From contig NW_008705572.1 of assembly GCF_000186865.1 (NCBI RefSeq), positions 827,384-891,383 of the forward strand: a stretch of DNA of 64,000 bases, written 5' to 3'. Every line of letters starts with the position of its first letter. Within the stretch, counting starts at the first letter, position 1. The DNA comes from Aureococcus anophagefferens (taxonomy: Eukaryota > Sar > Pelagophyceae > Pelagomonadales > Pelagomonadaceae). Positions 1 through 64,000 of this stretch are shown piece by piece. The notes under the pieces are model-generated. The model worked only from the letters and a program-made list of their open reading frames with translations, was not told the origin of the DNA and made no database searches. The position numbers and the translations under genes were made by a program.

Positions 1-1128
1 TCGACACGCGGCGCGCCGACCTTCGTCGCCGGCGCCGTCGAGGCGACGGCGCCGCTCCGCGTGGACCTGGCGGGCGGCTGGACGGACACGCCGCCGGTGG
101 CGTTCGAACACGGAGGCGTCGTGACGAACGTCGCCGTGCGCCTCGACGGCCGGCGGCCCATCGGCGCGCGCGCGACGCGGCTCGACGCGCCCGTGCTGCG
201 CTTCCGGGTCGAGACGGCCGACGGGTCGGTGCTGGAGACGGAGGCGGCGGCGCTCGCGGATCTCGACGACCGGTCGAACCCGCAGGCGCCCGCGGCGCTC
301 CTCAAGTGCGCGCTCGTCGTCTGCGGCGTCGTCGACCCCCGGGGCGCGCCGCTGGACGTCCAGCTCGCCGCGGGCGGCCTCGAGGTGGCGTCCTGGAGCC
401 GCGTGCCCACGGGCTCGGGCCTCGGCACGTCGTCGATCCTGGCCGCGTGCCTCGTCGCGGCCATCGGCGGCGCGGCCGACGCGGCCTACGACGTCGACGC
501 GCGGCGCCGCGACATCGTCCACGACGTCATGCGCGTCGAGCAGGAGCTCACGACCGGCGGCGGCTGGCAGGACAACGTCGGCGGCGTCTACGGCGGCGCG
601 AAGATCGCCGTCAGCCCGCCGCGCCTCCCGCTGACCGTCGACACGACGGCCGTCCCCATGGCGCCGGGCCTCCTCGACGCCCACCTCGTGCTCGCCTACA
701 CGGGCCGCGCGCGCTTGGCCAAAAACCTCCTTCAATCCGTATTACGGAAGTGGCACGCGCGACTGCCGGGCATCACGACGACGACGGACGCGCTCGTCGC
801 GGGCGCGCGGCGCGCGGCGGCCGCGCTCGAGGCCGGGGACCTCGCGAGGCTCGGCGCGGCGCTCGACGCCTACTGGGCCCAGAAGAAGACGATGGCCGAC
901 GGCGCGGAGCCGGCCTTCATCCGCGACATGATCGCCGCGCTGCGGCCCCGCGTCCACGGCGCCGCGCTCTGCGGCGCGGGCGGCGGCGGCTTCCTCTGCC
1001 TCATCACGAAGCAGCCCAACGACGTCGACGCGATCCGCCGCGTCCTCGAGGCGCACGCGGACCTCGGCGACGTGAGCCTCCACGTCGCCACCGTGGACCG
1101 CGAGGGGCTCACGCTCGCGCGGTCGTGA
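1..1128 (+). CDS. L-fucokinase, GHMP kinase domain (5' partial)
   Basis: The reading frame is open from base 1, so the N-terminus lies outside the window; 375 residues are visible. The fragment opens with the GHMP-kinase substrate motif APLRVDLAGGWTDTPP, has the ATP-binding motif PTGSGLGTSSILAA at about residues 137-150 and the C-terminal glycine motif LCGAGGGGFLCL near residue 325. This order and wording fit fucokinase, the enzyme that phosphorylates L-fucose in the salvage route to GDP-fucose. In plants and some bacteria this kinase is the C-terminal half of a fusion with GDP-fucose pyrophosphorylase, so a fused upstream half is possible but not visible. It converges on the next gene, with 12 bp between the two stop codons. 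A GHMP kinase for another sugar is the main alternative. Confidence 0.85.
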   Translation, partial: STRGAPTFVAGAVEATAPLRVDLAGGWTDTPPVAFEHGGVVTNVAVRLDGRRPIGARATRLDAPVLRFRVETADGSVLETEAAALADLDDRSNPQAPAALLKCALVVCGVVDPRGAPLDVQLAAGGLEVASWSRVPTGSGLGTSSILAACLVAAIGGAADAAYDVDARRRDIVHDVMRVEQELTTGGGWQDNVGGVYGGAKIAVSPPRLPLTVDTTAVPMAPGLLDAHLVLAYTGRARLAKNLLQSVLRKWHARLPGITTTTDALVAGARRAAAALEAGDLARLGAALDAYWAQKKTMADGAEPAFIRDMIAALRPRVHGAALCGAGGGGFLCLITKQPNDVDAIRRVLEAHADLGDVSLHVATVDREGLTLARS

Positions 1129-1140
1129 AGAAGGTAAAAT

Positions 1141-2491
1141 TTAAACCTTGCGCTGGCTCTGGGCCGGACTGGTGCGGAGCGCCTCGCCGAGGCTTTCGCC
1201 GAGGGACCGGAGGGGCGCGAGCCAGTCCGCCGCGCGCGCCTGCGGCGGCTCGAAGCCGTCGGGCAGGTTCACGTAGCGTCGCGTCACGCGCCGCGAGAGG
1301 TCGCAGGTCAGATCCGACTGGGCCGTGGCGAGGTCGTCGGCCGTGTCCGCGAGGCTCTGGCCGCCCAGGCCCCAGAGCGCCGCGAAGTCGCCCACGCGGA
1401 CGGCGGCGCCGGGGCCGTCGGGCGGGCCGAGGTTGACCATGGACATGTCCATGCAGACCTTGCCCGCGATCGTGAACTCGTGCCCCCGTATGCCGACCTT
1501 GCCGCGGTTGCTCAGCGACCGCGAGTAGCCGTCCGCGAAGCCGACGGCTAAGGTGGCGATGAGGCAGTCGCACGGCGCGATCCAGGAGCGGTCGTAGCCG
1601 ACGGTCATGCCCTTCTCCAGGCGGTGCACGTGGCGCACCTGCGCCTTGAGCGTCATCACCGGTTTGAGGACGGAGTGGTGCCGCTGGCCGTAGAGCGCGC
1701 CGCCGACGCGGCAGAAGCCCGCCGTGTCCGGGCCGAGCAGTTGCCGCATGCGCTCGGGCCCGACGAGCTCCGAGAGGAGCGTCTCGCTGTTCTCGCAGTG
1801 GACCATGGGCACGCAAACCCCCTTGTCCCGCAGCGCGAGGACGATGTCGCGGAAGCGGCCGAACTGGCGCTGCGTGTAGCGGTGCGTGTTCGCCGTCGCG
1901 TCGGCCATGTGCGTGCACAGGCCGACGAAGGCGAGCGCGGGCGCGGCGGCGACGCGCGACACGACGTCGACGGCCTCGTCGACGAAGATGCCGTGGTACT
2001 CCTGGTCGCGGCCCGACGAGCCGACGGACGACGCCGACTCGCTCCGCTTGAACGTCGGCGGCGGCGCGGGCGGCGCCGGCGGCCCCTCGGCGAGGGGCCG
2101 GCCCTCGGGCAGGTCCCCGAGAGGCGCGAAGACGTCCGAGAGCGCCGCGCGCTTCGGCGCCGCCGCCGCGCGGCCGTGCGTCTCCGTGGAGCTGTCGAAG
2201 GCCGCGAGGCCGATGCGGTTCATGCCCGTGTTGAGCATGACGTGGACCTTCAGCGCGTCGCCGCTGCCCGGCAGGGCGCAGAGCAGGCGCGCCGTCGCCT
2301 CCGACTCGATGACCAGCTCGATGCCGAACTTGGCGAAGATGGCCCACTCGTCGGGCACGGACGCGCCGAGGACGACGACGCGCACGGGCAGGTCGAGGCC
2401 CGCGGCGCGGAGCTCGAGCGCCTCCGGAAGCGTCGCGACGGCGAAGAAGCCGATGCCGCAGTGGCGGTGGAGCACGCGCGCGACGACCGCG

Positions 2492-2523
<32 letters not shown>

Positions 2524-2745
2524 GGCGACGACGCCCGTCTCGCCCGACTCCGTCGCCTGTTTCTGGCAGGCCGCGCAGTTCTCGATGAGGGCGCCGACGT
2601 CGATCTCCGCGCAGACGCGCGGCGCCAGCTCGCCGCGAAAATTGGGGAGCGACGCGAGCTCCGGCGCGAGGACCTTGACGTAGGGCTCGAAGCGGCTGTG
2701 GTGCCAGCCGCTGCGGAGCTTGGAGAGGTCGTCCTGCGAGGCCAT
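1141..2745 (-). CDS. alanine racemase (PLP-dependent, fold III)
   Basis: The protein has 534 residues from the chosen ATG at 2745. An in-frame extension to 2874 exists but would run into the divergent promoter. The PLP-lysine motif AVVKADAYGHG is at about residues 74-84. The second-domain tyrosine motif TVGYDRSW is near 382 and CMDMSMVNL near 429, as in bacterial alanine racemases that interconvert L- and D-alanine. A low-complexity loop of about 50 residues rich in Ala, Pro and Ser interrupts the barrel at about residues 205-255, making the protein longer than the usual 360-400 residues. There is no clear signal peptide. It is divergent from the multicopper oxidase, with 166 bp between the starts. 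Confidence 0.9.
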
Positions 2746-2911
2746 GTTCTTGCTGGCTGAATGCGTCTCTAGACGTAGGGGTCCCGGGAGGAGCTGCGGG
2801 AGAGGCACTAGTCGACGGCGCGCATATTCTTGCCACACCCGAGGCGGAGTTCGCATTGCCGTCAACGTTGACATTGAGGCTCAAGAAGACTCTTCTGGGG
2901 CTGCTCGAACG

Positions 2912-4822
2912 ATGATGACCCGCGCGCTGCTGCTGTTGCTGCCCCTCATCTCGCATGGCAAGGTCGTGAAGGAGACGCTCGTGCTCGAGGAGTGGGTCGT
3001 CGACTACTTGCGACCCACCGTCGATCGGCAAGACTCGGCCAGCATCCTCCCGTTCCAGCACCCCGCGGCGCGCAAGTCGCCCTTCGACATTCCCGACGCG
3101 CAGCGCTCCGTGAAGTACCTCGTCAACGGCTCCTACCCCGGACCCACCCTGCGCGCGATGGAGAACGACACGTTCGAGATCACCGTGGTCAACAACCTCT
3201 TCAGCGAAGCGACGACGATCCACTGGCACGGCATCCACCCCTTCGCGACGCCCTACATGGACGGCGCGCGCGGCGTTACGCAGGGTCCCATCGGCCCGGG
3301 CGAGAACTTCACCTACCGCTTCGCCGCGTGGCCGCCGGGCACGCACTTCTACCACTCGCACATGGACGCGGTCCAGGCGTCGCGGGGCATCCGCGGCGGC
3401 ATCATCGTCGACCGCGCGGACGACCCCGTGCGCGCCCGCTGGCCGGACTACGAGGACCAACTGGTCTGGCTCGCGGACGAGTGGCGCGACCCATCGGCGT
3501 GCCTGAAATTGGAGGGCGCGGTGCCGGGCAACGACGTCTGCGCGGACATGCGCCACGCGTCCTTCAACGGCGCCTACGGCAACGGCTCCGACGCCTACCC
3601 CTACCCGCTGCTCCCCGTGAAGAAGGACACGTGCTACCGCATGCGCTTCGTCCTCGCGGGGTCGAACACGGAGAATTTGATCGTCGCGATCGCGGGCCAC
3701 AACATGACCCTCGTGTCGCTCGACGGCGCCTACGACGTCGAGCCCCTCGCCGTGTCGTCGTTCAACGTCCACCTCACGGAGCGCTACGACGTCATGCTCT
3801 GCGCGGACCAGGCGCCGGGCAACTACGTCGTCAACGCGACCTACGACTACGCGTGCGCGCTGACCGCGGGCCACTTCATCCCGCCGGGCTTCGCGACGGT
3901 GCCCGAGTGCGTCTTCCACGCGTTCCTCCACTACGACGAGGCCGGCGTGTCGTCGACGCCCCAGGACCTCGGCGGCACCGAGGGCGGCGCGCGGCCCGCA
4001 AAGGTCGCGGGCGTGCCCTTCGACCTCACGCAGCCGAGCCACTGGAACCTGACGAGGCCGCTGGTCTCGTCGCCGGAGAAGGACGAGGCCGACGTCCAGA
4101 TCACGCTGAACCTGGGCATCCAGGCGCCGACCTACGACGGGCCGACGGACCGGCCCCTGACGAAAGGGCGCTGGTACTTCGACTTGAAGGAGCGGGACCC
4201 CCCGCGGCCCTGGGTCGTGCCGCGGACGCCCTTGTACATGACCAAGGGCACCTGCGGGCTGCCCGCGGACATTCCCGTCATCGACATCCCCGAGAACGCG
4301 ACGACCGTGGAGGTCGTGATCCAAAATCTGTCGCCGAACGCGCACGTGCTCCACCTGCACGGCATGCCCTTCAAGGTCGTCAACGTCGCCGATTTCACGT
4401 CGTGGTGCGGCCTCGAGCAGACGAGCTGCTTCACGCTGCCCTGGTGGAGCCCCTTCGACGTGCTCAACAAGTGCCCCACGGAACTGCGGACGCCGGGCGA
4501 TCCGGACAAGAAGACGGGCGACGAGCTCTCGTTCTATTGGGGCTGCGCGTACGACCCGGAGACGGACGCGAAGACGCGGAACCTGGAGACGCCGCTCCTG
4601 AAGGACGTGCTCCAGGTCTGGCAGCGGAGCTGGACCGTGATCCGCTTCGAGGCGACCCGGCCGGGCTACTGGTACTTCCACTGCCACGAGACGCAGCACC
4701 TGATGCTCGGGCTGCAGGTCGTCTTCAACGTGCTGCCGTCGCAGCAGCCGCCGGTGCCGGACGACGTCCCCTCGTCGGGGAGCTGCCCGGCGGTCCACGG
4801 GGTGCACGTCGACTACGAGTGA
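2912..4822 (+). CDS. multicopper oxidase, laccase/ascorbate-oxidase type, secreted
   Basis: The 636-residue protein starts with a signal peptide (MMTRALLLLLPLISHG). All four copper motifs are present: IHWHG near residue 104, FYHSHMD near 147, VLHLHG near 478 and YFHCHETQHLMLGL near 590. Together they provide the type 1 copper site and the trinuclear cluster. The residue ten after the T1 cysteine is Leu, as in laccases, rather than Met. Such enzymes oxidise phenolics, ascorbate or Fe(II) and reduce oxygen to water outside the cell; the substrate cannot be read from the sequence. I chose the start just before the signal peptide because the upstream in-frame extension has the character of 5' flank. 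A metal transporter follows on the same strand. Confidence 0.93.
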   Translation: MMTRALLLLLPLISHGKVVKETLVLEEWVVDYLRPTVDRQDSASILPFQHPAARKSPFDIPDAQRSVKYLVNGSYPGPTLRAMENDTFEITVVNNLFSEATTIHWHGIHPFATPYMDGARGVTQGPIGPGENFTYRFAAWPPGTHFYHSHMDAVQASRGIRGGIIVDRADDPVRARWPDYEDQLVWLADEWRDPSACLKLEGAVPGNDVCADMRHASFNGAYGNGSDAYPYPLLPVKKDTCYRMRFVLAGSNTENLIVAIAGHNMTLVSLDGAYDVEPLAVSSFNVHLTERYDVMLCADQAPGNYVVNATYDYACALTAGHFIPPGFATVPECVFHAFLHYDEAGVSSTPQDLGGTEGGARPAKVAGVPFDLTQPSHWNLTRPLVSSPEKDEADVQITLNLGIQAPTYDGPTDRPLTKGRWYFDLKERDPPRPWVVPRTPLYMTKGTCGLPADIPVIDIPENATTVEVVIQNLSPNAHVLHLHGMPFKVVNVADFTSWCGLEQTSCFTLPWWSPFDVLNKCPTELRTPGDPDKKTGDELSFYWGCAYDPETDAKTRNLETPLLKDVLQVWQRSWTVIRFEATRPGYWYFHCHETQHLMLGLQVVFNVLPSQQPPVPDDVPSSGSCPAVHGVHVDYE

Positions 4823-4913
4823 GCGGCGTGGCGCGCACGCCGCTCTTAATTTCGATCGGGAGAGCGGCTTCAACACGACATCAAGTTGCCCACTTGCCTT
4901 CTGCGAATTCCTT

Positions 4914-6374
4914 ATGGCTTCTTCTTGGATGCGCCTCGTGGCGGTGCTGGGGGTCGCCCATGGCCTGGTCACGCCACACATCGCAAAACGATTCAATCCG
5001 CGGCGCGCGGCGACCCTCGAGCCGCCGAAACAGGAACTGCCGACGCTCCCGCTCCTGCGCTTCGCGTCGCCGGGCCTCGCGGACTGGACGAGCGCGCACC
5101 TGCTGGCGGCGCCGTCGCAGCGCCTTTTAGCCGGCGTCTCCGCGGACCGCGCCGCCGCGGACCGCATCACCGTCGTCGGCGGCCTCGTGAACGTGGGCCT
5201 CACCGTCGCCAAGCTCGCCGCGGGCGTCGTCGGCCACTCGGCGGCGCTCATCTCCGACGCGGCGCACAGCGCGTCGGACCTCGCCTCCGACGTCGTCACC
5301 TTCGTCGCCATGCGCGCCGCGCGGCTGCCCGCGGACGACGACCACCCCTACGGGCACGCGCGCTTCGAGACCATCGGCGCGCTCGTCGTCGGCGCGATGC
5401 TCGTCGCCGCGGGCGCCGGCGCCGCGGGCCACGCGCTCCACGTGGGCGGCCACGCGCACCACCACGTGGCGCCGGGCAAGATCGCCCTCGCGGCCGCGCT
5501 GCTGAGCGTCGTCGCGAAAGAGCTGCTCTTCCGCGCGACGGCGCGCGTCGGCCGGCGGCTCAAGTCGCCGGTGCTCGAGGCCAACGCCTGGCACCACCGC
5601 TCCGACGCGCTCTCGTCCGTCGTCGCCCTGCTCGGCGTCGCCGCCGCGCGGCTCCCCGGCGGCGCCTTCGCGTCCGCGGACGCGCTCGCCGGTTTAGCCG
5701 TCGCGTGCATGCTCGGGTGGACCGGCGCGCGCATCGCGCTCGGCGCGCTGAAGGAGCTCAGCGACGCCGTGGACCACGGCGATCTGGACGGGCTGCGGTT
5801 CCGCGCGCTCGGCGTGCCCGGTGTAGCATCCGTCGCTTCCATGCGCGGCGTCGCCGTCGCCGGCGCGCTCCGCGTCGACGTCGACGTCGTCTCCGACGCG
5901 GACGAGCTCAGCTCGTCCGCGGCGAACCAGCTCGCGGAGAAGACGCGCGTCGCGCTGCTCGCGACCGACGACGGCGGCGACGACGACGGCCGCGCCCACG
6001 CCCACGGCCACTCGCACGGCCACTCCCACGCGCACGACCGCGAGGGCCCGCCGCGCGTCGCCGAGGCGACGGTGCGCGTCGTCCCCGCGGAGAAGACGTG
6101 CCCCGTCGTCGCGTCGCTGCCGACGCAGGCGACGCTCGACGGCGCCGTCGCCGCGGCCCTCGAGCGCCGCGGGGACGTCAAGCTCAAGAAGACCCAGGTC
6201 CACTACGTCGACGGCCTGAAGACCGAGCTCGACGTCTTCCTCGCCGCGACGACCGCGTCCGGGGACCGCGTCGCCGACCTCCGCGCGGCCGCGCGCGCCG
6301 TCGCCGTGGACCTCGACGCGGCCCTCGAGCCCCGCGCCACGGTCCAGAACGTCTACTGGACCCTCGACGAGTAA
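4914..6374 (+). CDS. cation diffusion facilitator (CDF/MTP) metal transporter
   Basis: The 486-residue protein carries both HxxxD metal-site motifs of the CDF family, DAAHSASD at about residues 115-122 and HHRSD near 227, on predicted membrane helices. It also has PYGHARFE and a cytosolic His-rich loop (HAHGHSHGHSHAHD) near residues 361-374. CDF proteins export Zn, Mn, Fe or related divalent cations from the cytosol in exchange for protons. The N-terminus is hydrophobic and then Arg-rich, so organelle targeting is possible. In most CDF proteins the His-rich loop lies between helices IV and V; here it lies in the C-terminal cytosolic part, which is unusual. There is no visible intron. Confidence 0.92.
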   Translation: MASSWMRLVAVLGVAHGLVTPHIAKRFNPRRAATLEPPKQELPTLPLLRFASPGLADWTSAHLLAAPSQRLLAGVSADRAAADRITVVGGLVNVGLTVAKLAAGVVGHSAALISDAAHSASDLASDVVTFVAMRAARLPADDDHPYGHARFETIGALVVGAMLVAAGAGAAGHALHVGGHAHHHVAPGKIALAAALLSVVAKELLFRATARVGRRLKSPVLEANAWHHRSDALSSVVALLGVAAARLPGGAFASADALAGLAVACMLGWTGARIALGALKELSDAVDHGDLDGLRFRALGVPGVASVASMRGVAVAGALRVDVDVVSDADELSSSAANQLAEKTRVALLATDDGGDDDGRAHAHGHSHGHSHAHDREGPPRVAEATVRVVPAEKTCPVVASLPTQATLDGAVAAALERRGDVKLKKTQVHYVDGLKTELDVFLAATTASGDRVADLRAAARAVAVDLDAALEPRATVQNVYWTLDE

Positions 6375-6471
6375 AGGAGCCCTGTTGGAGTAGTTATTGG
6401 TGCCGTGTGAAGGTCATGGTCGAGCGATTTTGACGTTGACTTCAAGGTGAACTTTGGGACCTGCTTGAGCT

Positions 6472-7455
6472 ATGCGTCGCGCTTTAGCCAGCGCAGCTTC
6501 GAGTCCCTGCACCAGAACGTTGCGACGACGCCATCGCCGCCCCCTCGCCACGACCGCGGCGTCGGACGCGCGCGACGCGGCGCTCTTCCAGACCCTCGTG
6601 TCCGAGGCGCGGGAGGCGTCGGAGTGCGACGACACGACCTTCAGCTCCGGCATGGACGCGCTCCTCGCCTGCGAAAACCTCTTCGAGGCCGTCGCCGAGG
6701 TCGTCTCCGCGAAGCTCGCGCGCGACGTGAGCGACACGCGCCTGCCGCGCGCGGCGCTCCGGGCCATGTTCCTCGAGACGTTGCAGGGCGACGAGCGCGT
6801 CGGCGCGGACGTCGCGGCGATTCTGGAGCGGGACCCGGCGGCGATGACGCATTTGCAGTGCGTGGCCTACTTCAAGGGCTTCCACGCGATCCAGGCCCAG
6901 CGCTGCGCCCACGCCTACTGGCGCCGGGGGGGCTTCGAGAACGACCACGTGTCGTTCGCGCTCCAGGACCGCGTCAACGAGCTCTTCGCCGTCGACGCGC
7001 ACCCGGGGGCGACGATCGGCGGCGGCTGCTTCATGGACCACGCGACGAACGTCGTGATCGGGGAGACGGCGGAGATTGGGAGGGACTGCACGATCTTGCA
7101 CGGCGTCACGCTCGGCGGCGCGGGCCGCGCGCGCGCGAAGCGCCACCCGACCGTGGGCGACCGCGTGACCATCGGCGCGGGGGCGACGATCATCGGGCCC
7201 ATCACCGTCGGCGACGACGCGACCGTCGCCGCCCAGGCCGTCGTCTCCGTGGACGTGCCGCCGGGCGCGACCGTCGTCGAGACGAACCGGTTCCTCTACC
7301 CGTCGGACCACCACGCCCTCAAGGAGCGCGACCCGGGCCTCTGGCAGTACGACCCCACGCTCCACGCCCAGGGCGACCGGCCGAAGCGGAGCGACTGCAA
7401 GTGGCCCTACGACGACGACGCGCCGCCGAAGCCGTCCCTCCCCGAGGGCATCTAA
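6472..7455 (+). CDS. serine O-acetyltransferase (first step of cysteine synthesis)
   Basis: The 327-residue protein has an Arg- and Ser-rich leader of about 30 residues, typical of mitochondrial or plastid targeting. The alpha-helical SAT domain follows (QCVAYFKGFHAIQAQR near 125-140). The left-handed beta-helix of hexapeptide repeats comes next, with the active-site run FMDHATNVVIGETAEIG at about 187-203 and VTLGG...RHPTVGD. It transfers acetyl from acetyl-CoA to L-serine for O-acetylserine sulfhydrylase. The C-terminus lacks the usual terminal Ile run of cysteine-inhibited forms, although the final residue is Ile. The gene converges on the FKBP gene, and a 21-bp direct repeat lies just after its stop. 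Confidence 0.93.
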   Translation: MRRALASAASSPCTRTLRRRHRRPLATTAASDARDAALFQTLVSEAREASECDDTTFSSGMDALLACENLFEAVAEVVSAKLARDVSDTRLPRAALRAMFLETLQGDERVGADVAAILERDPAAMTHLQCVAYFKGFHAIQAQRCAHAYWRRGGFENDHVSFALQDRVNELFAVDAHPGATIGGGCFMDHATNVVIGETAEIGRDCTILHGVTLGGAGRARAKRHPTVGDRVTIGAGATIIGPITVGDDATVAAQAVVSVDVPPGATVVETNRFLYPSDHHALKERDPGLWQYDPTLHAQGDRPKRSDCKWPYDDDAPPKPSLPEGI

Positions 7456-7501
7456 GGTTTTGTGTTCTTCCCGTGTCTCAGGTTTTGTGTTCTTCCCGTG
7501 T
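7456..7501. repeat. 21-bp direct repeat, two perfect copies, between convergent genes
   Basis: The 21-base unit beginning GGTTTTGTGTTC occurs at 7456-7476 and again at 7481-7501, separated by CTCA. The first copy begins immediately after the serine acetyltransferase stop codon. It is T-rich in an otherwise GC-rich stretch and lies 15 bp before the stop of the convergent FKBP gene. It could be a recent duplication within the shared 3' end signal. Confidence 0.9.
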
Positions 7502-7515
7502 TACCCTTGGCGCGC

Positions 7516-7995
7516 TCAGAGCTCGGAGGCGACGCCCTGGCAGTCGAGCATCTCCATGGTGAAGATGAGGACGCTGTTCGCGGGGATGCGCTCGCCCTTG
7601 GCGCGCGACCCGTAGGCGATCTCGGGCGGGCAGACGAGCTCCCACTTGCTGCCGACGGTCATCATCTGCATGGCCTCGGTCCAGGCCTTGATGACCTGGC
7701 GCGGCGCGAACGTCGACGGCTTGCCGCGCGCGATGCTGCTGTCGAACGTCGCGCCGTCGGGGTAGTTGGCGGCGATGCGGCCCTCGTAGTGGCACGAGCA
7801 GGGCGTGTTGACGCTCGGCGAGCCGCCCTTGCCGTCCTGGAGCACCTTGTACATGAGCCCAGACTCCTTGACGACCGCACCCTCCTCCGTTGCGTATTTC
7901 TCGAGGAAGGCCTTGGCCTCGGCGTTGGCGGCCGTGTCCTTGATGGCAGAGACGCTAGCGACGACGCATGCGAAGAAGAAAGCGACGAGCTTCAT
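7516..7995 (-). CDS. FKBP-type peptidyl-prolyl isomerase with signal peptide
   Basis: The 159-residue protein starts with a hydrophobic signal peptide (MKLVAFFFACVVASVSA). A single FKBP domain follows at about residues 45-155, with SCHYEGRI, GATFDSS, VIKAWTEAMQMM, CPPEIAYGSR and IPANSVLIFTMEML. These are the usual FKBP strand and active-site segments. It should isomerise prolyl bonds during folding in the secretory pathway or the plastid lumen. The frame extends upstream without stop to 8817, but that part is repetitive and non-conserved, so the start before the signal peptide is preferred. Tandem repeats flank the gene on both sides. Confidence 0.92.
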   Translation of the reverse strand: MKLVAFFFACVVASVSAIKDTAANAEAKAFLEKYATEEGAVVKESGLMYKVLQDGKGGSPSVNTPCSCHYEGRIAANYPDGATFDSSIARGKPSTFAPRQVIKAWTEAMQMMTVGSKWELVCPPEIAYGSRAKGERIPANSVLIFTMEMLDCQGVASEL

Positions 7996-8005
7996 GATTG
8001 ATGCT

Positions 8006-8085
8006 ATGCGACAGCGCTGCAAGCGATGAGACGCCGATGGCCGCGATGCGACAGCGCTGCACGCGATGAGACGCCGATGGCCGCG
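8006..8085. repeat. 40-bp tandem duplication in the FKBP 5' flank
   Basis: Two copies of a 40-base unit beginning ATGCGACAGCGCTGC lie at 8006-8045 and 8046-8085, differing at one position (AAG versus ACG). They start 11 bp upstream of the FKBP start codon, so they fall in the 5' UTR or core promoter. Confidence 0.9.
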
Positions 8086-9088
8086 CCTCGATAGCAAGGG
8101 GTAATAAATAGTATGGGGTGGCAGCTCAACGAGATTATGTTGCGCGAGCTCCTCGTACTGCAACCCATCGTTTTGGGGCAATGTTGACGACTTTTGGCCG
8201 GGGACTTTTCGACGCCGCCGTCGTCGACGCGGCCCCAGACGGACCGCAGCGGTATTCGCTCCCCCGCGAAGGCGCCCGCGACAAGACTTACGCGTCCGGG
8301 CGGTTCGGGTCCGGTGGAAGGAAACCGAGGCGCGCTGGAGGGCACCGTGTCCGGTTTGGCGCCACGCGAGGAAGGGGGTTTTGGGGCAGCTCTTGGACGT
8401 GTTCGCGATGATGATGGTCGTGGACCGTCTGCTGGCGCTGCAGAGCCCTTCGTTGGTACCTATGGATGGGCTCGAGCATCTCAGGACACGAAAAGTTCTC
8501 GACCTCGAATGCCCGCACGCTGCCCGAGAAACTGTGTTGCGACACCGTCGGCGCCGGGGCTGCGCAGGCTCTGAGATCGTGGGAAAAGTGTGTCCTGAAG
8601 GTTTCGAGCCCCCCGCGGGTACCCATAGGGCGCCTCCAACCTCTAAGGACAAGAAAATATCGCACACTCGACTCACACCGCCGCCCTCTCGTCCCGCCGC
8701 CGAACAACCGTCGCGCTCGCGAGCCAACGCAATGATCTCAGCAGCCCAAATTCGCTGCCCCGCCCCGTCGAAGGGTTCCGCAGCCGCGCCGCGCCGCGCG
8801 ACCCGCCATCGTTGCACTCAGCCCGCGCGCTGCGGCGTGGAAGAAGAAAGAAAACGCTAGCGGCGGCCCCGAGTAGTACGAGGACCTCGCGTTTCGCCTG
8901 CCACCCCATCTAGATTTATATCCCCTTGTCGATAGCTCCACGCGGCGGCACCTTCGCCTGCTTTACCCCATATTGCAGTCGCCCATAGAGGTCCATAGGC
9001 TGCCCACCCGACACCGTCCAAAGGTTGGATGAGTATAAAACGACGACGAGCGCGGTGTGTGTGTGTGTGTGCAGGGGGCGCCGCCGCG
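8086..9088. other. 1-kb stretch with no supported gene; diverged repeats and a GT microsatellite
   Basis: Open frames here lack recognisable domains and typical codon use. A segment starting GGTACC at 8456 recurs in diverged direct orientation at 8619. The TCAGGACAC word at 8481-8489 also appears inverted at 8590-8598, so the stretch 8455-8624 looks like a decayed fold-back or repeated element. A (GT)n run of about 18 bases sits at 9055-9072, near the end of the ankyrin gene. I find no tRNA or snRNA. Confidence 0.55.
9055..9072. repeat. GT dinucleotide microsatellite
   Basis: About nine GT units in a row lie 17 bp beyond the stop codon of the ankyrin gene on the minus strand. Confidence 0.9.
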
Positions 9089-10504
9089 TCAGTAGGCCGG
9101 CGGCGGCGGCGGCGGCCCGCCGAAGGTCGGCGGCGGCGCGAGGCCGCTGTAGTCGGGCATCGTGTGGCCGTACTTGGCCTTGAGGCTGGGGTCGCTGGCC
9201 GAGGAGTGGAAGCCGTCGGCGTAGCGGCGGCCGATGGCGTCGACGCGCTTGGAGCAGAAGCTGTAGCGCGCGTCGCCGACGGGCTGCTCGCCCGGCGCGG
9301 CCGGCATCGGCGGCGGCGGCGCGCCGGCGCCCGGCGGCGGCGGCGGCGGCGCGAGGCCCGCGGGCGGGCCCGGCGCGGCGGGCGCGACGGGCTGGGGCGC
9401 GAAGCTCGGCGGCGCCGCCGGCTGGGGCGCGAGGGGCGCCGCCTGGGGCCGGAGCGGCGCCGCGGCGGCGACGTTCACGGCCGGCGAGAACGGCGTGAAG
9501 GGCACGAACGCCGGCCGCGGCGCGCTCGGCGACGGCGGCGGCGGAACGAAGGCCGGCGGGTCCGGCTCGGGCGCCATGGCGGCCGGGTGCGGCGGCGGCG
9601 CGGCGGGCGGCGCGGCGGGCGCGGCGGGCGGCGACGGCGGCGGCGCGCCGAAGGACGCGGGCGCCATGGGAGCGGCCGGCTGCATCGGCGCCATCGGCGC
9701 CGCGGGCGCCATGGGAGCCGCGGGCGCCATGGGCTGCATGGGCGCCGCGGGCTGCATCGGCTGCATCGGCTGCATGGGCTGCATGGGCGCCGGGGGCGCC
9801 ATGACGGGCATGGGCGCCGGCGGCGGCGCCGGCGCGCCGGGGAAGAAGTCCGCGGCGGCGTACTTGCCGCTCGCCGACGTCGGCGCGTAGGCCGCGGGCG
9901 CCGCGGGCGCGCCGAGGCCCACGGGCGGCGCGCCGAAGTCGAGGGCCTGCGCCGGCGCCGCGTGGCCCGTGACGCCCATGGGCGGCGGCGGCGCGGCCAC
10001 TCCCGGCTCGCCCTCCTGCTCCGCGCGGAGCTGCAAAGGCAGGAGCCACTGGCGGAGGCCGAGGTCGCGGCAGACGTCGTAGGCCGTGCCCCGCCGACCG
10101 TCGCGCGCGACGACGGACGCGCCGCGCTCCACGAGGCACTTGGCCGCGCGGCTCGCGCCGGCCTTGGCCGCCTTGTGCAGCGGCGTCTCGTGCGTCCGCC
10201 GGTCTCTCACGTCGACGTCCGCGCCCTCCGCGATGAGGTACTCGACGCACCGCACGAAGTCGGCCTCCGCGGCGACGTGGAGCGGCGTGAAGTCGAAGCC
10301 CCCGACGCCCCCCATCTGGTTCAGCGACCCCGCGTCCAAATAGTTGCTCCGCAGGAGCTCCTCGGTCCGCGCCCAGTCGTGGCGCCGGATGGCGATGTGG
10401 AGCTCGTGCGTCGGCGACTGGACCGGCGCCACGACGTCGCCCACGCGCTCGATGAGGCCGTTCGTCTTCTCGAAGACGTTGTTCAGCACGCCGCGCCAGG
10501 CCAT
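9089..10504 (-). CDS. ankyrin-repeat protein with long Pro/Ala/Met-rich tail
   Basis: The 471-residue protein has about three ankyrin repeats at residues 33-145 (FTPLHVAAEADFVRCVEYLIAEGADVDVRD and ETPLHKAAKAGASRAAKCLVERGA are the clearest). Then comes a disordered tail of about 300 residues dominated by Pro, Ala and Met, with runs such as MQPMQPMQPMQP. A short conserved-looking end (YSFCSKRVDAIGRRYADGFHSS) precedes a final PPPPPPAY. Ankyrin repeats bind proteins, and a proline-rich tail could bind SH3/WW-type or profilin-like partners, but no specific role can be assigned. Confidence 0.8.
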   Translation of the reverse strand: MAWRGVLNNVFEKTNGLIERVGDVVAPVQSPTHELHIAIRRHDWARTEELLRSNYLDAGSLNQMGGVGGFDFTPLHVAAEADFVRCVEYLIAEGADVDVRDRRTHETPLHKAAKAGASRAAKCLVERGASVVARDGRRGTAYDVCRDLGLRQWLLPLQLRAEQEGEPGVAAPPPPMGVTGHAAPAQALDFGAPPVGLGAPAAPAAYAPTSASGKYAAADFFPGAPAPPPAPMPVMAPPAPMQPMQPMQPMQPAAPMQPMAPAAPMAPAAPMAPMQPAAPMAPASFGAPPPSPPAAPAAPPAAPPPHPAAMAPEPDPPAFVPPPPSPSAPRPAFVPFTPFSPAVNVAAAAPLRPQAAPLAPQPAAPPSFAPQPVAPAAPGPPAGLAPPPPPPGAGAPPPPMPAAPGEQPVGDARYSFCSKRVDAIGRRYADGFHSSASDPSLKAKYGHTMPDYSGLAPPPTFGGPPPPPPAY

Positions 10505-10642
10505 GCTGCCGTGCAGCGGCGACGCCGGGATCGATGCCTTCGTGGCCTCGAGCGAGCCGCCAAGTGAGCCGCGCGCCCCGGGTTTCTTGCTCGGCGCCGT
10601 GCGCGGCGTCCGAGGCCTCGTCGGATGGCCGCCGACGCAAAT

Positions 10643-12070
10643 TTAGTAGTCCCCGTGGATGCCCGCGCCCGTGTGGGCCTCCTCGAGGGTCGCGTCCTCG
10701 CTCTCCCCCGGGAAGTAGCGCATGAGGCTCGCGGCGTCCGGCGCGTCGACGTCGGGCACGCGCGACTGCGCGGCCTGGTGGATCGTCGGCTCCGTCTTGC
10801 TCGGCGTCTTCGCGGCGTAGTCCGGGTCCATGGAGAGGCAGACCTTGCCCCGGTAGTCGCGGACGACGAGCATGGCGATGCCGTTGCGGAACTTGTCCAT
10901 GGGGAGCACCGTCGTGACGTCCGGCGTGACGCGGCCCTCGGCCCAGAGCTTCGCGACCTGGGCCGCGGAGTCCTCCATCTCCTTGGGGTACTGGAGGGGC
11001 GACCTGGAAGCCACACATCGGGAGGGATATGACACGAAAAAGGACGCCGCGGTACGCGCGTCCAGACGCCGTGGATCGCGATGTTGCGCTGCAGGAGGTG
11101 CTCGAGCGACACCGTCGGGATCTTGCCGCTCGCGAAGCCCACGGTGAGCAGCGCCCCGCCGACCTTCATGCAGCGGAGCACGGAGAAGATGTAGTCGCCC
11201 CCCACGGGGTCGAAGACGATGTCGACGCCGCCGGGCCGCGCCTCGAGCACCCGGTCGTGCCAGCCGCGCCGCGACACGTCGACGACGCCGTCCGGCGCCG
11301 CCGACTTGCGCACGTCGCCGTCGGTCTTCGTCGTGCACCGCAGCGTGAACGCGCCGAGCACCTTGCCGACCTCCACGGCGGCGACGCCGACGCCGCCGTT
11401 CGCGCCGAGCACGGCGAGCGCCTTCCCGTCCCAGCCCGTCTTGAGGATGGGCCGCGTGCGGTGGCCCAGGGCGAAGTAGGCCGTCACGTAGTCGCTTCCC
11501 AGGCTCACGAACTCGGAGAAGTCCTTCATGCCGCACGTGTCGGGCAGCTTCACGCACTGGTAGTCTGCGGGCGGGGCGGGGGGGGGGTTCGCGGTCGGCG
11601 CGCGCGCGGCCCTCTCACGGCGACGCCGCGCCCGCGCCGTGCAGCAGGAGCTCCTCGGCGCAGGTGCCGCAGGTCCAGGGCATGACGACGCCGACCTTGT
11701 CGTTGATCTTGAACTTGGCGCTGTTGATGACCGCGACGACGACGCCGCACGCCTCCGCGCCGGGGCACATGGGCGTCTTGGGCCGCTTCTCGTACTTGCC
11801 GTGCATGCCCAGGTAGTCGCTGTAGGAGATGCCCGCCATGCGCACGGACACGACGACCATGCCCGCGCCCACGTCCTTGTCGCGCAGCGACGCCGAGGCG
11901 AGCCTGTCGCTGATGGACTCCGCCGCCGGCAGCATGGGCCGCGGCACGTCCGTCCACTCGATGGACCCGCCGATGGACCGGATGCGGATCGCCTTCATCG
12001 ACCCGTTCGGATACTCCTCGACGGGCGCCGCGGGCTTCGATCGCCACGGGCGGTGGCCAAAAGACGACAT
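10643..12070 (-). CDS. zinc-type alcohol dehydrogenase / quinone oxidoreductase-like MDR protein, three exons
   Basis: Proposed exons on the minus strand are 12070-11638, 11564-11056 and 10990-10643, giving 429 residues. Exon 1 carries the N-terminal catalytic fold (MAGISYSDYLGMHGKY, PMCPGAEACGVVVAV). Exon 2 carries the Rossmann dinucleotide motif AVLGANGGVGVAAVEVGKVLG and VDIVFDPVGGD. Exon 3 has the C-terminal AAQVAKLWAEGRVTPDVTTVLPM segment. Intron 2 (11055-10991, 65 bp) is GT-AG in phase 0. Intron 1 (11637-11565) fits only as GC-AG in phase 1; its exact donor is inferred. The family reduces quinones, enones or aldehydes with NADPH. The product is certain to family level only. The start is the ATG nearest the conserved region. 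Confidence 0.82.
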
Positions 12071-12178
12071 CGTATGGCGCAGCCCCGGGGGCTCGTGTGG
12101 GCAGCTTCTAAGCACTGCTCTTGACCAGCAAGTTGCAGGTTTTTAGGACGACGCGCTGGGCTGGGCAGCCTCGACGGC

Positions 12179-12646
12179 ATGGCCGGAGACATCCTCGAGA
12201 AGGTCACACATTTGCTGCTCGAGGACGACGCCTTCGCGCGGGAGCTCGAGGAGTGGTGCCTCGGCCACTGTGGCGGCTTCGACCTGGACCAGGCCGACGA
12301 CGAGCACTCGCTGGCCTACACGGACTTGCACGGCCAATTCTGCCTACTCTTCGAGAAGCGCATCGAGCGATTCCTCGACGGCGAGGGCTACTCGACGGCC
12401 GAGTTCTGGCAGAAGCTCACGAAGGCCGTCGACGACGACCGACCCCTCGAGGGCGAAGGGCGCGTGCTCCTCTCCCGCGCGCCGCCGCGGCGACGCCGCG
12501 CCCGCAGGTTCATGCTCGAGGCGCTCAAGACGACCTGCGACTACGAGCAGTTCGTAGCGCCGCGGCGTCCCCGCTTTGTTCGAGGAGACGCGGTCTCGTA
12601 GGCCGTCACGATGCGCCAGATGAAGCGGGAAAGCGCGCGGGACTAA
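12179..12646 (+). CDS. BART-domain protein (ARL2-binding-protein / CFAP36-like), three exons
   Basis: Proposed exons are 12179-12459, 12508-12556 and 12602-12646, giving 124 residues. The BART signature runs through the spliced product: LLLEDDAFARELEEWCLGHC, then LAYTDLHGQFCLLFEKRIERFLDGEGYS, then FMLEALKTTCDYEQFV. BART proteins bind the GTP form of ARL2/ARL3 and are linked to cilia and mitochondria. Both introns (48 and 45 bp) read as GC-AG with GCGCG or GCGCC donors. The middle exon is only 49 bases. Retention of either intron would keep the frame, because each is a multiple of three. The stop lies 4 bp from the stop of the convergent sulfotransferase. Confidence 0.75.
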
Positions 12647-12650
12647 CGTG

Positions 12651-13397
12651 CTAGCTTACGGGGCTCCCGCAGAAGTGGGCCCAGATGGCCATGTCCGACG
12701 CGAAGTAGTCCTCGAGCCACGCGCGCGCGTCCGCCGCGAGGGGCGTCTGGTCGCGGCCGAGCTTGTTCGCCACGGGCACCTCGCAGATGCGCGGGTCGCG
12801 GAACCGGTCGCGGAGCTGCTCGTGGATCGGCGGAGCGCCGCCGCCGACGCACACGACGACGTCGTCGAAGTCGGGGCGGCGCAGCACGTACTTCGACTGG
12901 CCCGTCTTGCCGTGCTCCGCCGTCGCCTTCGACCGGAAGCTCTCGAAGACGGCGCCGAGGTCGACGGTGCCGTTGGGCAGCGACCACTTGTCGTCGACCT
13001 CGTGCCGCGCGTAGAACAGCGTCGACGACGCCCAGTGCTCCACCGGGTGGCGGAGCGCGACGACGATGGGCCGCGCGTGCGCCTCGTCCGGCCGCGTGTG
13101 CCAGCCGCTGCTCCGCTGGGCGCCGAGCGACCAGCAGACGTGGCTCCGCAGCGCCGCGTCCCACTGCACCTGGTTGTAGAGCGCCGTCGAGCCCGTCTTG
13201 GGCGACCGGTAGAGGTCGTGCGTGCAGGTGCGGTTCGCGTCCGACGCGACGGGCAGCAGGTACGCGTCGTCGCGCCTCAGGTGCGTCGCGGCGTCGTGCG
13301 ACGTGAACAGCGCCGCGCAGCGCGGCGAGAGCACGTGCTCGTCGTCGAAGGCTGCAGTGAAGGACAGCAGAAGCAGCGCGAGGCCTCGCATCATCAT
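12651..13397 (-). CDS. secreted/Golgi sulfotransferase-like protein
   Basis: The 248-residue protein begins with a hydrophobic leader (MMMRGLALLLLSFTAAF). The segment YRSPKTGSTALYNQ near residue 63 matches the 5'-phosphosulfate-binding loop of sulfotransferases (PKTGTT-like). IVVALRHPVEHWASSTLFY near 112 matches the 3'-phosphate-binding RxP motif. This suggests transfer of sulfate from PAPS to a glycan or glycoprotein in the Golgi. The remainder is not closely matched to a named subfamily from memory. It is divergent from the CTR copper transporter, with 132 bp between the starts. Confidence 0.72.
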   Translation of the reverse strand: MMMRGLALLLLSFTAAFDDEHVLSPRCAALFTSHDAATHLRRDDAYLLPVASDANRTCTHDLYRSPKTGSTALYNQVQWDAALRSHVCWSLGAQRSSGWHTRPDEAHARPIVVALRHPVEHWASSTLFYARHEVDDKWSLPNGTVDLGAVFESFRSKATAEHGKTGQSKYVLRRPDFDDVVVCVGGGAPPIHEQLRDRFRDPRICEVPVANKLGRDQTPLAADARAWLEDYFASDMAIWAHFCGSPVS

Positions 13398-13529
13398 GGA
13401 AGCAGCGCGAGCCGTCGCATAATCTTGGGCAGCCCATTAAAAAGCAAGTTGAGCGGCAACATCTTTGCCGAAATCGGGACTTCTGCCACAAAGCTGTGAT
13501 CGTCATAAGCTCGTCCCGCCGCACAAACC

Positions 13530-14199
13530 ATGTCGGCGTGGACGCGCTTTATTACCTATATGCGCTGGCCAGCTCGAGTCATCGCAATTCCGGCGGTCGT
13601 CGCGGCCTGCGCGCTCCTGGAGACCTTCTTTTTGTACGCGACGACGAGCGGCGAGTTTTGCTCCTACGCCATGTCCATGGACATGAAGATGGAGGGTTTC
13701 AAGACGATCTGGGCGGACCGCGAGATGACGAGTTGCGTCGTGCTCTTCGCGCGCCTCCGGCGCCCGCGCGAGCGAGACGCGCGCGCGCGCGCGCCGACCG
13801 CCGCGTCCCCCGCCGCAGAACTCGGCGTGGGTCCTGCGCACGCGGCGAGAGTTCCTGCTCGCCTTCACGATGATCATGCTCGTCGCCGCGTGCTCCGAGG
13901 CCCTGGGCTACGAGCGGCGGCTCCTGCGCCAGGCGTCCATGGCCGCGAAGGGCCGCGGCGCCGCGCTCGGCGCGAAGGACAGGATCCTCATCGCAGCCGC
14001 CTTCACGATCCACATCACCCTCGGCTACCTGCTCATGCTCTGCGCCATGACCTACCAGGTCGAGCTCCTCTTCGCCGTCTCCGCGGGCCTCGGCCTCGGC
14101 CACTTCGTCTTCAACGCGGACGCGAACCCGTCGGAGCGCATCGACCCGTGCTGCGGCGACGAGGCCGCGACGGAGAAGTCGCCGCTCATGAACGCGTGA
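13530..14199 (+). CDS. CTR-family copper transporter, two exons
   Basis: Proposed exons are 13530-13748 and 13819-14199, giving 199 residues. The protein has three membrane helices typical of CTR. The first follows PARVIAIPAVVAACALLETFFLY. After the short Met-rich loop with MSMDMKMEGF and SCVVLF comes NSAWVLRTRREFLLAFTMIMLVAACSEALGYE. The last helix region holds HITLGYLLMLCAMTYQVELLFAV, matching the GxLLM...MTYN core of the family. The protein would form a trimeric Cu(I) importer. The 70-bp intron reads GCGCGCC...CCGCAG and joins VVLF to NSAW in phase 0. No GT donor gives a continuous protein. Confidence 0.82.
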
Positions 14200-14287
14200 G
14201 GGTTGGTAAGAGCTTGGTGTGGTGTGTGCGACGTGCGACGTGCGACCCCTGGTGCGCCGCGCGGCAAGCAAGCGCGAGTCTCGTCTG

Positions 14288-15124
14288 ATGGATCAGCTCC
14301 AGGCTCATGCGAGCGACGATTCGAGCGACGAGTACGGCGCTCAATATGATGAGAGCGACGGCGCACCGCCGCCGGAGGGGCCTTCGCAGCTGGACGAGCC
14401 GCCGCCGGAGGGGCCTTCGCCGCTGCTCGCCGCTGTGCGGGATCGCAACATAGAGCGCGTGCGCGCCCTGCTGGAGGAAGGCCACCGGCCCAAGCCCGCG
14501 GAGTGCTTGCTCTCCGAGGCTTGCCGTTGTAGGCGCCTAACAGACAAGGATACGCATCCCGCAGAATACGGGCCGCCGGGTAATCTCGCCATCGCGCTTT
14601 TACTACTACCGTACTTCGCCGACGTCGATCTCTTCAACAGACTCTTAAAAAAATACGTTGTCACTCACCCGCATCTACGAGATCTCATACCGCGACTTCT
14701 CGAGCGTGGCGCCGACGTCAATCACCTCGATCGTTCGGGATGGTCGCCGCTCTACCGCGCGTCCAAAGCCGGCAACACGGCGGCCGTCGCGACGCTCCTC
14801 GACCACGGCGCGCGAGTGAACCAGCCGACGAAGCTCGGCCACACGCCACTCTACCCTGCCTGCTGGCACCGGGAGTACGCGACCGCCTCGCTCCTCTTAT
14901 GGCGCGGAGCCGACCACGCCGCGGCGCTCCGTCGATTCGAGCGCGAGCGCCCGCAACACTACGGCGGAGAACGCCACGCCGCCGCGATTGCATTCCTCCA
15001 GACCCAACCCCGCGTCATCGATCGCGCGCGCATCAAGGCCTGCAGGGAGCTCCAGCGCGACCCGAACTCGCGGCTCCACCGCCTCGCGCACCACGCCATC
15101 GCGCCCGTCTTCGCGTACCTCTAA
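14288..15124 (+). CDS. ankyrin-repeat protein with acidic Pro-rich N-terminus
   Basis: The 278-residue protein starts at MDQLQAHASDDSSDEYG. An earlier in-frame start at 14219 is possible. Near the N-terminus the peptide PPPEGPS occurs twice (residues 28-48), with matching DNA repetition. Ankyrin-like repeats follow, clearest at DLIPRLLERGADVNHLDRSGWSPLYRASKAGNTAAVATLLDHGARVNQPTKLGHTPLYPACWHREYATASLLLWRGAD. The C-terminus ends in a helical run LHRLAHHAIAPVFAYL. Codon use is less GC-biased than in neighbouring genes (TTA, CTA and ACA codons appear at about 14535-14660), which could mean a younger or transferred gene. Function unknown. Confidence 0.72.
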   Translation: MDQLQAHASDDSSDEYGAQYDESDGAPPPEGPSQLDEPPPEGPSPLLAAVRDRNIERVRALLEEGHRPKPAECLLSEACRCRRLTDKDTHPAEYGPPGNLAIALLLLPYFADVDLFNRLLKKYVVTHPHLRDLIPRLLERGADVNHLDRSGWSPLYRASKAGNTAAVATLLDHGARVNQPTKLGHTPLYPACWHREYATASLLLWRGADHAAALRRFERERPQHYGGERHAAAIAFLQTQPRVIDRARIKACRELQRDPNSRLHRLAHHAIAPVFAYL

Positions 15125-15153
15125 AGGGCGATCGTGTTTAGAGTCACTCGGCT

Positions 15154-15663
15154 CTACTCGAGCTCCGCCGTCGCGCCGAGCTCGACGAGCTTCTTGAGGA
15201 TCTCCTCGGCCTCGTCCTTCTTGACCTCCTTCTTGAGCACGCTGGGCGCGCCTTCGACGGCCTCCTTGGCCTCCTTGAGGCCGAGGCCCGTCAGCGCGCG
15301 CACCTCCTTGATGACCTTGATCTTGGCCGTGGCGTCGAAGCCCGTGAGCTTGATGTCGAAGTACTCCTTCTCCTCGACGGCCTCGGCGGGCGCGGCCGCG
15401 TCGCCGCCGGCCGCGGCCGCGGGCGCCATCGTGACGCCGCCGCCGCCGCCGCCCTGGAGGTCCGCGTCGCTGAGCCCCGCCTTCTCCTTGAAGAGCTGGA
15501 GGAACTCGTTGAGCTCGAGCACGTTGAGCTGGCAGACGTCGTCGCAGAGCTGCTGCACCTTGGGCGACGCCGCGGGGGCGCAGAAGGACCGCGCGCAGCG
15601 CGCTGCTCGTCGCGGCACAGCGCGCGCGGCCACGGTCCGGGCGGTCCGGAGGGCGAACACCAT
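15154..15663 (-). CDS. mitochondrial ribosomal protein bL12 (L7/L12)
   Basis: The 169-residue protein has an Arg/Ala-rich mitochondrial presequence of about 30 residues. The N-terminal dimerisation domain ([26 protein letters not shown]) follows, then an Ala/Gly-rich hinge, then the highly conserved C-terminal domain [62 protein letters not shown]. This forms the ribosomal stalk that recruits translation factors. The presequence suggests the mitochondrion rather than the plastid. It converges on the ankyrin gene with a 29-bp gap. Confidence 0.93.
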
Positions 15664-15780
15664 GGTCTTGCGGTGCTGCTGCCCGCGGCGGAGTCGCTTG
15701 AGCGTGGCGGTCTTGAGGCGAGCCGCCGTCGAGGCCCGAGATGTTGATGCATGGAGCTAAAGTTGCCCCTCGATGAGACG

Positions 15781-17249
15781 ATGGCCCGACCTCGATGCCT
15801 CGTAACCACAATTCTAGTAGTGATTGCATTGCTCGGTTCGCTGCTCCTCGGCATCCTCGCGCCGAGACCGCAGCGGCTGCCCCGCTGGAGCGACGGCACG
15901 GCGGCCATGGCCGGGCGCGTCGTCGCCGAGGGCTGGCGTTGTCGGGCCGGGCAGCCCCAGGCCGCGTGCATCCGCAAGCTGCTCCGGCGCCTGCGAGGAG
16001 GCCGCCTGCGGCCCTTCGCCGACCGCACGAACGTGTCGGCCACGAGCTGCGCGCCCGCGAGCGCCTGCGCGGCCGCGCGCGCGCGCGCGCTCGGAAGGCG
16101 CGTCGACGTCGTCGCGTTCGGCGGCAGCGTGACCGTGGGCCACGGCACGGGCGGCCGGTCGGGGAATCGCGAGTCCAAGTTCATGCCCTACGTCGAGCTC
16201 TTCGCCGCCGCGCTGCGCGTCACGAGCGGGAGCGAGGTCCGCGCGTTCAACTTCGGCGTGCCGGCCGCGGGCCCCCAGGTGCCGTCGTTCTGCTTCCACG
16301 CGATGGCGAAAGCCGCGGGCGCCGAGCCGTCGATCGTCATCCTCGAGTTCTCCGTCAACGGCCTCGACCGCCTCGGTTTCCTCGCGGCGGGCGTGCGGGC
16401 CGCGTACCCGGCCGCGGTCGTCGTCTATTTGGACGTGTTCTCCATGGACGAGCTCTCGATGCCGGGCTGCCGGTCCCTGGACAGGATCCCGAGTCTCGCG
16501 CCCAACGACATTCCGGGCGTGAGCCTGCGGCCGGGCTTCCTGCCCTCGGGCGACCGGCCGGGCTCCTTCAAGACGGCCGGTCTGCTCTACGGGAATCGCA
16601 AACGGGCCACGCGCATCCACATGAACGTGGAAGGCCACCTCCTCGCGACCTACCTCCTCCTCGACTTCTACGCGGATTTGCGCGGCTCCGGCGCGCGACG
16701 TGCGAGAGACTTCGAGGGACACACCCCCGTAGGCTCGACCGCGGCGACGCGTGCGGCGACGCGCCGAGGCCGCCCGCGGCGCCCGCGACGGTCTGCGCGA
16801 CGCGGGACCCGCGCGTCTCCGGCGACGCGCTCCTCGCGCCGACCGTGTCCGACGTCGACGCGGCGGGCTGGCGCGCCGCGCTCGTCAACGACGACCCGAA
16901 GAAGCCCGTCTACGCCGTCGGCCCCGGCCTGTCGACGTCGCGCCTCGCCGTGCCCTTTTCGCTCGGCGCGACGTCGGAGGTGTTCGTGGCGTTCATGCAG
17001 TCCTTCAAGGCCAAGGCGCCCTACGGCGTCGCCGCGATCTCCGCGGACAACGCGACGCCGCCGACGCTCTTCGACGGCGGCGCGCTGCAAGATCGGCTAC
17101 ACCTGCTGATCACGCGGCGCATCGCCGTCGCCGAGCCGGGCCCGCACGAGCTCGAACTCGTCATGACGAACGAGACGCAGACCGCGGGCCACGCGTTCGC
17201 CTTCTACGGCGTCTTCGCGCAGGCCAATTTCGGACGCCGTCGGCCGTAA
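15781..17249 (+). CDS. SGNH/GDSL-type hydrolase-like protein, membrane anchored, two exons
   Basis: Proposed exons are 15781-16679 and 16733-17249 (471 residues); an upstream ATG at 15751 adds 10 residues. A signal anchor (CLVTTILVVIALLGSLLLGIL) is at the N-terminus. The SGNH block I pattern VDVVAFGGSVTVGHG is at about residues 110-124, the block III-like FSVNGLD near 193 and the C-terminal histidine segment HMNVEGHLLATYLL near 280. Members hydrolyse esters, often acetyl groups on glycans. After the splice, an Ala-rich beta-type domain of about 170 residues follows. The intron reads GCGCGGC...CCGTAG, 53 bp, phase 2. The substrate is unknown. Confidence 0.68.
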
Positions 17250-17257
17250 GGTTGAAT

Positions 17258-18322
17258 TTAGGACGCCGTGTGCGCCCGGAGCGCCCGGAGCGCGGCGCTC
17301 GCGCGGCCCGCGGGCGCGACCCACCCCTTCTCGCGCTTGAGGCCGAGCGGCTGGACGCGGTCCACGGCCGCGTCCGCGCCCCAGGCCGCCGCGCGGAGCT
17401 CGAGGGCCCAGGCCGGCGCGCGGCGGGACGCGAAGGCGTAGCGCGCCGCGGGCGTCAGCACCTCGACGCGGTCCGCGTCGCCGTCGGCGCCCGGCGCCGC
17501 CGCGCGCGCGCCCGGGCCCAGGGACCGCGACCGCCGGCCGTACGCGGCCGGCGACCGAATCCCGACGATGGTCAGCACGTGGATGGAGCAGAGGCCGTCG
17601 GCGGCGCTCTCGTCGACGCGCTCGAGGTACGCGCCGCGCAGGACGAAGGCGCCGCCGTCCCCGGGCCGCCGCCGCGCCGCGCGCCGCCGCCAGAACGCCC
17701 ACTGCGCGTCGTCGGCCGCCGCGGAGCTCTGGGACACGAGGCGCAGGTCCTCGCTCGGCCGCGCCCGCCACTGCCGCGCGGCCGCGGGAGCGCGCTGCGG
17801 CGACGCCCCGCGGCGCGGCGACGCGGCGCGGCGGGGCGACGGCGACCGCCGGGGCGCCGTCGTCGCGCGCCGGCGCGGCGCGGGCGACGCCGCGCGCTTG
17901 GGCTCGCAGGCCGGCGGCCGCCGCCCGGCGTACTTCTGGCGCAAGACCGCGAGCACGGATTCCTCCTTGTCCTTGGTCGCGCGCTTCATGAGCTCGTCGA
18001 CGTCGCGGACCTTCTCTGGGTTGTGCTGGGCGTAGACCTCGATCATGTCGAGGCGCACACGTTCGCGCTTCGACATCTCGAGCGGCGGCCCGCCGCGGGC
18101 CGCCGGCGCGTCGTCCTCCTTGCCCGGCGCGAGCAGCGGCTGCGCGGGCGCGGCGTCCGGCGCGGCGCCCAGGCGGTAGGTCGCTCGGATCACCAGCAGC
18201 TTCGCGCAGGCCAGCTCGAAGGAGCCGTTCGCAGCTTTCAATTGCTGATAGACGACGTCGCCCGGGAGCTCGTCGAAGAGCGACGGCAGCAGCTCGTCGG
18301 CCGAGGGCAGCGTCTCCGCCAT
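17258..18322 (-). CDS. protein with RS/SP-rich linker and C-terminal PH-like domain
   Basis: The 354-residue protein has a helical N-terminus. The segment VYAQHNPEKVRDVDELMKRATKDKEESVLAVLRQKYAGR at about 95-135 resembles a short helical module common in stramenopile proteins. A basic linker with several SPRR/ASPRRGASPQR repeats lies near 160-185. The C-terminal region WAFWRRRAARR...GAYLERV...RVEVLTPAARYAFASRRAPAWALELRAAAWG has PH-domain character, with an ending Trp helix. A lipid- or protein-binding adaptor is the inference. The stop is 8 bp from that of the convergent SGNH gene. Confidence 0.6.
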   Translation of the reverse strand: MAETLPSADELLPSLFDELPGDVVYQQLKAANGSFELACAKLLVIRATYRLGAAPDAAPAQPLLAPGKEDDAPAARGGPPLEMSKRERVRLDMIEVYAQHNPEKVRDVDELMKRATKDKEESVLAVLRQKYAGRRPPACEPKRAASPAPRRRATTAPRRSPSPRRAASPRRGASPQRAPAAARQWRARPSEDLRLVSQSSAAADDAQWAFWRRRAARRRPGDGGAFVLRGAYLERVDESAADGLCSIHVLTIVGIRSPAAYGRRSRSLGPGARAAAPGADGDADRVEVLTPAARYAFASRRAPAWALELRAAAWGADAAVDRVQPLGLKREKGWVAPAGRASAALRALRAHTAS

Positions 18323-18509
18323 ATGAGAATCAGCAGCAAATTTCCATCGTGACCCACGAAGGGTTCAACAGATGGTCAACAAGCACTTCAACGAGTGGTT
18401 GTGGAGTTTTATGGCCTCGCTTAATTGAGCAGCCCCCAGCGTCCGCAACGCCGCACTCAGCTTCGTCCACTTCATCGTCTTCCACGGCCGCGGCAAGCGA
18501 TACACAACC

Positions 18510-19739
18510 ATGCTCAAATCGCTGCGCCACGTCTTCGCGCCGACGGCTCTCTACCGCGGCGAGGGCGTCTGCGGCGGCGTCGCCCTGCACCGCGTCGGCG
18601 GCGGCGCCTGGGACGAGCGGCTGCTGCCGTCGAGCGTCGCGAGCGACGACGGCGCGCCCGGCGCGCTCGTCGTCGACGGGCGACGCGCGCGTTCGCCGGC
18701 GGCGCTCCGCGAGGTCTTCGACGTCGTCCGCGGCGCCGCGCGCGCGCTGGCCAAGACCGGCGGGCGCCTCGTGCTCGTCGGCGACGCGCGGCGCGCGCGG
18801 AGCGGCGACTGCGAGGCGGCCATGTTCGCGGAGGGCCTCGAGGGCTTCGCGCGGTCCGCGGCCAAGGAGCTCGGCCCGAGCGGCGCGACCGCGACGTACC
18901 TGCGCGTCGCGCGGGACGCCGACGGCGCGGCCGCGTCGCCGTCGCTGCGGTTCCTCCTGAGCGGGCGCAGCGCCTACGTCTCCGGCGCGAGCTTCGAGGC
19001 GGGCGCCGCGCCCGTCGCGGCCGTCGCGGGCGAGGCGTGGCCCACGGGCGACGACGCGCACTCGCCCGTGCGGGGCCTGCGCGTCGTGTTAACGGGCGGC
19101 GCCGCGGGCATCGGCGCCGCGACGGCCGCGCGGCTGAGCGACGCGGGCGCGGACGTGCTCGTCGTCGACCGCGCGCCGGGCCCGGGCGTCGACGGCGTCG
19201 TGGATGTCGTCGCGGCCGACGCGCCGGCGCGGCTCCGGGAAATGGCGGACGCCCGCTTCGGAGGGCCCGTCGACGCCGTGGTCCACAACGCGGGCGTCAC
19301 GCGGGACCGGACTCTCTTCCGCATGGGCGACGACGAGTGGGACGCCTGCCTCGACGTCAACGCGCTCGCGCCCCGCCGGCTCACGGCCGCGCTCGACCTC
19401 GCGGAGGACGCGAGCGTCGTGCTCCTGGGCTCGACGTCGGGCGTCGCGGGCAACGCGGGCCAGGCCAACTACGCCGCGGCGAAGAGCGCGCTCTTCGGCT
19501 GGGCCGCGGCGGCGACGACGTACCGCGTCAACGCCGTCGCGCCGGGCTTCATCGCGTCGGCGATGACGGCGAAGATGCCGTTCGCGAACCGCTTCGTCGG
19601 CGCGCGCTTCAACAACCTCGGCCGGCCGGGCACGCCCGAGGACGTCGCGAACGTCATCGCCCACCTCGCGTCGCCGGCCTCCGGGGCAATTCGGGGCCAG
19701 GTCCTCCGCTGCTGCGGCGGCTTTTTGCAGGGGCGCTAG
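18510..19739 (+). CDS. 3-oxoacyl-ACP reductase, FabG4-like two-domain SDR
   Basis: The 409-residue protein ends in a full SDR domain. The Rossmann motif VVLTGGAAGIGAA is near residues 193-205, NAGVTRD near 262, the catalytic Ser in LLGSTSGVAGNAGQ and YAAAKSALFGW near 320. The first 180 residues form a degenerate Rossmann/flavodoxin-like half, as in the high-molecular-weight FabG4 class. It should reduce 3-oxoacyl groups on ACP or CoA using NAD(P)H. The N-terminus MLKSLRHVFAPTAL could be mitochondrial targeting. FabG4-type proteins are mainly known from bacteria. Confidence 0.85.
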   Translation: MLKSLRHVFAPTALYRGEGVCGGVALHRVGGGAWDERLLPSSVASDDGAPGALVVDGRRARSPAALREVFDVVRGAARALAKTGGRLVLVGDARRARSGDCEAAMFAEGLEGFARSAAKELGPSGATATYLRVARDADGAAASPSLRFLLSGRSAYVSGASFEAGAAPVAAVAGEAWPTGDDAHSPVRGLRVVLTGGAAGIGAATAARLSDAGADVLVVDRAPGPGVDGVVDVVAADAPARLREMADARFGGPVDAVVHNAGVTRDRTLFRMGDDEWDACLDVNALAPRRLTAALDLAEDASVVLLGSTSGVAGNAGQANYAAAKSALFGWAAAATTYRVNAVAPGFIASAMTAKMPFANRFVGARFNNLGRPGTPEDVANVIAHLASPASGAIRGQVLRCCGGFLQGR

Positions 19740-19857
19740 CTTGGTAATCCCGCGAGTTTTTTTTTACGAGCGCCGATTGTTGCCGTCTTCATTGAAGCGA
19801 GTGCGACGGGTAACGATGGCGGCATAAACCACCCAGCCAGACTCGGCTGCAAACGCA

Positions 19858-21315
19858 ATGGAGTTCAAGGCCGTCAGCCCGCGCTTCCATGGCAAGCCCG
19901 CGCGCTACGACGAGGGCGGCGACAGCGAGGCGGCCATGCTCGACGACCTGCTCGCCGGCGACCGCTACTCGTCGCCGATCCGGAAGCAGCCGTCGCCCGT
20001 CGAGGGCCCGCCGGACGACGGCGGCGGGTCCGACTTCGGGTCCGACGACGGCGCCGACGACGCCGCGGACGCGTCGCGGCGCGCCGCGGCGGCGCCGCGG
20101 TCGCCGCGGCCCGCGCCGAGCCCCGGGAGGCCCGCCGTGTCCGCCAGGGAGGAGCTGCGCCTGAAGAACGCGCAGATCCACCGCATGGGCATGATGCTCG
20201 AGGCCCTGGCGCCCATCCCGGGCATCGACGCGCAGACGCTGCTCCGCGCCATCGACGACCCCATCCACGGCGACCTCCGCGACCAGAAGATCGTCCAGCT
20301 CGCGAAGAAGACGCGGAACGTCACCGTCGCCCTGACGCGCGAGCGGGACGTGATCAAGAAGCTGCGGGCCCACATCGACCAGCTCGAGGGCGACAAGAAG
20401 GCCCTGGCCGACGAGCTCGACGCGCGCGCGCACGCGGCGGCGTCGCGGCTTCCCTTCGCGGCCGCGAAGCAGGCCGAGGCGACCCGAAAAACGCCCGGCG
20501 ACGACGACGAGGAGGAGCGGAAGAAGCCGTCGAAGCGCGAGCTCCAGCTCGCGAAGCAGTGCGCGGACCTGCGCTTCAAGTTCGAGGCCGCGCGCGACGA
20601 GTCGCACGGCCTGCGCCGCGCGCTCGTCAAGGAGACGGGCGACGAGTCCGTCGTCGGCAAGGACGGCGCCGTCGACGAGGGCTGGCGCGGCCGCGCGCAG
20701 ACCATAGCCATGCTCAAGAACAAGATCCGGGCGTTGGAGGACGCGCAGCAGAATGGCTCCCTGCTCTCGTCCCCCGCCGCGAAGCGCGCGCCGCGGCCGC
20801 CGCGGCGCGACGTCGACGCGCTCGCCCAGGCCGAGCTCGACCGCAAGAGCGAGGCGCGGTCCGAGGCCATGGCCGAGCTCGCCCAGAAACACGAGGCGCT
20901 CGGCCAGCAGCTGGAGCAGACCCGCGCGAAGCTCGACGCGTCCAAGGCGCGGAACGCGTCGCAGGCGCAGGAGTGCGCGCGGAACAAGGAGCACATCCGC
21001 ACGCTCCTCGACAAGACCGACGGCGACGACGAATTGGTCGCGGCGCTGCGGGCCGAGGTCGACGCCCTGCGGTCGAAGCTCCGCGACGCGCAGGCCGAGG
21101 CGCGGCGGAAGCCCGCGCCCGCGCCGCCGCCGCGGCCCGACGCGGAGCTCCAGCGCCTGCGGCGCGAGAACGCGCGGCTCCAGAGTCAGGTCGAGCAGCA
21201 GGCCAAGCGCGTGCGCGAGCTCCGAAAGGCCGAGGACGAGGAGCGCACGCGGCTCGCGCGCGAGGCGCAGGCGAACGACCCGGCGACGCTCCGGCCGGGC
21301 GACGCCGGGTGGTAG
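19858..21315 (+). CDS. coiled-coil protein, CCDC13-like
   Basis: The 485-residue protein has an acidic, Pro-rich, disordered first 95 residues. Near-continuous heptad-rich coiled coil follows to the end. A conserved-looking segment LKNAQIHRMGMMLEALAPIPGIDAQTLLRAIDDPIHGDLRDQKIVQLAKKTRNVTVALTRERDVIKKLRAHIDQLE spans about 100-175. The RDQKIVQLAKKTRN and internal KIRALED segments recall CCDC13, a centriolar-satellite and cilium protein, but the match is from memory and moderate. The gene runs toward the ion-channel gene; the two stops are about 105 bp apart. Confidence 0.55.
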   Translation: MEFKAVSPRFHGKPARYDEGGDSEAAMLDDLLAGDRYSSPIRKQPSPVEGPPDDGGGSDFGSDDGADDAADASRRAAAAPRSPRPAPSPGRPAVSAREELRLKNAQIHRMGMMLEALAPIPGIDAQTLLRAIDDPIHGDLRDQKIVQLAKKTRNVTVALTRERDVIKKLRAHIDQLEGDKKALADELDARAHAAASRLPFAAAKQAEATRKTPGDDDEEERKKPSKRELQLAKQCADLRFKFEAARDESHGLRRALVKETGDESVVGKDGAVDEGWRGRAQTIAMLKNKIRALEDAQQNGSLLSSPAAKRAPRPPRRDVDALAQAELDRKSEARSEAMAELAQKHEALGQQLEQTRAKLDASKARNASQAQECARNKEHIRTLLDKTDGDDELVAALRAEVDALRSKLRDAQAEARRKPAPAPPPRPDAELQRLRRENARLQSQVEQQAKRVRELRKAEDEERTRLAREAQANDPATLRPGDAGW

Positions 21316-21419
21316 GGCGCGAGGTGTCTATAAAGAGGCGTCGAGTCCCCGAGGGGGCCGTTTTCTTGGGGGCGGGGGTCGGGGGGCGGTGTGCTAATTC
21401 GACGCGTCGGCCGCGTCGC

Positions 21420-23693
21420 TCACGACGGCCGGCCGTCGGCGGCCTTCGCGGCCGCGCGCTGCTGCGCGAGCGCGCCCATGGCGAGGATGGCCTCGAGGCG
21501 CGCGTCGAGAAGCTTGTTCTGCTTCTCGATGGTCTCGGCCATGGTGCGCATCTCCGCGCGGAGCTCCGAGATGGGGTCCTTCCCCCCCGACGCGATGGCC
21601 GGGTCCGTCTCCTCGTGGATGCCGCAGACGCGGTGCTCCCAGACCTCGCGCATGTTGAGCAGGATCTCGTGCCAGTCGGGCCGCACGCGGGGCACGCGCG
21701 GCCGGAGCACGCGGAGCGCGGACGCGGCGAGCTGCGCGGGCCCGTCCTCCTCCTCCATGAGCAGCTCCGGCAGGTGGAGCTCGGAGAGGATCTGGGCGAT
21801 GGTGCGGTGGTCGTAGGTGCAGGCGATGGCGTGGCCCACGCTGTGCTTCAGGATCTTCCAGCGCAGCGCGGGCACCATGTCGAGCGCGCCGCGGAGGCTC
21901 GGCCCCGTGATCGTGAGCAGCTCGCAGGTTTTCCGCGCGATGGCCTCCTCGCAGCGCCGCGTGCAGCCCAGGGCGCTCGACTCGCCGAAGACGCCGCCGG
22001 GCCCCAGCGTGACGATGTGGCGGCTGCCCTGCGCGCGCTCGCGGACCGTCCGCCGCTGCGTCACGGACTCGCGGTAGCTGAGGCCCCGGGCGATGCGGGG
22101 CTTCCGCGCCGGCTTGGGCCCGAGCAACGCGACCTCGCCCGTGACGACGACGTAGGCCCCCTCCTCGGCGATGTCGCCGGAGCCGTAGACGAGCTCGGAC
22201 AGCGGGATCGTCAGCGGCACGACCTTGGTGCAGACGTCCGCGATGAAGTGGTGGTTCGTGCCCTGGAGGAGGGGCACCTGGGAGATGAAGCCCTCGTAGA
22301 GGTGGAGGCAGATGTCGCTGCGCAGCTGGCGCGGCAGCTCCACGAGCACGCTCCGGTCCTCGGTCTGGCGCGAGTTCTGCTGCCTCACGTGGCGGACGAC
22401 GCGCTGGCTCAGGTTGTTCGGCAGCGAGTTCGCGCGGAGGTAGGCCATGACGCGCTCGACGCGCGCCTGCTGCTTCCGCTCGAAGGTGTCCGGGTCCAGC
22501 ACGTTGAGCACGTACTGGATGAGCCAGCCGAAGATCAGGCCGCCGACGGCCATGCCGCCCGTCGCGACCAAGCGCGCGGACGTCCGCGTCGACGTCATGT
22601 CGCCGTAGCCCACGGTCGTGATGGTCTGCATGGCCCAGTAGACGCAGTCGACGTACCTCGCTAAAATGCCCGCGTCCCGGTCGAAGGGGAAGACGAGCGC
22701 GTAGCAGCAGCCCATCCAGTGGGACGCCCAGAGCAGCGCGAAGAGCAGCTTCGTCGCGGAGATGAAGGGCATCCAGTAGATGAGCTCGTCCTGGTACTTG
22801 GTGATCAGACGCTTCAGCCGGAACAACCGAAAGAGCTTGAGCACGCGGAACACGCGCAAGATCTTCACGAGGCGGAACGCGCTCGACGACGGCTTCGCGT
22901 TGAGGCGGTGCGTGCACGGGTTCGTCACGTGGAAGGAGCAGGTCAGGCTCTTCGCCACGACGCGCGAGCTGAAGTCGATGGGCGCGCAGGCCAGGATGTC
23001 GATGGTGAACCAGCCCCGGAGGTAGCGCGCGGCGATGCGCTTCTTGCAGACGATGACCTTGGCGCCGCCGAACGTGTTGTCCATGTCCTCGTCGTCGCTG
23101 CTGTAGATGGCCGTCAGGAACCCGAAGGCGACGTCGATCAAAAAATAGATGTCGACGAGCGTGTCGAGCACGAACCAGAGGCCCACGGCCGGCCACGAGA
23201 ACCCGAGCCGCATCGGGACGATGACCGAGACGTAGCACAGGCTCACGACCTGCAGCGCGTCCCACTTGATGCGGAAGAGGCCGTCGGGGTGGAGCACGGG
23301 AAAGTGGTCGCCGTCGCGCAGCTTGTGGAGCAGGGGCTTGTCCCGGGGGGGGTCGGGCCAGATGAAGCTCGGCGCCGACGACCGCAGCTCCTTGCCGAGT
23401 TGCGCCTCCAGCTCCAGGATGTCCGCGACCTCGAGGTCCTCCTTGTCCTCCTCGCCGTCGTCGTCGTCGGCGCCGCTCGGCCGCTTCACCATCGCGCGCA
23501 CCTTCTTCCAGTTTCTCCTGGCCGCGCTGTCGCCCGGCGGCGGCACGGGCCGCGCGCTCGGGTAGGCCGCGGGCGCCGTCGCCGCCTCGGGCACGAGGCG
23601 CACGCCGACGAGCTCCGACGCCGCGGGGCTCTCCGGCGCGGCGCCGCCGCCGGACGTCGACGCCGCGCCGCCGGTGGACCCCGGCGCCGCCAT
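21420..23693 (-). CDS. cyclic-nucleotide-binding voltage-gated potassium channel (HCN/EAG class)
   Basis: The 757-residue protein has a disordered N-terminus (1-95), then six membrane segments. S4 is Arg/Lys-rich (FRLVKILRVFRVLKLFRLFRLKRLI, near 265-290). The pore selectivity filter TTVGYGD is near 356-362, followed by a C-linker (RKQQARVERVMAYLRANSLPNNLSQRVVRHV). A cyclic-nucleotide-binding fold covers about 470-610, with LVYGSGDIAEEGAYVV and GGVFGESSALG. A short coiled coil (EMRTMAETIEKQNKLLDARLEAIL) is near the end. TVGYGD predicts K+ selectivity. The canonical PBC Arg is not obvious, so ligand binding is uncertain. It is divergent from the TPR gene, with 134 bp between the starts. Confidence 0.9.
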   Translation of the reverse strand: MAAPGSTGGAASTSGGGAAPESPAASELVGVRLVPEAATAPAAYPSARPVPPPGDSAARRNWKKVRAMVKRPSGADDDDGEEDKEDLEVADILELEAQLGKELRSSAPSFIWPDPPRDKPLLHKLRDGDHFPVLHPDGLFRIKWDALQVVSLCYVSVIVPMRLGFSWPAVGLWFVLDTLVDIYFLIDVAFGFLTAIYSSDDEDMDNTFGGAKVIVCKKRIAARYLRGWFTIDILACAPIDFSSRVVAKSLTCSFHVTNPCTHRLNAKPSSSAFRLVKILRVFRVLKLFRLFRLKRLITKYQDELIYWMPFISATKLLFALLWASHWMGCCYALVFPFDRDAGILARYVDCVYWAMQTITTVGYGDMTSTRTSARLVATGGMAVGGLIFGWLIQYVLNVLDPDTFERKQQARVERVMAYLRANSLPNNLSQRVVRHVRQQNSRQTEDRSVLVELPRQLRSDICLHLYEGFISQVPLLQGTNHHFIADVCTKVVPLTIPLSELVYGSGDIAEEGAYVVVTGEVALLGPKPARKPRIARGLSYRESVTQRRTVRERAQGSRHIVTLGPGGVFGESSALGCTRRCEEAIARKTCELLTITGPSLRGALDMVPALRWKILKHSVGHAIACTYDHRTIAQILSELHLPELLMEEEDGPAQLAASALRVLRPRVPRVRPDWHEILLNMREVWEHRVCGIHEETDPAIASGGKDPISELRAEMRTMAETIEKQNKLLDARLEAILAMGALAQQRAAAKAADGRPS

Positions 23694-23827
23694 GGCGTGG
23701 AGAACCAGACACCCAGGCCCCGAAGCAGCCCCCCGAGTTTCACTGCTCGTGAATTCAATGAATCTCGATATGATTCTTGATAAAGCGCGATCGAGAGAGC
23801 TTATGGAGATCGCACGCTTGTGACGCC

Positions 23828-26800
23828 ATGGGCACGGGCGCGTCGTCGCCGTCGGGCTACAGCGAGGTCGAGCTGCTCGAGACCATCGGCGGCCTCTACG
23901 ACGCCGAGGCGCGCAAGGCCTTCGAGTACCACGGCAAGGACGACGACGACGGCGTCCGCCGCGTGAGCGAGAAGACGTGCCGCCACTTCGCGAAGAAGCG
24001 GCCCTGGCTGCTGGACGCGGACAAGGTCGTCGTCGGGAACCTGCGGCTCCTGCGCGCCGCGCGGCTCGGCGTGGAGAAGGCCTGCCTCGAGCACCTGGGC
24101 GGCGCGTGCCTCAAGCTCACGGACCGCCGGGGCAGCGGCTTCGAGGCCGACGAGGTGCTCCAGCGGTCCCTGGGCGACGGCCAGCCCGTGCGCGACGCCG
24201 ACGGCCTCTACGCCGCCGCGAAGCGCTGCGAGGAGGTCTTCCGCCACGAGGTCGGCGCGGCCGCGTTTCGCGCGGGCTCGGAGACGTTCGCCGTCTTGCC
24301 CCTCAAGAGCCGCGGCCGCGCCGTCCGGAAGGCGGACCGCGAGTTCGGCGCGCGGGGCAAAAATGTTTCCCACTTCTGCCGCCTCTACGACGTCGTCCGG
24401 GGGAACATCCGGTGCAAGGACGAGGCCGAGCTCGCCGGGGTCTACGCGTCGCTCGCGGGCGACGCGGTCCTGCGGATCGTCCGCACGCGGAACCGCTTCC
24501 GCTCGCCGAACTGGAACGGCTACCGCGACCTGCTCCTCACGCTCGCCGTCAAGGTCGGAAACGTCGACCACTACTGCGAGCTCCAGCTCGAGGTCGCGGC
24601 CGTCGCGGACGCGGGCAGGCGCCTCCGGTCCTACGAGGTCTACGTCTACTTCCGCGAGTTCTTCAGCCACGGCGGCCGGCGCGACGGCGAGCACGACAAG
24701 GTGCGGCTCCTCCTCGCCGGGAGCGGCGGCAAGATCGAGACGATCCAGGCCTACGTGGACCGGTGCCTCGAGACGTTCGCGGCTGTGCCGAAAACAACCG
24801 CTGGTTCGGGTGGTCCTGACCAAACTTGAGAATTCTCGAGCTCGGTCACATCGAAGTCGATTCGGCTGATTTTTGGACGGATCGATCGCTCTCGTCGAGT
24901 TCTCGAAGCCCAGCCGAAGAGCTTGTGTCAAAACATTCGAATACGCGCATATTGAAGTCGAGTTGAAGATTTGAATTCGGCACAGGTTCGCGGACGAGAG
25001 CGACGCGCTGACGCACCTCGTCCACTTCCTGGGCCACCACGGCCGGGAGCACATCCCGGAGGTCGCCGAGCGCATCGCCTGCCTCGGGAACCGGCGCACG
25101 GCCGTCGAGGCCGACTGGGCGCTGGGCATGTCGGCCATCGACGAGAAAGCGCTGGAGGCGGAGCTCCGCGACGAGGGCCGCTACGACCACGGCACCGCGC
25201 GCATGTCCGTCGTCGTCGGCCACCACAGCGCCGACGGCGCGACCTTCGATTTGTCGGCGAACGAGCTCGCCGCGAAGCTCATGCGCGAGTACAAGTACGT
25301 CGACGCGGAGCACCTGCTCCGGAAGGCGCTCGGCGTCTTCACGCGCGAGCTCGGCGAGGACCACCCCCACGTCGCGCTGGCCCTGGACAACCTGTGCGTG
25401 TGCCTCCGGGAGCAGGACAAGCACGCCGAGGCGGGGCCCCTCTACGAGAAGGCGCTGTCCATCGCCGTGCGCCGCGGCGGGCCCTGGCACCCGGACGTCG
25501 CGACGACGCTCGCGGGCTGGGCGAGCTGCCTGCGCCAGCAGGGCCACTACGGCGAGGCCGTGCCCCTCTACGAGCGGTCGCTGAAGATCTGGGAGAAGCA
25601 CCTCGGCGGCGACCACGTGCACGTCGCGGAGATTTTGCAGAAACTCGCGCAGGCCCTGAACTGCGAGGAGGAGCACGCGCGGGCCATCGTCCACCTGCAG
25701 CGGGCCGTGGCGATCCGCGAGAAGCACCAGGGCCCGGACCACGGCGACGTCGCCGCGGATTTGGCGGGCATCGCGGACGCGCACGCGGCGCTCGGCGAGC
25801 ACGACAAGGCCGAGGAGCCGCTGCGGCGCGCGCTCGACATCTGGGAGGACCAGCTCGGGTCGACGACGCACCCGCTCCTGAGCACGGTCGTCAACAAGTT
25901 CGCGCTGCTGCTGCGGAACCTCGGCAACTTCCAGGAGTCGGAGCTCTACTACCGCCGGGCCATCGCGATCTGCAAGGAGCAGCTCGGCGAGGAGCACGGC
26001 GACTACGCGAACGCGCTGCGCAACCTGGCGAGCCTCTACGAGCTCGTCCACAGCCGGCGCCACGAGTGCGAGCCCCTCTACCGCAAGGTGTTGAGGATCC
26101 GCGAGGCGGAGAACGGATCGGACGACCCGTCCGTCGCGGGCGCCTTGCTCGATTTAGGCCGGTCGCTCCTCGTCCAGGACCGCTTCGCGGAGCCCATCTT
26201 GCGGCGCGCGCTCAAGATCCGGGAGCGCCGGGGCGGCCACGACACGCTCGAGGTCGCCGAGACGCTCGACGCGCTCGCGACCGCGCGGTCCAAGTCGAGC
26301 GACGTCGAGAGCGCGCTGTCGCTCTACGGCCGCGCGATCGAGATCAAGGAGAAGCTGCTGGGCCCCGACGACGTCGCCGTCGCGTCGTCCGTGCACAATT
26401 TGGCCGAGCTCCACAAGCGGCGGCGGGACTACGACGCCGCGCGGCCGCTCTTCGAGCGCGCGCTGAGAATCGGCCGCGCGAAGCTCGCGCCGGACTCGAC
26501 GCCGCTCGCGACGACGATGGCCAACTACGCGAGGTGCCTCGAGAAGCAGGGCGACCACGCGGCGGCGGAGGGGCTGCTGGCCGAGGCGCTCGCGTCGCGC
26601 GAGAAGGACGCGAAGGGCCGCGCCGACGTCGCCGTCGCGAAGACGTCGTTCGCGCTGGGGGCCGTGCTCGAGGCCCAGGACAAGCTGGCCAAGGCCGAGG
26701 AGCGCTACCGCGCCTGCCTGGCCATCTACGAGGACGTGCTCGGCGACAAGGACGTCCGCGTCGCGACGTGCCTCACGGCGCTCGGCCGCGTGCTCAAGCG

Positions 26801-27665
26801 GCAGCCCCGGAGGCGCGACGAGACGGTCGCGGTCTACCGGCGCGCGCTCAAGATCCGGGAGAAGAAGCAGGGCACGGACCATCTGGATGTGGCCTACTGC
26901 TACGACCACCTCGGCGCCATGTTGAGAGGCGCGGGCAACTACGCGGAGGCCGCCCCTTTATATCTCGCGGCGGCGCGGATCCGCGAGAAGCGCCTCGGCC
27001 CCGAGGACCCGCTGACGGTCAAGACGGCTCGCAATTATAGACGTGTCGTGCGCAAGCGGGACCGGCCCGCGAGCGCGGGCTCGTCGCGGCCGGGGTCGCC
27101 CCTCTCCGACGACGAGTCGTCCGTCGCGTCGAGCAGCTCCCGGTCGACCGCGTCCGGCTCGCCCGACAAGGGGCTGCGGTCCACGGCGAAGCGGAAGGCG
27201 CTCTGGGCCTTCGCCAAGGCGCGCACCAAGGGCGCCAACGCCTTTTCCAAGAAGCAGGCGCCCGAGCCCGCGCTCGGCGCGCTCGGCTCCATCGTCGAGA
27301 AGGGCGAGGATCCCGCGGCGCCCGAGCCCGCGGCGCGCGCGTCCGCGCGGCGCGGCTCCGTGCAGCGCCTCTTCGGCCGGTCCCTCAAGATGATGATGCA
27401 CGGCGCCAAGGTCGCCGCGGGCGCGAAGCGGCCGCCGCGGCCCGTCGCCGCCCGCTTCGGCGGCGGCGCGAAGCGGGCGACGGCGCAGCGCGGCTTCGGC
27501 GCGACGTGGCGCGCCAAGGTCAAGGCGCCCGCGGGCGCGCGGCCCGCGGGCGCGGGGACGATCCTCGCGAACAAGCACGCGCGCGGCGTCCGCGCGGGCG
27601 GCCGCGCCTTCGCGGGCCAGGACGTCCGCGCGCACGGCGCGCACTCGGGCGAGAACTTCGCCTAA
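23828..27665 (+). CDS. RelA/SpoT-like domain fused to kinesin-light-chain-type TPR repeats, two exons
   Basis: Exons are 23828-24774 and 24986-27665, giving 1208 residues. Residues 150-300 contain RIVRTRNRFRSPNWNGYRDLLLTLAVKVG...HYCELQLEV, a pattern of the RelA/SpoT nucleotidyltransferase-like fold. From about residue 400 to 1000 there are many 42-residue KLC-type TPRs (for example AEHLLRKALGVFTRELGEDHPHVALALDNLCVCLREQDKHAEAGPLYEKAL). The last 200 residues are basic and Ser/Ala-rich. TPRs are probably a binding scaffold; whether the RelA/SpoT-like region is an active enzyme is unknown. The single intron is an introner element: excising 24775-24985 restores ETFADES. The stop directly abuts the stop of the convergent gene. 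Confidence 0.85.
24783..24985. mobile_element. introner element A (intron-forming non-autonomous DNA transposon)
   Basis: The element has perfect 10-bp terminal inverted repeats, CTGTGCCGAA at 24783-24792 and TTCGGCACAG at 24976-24985. It is flanked by a perfect 8-bp duplication GTTCGCGG at 24775-24782 and 24986-24993. The intron it forms is 24775-24985 (211 bp): the left duplication supplies the GT donor and the right inverted repeat supplies the AG acceptor, so splicing restores the pre-insertion sequence exactly in phase 2. Its interior is about as similar to element B at 38061-38242 as members of one family. It is AT-richer than the host exons and contains stops in all useful frames. Confidence 0.95.
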
Positions 27666-28343
27666 TTAGGAACGAAAGACGCCGTAGTCGTCGGCGTAGA
27701 CGCAGGCGACCGACGCCCACATGCCGACGAGGGGCGCGACGAACCAGATGCCGTTGGAGAGCCCGACGAAGAGCAGGATCTCGAACGGCGCCTTCCCGAC
27801 GTAGCGCCGGTTCGCGATGAACGTGAGGAAGTAGATGACCGTGCCGTAGAACTCCTGGTAGAAGGCGACGAGGCCGACGAGGCCGAAGGCGCGCGCGGGC
27901 ACGACGTCGTAGGTCATGCCCGCGAGCCAGAGCAGCGACGGGGCCAGCGTCGAGTGGCCGTTGCCCGCGTCGATCCAGAACCCGAAGGTCGTCTTGTCCG
28001 CGTAGGACGGGTCGTAGACGGCGTAGGTCGACCAGACGCGGCTCCAGAACGTCAGCGAGAGGCACTCCCGCAGGCCGCAGCGCGCGACGAAGAAGTCGCC
28101 GACGGCCGCGAAGCGCGCGGACTGCGTGTCCGCCGTCCGGCTCCGCAGCGACTCCGCGGCCTTGTGGATGTGGTCGATGCGGTAGGCCAGTGCCACCTCC
28201 CAGTAGCAGATGAGCGCGTTGAGGCCGACGAAGAAGGCGAGGCCGCACTGCAGCGCGCTGAAGCCGTGGAGCGACGCGTGCAAGGCCGTGGGGATCGCCG
28301 TGCTCGCCAGCACGTAGCCGACGACGACGTGGTAGACCTGCAT
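27666..28343 (-). CDS. multi-pass membrane protein of unknown function
   Basis: The 225-residue protein, starting MQVYHVVVGYVLASTAIPTAL, has about five or six hydrophobic segments. A polar loop with charged and aromatic residues (RECLSLTFWSRVWSTYAVYDPSYADKTTFGFWIDAGNGHST) lies in the middle, and FYQEFYGTVIYFLTFIANRRYVG lies near residue 175. The paired aromatic and acidic residues recall EXPERA-type sterol isomerase relatives, but I do not recognise the family with confidence. The stop codon TTA (minus strand) is immediately adjacent to the TAA of the TPR gene, so the two transcripts must overlap at their 3' ends. Confidence 0.7.
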   Translation of the reverse strand: MQVYHVVVGYVLASTAIPTALHASLHGFSALQCGLAFFVGLNALICYWEVALAYRIDHIHKAAESLRSRTADTQSARFAAVGDFFVARCGLRECLSLTFWSRVWSTYAVYDPSYADKTTFGFWIDAGNGHSTLAPSLLWLAGMTYDVVPARAFGLVGLVAFYQEFYGTVIYFLTFIANRRYVGKAPFEILLFVGLSNGIWFVAPLVGMWASVACVYADDYGVFRS

Positions 28344-29442
28344 CGTATTGTTTTGCAGCGGCGAGCTTTTGCAGCGGTGGTGGTGCTCGAGCAGCGCTCG
28401 GTGCTGCGGCTGCGTCGTTGGCGTGTGTCGACGCGACGATCTCGGGCCGCGACCATGGATCGGTCGTGTTGACCTCAAGTTTGCTTCAACAAACGGCGCC
28501 GCGACCGAGGAGGGGCCCGGAGTAGCGCCGGACGCCGTACCTCAGGTTTGACGCGCGCGCGGCGTTCGACGTGTCCATGGTCACGGGATAGTGCGTCTGA
28601 AAGCCGGGAACGCCCTCTCTTCGGAACTGTGCGCCGTGACCATGGACACCCTCGCGTTCGTTTTCTATGCGGGCGCAAAGTCGCTACTTTTCGGGTGCTC
28701 TCCCAGCACGCCTTCGAGGTGCTCGCAGCGCACTGCGCTCTCCTTTCGGCCGCCGGAGACGTTCGACGAACGCTATTATGATGTGCGAACGCGCGCTGAT
28801 GCGCGCAGAGGTCTGGTTCGAGGCTGGAGAGCGCATACGGACCCGTCGGGCGCTCACGCCGTAAACGAGAGCGTTTTTTGCGAGCGCGCACCGCGACATA
28901 GTTCTGGCCCCGGACGATGGGCGGGATGTCCCCGAGCATGTACCCTACACGTGACGGGCCGCCGAAGGCGTCAGAGCGGTGCAGCGATGCGATCTGGACG
29001 CAACAGAGCTGGTTTCAGCCCGGAAGTGGTGCGTTTTGGTGCTGCAAGGACTCATTCGCGTCGCCCGATCACCGTCGCTGCACTTCGCTGGACGATTTGT
29101 CATCGCATACCTCCTGGACGGCGTCCTGAACAATCATCGGCGCCAAGACGGTACTCGAAACGTTCGCGCGCCGTCGGCGCCCAGATAGCCGCCGGGGACC
29201 CCGTTTTCGGACCTCGTAAAAATCGCGCGCCCGTGCGCTTCTCCGGTGCGCGGCGGCGTGTTTGTCCTTGGGGACGTCCATACGGGTCCTAAAATAGAGA
29301 GGGACGATGCAGGACGCCCCAAATGGCGTCGAAATGTGACTTCAAGTTGCGGGGGAAACATTCCCCAACGGACCTCAAAAACCAGTGGTGCTTCCCCCCT
29401 CATCCGCGACCGTCCTGTCTGCCAGAAGAAAAAGAAGTAAGG
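28344..29442. other. 1.1-kb stretch with no supported gene; contains a 16-bp inverted repeat
   Basis: The base composition is less GC-rich than the flanking genes. Open frames up to 233 residues have no domain and unusual composition. A perfect 16-bp inverted repeat, GTGTCCATGGTCACGG at 28571-28586 and its complement at 28634-28649, forms a potential hairpin with a 47-base loop. A CAAGTT/TTGAC-like flank motif is at 28468-28491, upstream of the membrane-protein gene. The remainder looks like intergenic or degenerate sequence. Confidence 0.55.
28571..28649. repeat. 16-bp perfect inverted repeat (hairpin potential)
   Basis: The arms are 28571-28586 and 28634-28649 with a 47-base spacer. No flanking duplication is obvious, so I do not call it a mobile element. 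Confidence 0.8.
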
Positions 29443-32034
29443 TTAGTGGCTCGGACAGCGGTGGAGGATCGCGTCCATGTGGACCATGAGGTCGGGCTTG
29501 ACGTAGTGGAAGGCCGTCGACTGCCGGCTGAAGTACTTCTCGCCCTCGATGAGGTCGAAGCTGTACTTCGCGTACCAGTCCTCGGGCTCCCGCAAGAGGT
29601 GATGGCCCGGCGTGAAGGGGTGGAACCGCTCCGCGCCCGTCGCGTCGCGCGTGTCCGTGGGCAGGAGGTGCGCGGGCCCGTTGCGGAAGCACTCCGCGAC
29701 CATGACGTCCTCGTAGAAGCCGTGGAGGTGGGGCTGGCAGAAGGGCTCGTCGAAGGAGTCGTAGAGGAGCGCCAGGGACTGGCGGTTGAAGGTGTAGCCG
29801 CTGCCGCCCGAGTTGAAGAGGTGCTTCTCGTTGCCGTTCAACTTGAAGCGGCGGCCGAGGAACAGGGGCTCGCCGCGGTCGTTGCGCGCCTTGACGGGCG
29901 GCGACGCCAGGTAGGCCTTGAGGTTCGACACCAGCAGGAACAGATCGTCGCCCCCGAAGTGGAAGTAGTCGAAGTCGTCGCGGTAGTACTCGTAGACGTA
30001 GCGCCAGTTCGCGCGCGTCTTCTGCCAGATGTTGTTGTACTCCTCGGGCCCCTCGTGGGGCACGCCCACGGCGCCGACGGTTTCGTCGCTCTCGTCGCTG
30101 AGGATGAGGGCGCCGTCGCAGCGCGGGAGCCACGTCTCCGACGCGGCCTTTCCGGCCGTCGCGTGGTGCTTCGCAACCGTGTAGATGACGCAGAGCACGC
30201 GCGGCAACGTCGGCGCCTCGTAGACGGGGCTCACGTCGACCAATTTCATGGCCCGGGCGTGGTAGGGCACGGCGCGCCGGTGGGCGTCGCAGGCCGCGGC
30301 GTCGAGCGGGCCCGCGAGATTCGCGCGGTGCCGGTACGGGTCGATCCTGGGCGCGTCGAACGGCGGCATGTCCACCTCCTTGTAGGTCTTCTTTGTCTTG
30401 CGCTGCCAGACCGGCGGCCGCGGCGCCGCGGGCGGCGGCGGCGGCGGCGGGACGACGGGCGCGGCGACGGCCGCGGCGGCCGCGGCCGGGACGGCGGGGA
30501 CCGCGGCGACGGCCCGCCCGAGTTGCTCGAGGCATCGGACGATGGACACGTCGCCGGAGAAGCCCGTCGCTCGCGTGCACGCGTCGCAGCGGACCTCGTA
30601 GTAGGCGACGCCGAGGCCGTGGGCGATGTGCTCCGTGCTCCCCGGCCCGCCCGCGGGCATGATCTCCAGCAGCGCCTGGGGCGGCCGCATCCAGCGCGCG
30701 GCGTTCCAGAGGCCGCCGCCGTGCGTGCCGAAGACGACGTCGGCGCGCCGGACGGCGGCCTCCTGCTCGACGGGGGACAGGCGCATGAAGTCCGCCGCGA
30801 CGACCGCCGCGGTCGGGTGCTCGCCTTCGACGGCCGCGAGGAGATCGTCGACGTTCGAGATCTCCCGGAGGGGCGTCGCGTCGCCGCCGGTCCGGCGCGC
30901 CGGCCGGAGGACGTAGAGGAAGACGAAGGCCGACGCGCCGCAGGGCGCGCCCGCGGCGCGGACCCGCTTCGCCCGGACGAGGCCGCAAAAGTCGACGGCC
31001 GCCGCGGCCGTCGCGCGCGTCGTGACGTCGACGAGCACCGGCGACGGCGGCGGGCGGCCGCGGCAGCCGGGCCGCGCGCGCGCGGCGAGCAGGTAGTGGC
31101 CGACCTGCCAGTGGGGGCCGTGCATGCCCAGGGGCGACAGCGCGCCCGTCGCGTAGACGGCCGCTTCGGGCTCGACGACCGCGTCCCACTCGCCGCGCCA
31201 GCGGCCGTCGCCGAAGCCCGCGAATAAAATCGCGTCGAAGGACGACTCGTTCAAAACGCGCGACACGATGCGGTAGTTCTGCCAGTCGCCGATGCAGTGG
31301 CCCGGGTTGCCCGTCCGGCAATCGCCGAACGCGACGTACGTCGGCCGTGATTTTTTTGGCGTCGACGCCGGCGGCGCGCCGGACGAGACGAGCACGTCGC
31401 GGCCGAAGGCCCAGGGCAGGTCCTCGAGGTACCGTCTGTCGCGGCCCCAGCGCGTGAGGTCGCAGAACGCGCGCCACTTGGCGCCGTCGAAGACGAGATT
31501 TTCGAACGTGCAGAACCAGGCCTTGCGCATCTTCGGCCCGACCACCGTGTCCATCGTCGGGCATCGGATCGTCGTGAACCCCTCGCAGACGGACCGCGTG
31601 TCCGCGAGCCGCGCCTCGTAGTGGTCCCAGCCCAAGTAGCCGCAGTCCGCCGGTCGTACGGTCGTCCGCTCGCCGCGGCGCGGGACCGTAGTCTGCTCGC
31701 CGCGTCGTGGTAACAGCGCGGCCGCCGGCTCGCCGCGGCGCGGGACGACGGGAAAGGCCCCGCGAGCGGTCGCGGGCGGGACGACGGGAAAGGCCCCGCG
31801 AGCGGTCGCGGCGGGCGGCGCCGCCCCGCGGGGCGGCGACGGCTCGGAGGCGCGCGGTCGCTCGAGCTCGGCGCTCCGCATCCGCTCCCAGAGGTCGATC
31901 TTGTTGTCGTTACGTGTTGCTTTGAGCCGTGACACGGCGACAGCTTTTTGGGCGAGTGGGACGAGGATAAGGGCGCTTATAGCGAGGAGAACCAAGCCTG
32001 GGCGAGGGATGGATGCCGCGCCTTTCGTCGACAT
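29443..32034 (-). CDS. GT61-like and GT31-like glycosyltransferase fusion, type II membrane protein
   Basis: The 863-residue protein has a signal anchor (LVLLAISALILVPLAQKAVAV, residues 14-34). A stem follows with duplicated ATARGAFPVVP and PRRGE peptides; the duplication is 36 bp at 31742-31813. Residues 120-500 form a GT61-like domain ending ADVVFGTHGGGLWNAARWMRPPQALLEIMP, the typical donor-site region of EOGT/xylosyltransferase relatives. After an Ala/Pro linker (510-560), residues 580-863 match core-1 galactosyltransferase-like GT31 enzymes: WLPRCDGALILSDE, YNNIWQKTRANWRYVYEYYRDDFDYFHFGGDDLFLL (DxD-type motif GGDD) and HGFYEDVMVAECF. It should act in the Golgi and could add two successive sugars. 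The fusion is the notable feature. Confidence 0.85.
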   Translation of the reverse strand: MSTKGAASIPRPGLVLLAISALILVPLAQKAVAVSRLKATRNDNKIDLWERMRSAELERPRASEPSPPRGAAPPAATARGAFPVVPPATARGAFPVVPRRGEPAAALLPRRGEQTTVPRRGERTTVRPADCGYLGWDHYEARLADTRSVCEGFTTIRCPTMDTVVGPKMRKAWFCTFENLVFDGAKWRAFCDLTRWGRDRRYLEDLPWAFGRDVLVSSGAPPASTPKKSRPTYVAFGDCRTGNPGHCIGDWQNYRIVSRVLNESSFDAILFAGFGDGRWRGEWDAVVEPEAAVYATGALSPLGMHGPHWQVGHYLLAARARPGCRGRPPPSPVLVDVTTRATAAAAVDFCGLVRAKRVRAAGAPCGASAFVFLYVLRPARRTGGDATPLREISNVDDLLAAVEGEHPTAAVVAADFMRLSPVEQEAAVRRADVVFGTHGGGLWNAARWMRPPQALLEIMPAGGPGSTEHIAHGLGVAYYEVRCDACTRATGFSGDVSIVRCLEQLGRAVAAVPAVPAAAAAAVAAPVVPPPPPPPAAPRPPVWQRKTKKTYKEVDMPPFDAPRIDPYRHRANLAGPLDAAACDAHRRAVPYHARAMKLVDVSPVYEAPTLPRVLCVIYTVAKHHATAGKAASETWLPRCDGALILSDESDETVGAVGVPHEGPEEYNNIWQKTRANWRYVYEYYRDDFDYFHFGGDDLFLLVSNLKAYLASPPVKARNDRGEPLFLGRRFKLNGNEKHLFNSGGSGYTFNRQSLALLYDSFDEPFCQPHLHGFYEDVMVAECFRNGPAHLLPTDTRDATGAERFHPFTPGHHLLREPEDWYAKYSFDLIEGEKYFSRQSTAFHYVKPDLMVHMDAILHRCPSH
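31742..31813. repeat. 36-bp in-frame tandem repeat within the glycosyltransferase stem
   Basis: Two copies with a 36-base period encode ATARGAFPVVP twice on the minus strand. Length variation here would change the stem length by 12 residues without breaking the frame. Confidence 0.85.
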
Positions 32035-32342
32035 GCTAATCTAGGCGAATCCGCTCGGCTCGACACTTTGACCTTCGCCGCCACCAACAGCCCCTCGGCG
32101 CGTCGCTTCTCCGCTCGACGCCGCGGACGCGCTGATGTGCGAGTTTGACAGCTTGCGCCCTCTCTCCCGGTTTTGGCCGCTGCGTTTGAGGCTAAAATTT
32201 AGCGAGCTTGCTCAAGCCGCACGGCCACGGCGCAGCCACAGTCCTGACCGCTGCTCGACTCGACCGGTGTCGCGCGGCATTTTTCTTCCCGGGGTATAGG
32301 CCGCCCACGTGATGGCTCCATTGATAAAAAAGTTACCCGCTA
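32035..32342. other. 308-bp intergenic stretch
   Basis: It lies between the glycosyltransferase start and the deubiquitinase stop, both on the minus strand. I see no gene, repeat or RNA in it. It presumably holds the glycosyltransferase promoter and the USP 3' end. Confidence 0.6.
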
Positions 32343-35300
32343 CTACTTGTCCGCGCGCCCGCCGCGGAGCGCGGACATGAGGCCCGAGACGAACTTGCGG
32401 CCGCGCGACTTGCGGAGCGGCGCGTCCTTGGCGCCGTCGTCGTCGGACTTGGGCCCGTCGTCCTCGTCGTCGGTCTTGTCGTCGCTCGCGTTGCCGTCGC
32501 GGGCCTTGGCCGCGCCCCGCTTCTCCTTCTCGGGCCGGACCTTGGCCGGCGATCTAGCGCGGCGCGAGCTCTTGGTCGCCGCGTCGAGGATCGCGCCGAC
32601 GTCGACCTTGTCGTCGCGGCGCCGGGGCCGCGCCTCGCGCACGAGGGCCTGGGGCGCGTCGCGCCGCAGGTAGACCAAGACGTAGGCCTGGGGCGAGCAG
32701 ACGAGCTTCGCGTCCAGGTCGGACACGTGGCGGTCGTTGCACTCGAGCCAGCGGTCGCCCGGCCGCGGGCCCCGGCCGTCGCGCGCGTCGACGCGGCAGG
32801 CGCAGGTGTAGTGGCCGCCGCTGAGCCCGCCGATGTGGTTGACGACAGCCACTAAATCGTAGGTCCAGGGCGCGCCCGCGTCGGACCGGCCCGCGAACGC
32901 GAAGTCGTCCACCCGTAACCCGTCGAGCGGGAAGCTCACCTTCGCGGACCGCTTCACCTTGCGGCCCGTGCCCGTCTCGCCGAAGCGCTTCAGGTGCACG
33001 ACGAGCACGGGCGGCGCGACCACGAGGCGCACGTCGCGCGTCCACTTGGCGTCGCGCTCGAGCTTGGGCGACCGCCGCTCCAACGCGTCGCCGTCGCCCT
33101 TGAACGCGGCCTCGAAGCACTGCTGGAGCGAGCTCTCGCGGCCCCGGTCCGCGTCGTCGCGCAGGGCGCGGTGGGGCTCGCCGGGCCGCTTCGGCGCGTC
33201 GCCGGCGAGCGACGCGTGGGGCCGCGCGAAGCCCGCGATCGCGTCGGAGCTCGCGAACGCGTCGCGCGCCGCGTCCAGCAGGTCGACGATGAAGAACTCG
33301 CCGTCCTCCAGGTCGTCGAAGAAGGCCGGGTTGGCCTCGTCGTCCTCGGGCACCAGGGCGCCCGCGTGGCGGTCCTCGCGCGGCGGCGCGATGGGCTCGT
33401 CGTCGAACGACGCCGCGCGGTCCGCGCGGCCCGCCTTGGCGCCCGCGAAGCCGCGCCGGTCGCCCGGCGACCGCGCGAAGCGGTCCGGCGACCGGCGCCG
33501 CGACCGGCGCGACGAGTAGGCCCCGCCCTTGTCCGGCTTCGTCGGCCGCGGCGGCTGCGCGCGGCGGAGCTCGAAGGGGTACTTGCGGCCGCCGACGGGG
33601 CCCTCGGCCGTGTCGTCGAAGAGGTGGCGCGGCAGGTCCGCGAAGTAGACGCGGATCTGGGCCCAGACCGCCGCGTACAGCGCGGCGCAGGAGCTGCTCC
33701 GCGTCGCCCGGAGCGCGAAGGGCGCGCCCAGGAGCGTCGGCCGCTTCCGGCTCAGGAAGTAGGGCGAGTCGTCGGGCGCGTCGAGCGCCGCGCGCAACGA
33801 AAACCGGAGCGCGCGCGGCCGGTTCGACTGGGACTTCACCGCGCCGTCGACGTCGTCGTCGTCGCCGTCGCCGTCGTCCTGCAAGATGCCCGCGTCGATG
33901 TCGTCCGGGTCGCCGCCGTCGGACGGCGACGACCGGTCNNNNNNNNNNNNNNNNNNNNNNNNNNNNNNNNNNNNNNNNNNNNNNNNNNCTTCGCGCCGTC
34001 GTCGCGCGTGGCGACGACGACGTCTCGCGCGGCGACGTCGACAACTTCAAAAACGACGAGGCGCACGCCCGGCGCACCTCGACGGAGCGCCAGGTCCAAT
34101 CGATCATCATCGTCCAACAGCTGCGCGATGGCCGACGGGTCGTCGTCGTCGACCCTGCCGGCCACCAGCGTCGCGCGATCCAGCCGCTCGCCCGCGGGGA
34201 GCTCGCGCTTCGACTCGCCCAGCGACGCCTCGCAGGGGTCGCCGTCGGCCGTCACCAGATCGTCCAGCGCGCAGAGCTCGTCCAGAACGTCGCCGACCGT
34301 CGGGTAACTCGCGTCGCCGCGCTTGTCGCCGCGGCTCCGCGCGCGGCCGCGGAACGAGGCCGCGGCGGCCTTCGCCTCGCCCTCGTCCTTGGCGTCGGCG
34401 AGGCTCACGCGCACGTCCACGGGCCAGTTGCGGTTCGACGCGAGGCTCACGCGGACGTGGACGTCGAAGCGCGGCGCGCTGTGCGGCAGCGGCACGGACA
34501 GAGCGGTAAAGGGCTCGTAGAGCACGAGGGACTCGCCCGTCTCCTTGCAGTCGAGCTTCGCGCGCGTCTGGCCCGTCAGCGCCGTCGTCACGAAGTGGTC
34601 CTCGCGCCGCGCCGCGTTCGTCCAGCACGCGTCCGCGACCGCGCGCTCCGTCGCCGACGGGTCGCCCGGGACCTCGCGGACCTTCGCGTTTTCCGAATCG
34701 ACGACGCCGTCGAGGTCGCAGCGGCCGTCGACGACCTGGGGGTTCTCGAGGTAGGGCTTGCTCCCGTCGCCGATGCCCGAGAGGTCGTCGCCGAGCCCCT
34801 CGAGGAGCTTCGACGCGAACTCGAACGCGTCCTGCTGCCCGTAGCCCGCGAACGTCGCGTCGAACTTGCCGACGACGCGGCGGAACTTGTGGGGCGCCAC
34901 GGGCCCCTTGCGCGTCGCCAACGCCGCCACCAGATCGCCGAAGGACGCCGCGAGCGCCCCGCGGGGCGAGTAGCGGCTGTCGACGTTGACGTCGTACGCG
35001 TACTCGCCGCTCGCGAAGTAGTCGCGGATCGGCGGCGCGTGGCAGAGCGCCTGCACCGTGGCGTTCATGTAGCACGTGTTGCCCAGGTTGCAGAGCCCCG
35101 CGTCCCGCGCGGCCACGGCCGCGCCGTCCTTCGCGTCGGGGTCGCCGTGCGACCGCGACGTCGACGTGAAGCTCCACCGCTTCTTCTTCGGCGCCGGGAC
35201 CGCGCCCTCCTCCTCCCGCGGCTCCAATCGTGCCCAGGCGCGGTCCTCGCCGCCGACGACGTTCTCCAGGGTCTCCTCCGAGGTTTCCAGGGTGCGGAAC

Positions 35301-37276
35301 TCGCCGCCGGCGCCGGCCTTGAGCAAGGCGCGGCGCTCGTCGGTCTTCTGCTCGCCGTCGTCGTCGGCCTTCGCGAGGCAGCTCCGGACCTTGGCGTCGA
35401 CGCGGCCCAGGGTCTCGTGGGCGCTGATCTGCAGCGTCTCCACCAATTCCTCCTTGTCGTCGAGCACGTCGACGAAGATGGGGTAGAGCTCGAGCTCGAG
35501 CGCGTCGCCGCCGACGTCGGCGACGGACCGCTCGATCGCGCCGTCCGCGCCGTACCAGGCCTCGAGCGCCCGCCAGGCGTCCTCGCGCAGCACCTCGTAG
35601 TCGACGCCGAGCTGGGCGTCGCGTCTCAGTCGCGGCACGCGCAGGTCGTCGCCGATGATCAAGGACCCGTTCGCCACCGAGTTGGGCTTGTCGCACGTGC
35701 CCCGTCGCGGCCGCGTCGCGACGCCGTCGCCCCGCAGGAACGCGAGGTACAAGGGCCGCGGCGCCGTCTTCAGGCGCACGAGCAGCTCCGTGAAGTCGCG
35801 CTCCCCAAAGGGGAAGACGAGGGCCTCGCCGTTGACGTGCGTCAGCGCGTCGTCGACGTCCAACCGCGCCTCGTGCGGGCACGTCTTCTTCACGTGGCGC
35901 ACGCGCAGCGAGCTGTGGCCCATGAGGCCCAAGGTAAACCCCAGCGTCGACCCGGCGAACTCCAAGGTCTGCGTCGACGCCACGGGCGCCTGGAGGCTCC
36001 AGAGCTTGAGGTCGCCCGTCGTCCCGTCGCCGCCCGCGGCGGCCGCGGCGGCCGCGCGCGCGGTGTCCGTGTAGGTCTCCCAGTCGTCGAGCCAGCGCCG
36101 GCTCACGACGAACCAGGACTCGCCCACGTTCAGGTCCCGCGCGCGCAGGTCGCCGAACCTGGGCGCCGCGAGGCGGTCGACGATCGTCCGCTCGAGGCCG
36201 ACGTCGCCGGGCCGCGCGGCGCCCCAGACGAAGGCCGCGTCGCGCACGACGTCCCTAAACTCGGAGGGCGGGGCGCTCGAATCCAACAGGGGCGCCAGGT
36301 TCGCCACGAGCTCCGCGCGGTGCAACACGCCCGACCGCGTCTCGTCGACGGTCTCGAAGAGCCGTCTCGCGGCCTTGCGGCTCACGTTCGGCCCCAGGGC
36401 GTTGCGAAACGCCGCGACGTCGACGGCGCCCGACGCGGACGTCGCCCGCAGGCGCCGCCAGAGCCGGTCCGCGGCGACGCGCTCGGGCGCGGACTCGTCG
36501 GGCGGCGCCTCCGGGTCGTCGCCGCCGCGCGGCGTCTCCGCGCCCTTGGCGTCGTCGTCCTTGGCCTCGCGCCGCGGCGACGACCCCGCGCGCACCTCCG
36601 CCGGCGACGGGCAGAGCGCGCGGCCGCAGCAGGCCGCGACGAGCTCGAGGTCCTCGAGGTCCTCGGCGGCCGCGACGAATTGCGCGCGGCTCGCGAAGCC
36701 CCGGGGCAGCGCGCCCCGCAGGGCCAGCGCGACGCGGTCGCCCAAGGGCGCGCCCGGCGGCGGCGACACGCCGGGCCGACCCGCGCCGTGGTTCAGGAAG
36801 CGCCGCGCGAACTCGCAGAGCTCCGCGGCGTCGGCGCCGTCGCGGTCGCGCCGCGCGACGCACTCGAAGAGGAGCAGCGACCGGTCCGCGGCGGACCCCC
36901 GCGACGCAACCCTCAAAGCCGCGCAGAACTCGCCCCGGGAGACGAAGCCGTCGCCGTCCCGGTCGCAGGCCTTGGCGAGCGCGCGCGCGACGTAGCGCGG
37001 GAGCGACCCGTCGAGCTCCGCGAGCACGCGCGCGGTGAAGAAGGCGCGCGACATGCGCGGCTCGCGCTCGCGCTCCCCGGCGTGGCGGCTCCCGAAGCTC
37101 AGGTAGCCGCCGCGCGAGCTGCTCCGCGACCCCCCGCCGGACTGCCGCTCCTCGACGCCGCAGAGCCGCACGAAGGCCGCCGTCGTCACCTCGTCCTCGA
37201 GGGCGAAGTGGCCCTCGTCCCGCGGCGGCGGGCTCACGCTGCCCGCCTTCCGCGACGCCTTCAGGGACCGCCGCAT
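32343..37276 (-). CDS. ubiquitin carboxyl-terminal hydrolase (USP) with EF-hand, DUSP and PDZ-like regions; assembly gap inside
   Basis: The protein has roughly 1640 residues, read from 37276. An EF-hand loop DRDGDGFVSRGEF is near residue 104, with further EF-like helices. ESWFVVSRRWLDDWETYT near 390 is DUSP-like, and TLGFTLGLMGHSSLRVRHVKK...VDDALTHVNGEAL near 450-510 is PDZ-like. The USP catalytic core has the Cys box GLCNLGNTCYMNATVQALCH near 727, YGQQDAFEF near 800 and the His box YDLVAVVNHIGGLSGGHYTCACRV near 32800-32850. The active-site Cys, His and following Asn/Asp region are all present, so it should cleave ubiquitin; USP32 has a comparable EF-hand plus DUSP layout. A 50-N gap (33939-33988) interrupts the core insert; the frames on its two sides differ, which the placeholder length can explain. 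Confidence 0.88.
33939..33988. other. assembly gap (50 N)
   Basis: Exactly 50 unknown bases lie inside the deubiquitinase coding sequence. The round number suggests a fixed-size placeholder, so neither the length nor the frame across it is informative. Confidence 0.99.
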
Positions 37277-37506
37277 TGCTGGCTTCCGGCAGCGCGCGAG
37301 GGGCGCACCGCTGGTCCAGCCTTTAGCACTCGGCTGCACTCTGGCTGCGCGTGCAGCGGCCTTGAAGAGATGTTGCCGGCTGTAAATTCGTTTGGGCATG
37401 CTGCTGCTTGTCAAAGTACACTCCGACTCCTGAACGTGTTGCGATAAACGCCGAAGCGCGAGTCGTTCCGCCTGGGAGTTGGATCGTGCGCTCGAAAACG
37501 AAGACG

Positions 37507-39166
37507 ATGCCGCCGCCGTCGGCGAGCCGGCGGGGCAGCCTCGACGGCCAGCGGGAGGCGAGCCGGCGCCACAGCCTGCCGCTGTCGTCGCCGCGGCCCG
37601 GGCTCGTGCGCCAGAACGCGACGAAGGTGCTGCTCCACAAGTCGATGCGCAGCTCGTACCGCATGGGCAACGACCTCGGCGAGGACATGCGGCTCTACTG
37701 GCAGTACGGCAAAAAGTTCATCCACGACTCGCTCGGCATCGTCTTCATGGGCGTGGGCCTGGGCCTGCTGTCGCTCTACCTCTTCTGCGCCGAGGACCCC
37801 AAGGCGTTGCCCAAGGACACGCACGGCTGGCCCGAGGTCGCCGCGCTGCCCCTCGCGCTGTCGATCATCGGCTCCGCGCTGAGCTTCCTCCTCGTCTTCC
37901 GCCTCTCGTGGGCCTTCAACCGCTGGAGCGACGCGCGGTCGCTCATGGGCGCGACGACGACGCGGCTGAAGCGCTTCTCCGTGCTGCTCCACTCGCAGAT
38001 CGGCACGGACGGCGGCACGCCGAAGCAGAAGCTGCTCCTGGACGAGTGCACCGTCGTCCGCCGCGCGGAAATCAGACCAAACTTTGAAATTCTCGAGCTC
38101 GGTCAAATCGAAGTCGATTCGGCTGATTTTGGGACGGATCGATTGCTCTCAGCGAGTTCTCGAAGCGCGGCGAAAGAGTCTGGTCTAAACCGTTCGATTA
38201 CGCGCACATTGAAGTCGGGTTGAAGATTTGATTTCCACGCAGGTCGTCTGCGACCTCTACTTCGCGGCCGTCGTGCTGAGCCTCGAGAAGGGGCCGACGT
38301 ACACGTACCCGCGCGGCGACTTTGCGGCGTCTCGGGTTGTTTGTGAGACGGCGGCCGGGACAATTTTTCGCGACTTAGGCGACAAGCGGCCCGCGGACGT
38401 CATCGGCCGCACGGCCCACGAGCAGGTGCTCGCGACGCACCAGTGGCTCGCGCACCTCGTGCGCAAGGGCGGCGACCTCGACCTCGTACCCACGGCGGCG
38501 GCCGAGTCGGCCTACGACGACCACCGCCACCTGCTCCTCGAGTACTTTTCGTCCCTCAAGATCAAGACGACGCCGCTGCCCCTGCCGCTCCAGTGCCTCG
38601 TGAGCATCCTGAAGATCGCCTACACGGTCTTCATCTTCCCGCAGACCATGGCCTACGCCTTCGTCATGAAGCTGTCGTCGGGCCACCACGAGAAGTTCTT
38701 CATCTGGCGGAACCCGGTCTACATCTGCGCGTACCTGCTCATCACGACGCTCGGCGTCCTCTTCTTCACGGTCATGCACCTCATCGCCCTCGAGCTCGAC
38801 GACCCCTACGGCGACGACCTCAGCGACCTGCCCATGAAGCAGATCCACAACGCGCTCAAGGCGGACCTCGAGGCCATCCACCACACGTCGACGCACGTCT
38901 TCCTCGCGCACACGCGCGCGGGCGACCTCGAGCTCGAGGAGGAGGACGACGAAACGCCGACCTTCGGGGAGCGCGTCGGCGCGAGCTTCCGGATGAGCAA
39001 GGCGCGCATCTCCGCGTCGCTGAGCAAGGCCGCGCTCCACGTCCCGCCGTCGCCGACGCGGTCGCCGCTCGCGCCCGCGCCCGCGCGCGGCGACACGGCC
39101 GACAGCGCGCTGTTTCGCACGCTCATGTCCCAGCACCTCGACGACGACGACGACGCCGTGCTGTAA
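37507..39166 (+). CDS. bestrophin-family anion channel, two exons
   Basis: Exons are 37507-38052 and 38243-39166, giving 489 residues. The bestrophin N-terminal helix pair is clear: HDSLGIVFMGVGLGLLSLYLF, then LSIIGSALSFLLVFRLSWAFNRWSDARSLMGATTTRLKRF, the equivalent of the FRTNxxYxRWWEAR segment. Exon 2 carries further helices (PLQCLVSILKIAYTVFIFPQTMAYAFV; NPVYICAYLLITTLGVLFFTVMHLIALELDDPYGDDLSDLPM), including the C-terminal D-rich DDPYGDDLSDLP motif. Algal bestrophins carry Cl- or HCO3-, often in thylakoid membranes. The intron is introner element B, removed in phase 0 to join DECT to VVCDLY. The start is the ATG at the basic, Ser-rich leader; an upstream in-frame ATG is at 37408. Confidence 0.88.
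38061..38242. mobile_element. introner element B (intron-forming non-autonomous DNA transposon)
   Basis: Terminal inverted repeats of 14 bp, CCGCGCGGAAATCA at 38061-38074 and TGATTTCCACGCAG at 38229-38242, match at 12 of 14 positions. The flanking 8-bp duplication GTCGTCCG (38053-38060) and GTCGTCTG (38243-38250) has one mismatch. The intron is 38053-38242 (190 bp): GT comes from the left duplication and AG from the right inverted repeat, in phase 0. The interior shares long stretches with element A, such as TTCTCGAGCTCGGTCA, TCGAAGTCGATTCGGCTGAT and GTTGAAGATTTGA, but the termini of the two differ. Confidence 0.93.
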
Positions 39167-39289
39167 GGTTTTTTTGTGATCGGGGATGGGTGGTGGGACG
39201 GCGTCGGTGTGTCCATCCCGATCCAGAATTCGCTCGACTTGCACAACCAGAAGCCGTCGCCGGACCGTCGAAGTCGTCCCGTGCCAACC

Positions 39290-40186
39290 ATGCCGATGCT
39301 CCCGTTCTTCGGCAGTGCCCCGCCGGCCTTCCTGTCGGCGCGCATCAAGATCGAGGCGAGCAACACCGCGTCGATCTATTCCGTCGATCTATTCCGGCAC
39401 TGTTCCTCGGGGCACGTGCCCGGCGGTTAACACCACGCGCGGAGCCCCCGACCGCGGGGACACCCCCCACCCGGCCGCGAACCCATTAGACCCCGGGCGA
39501 CGACGACGCGAGCGCCCATCGCTCGCGAGATACGAGACCCGCGCGCGCGTCCGGTCGCGCCGACGCGATCGCTCGACGATAACCGCCGCCCCGCCCCGCA
39601 GGACAAGGACAAGTTCCTCGAGTACGCGCTCACCTTCGGTCCCGCGGTGAAGAAGTTCGGCGGCAAGATCGTCGTCAAGACCGCGGACCTCGACGTCCGC
39701 GAGTCGTCGCAGGGCGCCGAGGGCCTGCTCACGGTCATCGAGTTCCCGTCCATCGCCAAGGCCAAGGCCTTCTACAAGTCGCCGGAGTACGAGCTCACGC
39801 AGGACATGCGCGCGTGCTGCTCCAAGTGCGACCTCGTCATCGCCGAGGGCCGCGCGGCCGCGACGCCCGGCGCGGGCAAGGGCTTCGTGATCACTCGCGT
39901 GAAGGTCAGCAACCGCGGCAAGCTCGCGCGCATGCAGGACCACCTCGAGCCCCTCGTCGAGATGTCGAAGAAGCGCGGCGGCCGCATCCTCTGCAAGTCG
40001 CCCGACCCCCACGTCATGGAGAGCGAGCAGGGCGCCGAGGGCGCGCTCATCGTCATCGAGTTCGCGGACGCGTCCAAGGCCCGGCTCTTCTACGAGTCCG
40101 ACGAGTACCAGCTCCACAAGGCGGAGCGCGAGGCCTGCTCCGCGGCGGACCTCGTCATCGCCACGGGCATCACGCCCCCGAAGTGA
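39290..40186 (+). CDS. tandem DUF1330 protein, two exons
   Basis: Exons are 39290-39355 and 39602-40186, giving 216 residues. Two DUF1330 (dimeric alpha-beta barrel) copies are joined. The first runs AFLSARIKIEDKDKFLEYALTFGPAVKKFGGKIVVK...EGLLTVIEFPSIAKAKAFYKSPEYE. The second runs FVITRVKVSNRGKLARMQDHLEPLVEMSKKRGGRILCK...GALIVIEFADASKARLFYESDEYQ. The copies are clearly related, so an internal duplication mimics the usual homodimer. The biochemical role of the family is unclear. The 246-bp intron joins KIE to DKDK in phase 0 with donor GCGAGC and acceptor CCGCAG; no GT donor restores the domain. Confidence 0.85.
39370..39395. repeat. 13-bp tandem repeat inside the DUF1330 intron
   Basis: GTCGATCTATTCC occurs twice in a row at 39370-39382 and 39383-39395, close to the donor site of the 246-bp intron. 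Confidence 0.85.
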
Positions 40187-40485
40187 GCGCGCCGCCCGCC
40201 AGCGCGGACGCGTCGGACGGATCCCCGACGCCCGCGGCGCGACGCCGTCGGACGGCGGCGCGGCGAGCTGCATCGAGCTCCGCCAGCGCGCGACGACGCG
40301 GACGCCACCTCCTCTCCCCCGTCGGTGTTCAAGATCCCGACGCCCTGACCCGCGCGTGAACCCCGCGCCTAAATCGAAGAGCAACATCAGCAAGTTGAAT
40401 GAGTGAGTTTCGGGGCATTGCGGGAAGGCTGATGGAAGCTCTCCGGAAGTAACGCCGGTGGCAGCCCGTTTTACAACGTTAGCTG

Positions 40486-41241
40486 ATGCAGACGTCGTGG
40501 TACGAGCAGCAGCTCGCGCGCCTGCGCCTCAAGGCCAAGGACGAGGCCAAGGACAAGAAGAAGCGCATGTTCTCGCCGCTGATCCCGGCCGTGCGCGTCG
40601 GCGCGCGGCTCCGCGCGGCGCGGGCCGCGGCCGCCGGCCTGTCGACGGAGGCGAGCCCGAAGTCCGCGGGGAAGACGCCGCGGCGCCGCCTCGTCGACAA
40701 GCTCACGCCGAAGAGCCCGGGCGCCGCGATGCGCCGCCTCCGCGCGTCGCTGGGCAAGCTCGGCGACAAGTCGCCGAAGACGCCGTCGACGCCGTCGCTC
40801 TACCTGCGCGACTACCGCAAGAAGGTCCTGCGCGAGAAGCGCACCGAGGACATGTACCACTCCATCATGCACCACCCGACGCCGTCCCAGAGCGACGCGC
40901 GTGCGGCCCGCGCGGCCCGCGGAGGCCCGCGCCTCGGTTCGCGGGGCCACCTCCTCCTGGACCAGCACGACTCAAAGCAATGGCTCGGTCTGTGCGGCCT
41001 CGACCAGAAGCAACGGACGCGAAACGACGGCGACGGCGTCCGCGAGGAGAAGGAGGTCGTCGAGGAGGAGGAGCTCCCCGTGTACCTCGACCGCGAGAGC
41101 ACCGTCGCGAGCTCCGTGTCCTTCTACGACGACGGCGTCGACGTCACGGACAGCGCGACGGCCGCGCTCGAGGACAAGCCGACGAACACGAGCATCGTCA
41201 CCGTCGTCACGGCGCGCGACGCCGACATGGCGACGGGCTAG
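40486..41241 (+). CDS. basic, low-complexity protein of unknown function
   Basis: The 251-residue protein begins MQTSWYEQQLARLRLKAKDEAKDKKKRM. The first 130 residues are Lys/Arg-rich with repeated TPKSPG/DKSPKTPS-like pieces (possible Pro-directed phosphorylation sites). The second half has an acidic patch (REEKEVVEEEELPVYLDRES) and a Ser/Thr-rich end. I recognise no domain. It has good codon bias, a clear ATG, and a CAAGTTGAATG-type flank motif about 90 bp upstream (40392-40402). It converges on the PFKFB gene with an 80-bp gap. Confidence 0.6.
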   Translation: MQTSWYEQQLARLRLKAKDEAKDKKKRMFSPLIPAVRVGARLRAARAAAAGLSTEASPKSAGKTPRRRLVDKLTPKSPGAAMRRLRASLGKLGDKSPKTPSTPSLYLRDYRKKVLREKRTEDMYHSIMHHPTPSQSDARAARAARGGPRLGSRGHLLLDQHDSKQWLGLCGLDQKQRTRNDGDGVREEKEVVEEEELPVYLDRESTVASSVSFYDDGVDVTDSATAALEDKPTNTSIVTVVTARDADMATG

Positions 41242-41321
41242 GGCGCCGGGGCCGCCTCCCGACCTCCGAGCTTCGCTGCTTCCAGCGGTCGATTCACAGG
41301 GGGAACTATGGTCAGGGTCTC

Positions 41322-42848
41322 TCAGTAGGACGTGTTGCGGCGGCGCGACGCGGACGGCGGCGAGTTCCAGGCCGTCTGCGGCGTGAGCGGCGACGGCGGC
41401 CGCTCCGTGTTCGACTTCGCGCGGGGCTGGCGGCATTCGCCGACCTTGGGCGGCGTCGGCGACGGCGGCGCGGGCGGGAGGCGGTGGATGGTCTCCGAGT
41501 AGCCGCCGCCGACGAGCGCGCGGAGCTCGACGACGCAGTGGTCGCTGCCCTTGAGCGCGAGCGCGCCGTCGGACGTGCCCGGCCCCATGCACTGGACGAC
41601 GTTGATGTCGCAGAAGTAGGCCCGGAGCGCCCGCGCGGGCGTCGCGTGCGTGAGCACGAGCGTCGGCTCGACGGACGCCTCGACGTCGAGGAGGCAGCCC
41701 TCGAGGCGCTGGCAGAGGTCGCGGTACGACTCGCCGCCGCCCCGCCGCTCGTCGAAGGCGCGCGCCGCGTGCGCGTCGCCCGCCGCGGACGCGTAGGGCA
41801 CGAGCAGCGGCGCCAGCGCCGACGTGAACCGCACGGAGCGGCCGGGCCGCTTCAGCTTGTTCGCCGCGATGACGGCGCCGCGCACCGTCGACGCGAAGAC
41901 GGCCGTCGGCGGCGCGGCCGTGGCCTCGCACCACGCGGCGAGGCGGTCGCGGAGCTCGTCGTCGTGCGTCACGCGCACGTCCTCGCCGCCGTACTCGGGC
42001 TCGCCCTTGCGCGGCGCGAGCGCCACCAGATAAATGGGCCGGTCGTCGACGTGGATGGCGAGGAGGAAGGGGAGCACGGTCTTGGACATGCGGCCGTAGA
42101 TGGACGCGCACTCGACCTTGCTGCTGAAGTTGTAGAGCTTGATGAACGCGCCCTCGTCCTCTTTTACAGTTTCGTAGACGGCCTCGTAGTTGCGCACGCG
42201 CGCGCGCAGGTCCTCGAGCGCCTCGTCCTCCGATAATCCGGCAAAGTCCGGCGAGCTCCGGACCTTGGTGCGCATGTTCATCTCGAGCACGCGCGCGTCG
42301 TCGCAGATCGTCTCGAGGAAGATGATGCCGCAGCGCCGGCCCGTGCCCGCGAAGCGCGCGACCGTGCGCTCGACGATGGCCCGGCGCCGCGCGCGCGTGC
42401 TGTTCGTCGCGTCGAAGAGGCCGATGTCGCCGCCGTCGGACTGGAGGAAGTCGTAGAGCGCGTCGAGCGTCTCCATGGCGATGGCCTCGCGCTTCGCGAG
42501 CGCGGCGTCGTCCTTGGAGTCGAAGAAGGACGCCGCGCCCGAGCTCGGCCGCGGCGACTCGGCCGCGTCCGGCGCCGCCGGCGGCGGCGCGCCCGTCTCG
42601 CGGCGGTGCTTGCCCGCGTTGAACGTGCCCACGCGCAGGCCGCTCCACGTGAGGAAGCCCCTGAGCTTCGCGCTGATGAACGACTTGCCGCGCGCGGGCA
42701 TGCCCACGAGCACCAAAAGGAGGTAGTCGCTGTGGTGCGTCAGGCGCCGCCGCTGCGTCAGCGCCGCGACCTCCTCGAGGCCCGACGCGTCGAGGTGGCC
42801 GGCGGACTCGTAGTAGTCGATGGCCTCGCTCGATTTCGTGGGCTTCAT
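41322..42848 (-). CDS. 6-phosphofructo-2-kinase / fructose-2,6-bisphosphatase-like, phosphatase His replaced
   Basis: The 508-residue protein has the kinase domain with Walker A motif VGMPARGKSF at about 47-56 and the downstream 6PF2K segments FDATNSTRARRRAIVER, CGIIFLETICDD and FIKLYNFSSKVECASIYGRMSKTVLPFLLAIHVDDRPIYLV. The second half keeps the histidine-phosphatase fold (AVFASTVRGAVIAA, LEGCLLDVEAS, VLTHATPARALRAYF). The RHGE motif that should follow PIYLV reads RKGE (near residue 277), so the phospho-histidine is Lys. It is therefore probably a kinase that makes fructose-2,6-bisphosphate without degrading it. A Ser/Pro-rich tail of about 55 residues could be regulatory. The start is the ATG before KPTKSSEAIDYYES. 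Confidence 0.88.
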   Translation of the reverse strand: MKPTKSSEAIDYYESAGHLDASGLEEVAALTQRRRLTHHSDYLLLVLVGMPARGKSFISAKLRGFLTWSGLRVGTFNAGKHRRETGAPPPAAPDAAESPRPSSGAASFFDSKDDAALAKREAIAMETLDALYDFLQSDGGDIGLFDATNSTRARRRAIVERTVARFAGTGRRCGIIFLETICDDARVLEMNMRTKVRSSPDFAGLSEDEALEDLRARVRNYEAVYETVKEDEGAFIKLYNFSSKVECASIYGRMSKTVLPFLLAIHVDDRPIYLVALAPRKGEPEYGGEDVRVTHDDELRDRLAAWCEATAAPPTAVFASTVRGAVIAANKLKRPGRSVRFTSALAPLLVPYASAAGDAHAARAFDERRGGGESYRDLCQRLEGCLLDVEASVEPTLVLTHATPARALRAYFCDINVVQCMGPGTSDGALALKGSDHCVVELRALVGGGYSETIHRLPPAPPSPTPPKVGECRQPRAKSNTERPPSPLTPQTAWNSPPSASRRRNTSY

Positions 42849-43047
42849 GGTGCTCGCCGACGCGTCGCCACGGCGCGTCGGACGCCACGCCCCCCGACAG
42901 GCCCTCAAGTCGGGAGAGCCTCGACGTCGACTTTCCGAACTTCAAGGTGCCGTTCAACTTTCCCTTTTTCAAGCCGCCGCGCGACTTGGAAGAGACGGCG
43001 AACCCACGCACTTGAAGCCGCGAGGAGCTTACCGCGCGAAAGCACGG

Positions 43048-43824
43048 TCAGCCGAGGAGGAAGTCGAGGAGCTGCTTCGTGCGCGCGGGCGACAGGTCGC
43101 CGGCGCCCACGGGCCCGTGCTTGGGCTTGTCGATGGCGAGCGTGGCGACGCCGTTGCGGAGGTTCGTCGCGCCGCTGTCGAGGGGCAGGAAGCGGAGCTG
43201 GGCGCGGAAGCGGCCGTTCCACGCGTCCGGCTCGATGTCGAGCGCGGGCGCCCCGACGGCCTTCATGGGCCCCATGAGCTCGCGCTGGCGGAAGTCGTAG
43301 AGGAAGAGCGCCGTGGACGGGCCGATCTTGTGCATGTCCTTGAGGTTGTTCGGCGGCAGGCCGAAGAGGCGCCGCTGGAAGACCTCGCCGCGCGTCTTGT
43401 GGTCGCAGAGGAAGATGAAGCCCGCGGCCGCGCCGCCGGAGGGGGGCGCGGGCGCGGGCGCGGGCCGGGGCTTGGGCGCCGCGCGCCGCGCCGGCGCCGC
43501 CTCCCAGCTTTCGGCGCCGCTGGCGCCGTTGGCGCCCTGGAGCCGCTTCGACGCCTCGCTCAGCGCGTCGCGGTGGCGGGGCGGCACGCCCATGCGCTCG
43601 TAGTCCGCGGCCGCGAGCCGCGCGACGAGCGCGACGCTCGTGATGTTCTGCGCCTCGAGCGCCGCGAAGACCGCCGGCGGCACGTCGAGCGACGCGAGCT
43701 CGCCGGCCATGCGCCGCCCCGCGGACGGCGGCGGCGGCGGCGTGTTGGCGTAGTGGGCGTTCTGCAGCATCTGGGGGAACGGGTCGCAGCCGAAGGCGTC
43801 CTTGACGCCGGAGATGTAGACCAT
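43048..43824 (-). CDS. DCD (development and cell death) domain protein with SAM-like helix bundle
   Basis: The 258-residue protein has a SAM-like region at about 45-95 (LDVPPAVFAALEAQNITSVALVARLAAADYERMGV). An Ala/Pro linker follows, then a DCD domain at about 135-225: AGFIFLCDHKTRGEVFQRRLFGLPPNNLKDMHKIGPSTALFLYDFRQRELMGPMKAVG...NGRFRAQLRFLPL. These are the characteristic FIF, FGLP, LFLYDF and AQVRF-like blocks of DCD proteins. The domain is best known from plants, where it is linked to stress and cell-death signalling. The molecular role is unknown. Confidence 0.85.
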   Translation of the reverse strand: MVYISGVKDAFGCDPFPQMLQNAHYANTPPPPPSAGRRMAGELASLDVPPAVFAALEAQNITSVALVARLAAADYERMGVPPRHRDALSEASKRLQGANGASGAESWEAAPARRAAPKPRPAPAPAPPSGGAAAGFIFLCDHKTRGEVFQRRLFGLPPNNLKDMHKIGPSTALFLYDFRQRELMGPMKAVGAPALDIEPDAWNGRFRAQLRFLPLDSGATNLRNGVATLAIDKPKHGPVGAGDLSPARTKQLLDFLLG

Positions 43825-44384
43825 CGTTGCTGCGGATGAAGTCGTGAGGGCGCGGTGTCGAGCGCGGGCGCCCGTGTCGAGTGTCGGGTCTACTCGAGGA
43901 GGCTACAGGCCATAAGCGAGCCCTTCGAGCCGGCTTCGAGCCGCTTCGCGCCGGCGCCGGGTGTTTGAGCCGGCCTCGAGCGGGAGTCGCAATCGCCGCC
44001 CGGAGCGCGCCTAGCCAAAGGCACGACGTCGTCTCGGCCGTCGCCGTTAGAGAGTGGTGCACTAGCAACCTGGCACCGCATAGGGCCGAGCAAGCGCGGG
44101 ACCGCGAGCCGCGCGCAGGAGCGCCCGCGCTACCGCGGCGCTCGCGCGGCGCGGCGACCCGGCGAACAGGAGGTATAGATGTATGGTAAGATGGAGAGAA
44201 GCCAGCAGCTCGCTGGCTGGCTGGACGGAGGGTGAGCGCGGCGAGCAACTTTCACTTTCGCCCCGGCCCGGCCTCCAGAGGCGCTCTCGCGCTCTCTTGG
44301 CGGGCGGGCGAGCTGCTAGTTTACGACCTGGTGGCGCCGCGCAGAGGTGCACCTGGCGGCCACGCTGGCGCAAGAACTGCGGGG
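43825..44384. other. 560-bp divergent intergenic region, no gene seen
   Basis: It lies between the starts of the DCD gene (minus) and the PP4R3 gene (plus). It contains GAGCCGGC/TTCGAGCC-type short repeats at 43920-43990 and a CAACTT flank motif at 44244-44249. Open frames here lack domains. It probably holds two promoters and 5' UTRs. Confidence 0.6.
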
Positions 44385-47300
44385 ATGAGCGACGACACGG
44401 GTGGTGCGCCACCCGACGACGCGCCGGCGCCGGCGCCGGCGCCGGCGCCGCCAGCGCCGCCGGAGGACGAGCAGAGCGCTCCTGCGTACCGCGTCAAGGT
44501 CTACCGGCTCAACGAGGACGGCCAGTGGGACGACTGCGGCACGGGCTCCGTGACCCTGGCCAAGGGCTCGGCGCCGACGATCCTCGTGCTCAGCGAGAAC
44601 AACGACCGCGGCGCGCGCGGCGCGCTGCTCGCGAGCCGGCTCATCCCGAGCCAGGACGCGTACACCAAGCAGGGCGAGAACATCATCACCTGGGACACGC
44701 GCCGCGGCGACGGCGGCTCCGTCGATAGACCGCGTCCGACGCGCCGCCGCGCCCGCGCGCGCCGCGCGCCGCGGCCGCCCGCGCGCGAAATTCCGCGAAC
44801 CGCCCCACGTTTAGGCGATCGCGGACAAGGCCGCGAACGAGACGGCGTGCGTCGCCCTGAGCTTCCAGGAGAAGCACGGCTGCGACGACCTCTACGCGCG
44901 GCTCCAGGCCGCCGCCGCGCGGCTCATCGCCGCGCTGAGCCGGAGCCGGAGCCTGAGCCCGCCGCCGGGCGACCGCGGCGCGCTCGCGGCGCTCCGCGAC
45001 GACGAGCCGGGCCCGCCGGGCGTCGACGACGACGGCGACGCGGCGCGCGCCGTCGCCGTGCTGTTGCGGCGCCAGGCCGAGGCCGAGGCGGGCCAGTTCG
45101 GCGGCGGCGACGGCGACGACGGCGCGGCCGCGAACCACGCGCGCGCGTTCCTCGCGCACGTGCTCGGCGCGCGCGGCGGCGCGCTGGGCAAGCTCCTCGC
45201 CGCGGACCCGGCGCCCCAGGCCTGGCACGCCCTGCCGGCGCCGTCGTCCGCCGCCGCGCTCGACGAGTGGGCGTGCACGCTCGCGCGCGCCGCCGCGAGC
45301 CCCGCGGCGAAGGAGCGCTACGCGGCGACGCTCCTGGCCGAGGACTGCCTGCTCCTGCGCCAGCTCGCGGCGTCCTTCGACGACGCCGAGGACGGCGACG
45401 ACGTCGAGGTCCTCGTGAAGCTCGCGGACGTCGTGAAGTTGGTCGTGCTGCTCAACGAGCCGCCGCTCGTCGAAGCGTTGCTCGACGACCCGCTCTTCGA
45501 GCCGGTGCTCGGCGCGCTCGAGTACGCGGCGGACCTGAAGAAGCAGCACGCGGCGCTCGCCGTCGACGACGGCGCGGCGCCGCGCGAGCGGCGGTCCTGG
45601 GTCGAGCCCGACGAGGCCGCGCGCGCGGCGGCCGCGCGCGCGCCCGCGGCCCCGGCCCCCGCGGCCGCGGCCGCGCCGCCGGCAGGCGCCGCGGACGCCG
45701 ACGCCGAGGTCGCCGCGGCGACGGCGGCGGCGCCGGACGACGACGACGAGGCCGCGAACCGCCGCGCGAGCGTCGAGTCCGGCAATTCCGCGGCGACGAC
45801 GGAGGGCGCCGTGAGCGACGAGGACGCGCGGTTCCGCGTCGGGAGCCCGCTGCCCGGCGCGCTGCTCGGCGACGAGCGGCCGCGGACGGCGGCGGAGGCG
45901 CGGCGCGTGCCCCTGCGGCGCCTGGCGCTGCGCGCGTCGCAGATGCGCGAGGTCGTGCCCATGGAGGACGCGACGCTGCGGATGCGCGTCGTCCAGAACT
46001 TCCGCGCGGCCGTGCTCAAGGAGGCGGCGTTGCGGCCGGGCATGGACGACGCCCAGCTCTCGTCGATCCACGGGTTAGTCTTCAGCAACAACAACGAGAT
46101 CCTGAGGCGCCTGTACGACCACACGGACTACCTCAAGCGCGTCGTCGCGCTCGTCGGCTCCGGCGCGCCCGAGGCCGCCGCGGAGTCGCTCGAGGCGGAT
46201 TTGCTGGAGGACGGCGACGGCGGCGCCGAGGCCGCGCACCGCCGCGACCGGGGCCTCGCGCTCCGGTTCCTCCGGGAGATGGTGGGCCTGAGCCGGAACG
46301 CGCAGCCGCAGTCGCGCGACGCGCTGTACCGCCACCTCTTCTTCGAGACGGAGCTCTACGGCGCGCTGGCGACGGCGTTGGCGGACTGCGGCCACCGGAG
46401 CCGGCCCAGCGGCGCCGGCGGGGACGGCTACGCGCACACGGCCGCCGCGGCCGTCGAGCGCGCGTGCTGCGCGGAAATCGTCGCGACGGCCGTGCGCGTC
46501 AACGCGTCGTCGCTGCGCCACGACGCGCTGCGGCGCGAGGACCACCCGGAGCCGCCGCCGTGGCACGCGGCGCAGAACGGCGGAAACGACGACGCGAACA
46601 AGAAGGCGCGGAAGGGCCCCGCGCCGCGGCGGCCGGGCGCCGCGCCGCTCGGCCTGCTGCCGCGGGGCGCCGCGGCCCCCGCGGCCGGCGCCGGCGGCGC
46701 GGCGCGGCGGGGGCCCGCGCTCTTCTGGGTCCTGCGGCTGCTGGCCTGCGACGGCGACCTCGCGACGCTCATGCACGCGAGCGACGCCGCGCGTTTGGTC
46801 CTCGACAGCGAGACGATGGACGAGCCGGAGCGCGACGCGTTCCTCGCCCTCTTCTACGACAAGTACCTGCCCTGGCTCGTGGAGCCCCTCTACGACGTCC
46901 GCGTCGTCGGCGGCGACGGCGTCGAGGTGCCGCTGGAGGACGCGGCGCCGGGGCCGGGGCTCCGCGTCGCGAACGGGGCCGCGTGCGCGCACGTCTGCGA
47001 GCTGCTGGCCTACTGCGTGCGCGCCCACGCCTACCGCATGAAGTACTTCGTGCTGCGGAACCACGTCGCCGCGCGCGTCGTCGCGCTCGTGGAGTGCGGC
47101 GGCGCGTACGGCGACAAGCCCTTGGTGCTCGCGGCGCTCCGGTTCGTCCGCGCGTGCGTCGGCGCCAAGGACGACTTCTACACGCGCTACCTCGTGAAGA
47201 ACGGGTCGCTGGGGCCCGTCTTCCGGCTGCTGGGCAACGCGGCGGCGGCGTCGCCGGCGCCGCCGCCGCCGGAGGACGACGGCGACGCGACGAACGACAC

Positions 47301-48240
47301 CGTCGAGCCGCGGCCGCGGAATCGGCCGCCGCGCGTCGTGCCCGGCGACTCGCTCGTGACGTCCGCCGTCGCGGAGCTCGCGGAGTTCGTCCGCGTCGAG
47401 AACGTGAAAGGGCTCGTGGCCCACATCGTCGAGGTCCACGGCGCGACGCTCAAAAAGTCCGTGCTCCACCGGAGCCTGCTCGAGGGCCTGGAGACGCGCC
47501 ACGCGCAGAACAAGGACCTGCTGGAGCGGGCGGCGCGGGGCTTCGGCGGCGCCAAGGACGACGCGCCGCTCACGGCCGCGCAGCTCGAGCGGCGCGCGCG
47601 CATCGCGACGGAGGACGCGGACGAGGCCTACTTCGACGACGACGACGACTTCGACGACGACATGGACGACGCGTCCGACGACGACGAGGCGCCGGGCGCG
47701 CCGCCGGGCCCGCCGCCGGGCTTCGCGCCGCGCGAGGCGGCGCGGCGCCGGCCGCCGGGCCGGTCGCCGACGCCGCCGACGGAGGACGACTCGTCGGACA
47801 GCGACGCGTCGGGCGACTCCGCGTCCTCGCGGCACCGCGCGAAGCGCGGCTTGGACGGCGCGCGGCGCGCGCAGCCCCGGTCGCCGTCGTCGGCGGCCAC
47901 GGACGGCGACGACGAGTCGACGGCGTCGTCGAAGCGGCCGCGCACGGAGAGCGAGTCGAGCGACGACGACGACTTCAAGCCCCCCGTGCGGGCGCCGCCC
48001 GCGTCGTCCTCGCCGCCGGCGTCCGCCTTCTCCGGCGGCGCCTTCGACGCGCCGAAGCGGCCCTTCGCGCGCCGCGCGCCGACGGCGCTCGTCGTGAAGA
48101 AGATCGAGTGGAGCGCGGAGAAAGCCGCGGACCTCGACGGCTTCGCCAGGGCCGGCAACGACGACGAGCCGCCGGCCGACGAGCCCAACGGCGCGGCGAA
48201 GAAGGCCAAGCTGGGGGAGTCCGACGCGTCGCAGTCGTAA
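44385..48240 (+). CDS. protein phosphatase 4 regulatory subunit 3 (PP4R3/SMEK), two exons
   Basis: Exons are 44385-44720 and 44815-48240, giving 1253 residues. After an Ala/Pro leader comes the EVH1/PH-like domain RVKVYRLNEDGQWDDCGTGSVTLAKG, continuing across the intron into ALSFQEKHGCDDLYARL. The SMK-1 region and armadillo-type helices follow (LRMRVVQNFRAAVLKEAALRPGMDDAQLSSIHGLVFSNNNEILRRLYDHTDYLKRVVALV; LVTSAVAELAEFVRVENVKGLVAHIVEVHG). The last 200 residues are acidic and Ser/Asp-rich with a basic patch, as in other SMEKs. It directs PP4 to nuclear and centrosomal substrates. The 94-bp intron is GT-AG, phase 0. The protein is longer than animal SMEKs because of Ala/Asp-rich inserts. Confidence 0.92.
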
Positions 48241-48364
48241 CACCTGCTGGAGCATTAGGTAGCGGCTCGAAAGTGCACGGCGGACCTTGAAGTGCGCTTG
48301 CACGTCATTTCAGCTGTTCTCGTTGGTTCTCTGGGGCAGCTTCGACGGCGTCACGGTCGCGAGC

Positions 48365-49925
48365 ATGTCGGCGGACGCGAAGGACGTCGAGGCCATGTCC
48401 ATAAAAGAACTAAAAGCCCTGATCACGTCCGCGGGCTTGTCGACGAAAGACTGCGTCGAGAAGGCGGACCTGCGGCGCCGCGCAGCACAGGCGCGCCTCG
48501 CCGCGGGGGGGGGGGAGCACGTCGCCGCCGGGCGCCGCCGCGCCTGCCGCGCCCTCCGGCCCGTCGCCGTTGGGCAGTTGCGACACCCCGTCGACGTTGG
48601 GCGGTACGGCCCAGCAGGACGCCTTCGCCTGGCTGGTGGAGCTCCTCGGCCCGCTCGAGGGCCGCGCCCGCGAGCTGCGGGGCGGCAATCGCGGCAAGCT
48701 GGACGTGATGGTCCTCGACCTGCGCGTGCGGCGCGGCGCAGATCCGACGCCGGACGACCGGATTCTCGCGGACGCGCACATGTTCTCGCGCGCCCGGCCG
48801 AAAAGCATCGTCTCGCACATGGACAGCCTCGGCTTTCCGAAGTCGTTCGCGCGGCCGCAGGTCGCGATCATCCTGTCGAAATGCAGCTTTCGCGAGGAGG
48901 ACACGACGGTCATCTGCTGCGTGGGCGACAAGGTCCCGCCCCGGGGCGGGCGGCCGCCACCGAATTTTAACCACACCTTCTTCAGCACGTGCTTCGACAA
49001 GCTCCAGGGCATCCGCGATCGCGCGGCGGCCCGGCTCGAAGAGAAGATGATGTCGAAGGGCGAGCTGGACACCCCGGAGCAGATCGCCGCGCGGGCGCGG
49101 ACGCGCGGCGACCGCCACGCGTGCGGCGCCTGCGGGAAGGTCGAAGAGAAGATGATGTCCTGCGCGGGCTGCAGGCAGGTGCGCTACTGCTCGCCCGCGT
49201 GTCAGAAACAGGCGTGGAAGGCGCACAAGCTGGACTGCAAGAAATACCAGAAGGTTGCCGCGGACGTCGACGCGACGCGCCGTCTGATGGAGGAATCGGG
49301 GAGCGTTTGGTGCCAAAAAAAAGGGAAGGACGTGGCCAAGGGCCTCTCCGGCTGCGGGCTCGACGCGATGCCGTCCGCCGAGGAGATGGTCGCCTTCCAG
49401 GTCAAGGTGAAGCGGTTCGAGAAGGTCCTCGTGCAGTCGGGCTACCTGTCGAGGCTCGTCTGGGAGGCGCGGGGCGACAAGTGGTGGGAGATCGGCGGAG
49501 ATTCCGTCGACGCCGTCCGGCGCGCGGGCCTCGCCGGGACCCGGCAGATTGGGTGCATGATCAAGAATGGCGACTTCGAGGACTGGTGCGCCCGGACCAA
49601 CGAGAGCGTCGAACGCGTCGGCAAGAGCGCGTCCGGGCTGGCCATGGAGTTCTTCGACGCGAGCGACATCCGCCACTTCAAGGATGTCCGGCCGGGCCTG
49701 GCTGTCATCGAGAAGGCGTTCCGCCACCCCGGTTTCGACCCTACGCATCACTTCATTTGTGGCTTCCTGGATCCGACCTACAGGCCCTACGCGGACGCAA
49801 CCATCTGCGTCCCCTACGAGCTCCGCTTCAACCTCTCGGACCCCGGCGGGCTGGATGACAACGGTAATCGCATCGATCAATCGATGCGCAAAAGGATGAT
49901 CGACGCGCAGACACTTACTCGGTAA
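48365..49925 (+). CDS. MYND zinc-finger protein
   Basis: Proposed exons are 48365-48490 and 48618-49925, giving 477 residues. The N-terminus MSADAKDVEAMSIKELKALITSAGLSTKDCVEKADLRRRA is a SAP/helical module seen in algal MYND proteins. The MYND finger CGACGKVEEKMMSCAGCRQVRYCSPACQKQAWKAHKLDCKKY is near 208-250, with all Cys and His zinc ligands. The rest is an uncharacterised C-terminal domain (about 260-477). The two frames are joined either by a 127-bp intron with donor GCGCGCC and acceptor CAGCAG, or by a one-base error in the 11-G run at 48505-48515 inside that stretch; I prefer the intron. MYND fingers bind proline-rich proteins. Confidence 0.75.
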
Positions 49926-50027
49926 TGAACTAAATTCCAATTCTGAATTACCCACGTCACATCATCGATGCCAACTTCGCCGCTTAGCGCGTAAGCGACG
50001 CGCACCGATAATACGCGCAATGCCGCG

Positions 50028-51152
50028 CTACAGCCACCCCTCGGACTCGGGGAACGGGTCCGGCAGCGCCGCGGGCGCGGCGGGCGCGGCGCGCGCGCGG
50101 TCCTTGCCCTTGGCGCGCTTGATGGCGAGCATCTTCGCGGCGATGCGCTGGGCGACGGCGTTCTCCTCGCCCGCCTCGGCGAGGCCGTGGACGCGCTCCT
50201 CGTGCGTCGTGACCTTGGACTTGGCGAGGTTGCCCCGGAGCTTCTCGACGACGGCCGCGGCCTTGGCCCGGTCCTCGGCCTCGCGCCGCTCGGCGTCGGC
50301 GAACTTGCGCGCGAGCGTCGCCTGGGCCGCGGCGGCCTCGCGCTCCGCCGTCGTCCGCTCCGCGAGCGCCGCCGCGGCGTCGCGCTCCGCCTTCTCCGCG
50401 GCGCCCGCGCGCGCGGCGCGCACGCCCGCGTCGAGGCTCGGGTCGATCTCCGCGTGGACCGAGACCTCGCGGCTCACGACGCGGCCGCCCGGCGACGCCG
50501 CGCCGTCGCCGCCCGCGTCGACGAGCCTCGACTGCACGAGCTCCGCGGCGGTCGGGTCGCGCGCGCACTTGTCGACCGCGTAGGCGTCGAGCGCGCCGAG
50601 CAGGATCGCGTTCGCCGCGTCCATCTGGGCGCGGACGACGGACGCGCGCTGCTTCGGCCGCGGCGCCGGCGCCGCGCGCGTCTTCGCCATCGCCTCGCGC
50701 TCCGCCCGCATCTTCGCCGCGGCGTCCTCCTTCGCGCGCTGGCGCGCCGCGTTGGCCTCCGCGACCTCGCGCGCGCGCATGACGGCCTTGGCCTCGACGA
50801 TGGCCGGCCCGAGCACGGCGCGGTTGATCGCGGCGACCCAGGCGTCGGCCTCGGCCGCGTCCCTCGCGGCGCAGCGCACGGCCTCGCCGCCCGCGCCGTT
50901 CACGAGGAACATGGGCTTGGCCCCGGCGACGCGCGTCGCCTCCGAGTCGTTGTCGAGGCCGATGCGGCCCTTGACGGACCCCTCCCAGGAGTACGTGAGG
51001 GTGTTGATCGACGGGTCGAGGTCGAACATGCGCCGGGCCCAGGGCTTGTAGGGTGAGAAGTTGCGCCCGCGGCCCTGCTTCTCGAGGAAGCCCGTCTTCC
51101 GGTCCGGGGCCGCCATCTGCGCGAGCGCCTCCGTGCTCGGTCGCTCGGGCAT
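50028..51152 (-). CDS. PH-domain and coiled-coil protein
   Basis: The 374-residue protein, starting MPERPSTEALAQ, has a PH domain at about 18-115: KTGFLEKQGRGRNFSPYKPWARRMFDLDPSINTLTYSW...GRIGLDN...AADAWVAAINRAV. A long charged coiled coil rich in Ala, Arg and Glu follows (120-345), then a Pro/Ala-rich end (ALPDPFPESEGWL). It is a probable membrane- or phosphoinositide-binding adaptor; the partner is unknown. It is divergent from the GH27 gene, with 169 bp between the starts. Confidence 0.75.
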   Translation of the reverse strand: MPERPSTEALAQMAAPDRKTGFLEKQGRGRNFSPYKPWARRMFDLDPSINTLTYSWEGSVKGRIGLDNDSEATRVAGAKPMFLVNGAGGEAVRCAARDAAEADAWVAAINRAVLGPAIVEAKAVMRAREVAEANAARQRAKEDAAAKMRAEREAMAKTRAAPAPRPKQRASVVRAQMDAANAILLGALDAYAVDKCARDPTAAELVQSRLVDAGGDGAASPGGRVVSREVSVHAEIDPSLDAGVRAARAGAAEKAERDAAAALAERTTAEREAAAAQATLARKFADAERREAEDRAKAAAVVEKLRGNLAKSKVTTHEERVHGLAEAGEENAVAQRIAAKMLAIKRAKGKDRARAAPAAPAALPDPFPESEGWL

Positions 51153-51321
51153 GGTTCGGCCGCGAGAGAGGGGCAGCCGACGCCGCTCCAGGAATGGCCC
51201 AGACTGAAGCTCCTGCCCAGGCTGGGGGTTCCGCCGAGCGGGGCAGCCTCCTGGATGGCCGCCCAGACTCCAGGGGCAACGAGGGTTCAATGAAAAGATC
51301 GCTAAGAGACTGCCTCAGCTT

Positions 51322-52857
51322 ATGGCAGCAAGACCGAGCGCTGCCTCTTTTGTCCCAATGGCAAGCGTGCTCCTCGCCATCGCACTCCTCGCGACGCCAG
51401 GCCGCAGCACATCATCCATCTTCGATGCGACGCCCGTCGCCGACGCCGCGGCGCACGTCGGGCGGCTGCCGGCCATGGGCTACAACACCTGGAACGACCT
51501 GCGCTGCGACGGCGTGTCCGGGGCGCGCATCGTCGCGCTCGCCGAGGGCCTCGTGGCCAGCGGCCTCGCGGCGCGGGGCTTCACGTTCCTGAACATCGAC
51601 GACTGCTGGCACGAGGAGCTCCACGGCCCGGGCGGCGAGCTCGTGCCCGCGGCGGCCGCGTTCCCGGAGGGCCTCGGCCCCGTCGTCGACGCCGTCCACG
51701 GCCTGGGCCTGAAGTTCGGCATCTACGCGGACCGGGGCTTCTTCACCTGCGCCTTCCGCGCCGGGAGCCGGGGCCGGGAGGCGACGCACGCGCGGCAGTT
51801 CGCCGCCTGGGGCGTCGACTACCTCAAGTACGACAGCTGCTGGGCGCCGAACGTGCGGCGCAGGGGCGCCCTCGAGGACTACGCGAAGATGCACCGGGCC
51901 CTGCGGGCCCACGCGCCCAAAATCCAGTTCTCGCTCTGCGGCTGGAGCGGCTGGTACGCGCCGGCCGTGAGCGCCGTGCCGGGCGTCCACAGCTGGCGCG
52001 TCGGCGCGGACTGCGACGAGTGGGGGAACATCTACGAGGTGTCGCGGACCATGGAGGGGCTGGGCGACTACGCGGGGCCCGGCCGGGGCTACAACGACCC
52101 GGACATGCTCGTCGGCACGTCGGGCGCGAGCTCCGTGCGCCTGACGCCGACCCAGAGCCGGACCCAGTTCCTCCTCTGGGCCGTCATGGCCGCGCCCCTG
52201 CTCCTGGGCACGGCGCCGGGCGACATGAACGCCTGGGACTTCGAGACCTACTCGAACGAGGCCGTCATCGCCGTCGACCAGGACCCGCTCGGCGTCCAGG
52301 GGGCCGTGGTCCAGTCGGACTGCCCGGCCCACGCGCCCAAGGACAACTGGTGGTGCTCGCCCTGGTCCATGCCCCGCGACGTCGCCGACGTCTGGACGTC
52401 GCTCCTCTTCACGGTCGCGGCGGTCGCCGCCGCGACGGCCGCGCTCCTCGGCCTCGCGGGGCGGCGCAAGACCGCGGCGTGCTGCGTCGCGTTCGCTCTC
52501 TGGGCCGCGTCCTACACGCGCGTCATCGCTGGCGCGCGGCCCGTCGCGCCGGACTGCGCGCAGGTCTGGGCGAAGCCGCTCGCGGATTTCGGCGTCGCGC
52601 TGCTCTTCGTCAACTGGGGCGGCGCCAACGCGACGGTGGCCTGCGACGCCGCCTGCCTCGTGCGCGCGGGCGTCGACCTCGGCGCGCCGCTGCCCGTCGC
52701 GGACCTCGCGGGCCGCGCGCCGCTCCCGGACCTCGCGGGCGGCGTCGACGCGCGGCTCGCCGCGGACCTCGCCGGCGACGGCGGCTCGCTCCTCGTCAAA
52801 ATCGGCGGCCGCGCCGCGCCCCTCCCGGGGCCCTGGGGCGACACGCTCCGCTCTTAA
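51322..52857 (+). CDS. alpha-galactosidase, GH27, with inserted membrane segments
   Basis: The 511-residue protein has a signal peptide (MASVLLAIALLATPGRS from the second Met). The GH27 barrel contains PAMGYNTWNDLRCDG near residue 50, FLNIDDCWHE, GLKFGIYADRG, the nucleophile motif VDYLKYDSCWAP near 170 and the acid/base region WRVGADCDEWGNI near 228. GRGYNDPDML and QFLLWAVMAAPLLLG lie further on. It should release terminal alpha-galactose or alpha-N-acetylgalactosamine in the secretory path or vacuole. Unusually, two hydrophobic helices at about 359-378 and 385-403, joined by GRRKTAACC, interrupt the start of the C-terminal beta-sandwich. Confidence 0.9.
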   Translation: MAARPSAASFVPMASVLLAIALLATPGRSTSSIFDATPVADAAAHVGRLPAMGYNTWNDLRCDGVSGARIVALAEGLVASGLAARGFTFLNIDDCWHEELHGPGGELVPAAAAFPEGLGPVVDAVHGLGLKFGIYADRGFFTCAFRAGSRGREATHARQFAAWGVDYLKYDSCWAPNVRRRGALEDYAKMHRALRAHAPKIQFSLCGWSGWYAPAVSAVPGVHSWRVGADCDEWGNIYEVSRTMEGLGDYAGPGRGYNDPDMLVGTSGASSVRLTPTQSRTQFLLWAVMAAPLLLGTAPGDMNAWDFETYSNEAVIAVDQDPLGVQGAVVQSDCPAHAPKDNWWCSPWSMPRDVADVWTSLLFTVAAVAAATAALLGLAGRRKTAACCVAFALWAASYTRVIAGARPVAPDCAQVWAKPLADFGVALLFVNWGGANATVACDAACLVRAGVDLGAPLPVADLAGRAPLPDLAGGVDARLAADLAGDGGSLLVKIGGRAAPLPGPWGDTLRS

Positions 52858-53010
52858 AACTCGGGTTCGATCGGCGTGTTCGACTTGCAGTGCAAGGTCA
52901 ACATTTGTGATTTTTGTGGCCATGCATGGTCGAGGGCGGCCATGCAATGGTCCTCTCATCGTGAGAGGGCACGAATGGACGCAGCTTTGTGAGAGCCAGG
53001 CAGGCCAGCG

Positions 53011-54099
53011 ATGCAGCGCAAATCGTCGGCGCCGGCGGACGGCGCCGCGCTGCCGTCGGCGGACCCGCGGCGGCGGCGGCGGCGGCCGCAGGCGCTGCGC
53101 CGGGTCCTGCGCTGGAGCGCCTACGCCGTCGTCGCCTGCCTCGCGGCGCGCGGCGCCGCCGACTTGTTCGCCTCGGAGCGGCCCGACGCCGACGCGGGCC
53201 CGCAGCTCCGCGGCGGCGGGCCCGCGCCGCGGCTCCGGCCGCCGCGGCGCCAGCGCCGGAGCGCGCCGCTCGGCGACGCGGGCGGCCTGAGGCGGTTGGT
53301 GGTCGTCGCGGGCCACGCCGTGACCATGGCCGAGAGCCTCGAGGGCGTCGAGGAGAACGACGCGTCCTGGTACCTGCTGGGCTACCAGCGGGGCCGGGAC
53401 CTGCCGCGCGAGTTCGTCAAGCACGCGAGGCGCGGCGCGGAGCTCGCCGCGGGCCGCGACGACGCGCTGCTGGTGTTCTCCGGCGGCCAGACGCGGCGCG
53501 ACGCCGGCCCGCGGTCCGAGGCCCAGTCCTACTGGCTCCTCGCCGAGCACTTCGGGTGGTGGGGCCTACCGGGCGTCGCGGCGCGCGCGACGACGGAGGA
53601 GTACGCGCGCGACAGTTACGAGAACCTGCTCTTCTCCATCTGCCGCTTCCGCGAGGTCGCGGGCGACTACCCGGAGGCCGTCGACGTCGTCTCCTTCGAC
53701 TTCAAGGAGCGGCGCTTCGTCGACCTCCACGCGCCCGCGATCCGGTTCCCCAAGGACGCGTTCCACTTCGAGGCCGTGCCCGTCGACGGCGGGTCGCGCT
53801 TCGACGGCGCCGCCGCCGCCGAGGGCGAGGCCGCCGCGGCCGCGGCCTTCGAGGAGGACCCCTACGGCTGCGACGGCGAGCTCCACGCGAAGCGGCGGTC
53901 GCGGGACCCGTTCCACCGCGGCGTGCCCTACGGGACCGTCTGCCCGGAGCTCGGCGGCCTCCTCGCGCACTGCGGCGACCGGCTCTACCAGGAGGCGCTG
54001 CCCTGGACGGGGGACAGGGGCGTCCCCCAGTTCGCGCGCGGCCCGCCGCCGAAGATGCTCCGGCCGCGCGGGCCGCCCCGGCGCCACCACCGAACATGA
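53011..54099 (+). CDS. DUF218 (YdcF-like) domain protein, single-pass membrane
   Basis: The 362-residue protein has an Arg-rich cytosolic N-terminus, then one membrane helix near residues 30-48 (LRWSAYAVVACLAARGAADLF). The DUF218 core follows: RLVVVAGHAVTMAE near 95, WYLLGYQRGRDLPREFVKHARRGAELAAGRDDALLVFSGGQTRRDAGPRSEAQSYWLLAEH and YARDSYENLLFSICRFREV. The family is widespread in fungi, algae and bacteria, with an unknown activity; the conserved acidic and Arg residues suggest a nucleotide- or glycan-related enzyme. Only two bases separate its stop from that of the convergent MLO-like gene. Confidence 0.85.
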   Translation: MQRKSSAPADGAALPSADPRRRRRRPQALRRVLRWSAYAVVACLAARGAADLFASERPDADAGPQLRGGGPAPRLRPPRRQRRSAPLGDAGGLRRLVVVAGHAVTMAESLEGVEENDASWYLLGYQRGRDLPREFVKHARRGAELAAGRDDALLVFSGGQTRRDAGPRSEAQSYWLLAEHFGWWGLPGVAARATTEEYARDSYENLLFSICRFREVAGDYPEAVDVVSFDFKERRFVDLHAPAIRFPKDAFHFEAVPVDGGSRFDGAAAAEGEAAAAAAFEEDPYGCDGELHAKRRSRDPFHRGVPYGTVCPELGGLLAHCGDRLYQEALPWTGDRGVPQFARGPPPKMLRPRGPPRRHHRT

Positions 54100-54101
54100 T
54101 G

Positions 54102-57100
54102 TTAGTGCGTCTTGCGGATGAGATGCGTCGACCGCCCGGGGACCCCCGGGACGACGTCGAGGACCTTCTTCGACTTGCTCGCGGACCGCGGCCGGTCCGG
54201 CAGCTTCACGGGCAGCATGTGCGTCTGCCGCGCCTTCGTCCCCGGGACGACCTCGATGTGGCCGCCCTTGCTGCGGTCGCTCGCGGACCGCGGCCGGTCG
54301 CCCGCGGCGGCGAGCGGCGCCGTCGGCGACCCCCGGTCCGTCGCGGACCGCGGCCGCGCGGCGCCGAAGAGCGACGCCTTGATGTTGTCGAGGATGGACC
54401 CCTTGCGCGTGCTCGCGGGCTTCTCGTAGGCCTCGGGCGTGAGCTCCGGCAGCACGGCGTGGCGGAGCTCCTCGAAGTCGACGACGTTGTCCATCTTCGT
54501 GTCGATGGACCTACGGAAAGGCGCGCGCGTCTCGCGGGCGCGCGCGCGCGCGCGCATCGCGAGGGGCGGGGCGACGCCGCCCCGCGCCGGAAGAGGAAGT
54601 CGAAGGTCGCGTAGGTCATGTGGATGTTGAGGTTCCGCGTGAGCATGCGGAGCTCGTGGTAGTTGAGGCGGCCCTTGCCGTCGAGGTCGAAGTTGTTGAA
54701 GCAGACGAAGAGCTTGCCCTCCTTGTCGCTGGACGAGCCGATCTTCTCGAGCATGCGGCTCCGGAAGCTGTTGATGGCCTCGTCGCGGATGGCCTCGTAG
54801 GCCTGCTCGTCCGTGGACTCCTGGATGTGGCCGATGATGTCGAGGTCGATGTTGACGACGGCGTGGACGAGCGCGGCGGACTTGACGATGGCCGTGAGGC
54901 AGCCCGTCCAGAGCACGGGGGGCACGAAGACGAGGGCGACCCAGGCCGCGCCGAGGCGCGCGGCGATGCGCCCGAAGGACATGAGGAGCAGGGCCCAGTA
55001 GAGGCAGGAGAAGAGCAGGAGCACGTCGAGCACGTTCATGTACGACTCCGAACCACCGAAAGGATACACGTACTCGAGCTCGGGCCGGTCCATCTTCCGC
55101 GCCATCATGGCCCAGGCGCTCTTCTGGAAGGGGTTCAGCGTCGACGACCGGCGCCGCTTGTTCGTCACGTCGCCCGCGAGCGTGCCCATCATCGACGCGA
55201 ACTCGAACGCGCTGTTCGTCAACGACGCGCGGCGGCCGCCCTCGCTGGACCGCCGCGAGCTCGCGGAGCCGCGGCGCTGGCGCCCCGACGGGCGCCGCGG
55301 CGGCGGCGGCGCGTCGGCGCCCGTCTTCGACTCGCCGACGAGCTGCGCCTCCAGCGCGTCGAGGTCCGCGTCGCCGGATTTCGGCGACGGCGGCAGGCGG
55401 CGCCGCGTGGCGACGTGGGCGCCCGCGCGCGCCTCGCGCACCTTGTCGAGCTCCTCCTTGTCCGGCGCCGACGTGCGCCGCTTCTGCGTCTCCACGGTGA
55501 AGTTCTCCCACGCGGAGTTCGTCCGCTTCATGAGGTCCGTCGGCCGCCGCGGCAGCGTGCGGCCGCTCATGCCCACGCTCGACATCTGGGGCAGCAGCGG
55601 CGGCATGGCCGCGACGCCCTCGGGGTGCACGCGGCTAGGGGTCGCGACGGAGCCCGCGGGGCTCGCGCACCGCGCCGCGTCGAGCGCCTTGCCGTCGCCG
55701 TGCTCCGCCGCGGGCGGCGCGCCGCCGAGCCCCGCGTCCCGCTTCGACTCCATGCGCCGCATGCCCGGCCGCTGGCGCGGCGCGGGCGACGACGACGGCG
55801 TGACCTCGCGCTTCGACTCCTGGCGGCCTAAACCCCGGCGGGGCCCGCGCGGCGTCGCCGTCGCGGATAGGTTCGAGTTCTGGCGCTCCATGCCGCCGCC
55901 GGGCCGCCGCGGCGTCGGCGGCGACGGCGCCACGGGTTTCGCAACCGGCTCCGGCGCCTTGGTCTCCTCCGCGCCCTCGTCCTCCTCGCCCTCGGCGAAC
56001 GCTTCGCCTAAAGCGGACTCGGACGGCGGCGCGAGGCCGGCCTTGAGGCTCCCCAACAGGCTCGGCCGCGACTTGTCGCTCGACGAGTCGAGCTCGCCGG
56101 GCCGCGCCGTGCCCATGCGCACGAGGCTCGACCGCCGCCGCTTCACGGCCGCGTCCTTGACGGACGGCGGCGCGCGCCGCGGCGGCGACGCGGCCGGGGG
56201 CGCCGCGGCCTTGGGCGGCGCGTCCTCGTCCTCGTCCTCGTCGCCCTCGGCGAAGTCGCAGGCGCCCAGCGCGTCGCCCATGATCGACGGCGTCGGCTCC
56301 GCGCGCGTCGCGCCCTGCTGCGCGGGCCGCGACTTGTCGGACGCGTCGAGCTCGCCCGGCCGCGCGGTGCCCATGCGCACGAGGCTCCCGCGGCGCCGCG
56401 GCGGCGCCTTGGACGGCGCGGGCACGAAGGCGTTGTCCGGCCGCGCGGACCGCAGGGGCTGGATCTCCGCGAGCGCGGCCGGCGGCGCGTCCTCGTCGGC
56501 CTCGCTCGTGCTCGAGTCGTCCTCCTCCTGGAACGTGCCCAGGGACGGCGCCGCGGACACGCTTTTGGGCGCCTCGTCGAGCTCGCCGACCTGGCCCGTG
56601 CCCGACCGGGCGAGCGTGCCGGGCTGCGACTCGCCGCCGTCGTCGTCCTCGTCCTCGTCGTCCTCGGCGAACGCCGCGAGCGACAGCGACCCGGACGACT
56701 TCTGCGGCGCCGCGTCGAGCTCGCCGACCTGGCCCGTGCCCGACCGCGCGAGCGTGCCGGGCTGCGACTCCTCGTCCTCGTCGCCCTCCTCGGCGAGGGC
56801 CAGGCCGCCGAGGGGCGCCGCGCGCGGCGTCTTCGCGATCGACCGCCGGAGCTCCTGGGGCCGGCCCGTCGCCGTGCGCACGAGCGACGGCCGCTCGACC
56901 TCCGACGTCTCCTTGAGCGAGTTGAGCTCCGCCGTCACGAGGGACCGGTCCAGGCCCTCGGACGCCTTGGGCGCGACGTAGGTCTCGCCGGACGCGATCA
57001 TGCCCAGCGTCCGCGCGGAGCCCCGCGCGACGACGGTCGCGCCCGCGGACGCGCGCGCGGCCTTGCCGCCGCCCGTCGCCGCCTTGAGCTCGTTGGGGTG

Positions 57101-58450
57101 GGCCGTCGACATGCGCACGAGCTGGGACGGCCGCCGCTTCGCCACGGGCTTGGCGACGAAGACGTCCTCGCCGTCGTCGTCGTCGTCGCTGTCGCTGTCG
57201 CTCGCCGCGGCCGCGGGCGGCCGCTCCGCCGTCGCCTCCAGACTCCGGCCCGCGACCTTGGGCGTCGCGCCCATGGACGCCGGCGCGACGGCGACGGTGT
57301 CGCCGGACGCGGGCCGCGGCGGCTCCTTGGGCCGCTTCTCGATGACCTCGCCGTCCTCGATCTCGATGGCGCTCACCTCGTCGTTCGTCGGCCCGCGGGC
57401 CGCGGCCATCTCGCCGAGAGCGTCGTCGACGGCGTGCGACGCCGGGTCCGCGGACCGCGCCTCGTCGACGACTTTTTTCTGCGACGCGAGGAGCCGCGTC
57501 CGCCGCTGCGTGTCCTGCGTCTCGAGCTCGTCGGAGCCCAGGAGCTTGAGGAACTCCGCGTCGGAGACGATGCCCGCCTCGACGAGGAGCCGCTCCGTCA
57601 TCTTGCCCGTGCAGTACACGACGAAGACGTTGAGGGCGAGGAGGAGCAGGCCGAAGAGCACGAAGCCCGCGGCCGCGAACTTCTCCGGGTCGTCGCTCCG
57701 CGCGTCGCCGAAGACGGCGCCGTAGAGGGGCCCGAAGACGTAGGACCCGAGCCAGGTCAGCCCCAGCAGCGCCCCGACCTGGAGCCAGGCGCCCGGCCCC
57801 ACGTCCATCATGGACAGCACGTGGTCGTCGAGGCACTCGTTGAGGTAGCTCGCGAAGTCGAAGGCGAAACCCACGTCGTAGCGCAGGAGGAAGAAGCCGC
57901 GCAGGATGTTGAACTGGGCGCAGTCCCGCGTGAAGAGCACGGGCACGTAGAGGCTCATCCTCCAGCCCACACTGCCGATCTTGCCGAACGTCGCGCGCCG
58001 GAGCCGGTCGCTGAGCTGGTTCGGCGAGAACGTCGACGCCGCGTGGTAGCGGCGCTTCGTGGACGACGTCAGATACATCAACGCCATGCACTGCAAAACG
58101 AAGACCAGCGCCAGCGACGTGATGACCAGGTTCACGTACTCGAAGACGCGCCGCGTGTCGCCGGAGATGCGCGCGCCCGTCCCCGACGTGAGCACCGCGG
58201 TGCCCAGAGAAATCACCCCGACGATCATGAGCTCCTTGTAGACCTTGTCGAGGGCCAGGCGGTACATGGACCCGGACAGGGCGCCCTCGACGGTCTTGAG
58301 GAACGAGTCGAAGAGGATGATGAACCCGATGAACGCCATGAACGCCGTCGCGACGCGCTCCGCCGGCAGCTCGAAGGCGACGCGGAAGAGGTCGCCCATG
58401 GCGTAGGCGTCGTCGTCGCCGCCGCCGTCGTAGGCCGTGGCGTTCGCCAT
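54102..58450 (-). CDS. MLO-like membrane protein with repeat-rich insert and C-terminal EF-hands, two exons
   Basis: Exons are 58450-54588 and 54510-54102, giving 1423 residues. The first 300 residues have MLO-type helices and loops (LSGSMYRLALDKVYKELMIVGVISLGTAVL; FDFASYLNECLDDHVLSMMDVGPGAWLQVGALLGL). Residues about 430-900 are disordered and acidic, with at least six copies of an R-[MTS]-x-T-[AG]-x-x-x-E-L motif, such as LVRMGTARPGELD and LARSGTGQVGELD. More membrane helices lie near 1137-1190. Two EF-hand-like loops follow (NFDLDGKGRLNYHEL; DTKMDNVVDFEEL), split by a 77-bp GC-AG intron (donor GCGCGGG, phase 2). MLO proteins are linked to calcium signalling in plants. The role here is unknown. 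Confidence 0.78.
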
Positions 58451-58834
58451 GGCGCGCGCGCCGTCGCCGGACGGGCCGGCGCGCCGCGCGGCGGGGCGGT
58501 CCGGGCCCGCCGGGCGGCGTCAAGGGCGGGCACCGGCAGCCCCCAGGTGAGCCACGCCTCCCGGCGCGCCGGCGACGCCGGACGGGTCCGCGGCCCACGC
58601 GGGCCTCTCGCCCAGCCGGCTCCGCTTCCGACGGAGAGAGGGGCGCCTCGTAAAACCACTTCTCTTGGTTAGGGCTGCCCACCGAGCGTGTCTGCACCAC
58701 ACTTTCGGCCGCGGCAACTTGATGGTGCATTGATGCTGAAGTGAGCGATTCAGGGTGTCCTCTGCTGGCGGCTGTGTGTGTCGCTGTAGTCGTCCGTCGC
58801 GCGAGGGAGCCGAGCTCACACGCACCGACACACC
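58451..58834. other. 384-bp divergent intergenic region
   Basis: It lies between the starts of the MLO-like gene and the gene at 58835. A CAACTTGATGG-type flank motif occurs at 58713-58723. No gene or repeat is seen. Confidence 0.6.
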
Positions 58835-59593
58835 ATGGCCAAAGGCGGCGCCGCAACTGGAAAAAAACGCGAGCGCTTCCTTGTCCATAAAGCGGAGAAA
58901 AAGGTGCGCCAATCCAAGAAGATAGAGAACGTGCAGGCGCACAAGGCCGCCGCGGGCGCCGAGGCCGCCGAGGCCGCAGCGCCCCCGGCCGCCGCGCCCG
59001 CGGCGGACCTCGAGTTCGCGCGCTGCCGCCCGTTCCTCGAGGCCGCGCCGCTCGCGACGCTCCGCTTCTTCGCCGAGGCTCCGGCGACGCAAACGCGGCC
59101 GCCGCCGGCCGGCGAGGCCGCGGCGGCCGCGGACGATGACGACGCCGCCGCCACCGCGTCGGCGGCGCGCCGGGAGCGGCGCGAGCTCATGTCCCAGCTC
59201 AAGAAGCGCGTGCCGCGGAGCGGCGCGGCGCCGCGGCGCGTCGCCGACTGGGTCCTGTCGTCGGGCGACGCCTGGGCGCCCGCCGAGGACCCGGACCGCG
59301 CGCTCGCCTACACGTGGGCCGTCGCCGGCGGCCGCGGCGCCTGCGCCCTCGCGCTCCCGGACCGCGAGGCCGCCTGGGCCGACGGCGCGTCCGAGGCCGT
59401 CACGGCCGTCGAGCGCGCGGCGACGAGCGCGGGGCCCGCGCTCCGGCTCCGCACGGACGAGGGCTCGACGCTGGACCTCGTCCTCGAGACCGACGTCCAC
59501 GGCGCCATCCGCGTGCGCGGCACCGCGCGGCGCGCGGGCGACGACCGCGCCGCGCCCGTCGTCTCCGCGCCCCTCGACGGCTCCTGCGGCTAG
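58835..59593 (+). CDS. basic/Ala-rich protein of unknown function
   Basis: The 252-residue protein begins MAKGGAATGKKRERFLVHKAEKKVRQSKKIENVQAHKAAA, a Lys-rich, possibly nucleolar or RNA-binding start. An Ala-rich linker follows, then a second half of regular composition (RRVADWVLSSGDAW...RALAYTWAVAGGRGACALALPDREA...TLDLVLETDVHGAIRVRG) that looks folded. I do not recognise the family. A good ATG context and codon bias support it as real. Confidence 0.6.
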   Translation: MAKGGAATGKKRERFLVHKAEKKVRQSKKIENVQAHKAAAGAEAAEAAAPPAAAPAADLEFARCRPFLEAAPLATLRFFAEAPATQTRPPPAGEAAAAADDDDAAATASAARRERRELMSQLKKRVPRSGAAPRRVADWVLSSGDAWAPAEDPDRALAYTWAVAGGRGACALALPDREAAWADGASEAVTAVERAATSAGPALRLRTDEGSTLDLVLETDVHGAIRVRGTARRAGDDRAAPVVSAPLDGSCG

Positions 59594-59872
59594 GTAAGAC
59601 GGCACCCCTCCCGGTGCTCCCCCCAAAAGAGACAAGCCGACACTCGAGCATCGTAAAACTTCGAGGGGCGCGCCGCGTCTTCGTGCGGCGCGCGCGCGGG
59701 GCGTTCGCCGGCGCGTTGTTGCCGGGTCCGCGGTTCCCCCGCGCGGGGTGGAGGTGTGGGCTCGCTTGTGCGGCCGCGGCAGCGCATTCGGCGAATACAC
59801 GCCGTCGCCCGGTCGGGCTTCGCGGAGGGGTCGCCCCCCCCGTGCGCGCTGCAAAGGGGGCGGCGGCGCCGC

Positions 59873-60484
59873 CTAGCCCTGGGGCTTGGGCTCGACGCCG
59901 CCCGTGTTCGCCTGCTCCTTCTGGATGGGGAGGAAGAGCTTGAACTCCGGGGGCAGCTCCTCCTCGGAGTAGAGGCGGTCGCTGAAGTAGATGCGGCGGA
60001 TGCGGCAGTTGGCGTGGATCTGCACGCGGAGCGTCTCGATGTAGTTCGTGCCGTACGCGCGGCGCGTGAAGTCGCTCAGGTTGAACTGGATCTGGTTCCA
60101 GCCCTCGTCGAGGCGCATGGGCATGGTGCAGATGAAGGGCTTGACGCGCGTCGTCGACTGGTAGTTGGACGCGCGGAAGCGGCGGCGCACGTTCTTGTCG
60201 TCGAGGACCTGCACCTCGAACGTGAAGTACTTCTTCAGGTTCTTGATGATCATGACGAGGAAGGGCAGCTTGATGCCCAGCGTGCGCTTCGCGTCGGCGG
60301 GGCACGTGATGTAGTTCGTGCTCACGTTCGTCCCCATGATCTCGAGCACCGACGACTGGATGTCCTGGTCCGTGATTCTCTTGATGTGTCCATTGCGCAC
60401 CTTCTTGTCCCAGATCTGGAGCGGCTTCGACCCGATGGAGTAGAGCACGCTCAGGAAGCCGCTCTGGAACGTGTTGCGGAACAT
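59873..60484 (-). CDS. CFAP20: cilia- and flagella-associated protein 20
   Basis: The 203-residue protein is near-identical in pattern to CFAP20 (BUG22/GTL3) across eukaryotes: [149 protein letters not shown]. It is an inner-junction protein of ciliary doublet microtubules and also has non-ciliary roles in some species. The frame extends upstream to 60625, but the conserved start is at 60484. Its presence fits a lineage with a flagellum in at least part of its life cycle. Confidence 0.97.
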
Positions 60485-60840
60485 GGCGTCGAACCGCGCG
60501 ACGCCAACGCTCGGGACCGGTACCTGCGGCGCGCGCGATTCGCCGCGCGGGCGGCGCGCGCGATCGGGGCGCCGGGCCGCGCTTCGTCGAGTAGGCGCTG
60601 TCGGTCGCTCAGCCGCTGCGCTCACGGGCGGTTGTGGGTTGTGGAGGATTAGCGACGATATAATTTGCTACTGCAGCGATGTTTCCGTTTCCCTCGCGAG
60701 GTCGTCCGGCACATGCACATGCGTGTGGCCCGTTGAAGTTAACGTTGAAGGCGGACGCGCGCGTCGTCGACGCGGTGGCGATCGACGCGTCGTGCGGCGT
60801 TTCGTGTCGGCGACGAAAGAGCCGCCATAGCACCGAGTCC
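60485..60840. promoter_or_regulatory. CFAP20 5' flank with AACGTTGAA/TTGAAGTT motif
   Basis: About 360 bp lie between the CFAP20 start and the transposon. It contains CGTTGAAGTTAACGTTGAA at 60733-60751, a form of the CAAGTT-type motif found in front of many genes in this window. A promoter role is inferred only. Confidence 0.35.
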
Positions 60841-60848
60841 CGCGGCAC

Positions 60849-60927
60849 TTGAGGGGGGTCGGTGGCGCCCTCGGCGCCCTCGGCGCCCTCGGGACGAGGG
60901 CGCCGCCCCCTCGTCCGACGCCCTCGG
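60849..60927 (+). repeat. left terminal inverted repeat of the 1.07-kb transposon
   Basis: This arm is 79 bp, a perfect match to the complement of 61843-61921. It contains three GGCGCCCTC units in tandem near its outer end. Confidence 0.95.
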
Positions 60928-61842
60928 ACCCTCGGACGGAGGATCGGCGCCCTCGGACGAGGACTCGGCCGTCGGACGAGCGCGCGGCCGTCGGACGAGC
61001 GCACGTCCATCGGACGAGGGCGGCGAACCGTTGGTGACCCCCGGCCCGGGGCGCTGGATGTCCGGGGCTGCGTGATGTGTTTATGACAGGCTTTGCACCC
61101 GCGCCGCTCAGCGAATACGCGGAGATGCGCAACGATCTCTGTGGCTGCATGGGCCGCATCCTGACGGACGACGCGCCGGTGAAAACGGGACGTCCAGGCG
61201 ATGGCGTCGGGGAACAGGCGGGCGGTTCTCAGAGGCTCGAATGGGGCGCGCTCGACGCCTCCCAACCCATCGACTCGTTTCGAATCACTGCAGCATCGGG
61301 AATCGTTCGTCGTCACCCAGGCGTCGTCTCGGTACAAGGGCTGGGTCGTGAGACTCGAAATCGTCGAGTTCGTCCGGTCGGGGCTCGGGCGCCGCGGCGG
61401 TCCGACGGAGACTCCGTGATGATCCACGGGAGAGATCGTCCCTGGCCGCCCCCGGGCCACGCTCCATCATCGACTGGGGCGACTGCGCGGCCTAGGACCG
61501 ACAGGACCTCGTGCCCGCGCCGACGTGTAGGCAGCCCACGGCGCCGCGAGGGGAAAGCGCCGCACGGCCGCCGCTCTTGGCTGCGCCCCGTCTCGGGGAC
61601 CGTCGCGACCGTGGGCGTCAATGCCGGCACCCACGGCGCGCCCAGGGACGCCCAAGGGCTGCGCCTTTGGGCTGCCGCGCCCCCTCATAACCTTCCAACG
61701 ACGGATGGCCAGAGATTTGCAGTCACGGTTCGAGCGCGCCGGGCGTGCCTGGCCAATCAGCGGCCGTCGGCGCCCTCGGCGCCCTCGGCCATTTCGGACC
61801 CTCGGACGCTCGGCTCCCTCGGACGAGGGGAAAATCCCTCAG

Positions 61843-61921
61843 CCGAGGGCGTCGGACGAGGGGGCGGCGCCCTCGTCCCGAGGGCGCCGAGGGCGCCGAG
61901 GGCGCCACCGACCCCCCTCAA
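61843..61921 (-). repeat. right terminal inverted repeat of the 1.07-kb transposon
   Basis: It is the perfect complement of 60849-60927 and is bordered on the right by the target duplication CGCGGCAC at 61922-61929. Confidence 0.95.
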
Positions 61922-62008
61922 CGCGGCACCGCCGGCCGCTCCTCTAGACCGCTATACCGACTCGTGCGAGTATCGCGACGCACCCCCGCGCGAACAACCC
62001 CCCGGCTC

Positions 62009-62547
62009 TTACCGGCGCTCCTCGACGAGGGCGCTCGCGAGCTGGGGCCTGAGCGCGAGGATCGCGGCGACGTCGGCCTGCTCGGACGCGACGATGGTCG
62101 CGGCGAAGGGCGGCGCGGAGATGATGACGAGGCAGCACTTGTCGAACATGGACACGAGGGTCTCGAGCTTGCCGATGCGCATCTTGTTCGCCTGGGACAC
62201 GACGGTGGCGACGAGCGGCGCCGGCAGCGCGACGTCCGACCCGTCGTCCGACTCGCTGCCGAGGCCCGCGTAGGTGCGCAGCGTCACGCCGCCCGACGAC
62301 GTGACCAGGAGCCTGCGCGGGGAGACGGCGCGCGTCGCGATGCGGCGCGATGCGGCGCGCGTTAGTGCGGCGCGCGGCGCGATGCGGCGCGCGTTAGTGC
62401 GGCGCGCGGCGCGATGCGGCGCGCGTTAGTGCGGCGCGCGCGTGCGCGATGTGATGCGCCGCCATAGCACGCTTTCAGCGTCTCGTTTTGGATGGACCGC
62501 CAATAAGTCTCGAGCTTCACGGCGTCGAACTCCGGGTCGGCGGCCAT
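62009..62547 (-). CDS. roadblock/LC7-like small protein (Ragulator or dynein light chain type), two exons
   Basis: Proposed exons are 62547-62438 and 62312-62009, giving 137 residues. Exon 1 encodes MAADPEFDAVKLETYWRSIQNETLKACYGG. Exon 2 encodes LLVTSSGGVTLRTYAGLGSE...PLVATVVSQANKMRIGKLETLVSMFDKCCLVIISAPPFAATIVASEQADVAAILAL, with the alternating strand-helix pattern of roadblock/longin-type folds, as in LAMTOR subunits. The match is by fold pattern, not clear sequence identity. The 125-bp intron reads GC-AG and holds three 32-bp repeats. The divergent GTPase-like gene starts 93 bp away, which fits a roadblock-GTPase partnership but does not prove one. Confidence 0.55.
62346..62441. repeat. 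three 32-bp tandem repeats inside an intron, each with a CACTAAC word
   Basis: The unit contains GTTAGTG on the plus strand at 62361, 62393 and 62425 (period 32). On the coding minus strand this is CACTAAC, which resembles a branch-point consensus, at about 48, 80 and 112 bases from the acceptor. Confidence 0.85.
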
Positions 62548-62640
62548 CGCGTTGAGCAGCGCAGATCGAGTGTTTTTGCCGGAGGGCAACACTCGCTTTT
62601 GTTGAACCACAAATCCCGTGGCCCACGGGCAGCTCCGCCC

Positions 62641-63508
62641 ATGTTCGTGTGCTTCCCCGGCGAGGAGGAGGAGCCCGTGCCGCGGACGCGGGCGCGGTCG
62701 GACACGGCGTCGGCGACGAACGGCCGCGTGCTGCGCATCCTCATCGTCGGGCCCGACGACGAGAAGCAGCAGGTGCTCGACGACATGCGGTCCATGTACG
62801 GCCGCATGGGCGCGAAGCACGCCGTGTCCGTGGGGACGACGATCACGGCCGTGGAGAACTTCCACTCGCCGCGCTTCGCGCGCGACCCGCGCGCGCGCGC
62901 GCGGTCCGCGACGCGGACGGGCGCCGGCGGCGAGGGCGGCGACAAGGGCAAGAAGCAGATGGTCATCTTCAACATGGTCCCGTCGCGGGACCTCGACGCG
63001 CCGCGCATCTCCTCCGACTTCGAGGCCTACATCCCCATGTCCAGCGGCGCCGTCGTGCTCGTCGACGGCACGGGCAACTGGGCCGACAAGGCCGTCGCCT
63101 GGAGCAAGCGCATCGCGGACGTCAAGCGCGCGCGCCGCGTCCCGGAACCGGACGCGCGCACATGTTTGTCGTCGTAGGTCCATGCCCATCGTCCTGCTCA
63201 TCAACAAGGTCGGCGTCGTGCCGCTGCCCGCGGGCGTCGACCGGACGTACGACGGCGTCATGGACCACCTCAAAGCGGACGTCGACCGCTTCACGGCCGC
63301 GAGCGAGATCCCCGTCGTCGGCTGCTTCCTCCGCGCCCGCGGCAACCTCGACCTCGACTCGACCATCGACTGCGTCTCCGAGCTCATGGACGGCATCGAG
63401 CGGAGTCGGAAGCGGCCGACGCTCGCGCCCGAGTACGGCCTCACGGAGGACATCGACGGCTGCGGCTTCCTCGCGCCGGGCGCGGACGTCGGCTGCTTCG
63501 GCGCGTGA
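62641..63508 (+). CDS. small-GTPase-like protein with degenerate P-loop, two exons
   Basis: Exons are 62641-63125 and 63178-63508, giving 271 residues. Strand-helix segments follow the Ras-fold order: LRILIVGPDDEKQQVLDDM in the P-loop position without the GxxxxGK[ST] signature, KQMVIFNMVPSRDL, GAVVLVDGTGNWADKAVAWSKRIADVKSMPIVLLINKVGV (NKVG in place of NKxD) and EIPVVGCFLRARGNLD. It is probably a non-canonical or nucleotide-free GTPase relative. The 52-bp intron reads GCGCGCG...GTCGTAG in phase 2 and joins ADVK to SMPIV. It is divergent from the roadblock-like gene. Confidence 0.6.
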
Positions 63509-63551
63509 GCTAGCTGTGCGTTAACGGCGGGCGGAGGCCTGCTCGACTGCT

Positions 63552-64000
63552 ATGATGTACTGCAAGCTGACGGCATCGTTGCCCTGCGAGGCGCTCTCCG
63601 AGGCGTCTGGTAGCGAGCGCAAACCCATCTCGAGCGGCGCGATGGAGAAGGAGTTCTACGCCGCGGCGGCGCAGCTCGTGGACGCGCACATCGTCGCGCA
63701 GGCGCAGCAGGTGGCGTCGAGCAACGCGGCGCCGGCGCGGCGCCTCGTGGAGAGCAAGAAGCTCCCCGAGGCCGGCTGGCGCGAGGAGGACATCGAGGCG
63801 CTGCTGCGCAACTGCGCGGCCATGGACTCGAACAATTTTGGGAACAACGTCGGCGTCGGCGAGCGCGAGGCGCGCGTGATCAGCCCGCTCGTGCGGCGGC
63901 GCCACTTTGGGCTCGCGCACGGCGTCGGCCGGAGCGGCGACATCGCCGCGGTGCAGCCCAAGGCCGCCGGGTCGAGCCTGCTCGCGAAGCTCAGCAACCA
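63552..64000 (+). CDS. SEPSECS: O-phosphoseryl-tRNA(Sec) selenium transferase (3' partial)
   Basis: An ATG at 63552 opens a frame that continues past the window end (149 complete codons). The diagnostic run AAMDSNNFGNNVGVGEREARVISPLVRRRHFGLAHGVGRSGDIAAVQPKAAGSSLLAKLSN at residues about 90-149 matches the PLP-enzyme SepSecS, which converts O-phosphoseryl-tRNA(Sec) to selenocysteinyl-tRNA(Sec). The presence of a normal-looking copy implies that the organism makes selenoproteins. The first 30 residues are not conserved, and a second in-frame Met (MEKEFYAAAAQL) could be the true start. Confidence 0.95.
   Translation, partial: MMYCKLTASLPCEALSEASGSERKPISSGAMEKEFYAAAAQLVDAHIVAQAQQVASSNAAPARRLVESKKLPEAGWREEDIEALLRNCAAMDSNNFGNNVGVGEREARVISPLVRRRHFGLAHGVGRSGDIAAVQPKAAGSSLLAKLSN

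What the first reader, a model, noticed from the sequence alone, without database searches (positions are those of the whole stretch)
11565..63177. Most short introns here appear to be GC-AG with a GCGCG-like donor
Ten introns restore conserved proteins in phase only with GC donors: 11637-11565 (minus), 12460-12507, 12557-12601, 13749-13818, 16680-16732, 39356-39601, 48491-48617, 54587-54511 (minus), 62437-62313 (minus) and 63126-63177. Donors read GCGCG, GCGCC or GCGAG; acceptors end in CGCAG, CGTAG or AGCAG. Only four of about fourteen introns are GT-AG, two of them introners. GC-AG introns are about 1% in most eukaryotes, so a majority class would be remarkable. A U1 snRNA or early spliceosome change could underlie it.
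Basis: partly seen in the sequence, partly recalled or inferred. Interest (0 to 1): 0.85.

Follow-up and report, generated by a model that had tools for sequence, protein, structure and literature searches.

The report
GC-donor introns common in Aureococcus
In this brown-tide alga about half of the introns examined begin with GC instead of the usual GT, so its splicing machinery seems unusually relaxed at that letter; abundant GC introns were already reported for this species, so the finding is real but mostly an extension of known work.

Summary
The window lies in a 49-Mb, GC-rich genome whose proteins match Aureococcus anophagefferens. All ten claimed introns read GC...AG. Other sequences confirm exact GC-AG boundaries at 11565, 12460 and 63126; domains span 39356 and 54511; 13749 and 16680 are likely; 48491 and 62313 are unresolved; 12557 is wrong (12554-12601, GT-AG). 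Transposon-derived introns ("introners") give a test free of gene models: the donor is the start of the 8-bp target duplication. In 8 copies found by location the splice end always starts GC or GT, the other end in 1 of 8 (p=0.0014). GC share: 3 of 8 strictly and 5 of 12 by eye (location), 13 of 20 in a bias-reduced set of best hits. The full best-hit set, 31 of 39, is inflated because my query carried flanking GC letters. So GC is roughly 40-65% of donors; a majority is possible, not proven. In print: 39.6% for A. anophagefferens, a GC majority for Emiliania huxleyi. U is preferred over C at +2 only about two- to fivefold relative to availability. A changed U1 is neither shown nor excluded.

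The parts
11565..11637 (-). GC-AG intron (GCGCGGGC...CCCGCAG) in a quinone-oxidoreductase/ADH-like gene
   Evidence: Spliced product LLLH|DYQC is gapless to P0003; NCBI A. anophagefferens models P0001 (24 extra residues there) and P0002 (22 residues missing) disagree with it; ADH_N spans the junction
12460..12507 (+). GC-AG intron (GCGCGTGC...CCCGCAG) in a BART-domain (ARL2-binding) gene
   Evidence: P0121, on a 529-nt contig, 97% identical, lacks it exactly, as do P0124-P0126; P0122, P0123, P0127 read through it in frame; Pfam PF11527 spans it
12554..12601 (+). GT-AG intron (GTAGCGCC...CTCGTAG); corrects the claimed GC donor at 12557
   Evidence: P0121, P0124, P0125, P0126 lack the extra V; the HMM also chose 12554
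13749..13818 (+). probable GC-AG intron in a Ctr copper-transporter-like gene
   Evidence: open on both sides once joined; HMM donor posterior 0.59, acceptor 0.99; the Ctr match lies downstream of the junction
16680..16732 (+). probable GC-AG intron (GCGCGGCT...CCCCGTAG)
   Evidence: open on both sides once joined; HMM donor posterior 0.86, acceptor 1.0; no Pfam match
39356..39601 (+). GC-AG intron (GCGAGCAA...CCCCGCAG) in a DUF1330 gene
   Evidence: DUF1330 match 13-105 runs across the junction at residue 22
48491..48617 (+). claimed GC-AG intron in a MYND-finger gene; boundary unresolved
   Evidence: HMM runs place other introns here
54511..54587 (-). GC-AG intron (GCGCGGGG...TTCCGTAG) inside an EF-hand pair
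   Evidence: EF-hand_7 match 79-140 spans the junction at residue 120; GC-started HMM gave both ends, the uniform-started one gave the acceptor and a donor 12 nt away
62313..62437 (-). claimed GC-AG intron in a MAPKK1_Int gene; donor unresolved
   Evidence: acceptor supported; the HMM prefers donors further upstream, an in-phase GT at 62470; the Pfam match lies downstream
63126..63177 (+). GC-AG intron (GCGCGCGC...CGTCGTAG)
   Evidence: spliced product ADVK|SMP is gapless to P0129 (61% over 100%); P0128 by my reading runs into the intron
24775..24985 (+). introner: 8-bp duplication GTTCGCGG, element CTGTGCCGAA...TTCGGCACAG; GT donor from the duplication
38053..38242 (+). introner: duplication GTCGTCCG/GTCGTCTG; GT donor from the duplication

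Best explanation
These are ordinary spliceosomal introns of Aureococcus anophagefferens, whose spliceosome needs G at +1 and a pyrimidine at +2 but tells U from C only weakly (about two- to fivefold relative to what exons offer). GC-rich mutation and chance then place C at many donors. New introns arise when introner transposons bring an AG acceptor in their terminal repeat and borrow the donor from the first letters of the duplicated target, taking GT or GC. Shown: exact GC-AG boundaries at three window sites; G-pyrimidine at the splice end of all clear introners. Inferred: weak +2 discrimination as the cause; which component is relaxed is unknown.
For: Three GC-AG introns fixed to the codon. 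Eight introners found by a location scan that did not ask for G-pyrimidine: 8 of 8 start GC or GT at the splice end, 1 of 8 at the other end (p=0.0014). Best-hit sample, family A: GC 31, GT 8, other 0 of 39; in the 20 copies with at most 9 element mismatches 13 GC, 7 GT. Family B: 39 of 39 have G-pyrimidine at one or both ends; of 24 unambiguous 13 GC, 11 GT. HMM with AG fixed: GT- and GC-started runs both end with C above T at +2; the uniform start gives a one-base-shifted motif of similar likelihood. Donor scan: G[CT] best, GC 14 and GT 98 log units lower. In an LRR gene, seven successive GCGAG...GCAG introns removed give uninterrupted 24-residue repeats.
Against: My full best-hit sample is tilted to GC: the query held all 8 letters of the GC-starting downstream copy, and at 10 element mismatches 15 of 15 copies are GC. 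By location GC is only 5 of 12 by eye or 3 of 8 strictly, below the exonic background of 79% (p=0.006, 0.013), so C and U are not equivalent. Ordinary introns at the stricter HMM cut are 11 GC, 7 GT, or 6:7 if the LRR gene counts once. The HMM scores acceptor GG above AG. PMC7789003 says Aureococcus introners have canonical splicing motifs. No RNA reads were available.
Confidence: 0.7

Rival explanations
1. U1 snRNA has changed (for example at the base opposite +2), so that GC donors pair as well as GT.
For: Canonical U1 pairs badly with the GC donors checked: 3-4 Watson-Crick pairs in six of seven, 6 at 39356. No U1 by Rfam model at E<=10 in the searchable genome; of 35 sites within one mismatch of the canonical 11-nt 5' end none is U1-like.
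Against: The one GT donor checked (12554) pairs no better, 3 pairs. PMC3033335 reports a putative A. anophagefferens U1 with the exact consensus. Much of the assembly is withheld (34,298 of 200,000 sampled bases; 4 of 12 further spots), and the whole-genome U1 search had no positive control, so the gene may simply not be visible.
Confidence: 0.12
2. The GC donors are mostly misplaced: true donors are GT nearby and GC is picked because it is common.
For: One of the ten is exactly this case (12557 against 12554); GC is 15.7% of exonic dinucleotides.
Against: Three introns fixed to the codon have GC; introner donors are fixed by the duplication, not by frame, and GC is 5 of 12 or 13 of 20 there.
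Confidence: 0.08
3. Introner GC/GT starts come only from the transposase's target preference and say nothing about splicing.
For: In the best-hit family A sample the opposite end also shows G-pyrimidine in 21 of 39, above the 20% background, though that sample is flank-tilted.
Against: In the location sample, free of that tilt, 8 of 8 against 1 of 8.
Confidence: 0.08

Closest known systems
GC-AG introns of Aureococcus anophagefferens (PMC3033335, passages read)
   Same: same species by protein match; GC-AG extraordinarily abundant (39.6%, from EST/Unigene alignments), close to my location-based introner share
   Different: verified sites, introner duplications and disagreeing public models are added here; the passages I read do not use introners
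Emiliania huxleyi GC-AG majority (PMC4028052, passages read)
   Same: GC donors outnumber GT (56% of 241 curated junctions, 61% in Cufflinks), AG kept, GC-rich genome, gene models biased to GT
   Different: a haptophyte; confirmed there by RT-PCR and reads, here by sequence only, and a majority is not proven here
Introners of Aureococcus (PMC9860276, passages read; Huff et al. 2016, recalled, not read)
   Same: DNA-transposon-like, terminal inverted repeats, 8-bp duplications
   Different: PMC9860276 shows one Aureococcus sp. family carrying both splice sites and adding 12 bp; here the donor lies in the duplication
Fritillaria borealis non-canonical splicing (PMC13326754, abstract and one section read)
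   Same: genome-wide departure from GT donors with conserved core spliceosome
   Different: there 95% of introns escape GT/AG and acceptors change too, with duplicated U2AF; here AG is kept
Amoebophrya non-canonical introns (PMC7789003, passages read)
   Same: introners with inverted repeats and many non-GT donors
   Different: there no clear terminal dinucleotides; here GC or GT with AG

Membership tests
GC-AG U2-type introns | GC at +1/+2 and AG at the end, exact to the base | tested here: met
   three sites, introner duplications
GC-AG U2-type introns | rest of donor close to consensus to make up for the +2 mismatch (as in human GC-AG introns; recalled) | tested here: not met
   3-4 Watson-Crick pairs with canonical U1 at 6 of 7 GC donors checked, 6 at one; the one GT donor checked also has 3
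GC-AG U2-type introns | removed by the major spliceosome in RNA | tested here: inconclusive
   one apparently spliced 529-nt contig (P0121), its RNA origin inferred; U2 and U6 genes present
Introners | many near-identical copies in genes | tested here: met
   40 scored hits each for two families, from 1763 and 1881 first-look candidates; genic position judged only for those in the sampled stretches
Introners | target-site duplication and terminal inverted repeats | tested here: met
   8-bp duplication with at most 1 mismatch in 78 of 78 (boundaries chosen by lowest mismatch); 0-4 mismatches in 12 nt of inverted ends
Introners | one splice site carried, the other co-opted | tested here: met
   acceptor CAG in the element, G-pyrimidine in the duplication: 8 of 8 in the location sample, 39 of 39 in the flank-tilted family A sample
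Genome with altered U1 | U1 5' end different from AUACUUACCUG | tested here: inconclusive
   no U1 found; part of the genome is withheld

The most novel reading that the evidence does not exclude
In A. anophagefferens the spliceosome follows a G-pyrimidine...AG rule: U at +2 is preferred over C only a few fold, without compensating U1 pairing, and introner insertions form a natural in vivo selection library that measures donor preference letter by letter. (Strict equivalence of C and U, which I first inferred, is not supported once the query-flank tilt is removed; odds and interest are lowered for that.)
Probability: 0.33. Interest if true: 0.65.

Novelty: new member of a known kind. Interest (0 to 1): 0.42.

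Why it matters
The U at +2 is among the most conserved letters in eukaryotic genes. A cell that enforces it only weakly, without strong compensation, would let one ask which part of the spliceosome enforces it, and introner duplications offer a gene-model-free assay. A practical point: the two NCBI models of one gene in this harmful-bloom alga both disagree with the GC-AG intron and with each other.

Tried and rejected
U1 by Rfam model, by exact and one-mismatch 5' end (the reversed control pattern had more hits, 77 against 35) and by two looser patterns (none, one GC-rich hit, L102, judged chance from its letters and not scanned) gave no U1. Conserved Cpn60/TCP1 and Prp8 genes were searched for a homology-based tally: the Prp8 match and six full-length Cpn60/TCP1 matches have no stops inside, so they gave no introns; the one split CCT-beta-like gene sits in a 50% GC stretch and was not tallied. 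HMM runs with the acceptor free drifted to junk motifs and are not used for counts. A homology-based tally of ordinary introns was not reached: the three protein searches went to three window genes. A first conclusion, that GC and GT donors occur just as exons offer them (31 of 39 against 79%), was dropped after one search showed the flank tilt of the query. Of 19 rows, 11 are the 8 introners (three seen on both strands); 8 rows without recognisable family ends were dropped as chance (splice-end starts CG, CG, GA, AA, CG, GC, CC, CG). Four of the 12 introners read by eye fail the strict scan. Literature searches; judged by listed titles, none reports donor preference measured from introner duplications in Aureococcus, but Huff et al. 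2016 is not among the listings.

Full report
What it is. The window is C12:827384-891383 of a 49.05-Mb genome in 86 contigs, 71.7% GC. A protein from the window is 91-92% identical to two NCBI proteins of Aureococcus anophagefferens over 95-100% of its length and 99% in aligned columns. I take the organism to be that brown-tide pelagophyte or a very close strain; this rests on one protein and on the introners.

The ten sites. All ten read GC...AG. Because GC is 15.7% and GT 4.2% of exonic dinucleotides (152,427 nt of predicted exon), a GC near any frame-compatible point is expected by chance (0.57 for five positions), so I looked for outside evidence. For 11565-11637, P0003 (69%) reads LLLHDYQC without a gap, exactly the GC-AG product, while the NCBI models have 24 extra or 22 missing residues there. 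For 12460-12507, P0121 (97%, on a 529-nt contig) lacks it exactly, as do P0124-P0126, and P0122, P0123 and P0127 read through it in frame; I infer that P0121 is a transcript. The same alignment refutes 12557: P0121 and P0124-P0126 lack the extra V, giving 12554-12601 with a GT donor. For 63126-63177, P0129 (61% over 100%) is gapless across the junction. DUF1330 and an EF-hand pair run across 39356 and 54511. 13749 and 16680 rest on open frames and the HMM. 48491 and 62313 remain open.

Introners. The genome carries introners: about 180-203-bp elements with inverted ends and 8-bp duplications. Read by eye in the window and 20 sampled 10-kb stretches, 12 have the donor in the duplication: 7 GT, 5 GC. 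A script that asked only for a CAG end, an 8-bp duplication (at most 1 mismatch) and inverted ends found 8 of them clearly: 5 GT and 3 GC by gene strand (one, in L018, could be GT on the other strand), 8 of 8 G-pyrimidine at the splice end against 1 of 8 at the other end (p=0.0014). I also took the 40 scored hits of each of two families (of 1763 and 1881 first-look candidates) and fetched 39 of each, all but the query copy. 78 of 78 have the duplication with at most one mismatch. Family A, orientable by its ends: GC 31, GT 8, other 0 of 39; far end G-pyrimidine 21 of 39. This set is tilted: the query ran through the whole GC-starting downstream copy, and copies with 10 element mismatches are GC in 15 of 15, whereas up to 9 mismatches they are 13 GC, 7 GT, and up to 8 mismatches 5 GC, 1 GT. 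The near-equality of 31/39 with the exonic GC/(GC+GT) of 0.788 must therefore not be read as neutrality. Family B (query flanks also present) gives 13 GC, 11 GT of 24 unambiguous; 15 are ambiguous; none lacks G-pyrimidine at both ends. Relative to the exonic GC:GT of 3.7:1, the observed 0.7:1 to 1.9:1 means that GT is favoured about two- to fivefold.

Unsupervised evidence. A hidden Markov gene model trained on 228,692 nt, with AG fixed, reaches nearly the same likelihood from uniform, GT and GC starts; the GT and GC starts end at G, then C 0.50/T 0.28 and C 0.56/T 0.23; the uniform start is one base out of register. With the donor fixed to each of 16 dinucleotides GC scores best (-268014), then CG (-268049) and GT (-268098); G[CT] beats all (-268000). 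The acceptor scan is less clean: GG scores above AG, probably AG followed by G. With C and T equal a priori, 133 introns are in the path, 75 with flanks of at least 60 nt; ordinary ones at the looser cut are 22 GC, 8 GT (16:8 with the LRR gene's GC introns counted once), at the stricter cut 11 GC, 7 GT (6:7 with them counted once). The looser cut leans to GC because GC is common; the stricter one probably leans to GT because GC placements are less certain. The HMM's 9 introner donors (8 GT, 1 GC) often miss the duplication and are not counted. In the LRR gene (L015) eight 56-62-nt introns start GCGAG; removing the first seven gives uninterrupted 24-residue repeats, the eighth does so after a further intron that I left in.

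Mechanism. With canonical U1 the GC donors checked form 3-4 Watson-Crick pairs in six of seven cases and 6 in one; the one GT donor checked also forms 3. So donors look weak in general and the +2 mismatch is not made up elsewhere, unlike human GC-AG introns (recalled). The most likely cause is relaxed discrimination at +2 plus GC-rich sequence; the component is unknown. U6 has the usual ACAGAGA, U2 the usual GTAGTA, U1C is present. U1 was not found: no Rfam hit at E<=10 (the 14 control genomes, prokaryotes, cannot serve as positive controls), 2 exact and 33 one-mismatch copies of the 11-nt 5' end, none U1-like by cmscan. Since 34,298 of 200,000 sampled bases and 4 of 12 further spots read N, this does not show absence. 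PMC3033335 reports a canonical U1 for this species.

Compared with what is known. PMC3033335 (passages) gives 39.6% GC-AG for A. anophagefferens from EST/Unigene alignments and calls its origin an enigma; my location-based introner share agrees with it. PMC4028052 (passages) shows GC 56-65% in E. huxleyi with RT-PCR checks and GT-biased gene models. PMC9860276 (passages) describes Aureococcus introners; PMC7789003 (passages) calls their splicing motifs canonical, which my reading contradicts for the GC copies. The finding is real but extends known cases.

Noticed in passing
L103, L104, L105, L107, L108, L111, L112, L113 (contigs C24, C44, C22, C41); L002, L003: Some contigs or stretches are low in GC (0.28-0.59) in a 72% GC genome; L103 holds a CCT-beta-like gene in several pieces with, by my reading, at least one GT...AG intron. 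Low-GC chromosome part or contaminant not decided.
   Followed up: partly
L015:1838-2988: Leucine-rich-repeat gene with a GCGAG...GCAG intron in the same place of successive repeats: tandem duplication of an exon-intron unit.
   Followed up: yes
62313-62437: The claimed intron is built of about 25-bp tandem repeats holding CTAAC, a branch-point-like motif (read).
   Followed up: no
L117 (C26:442781-442894): U1C zinc finger reads HDSAPGRKQH where human (recalled) has HDSPSVRKTH; possible bearing on donor recognition.
   Followed up: no
L122 (C3:768428-768584, minus strand): U2 snRNA gene, 113.8 bits, found by chance beside a U1-like 11-mer.
   Followed up: partly
P0001, P0002 (NCBI proteins): Two public A. 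anophagefferens gene models treat the same GC-AG intron in two different ways.
   Followed up: yes
L038 and L018:2579: Introners whose two duplication copies differ at the donor +2 letter (GC against GT), hence a C/T change after insertion.
   Followed up: no
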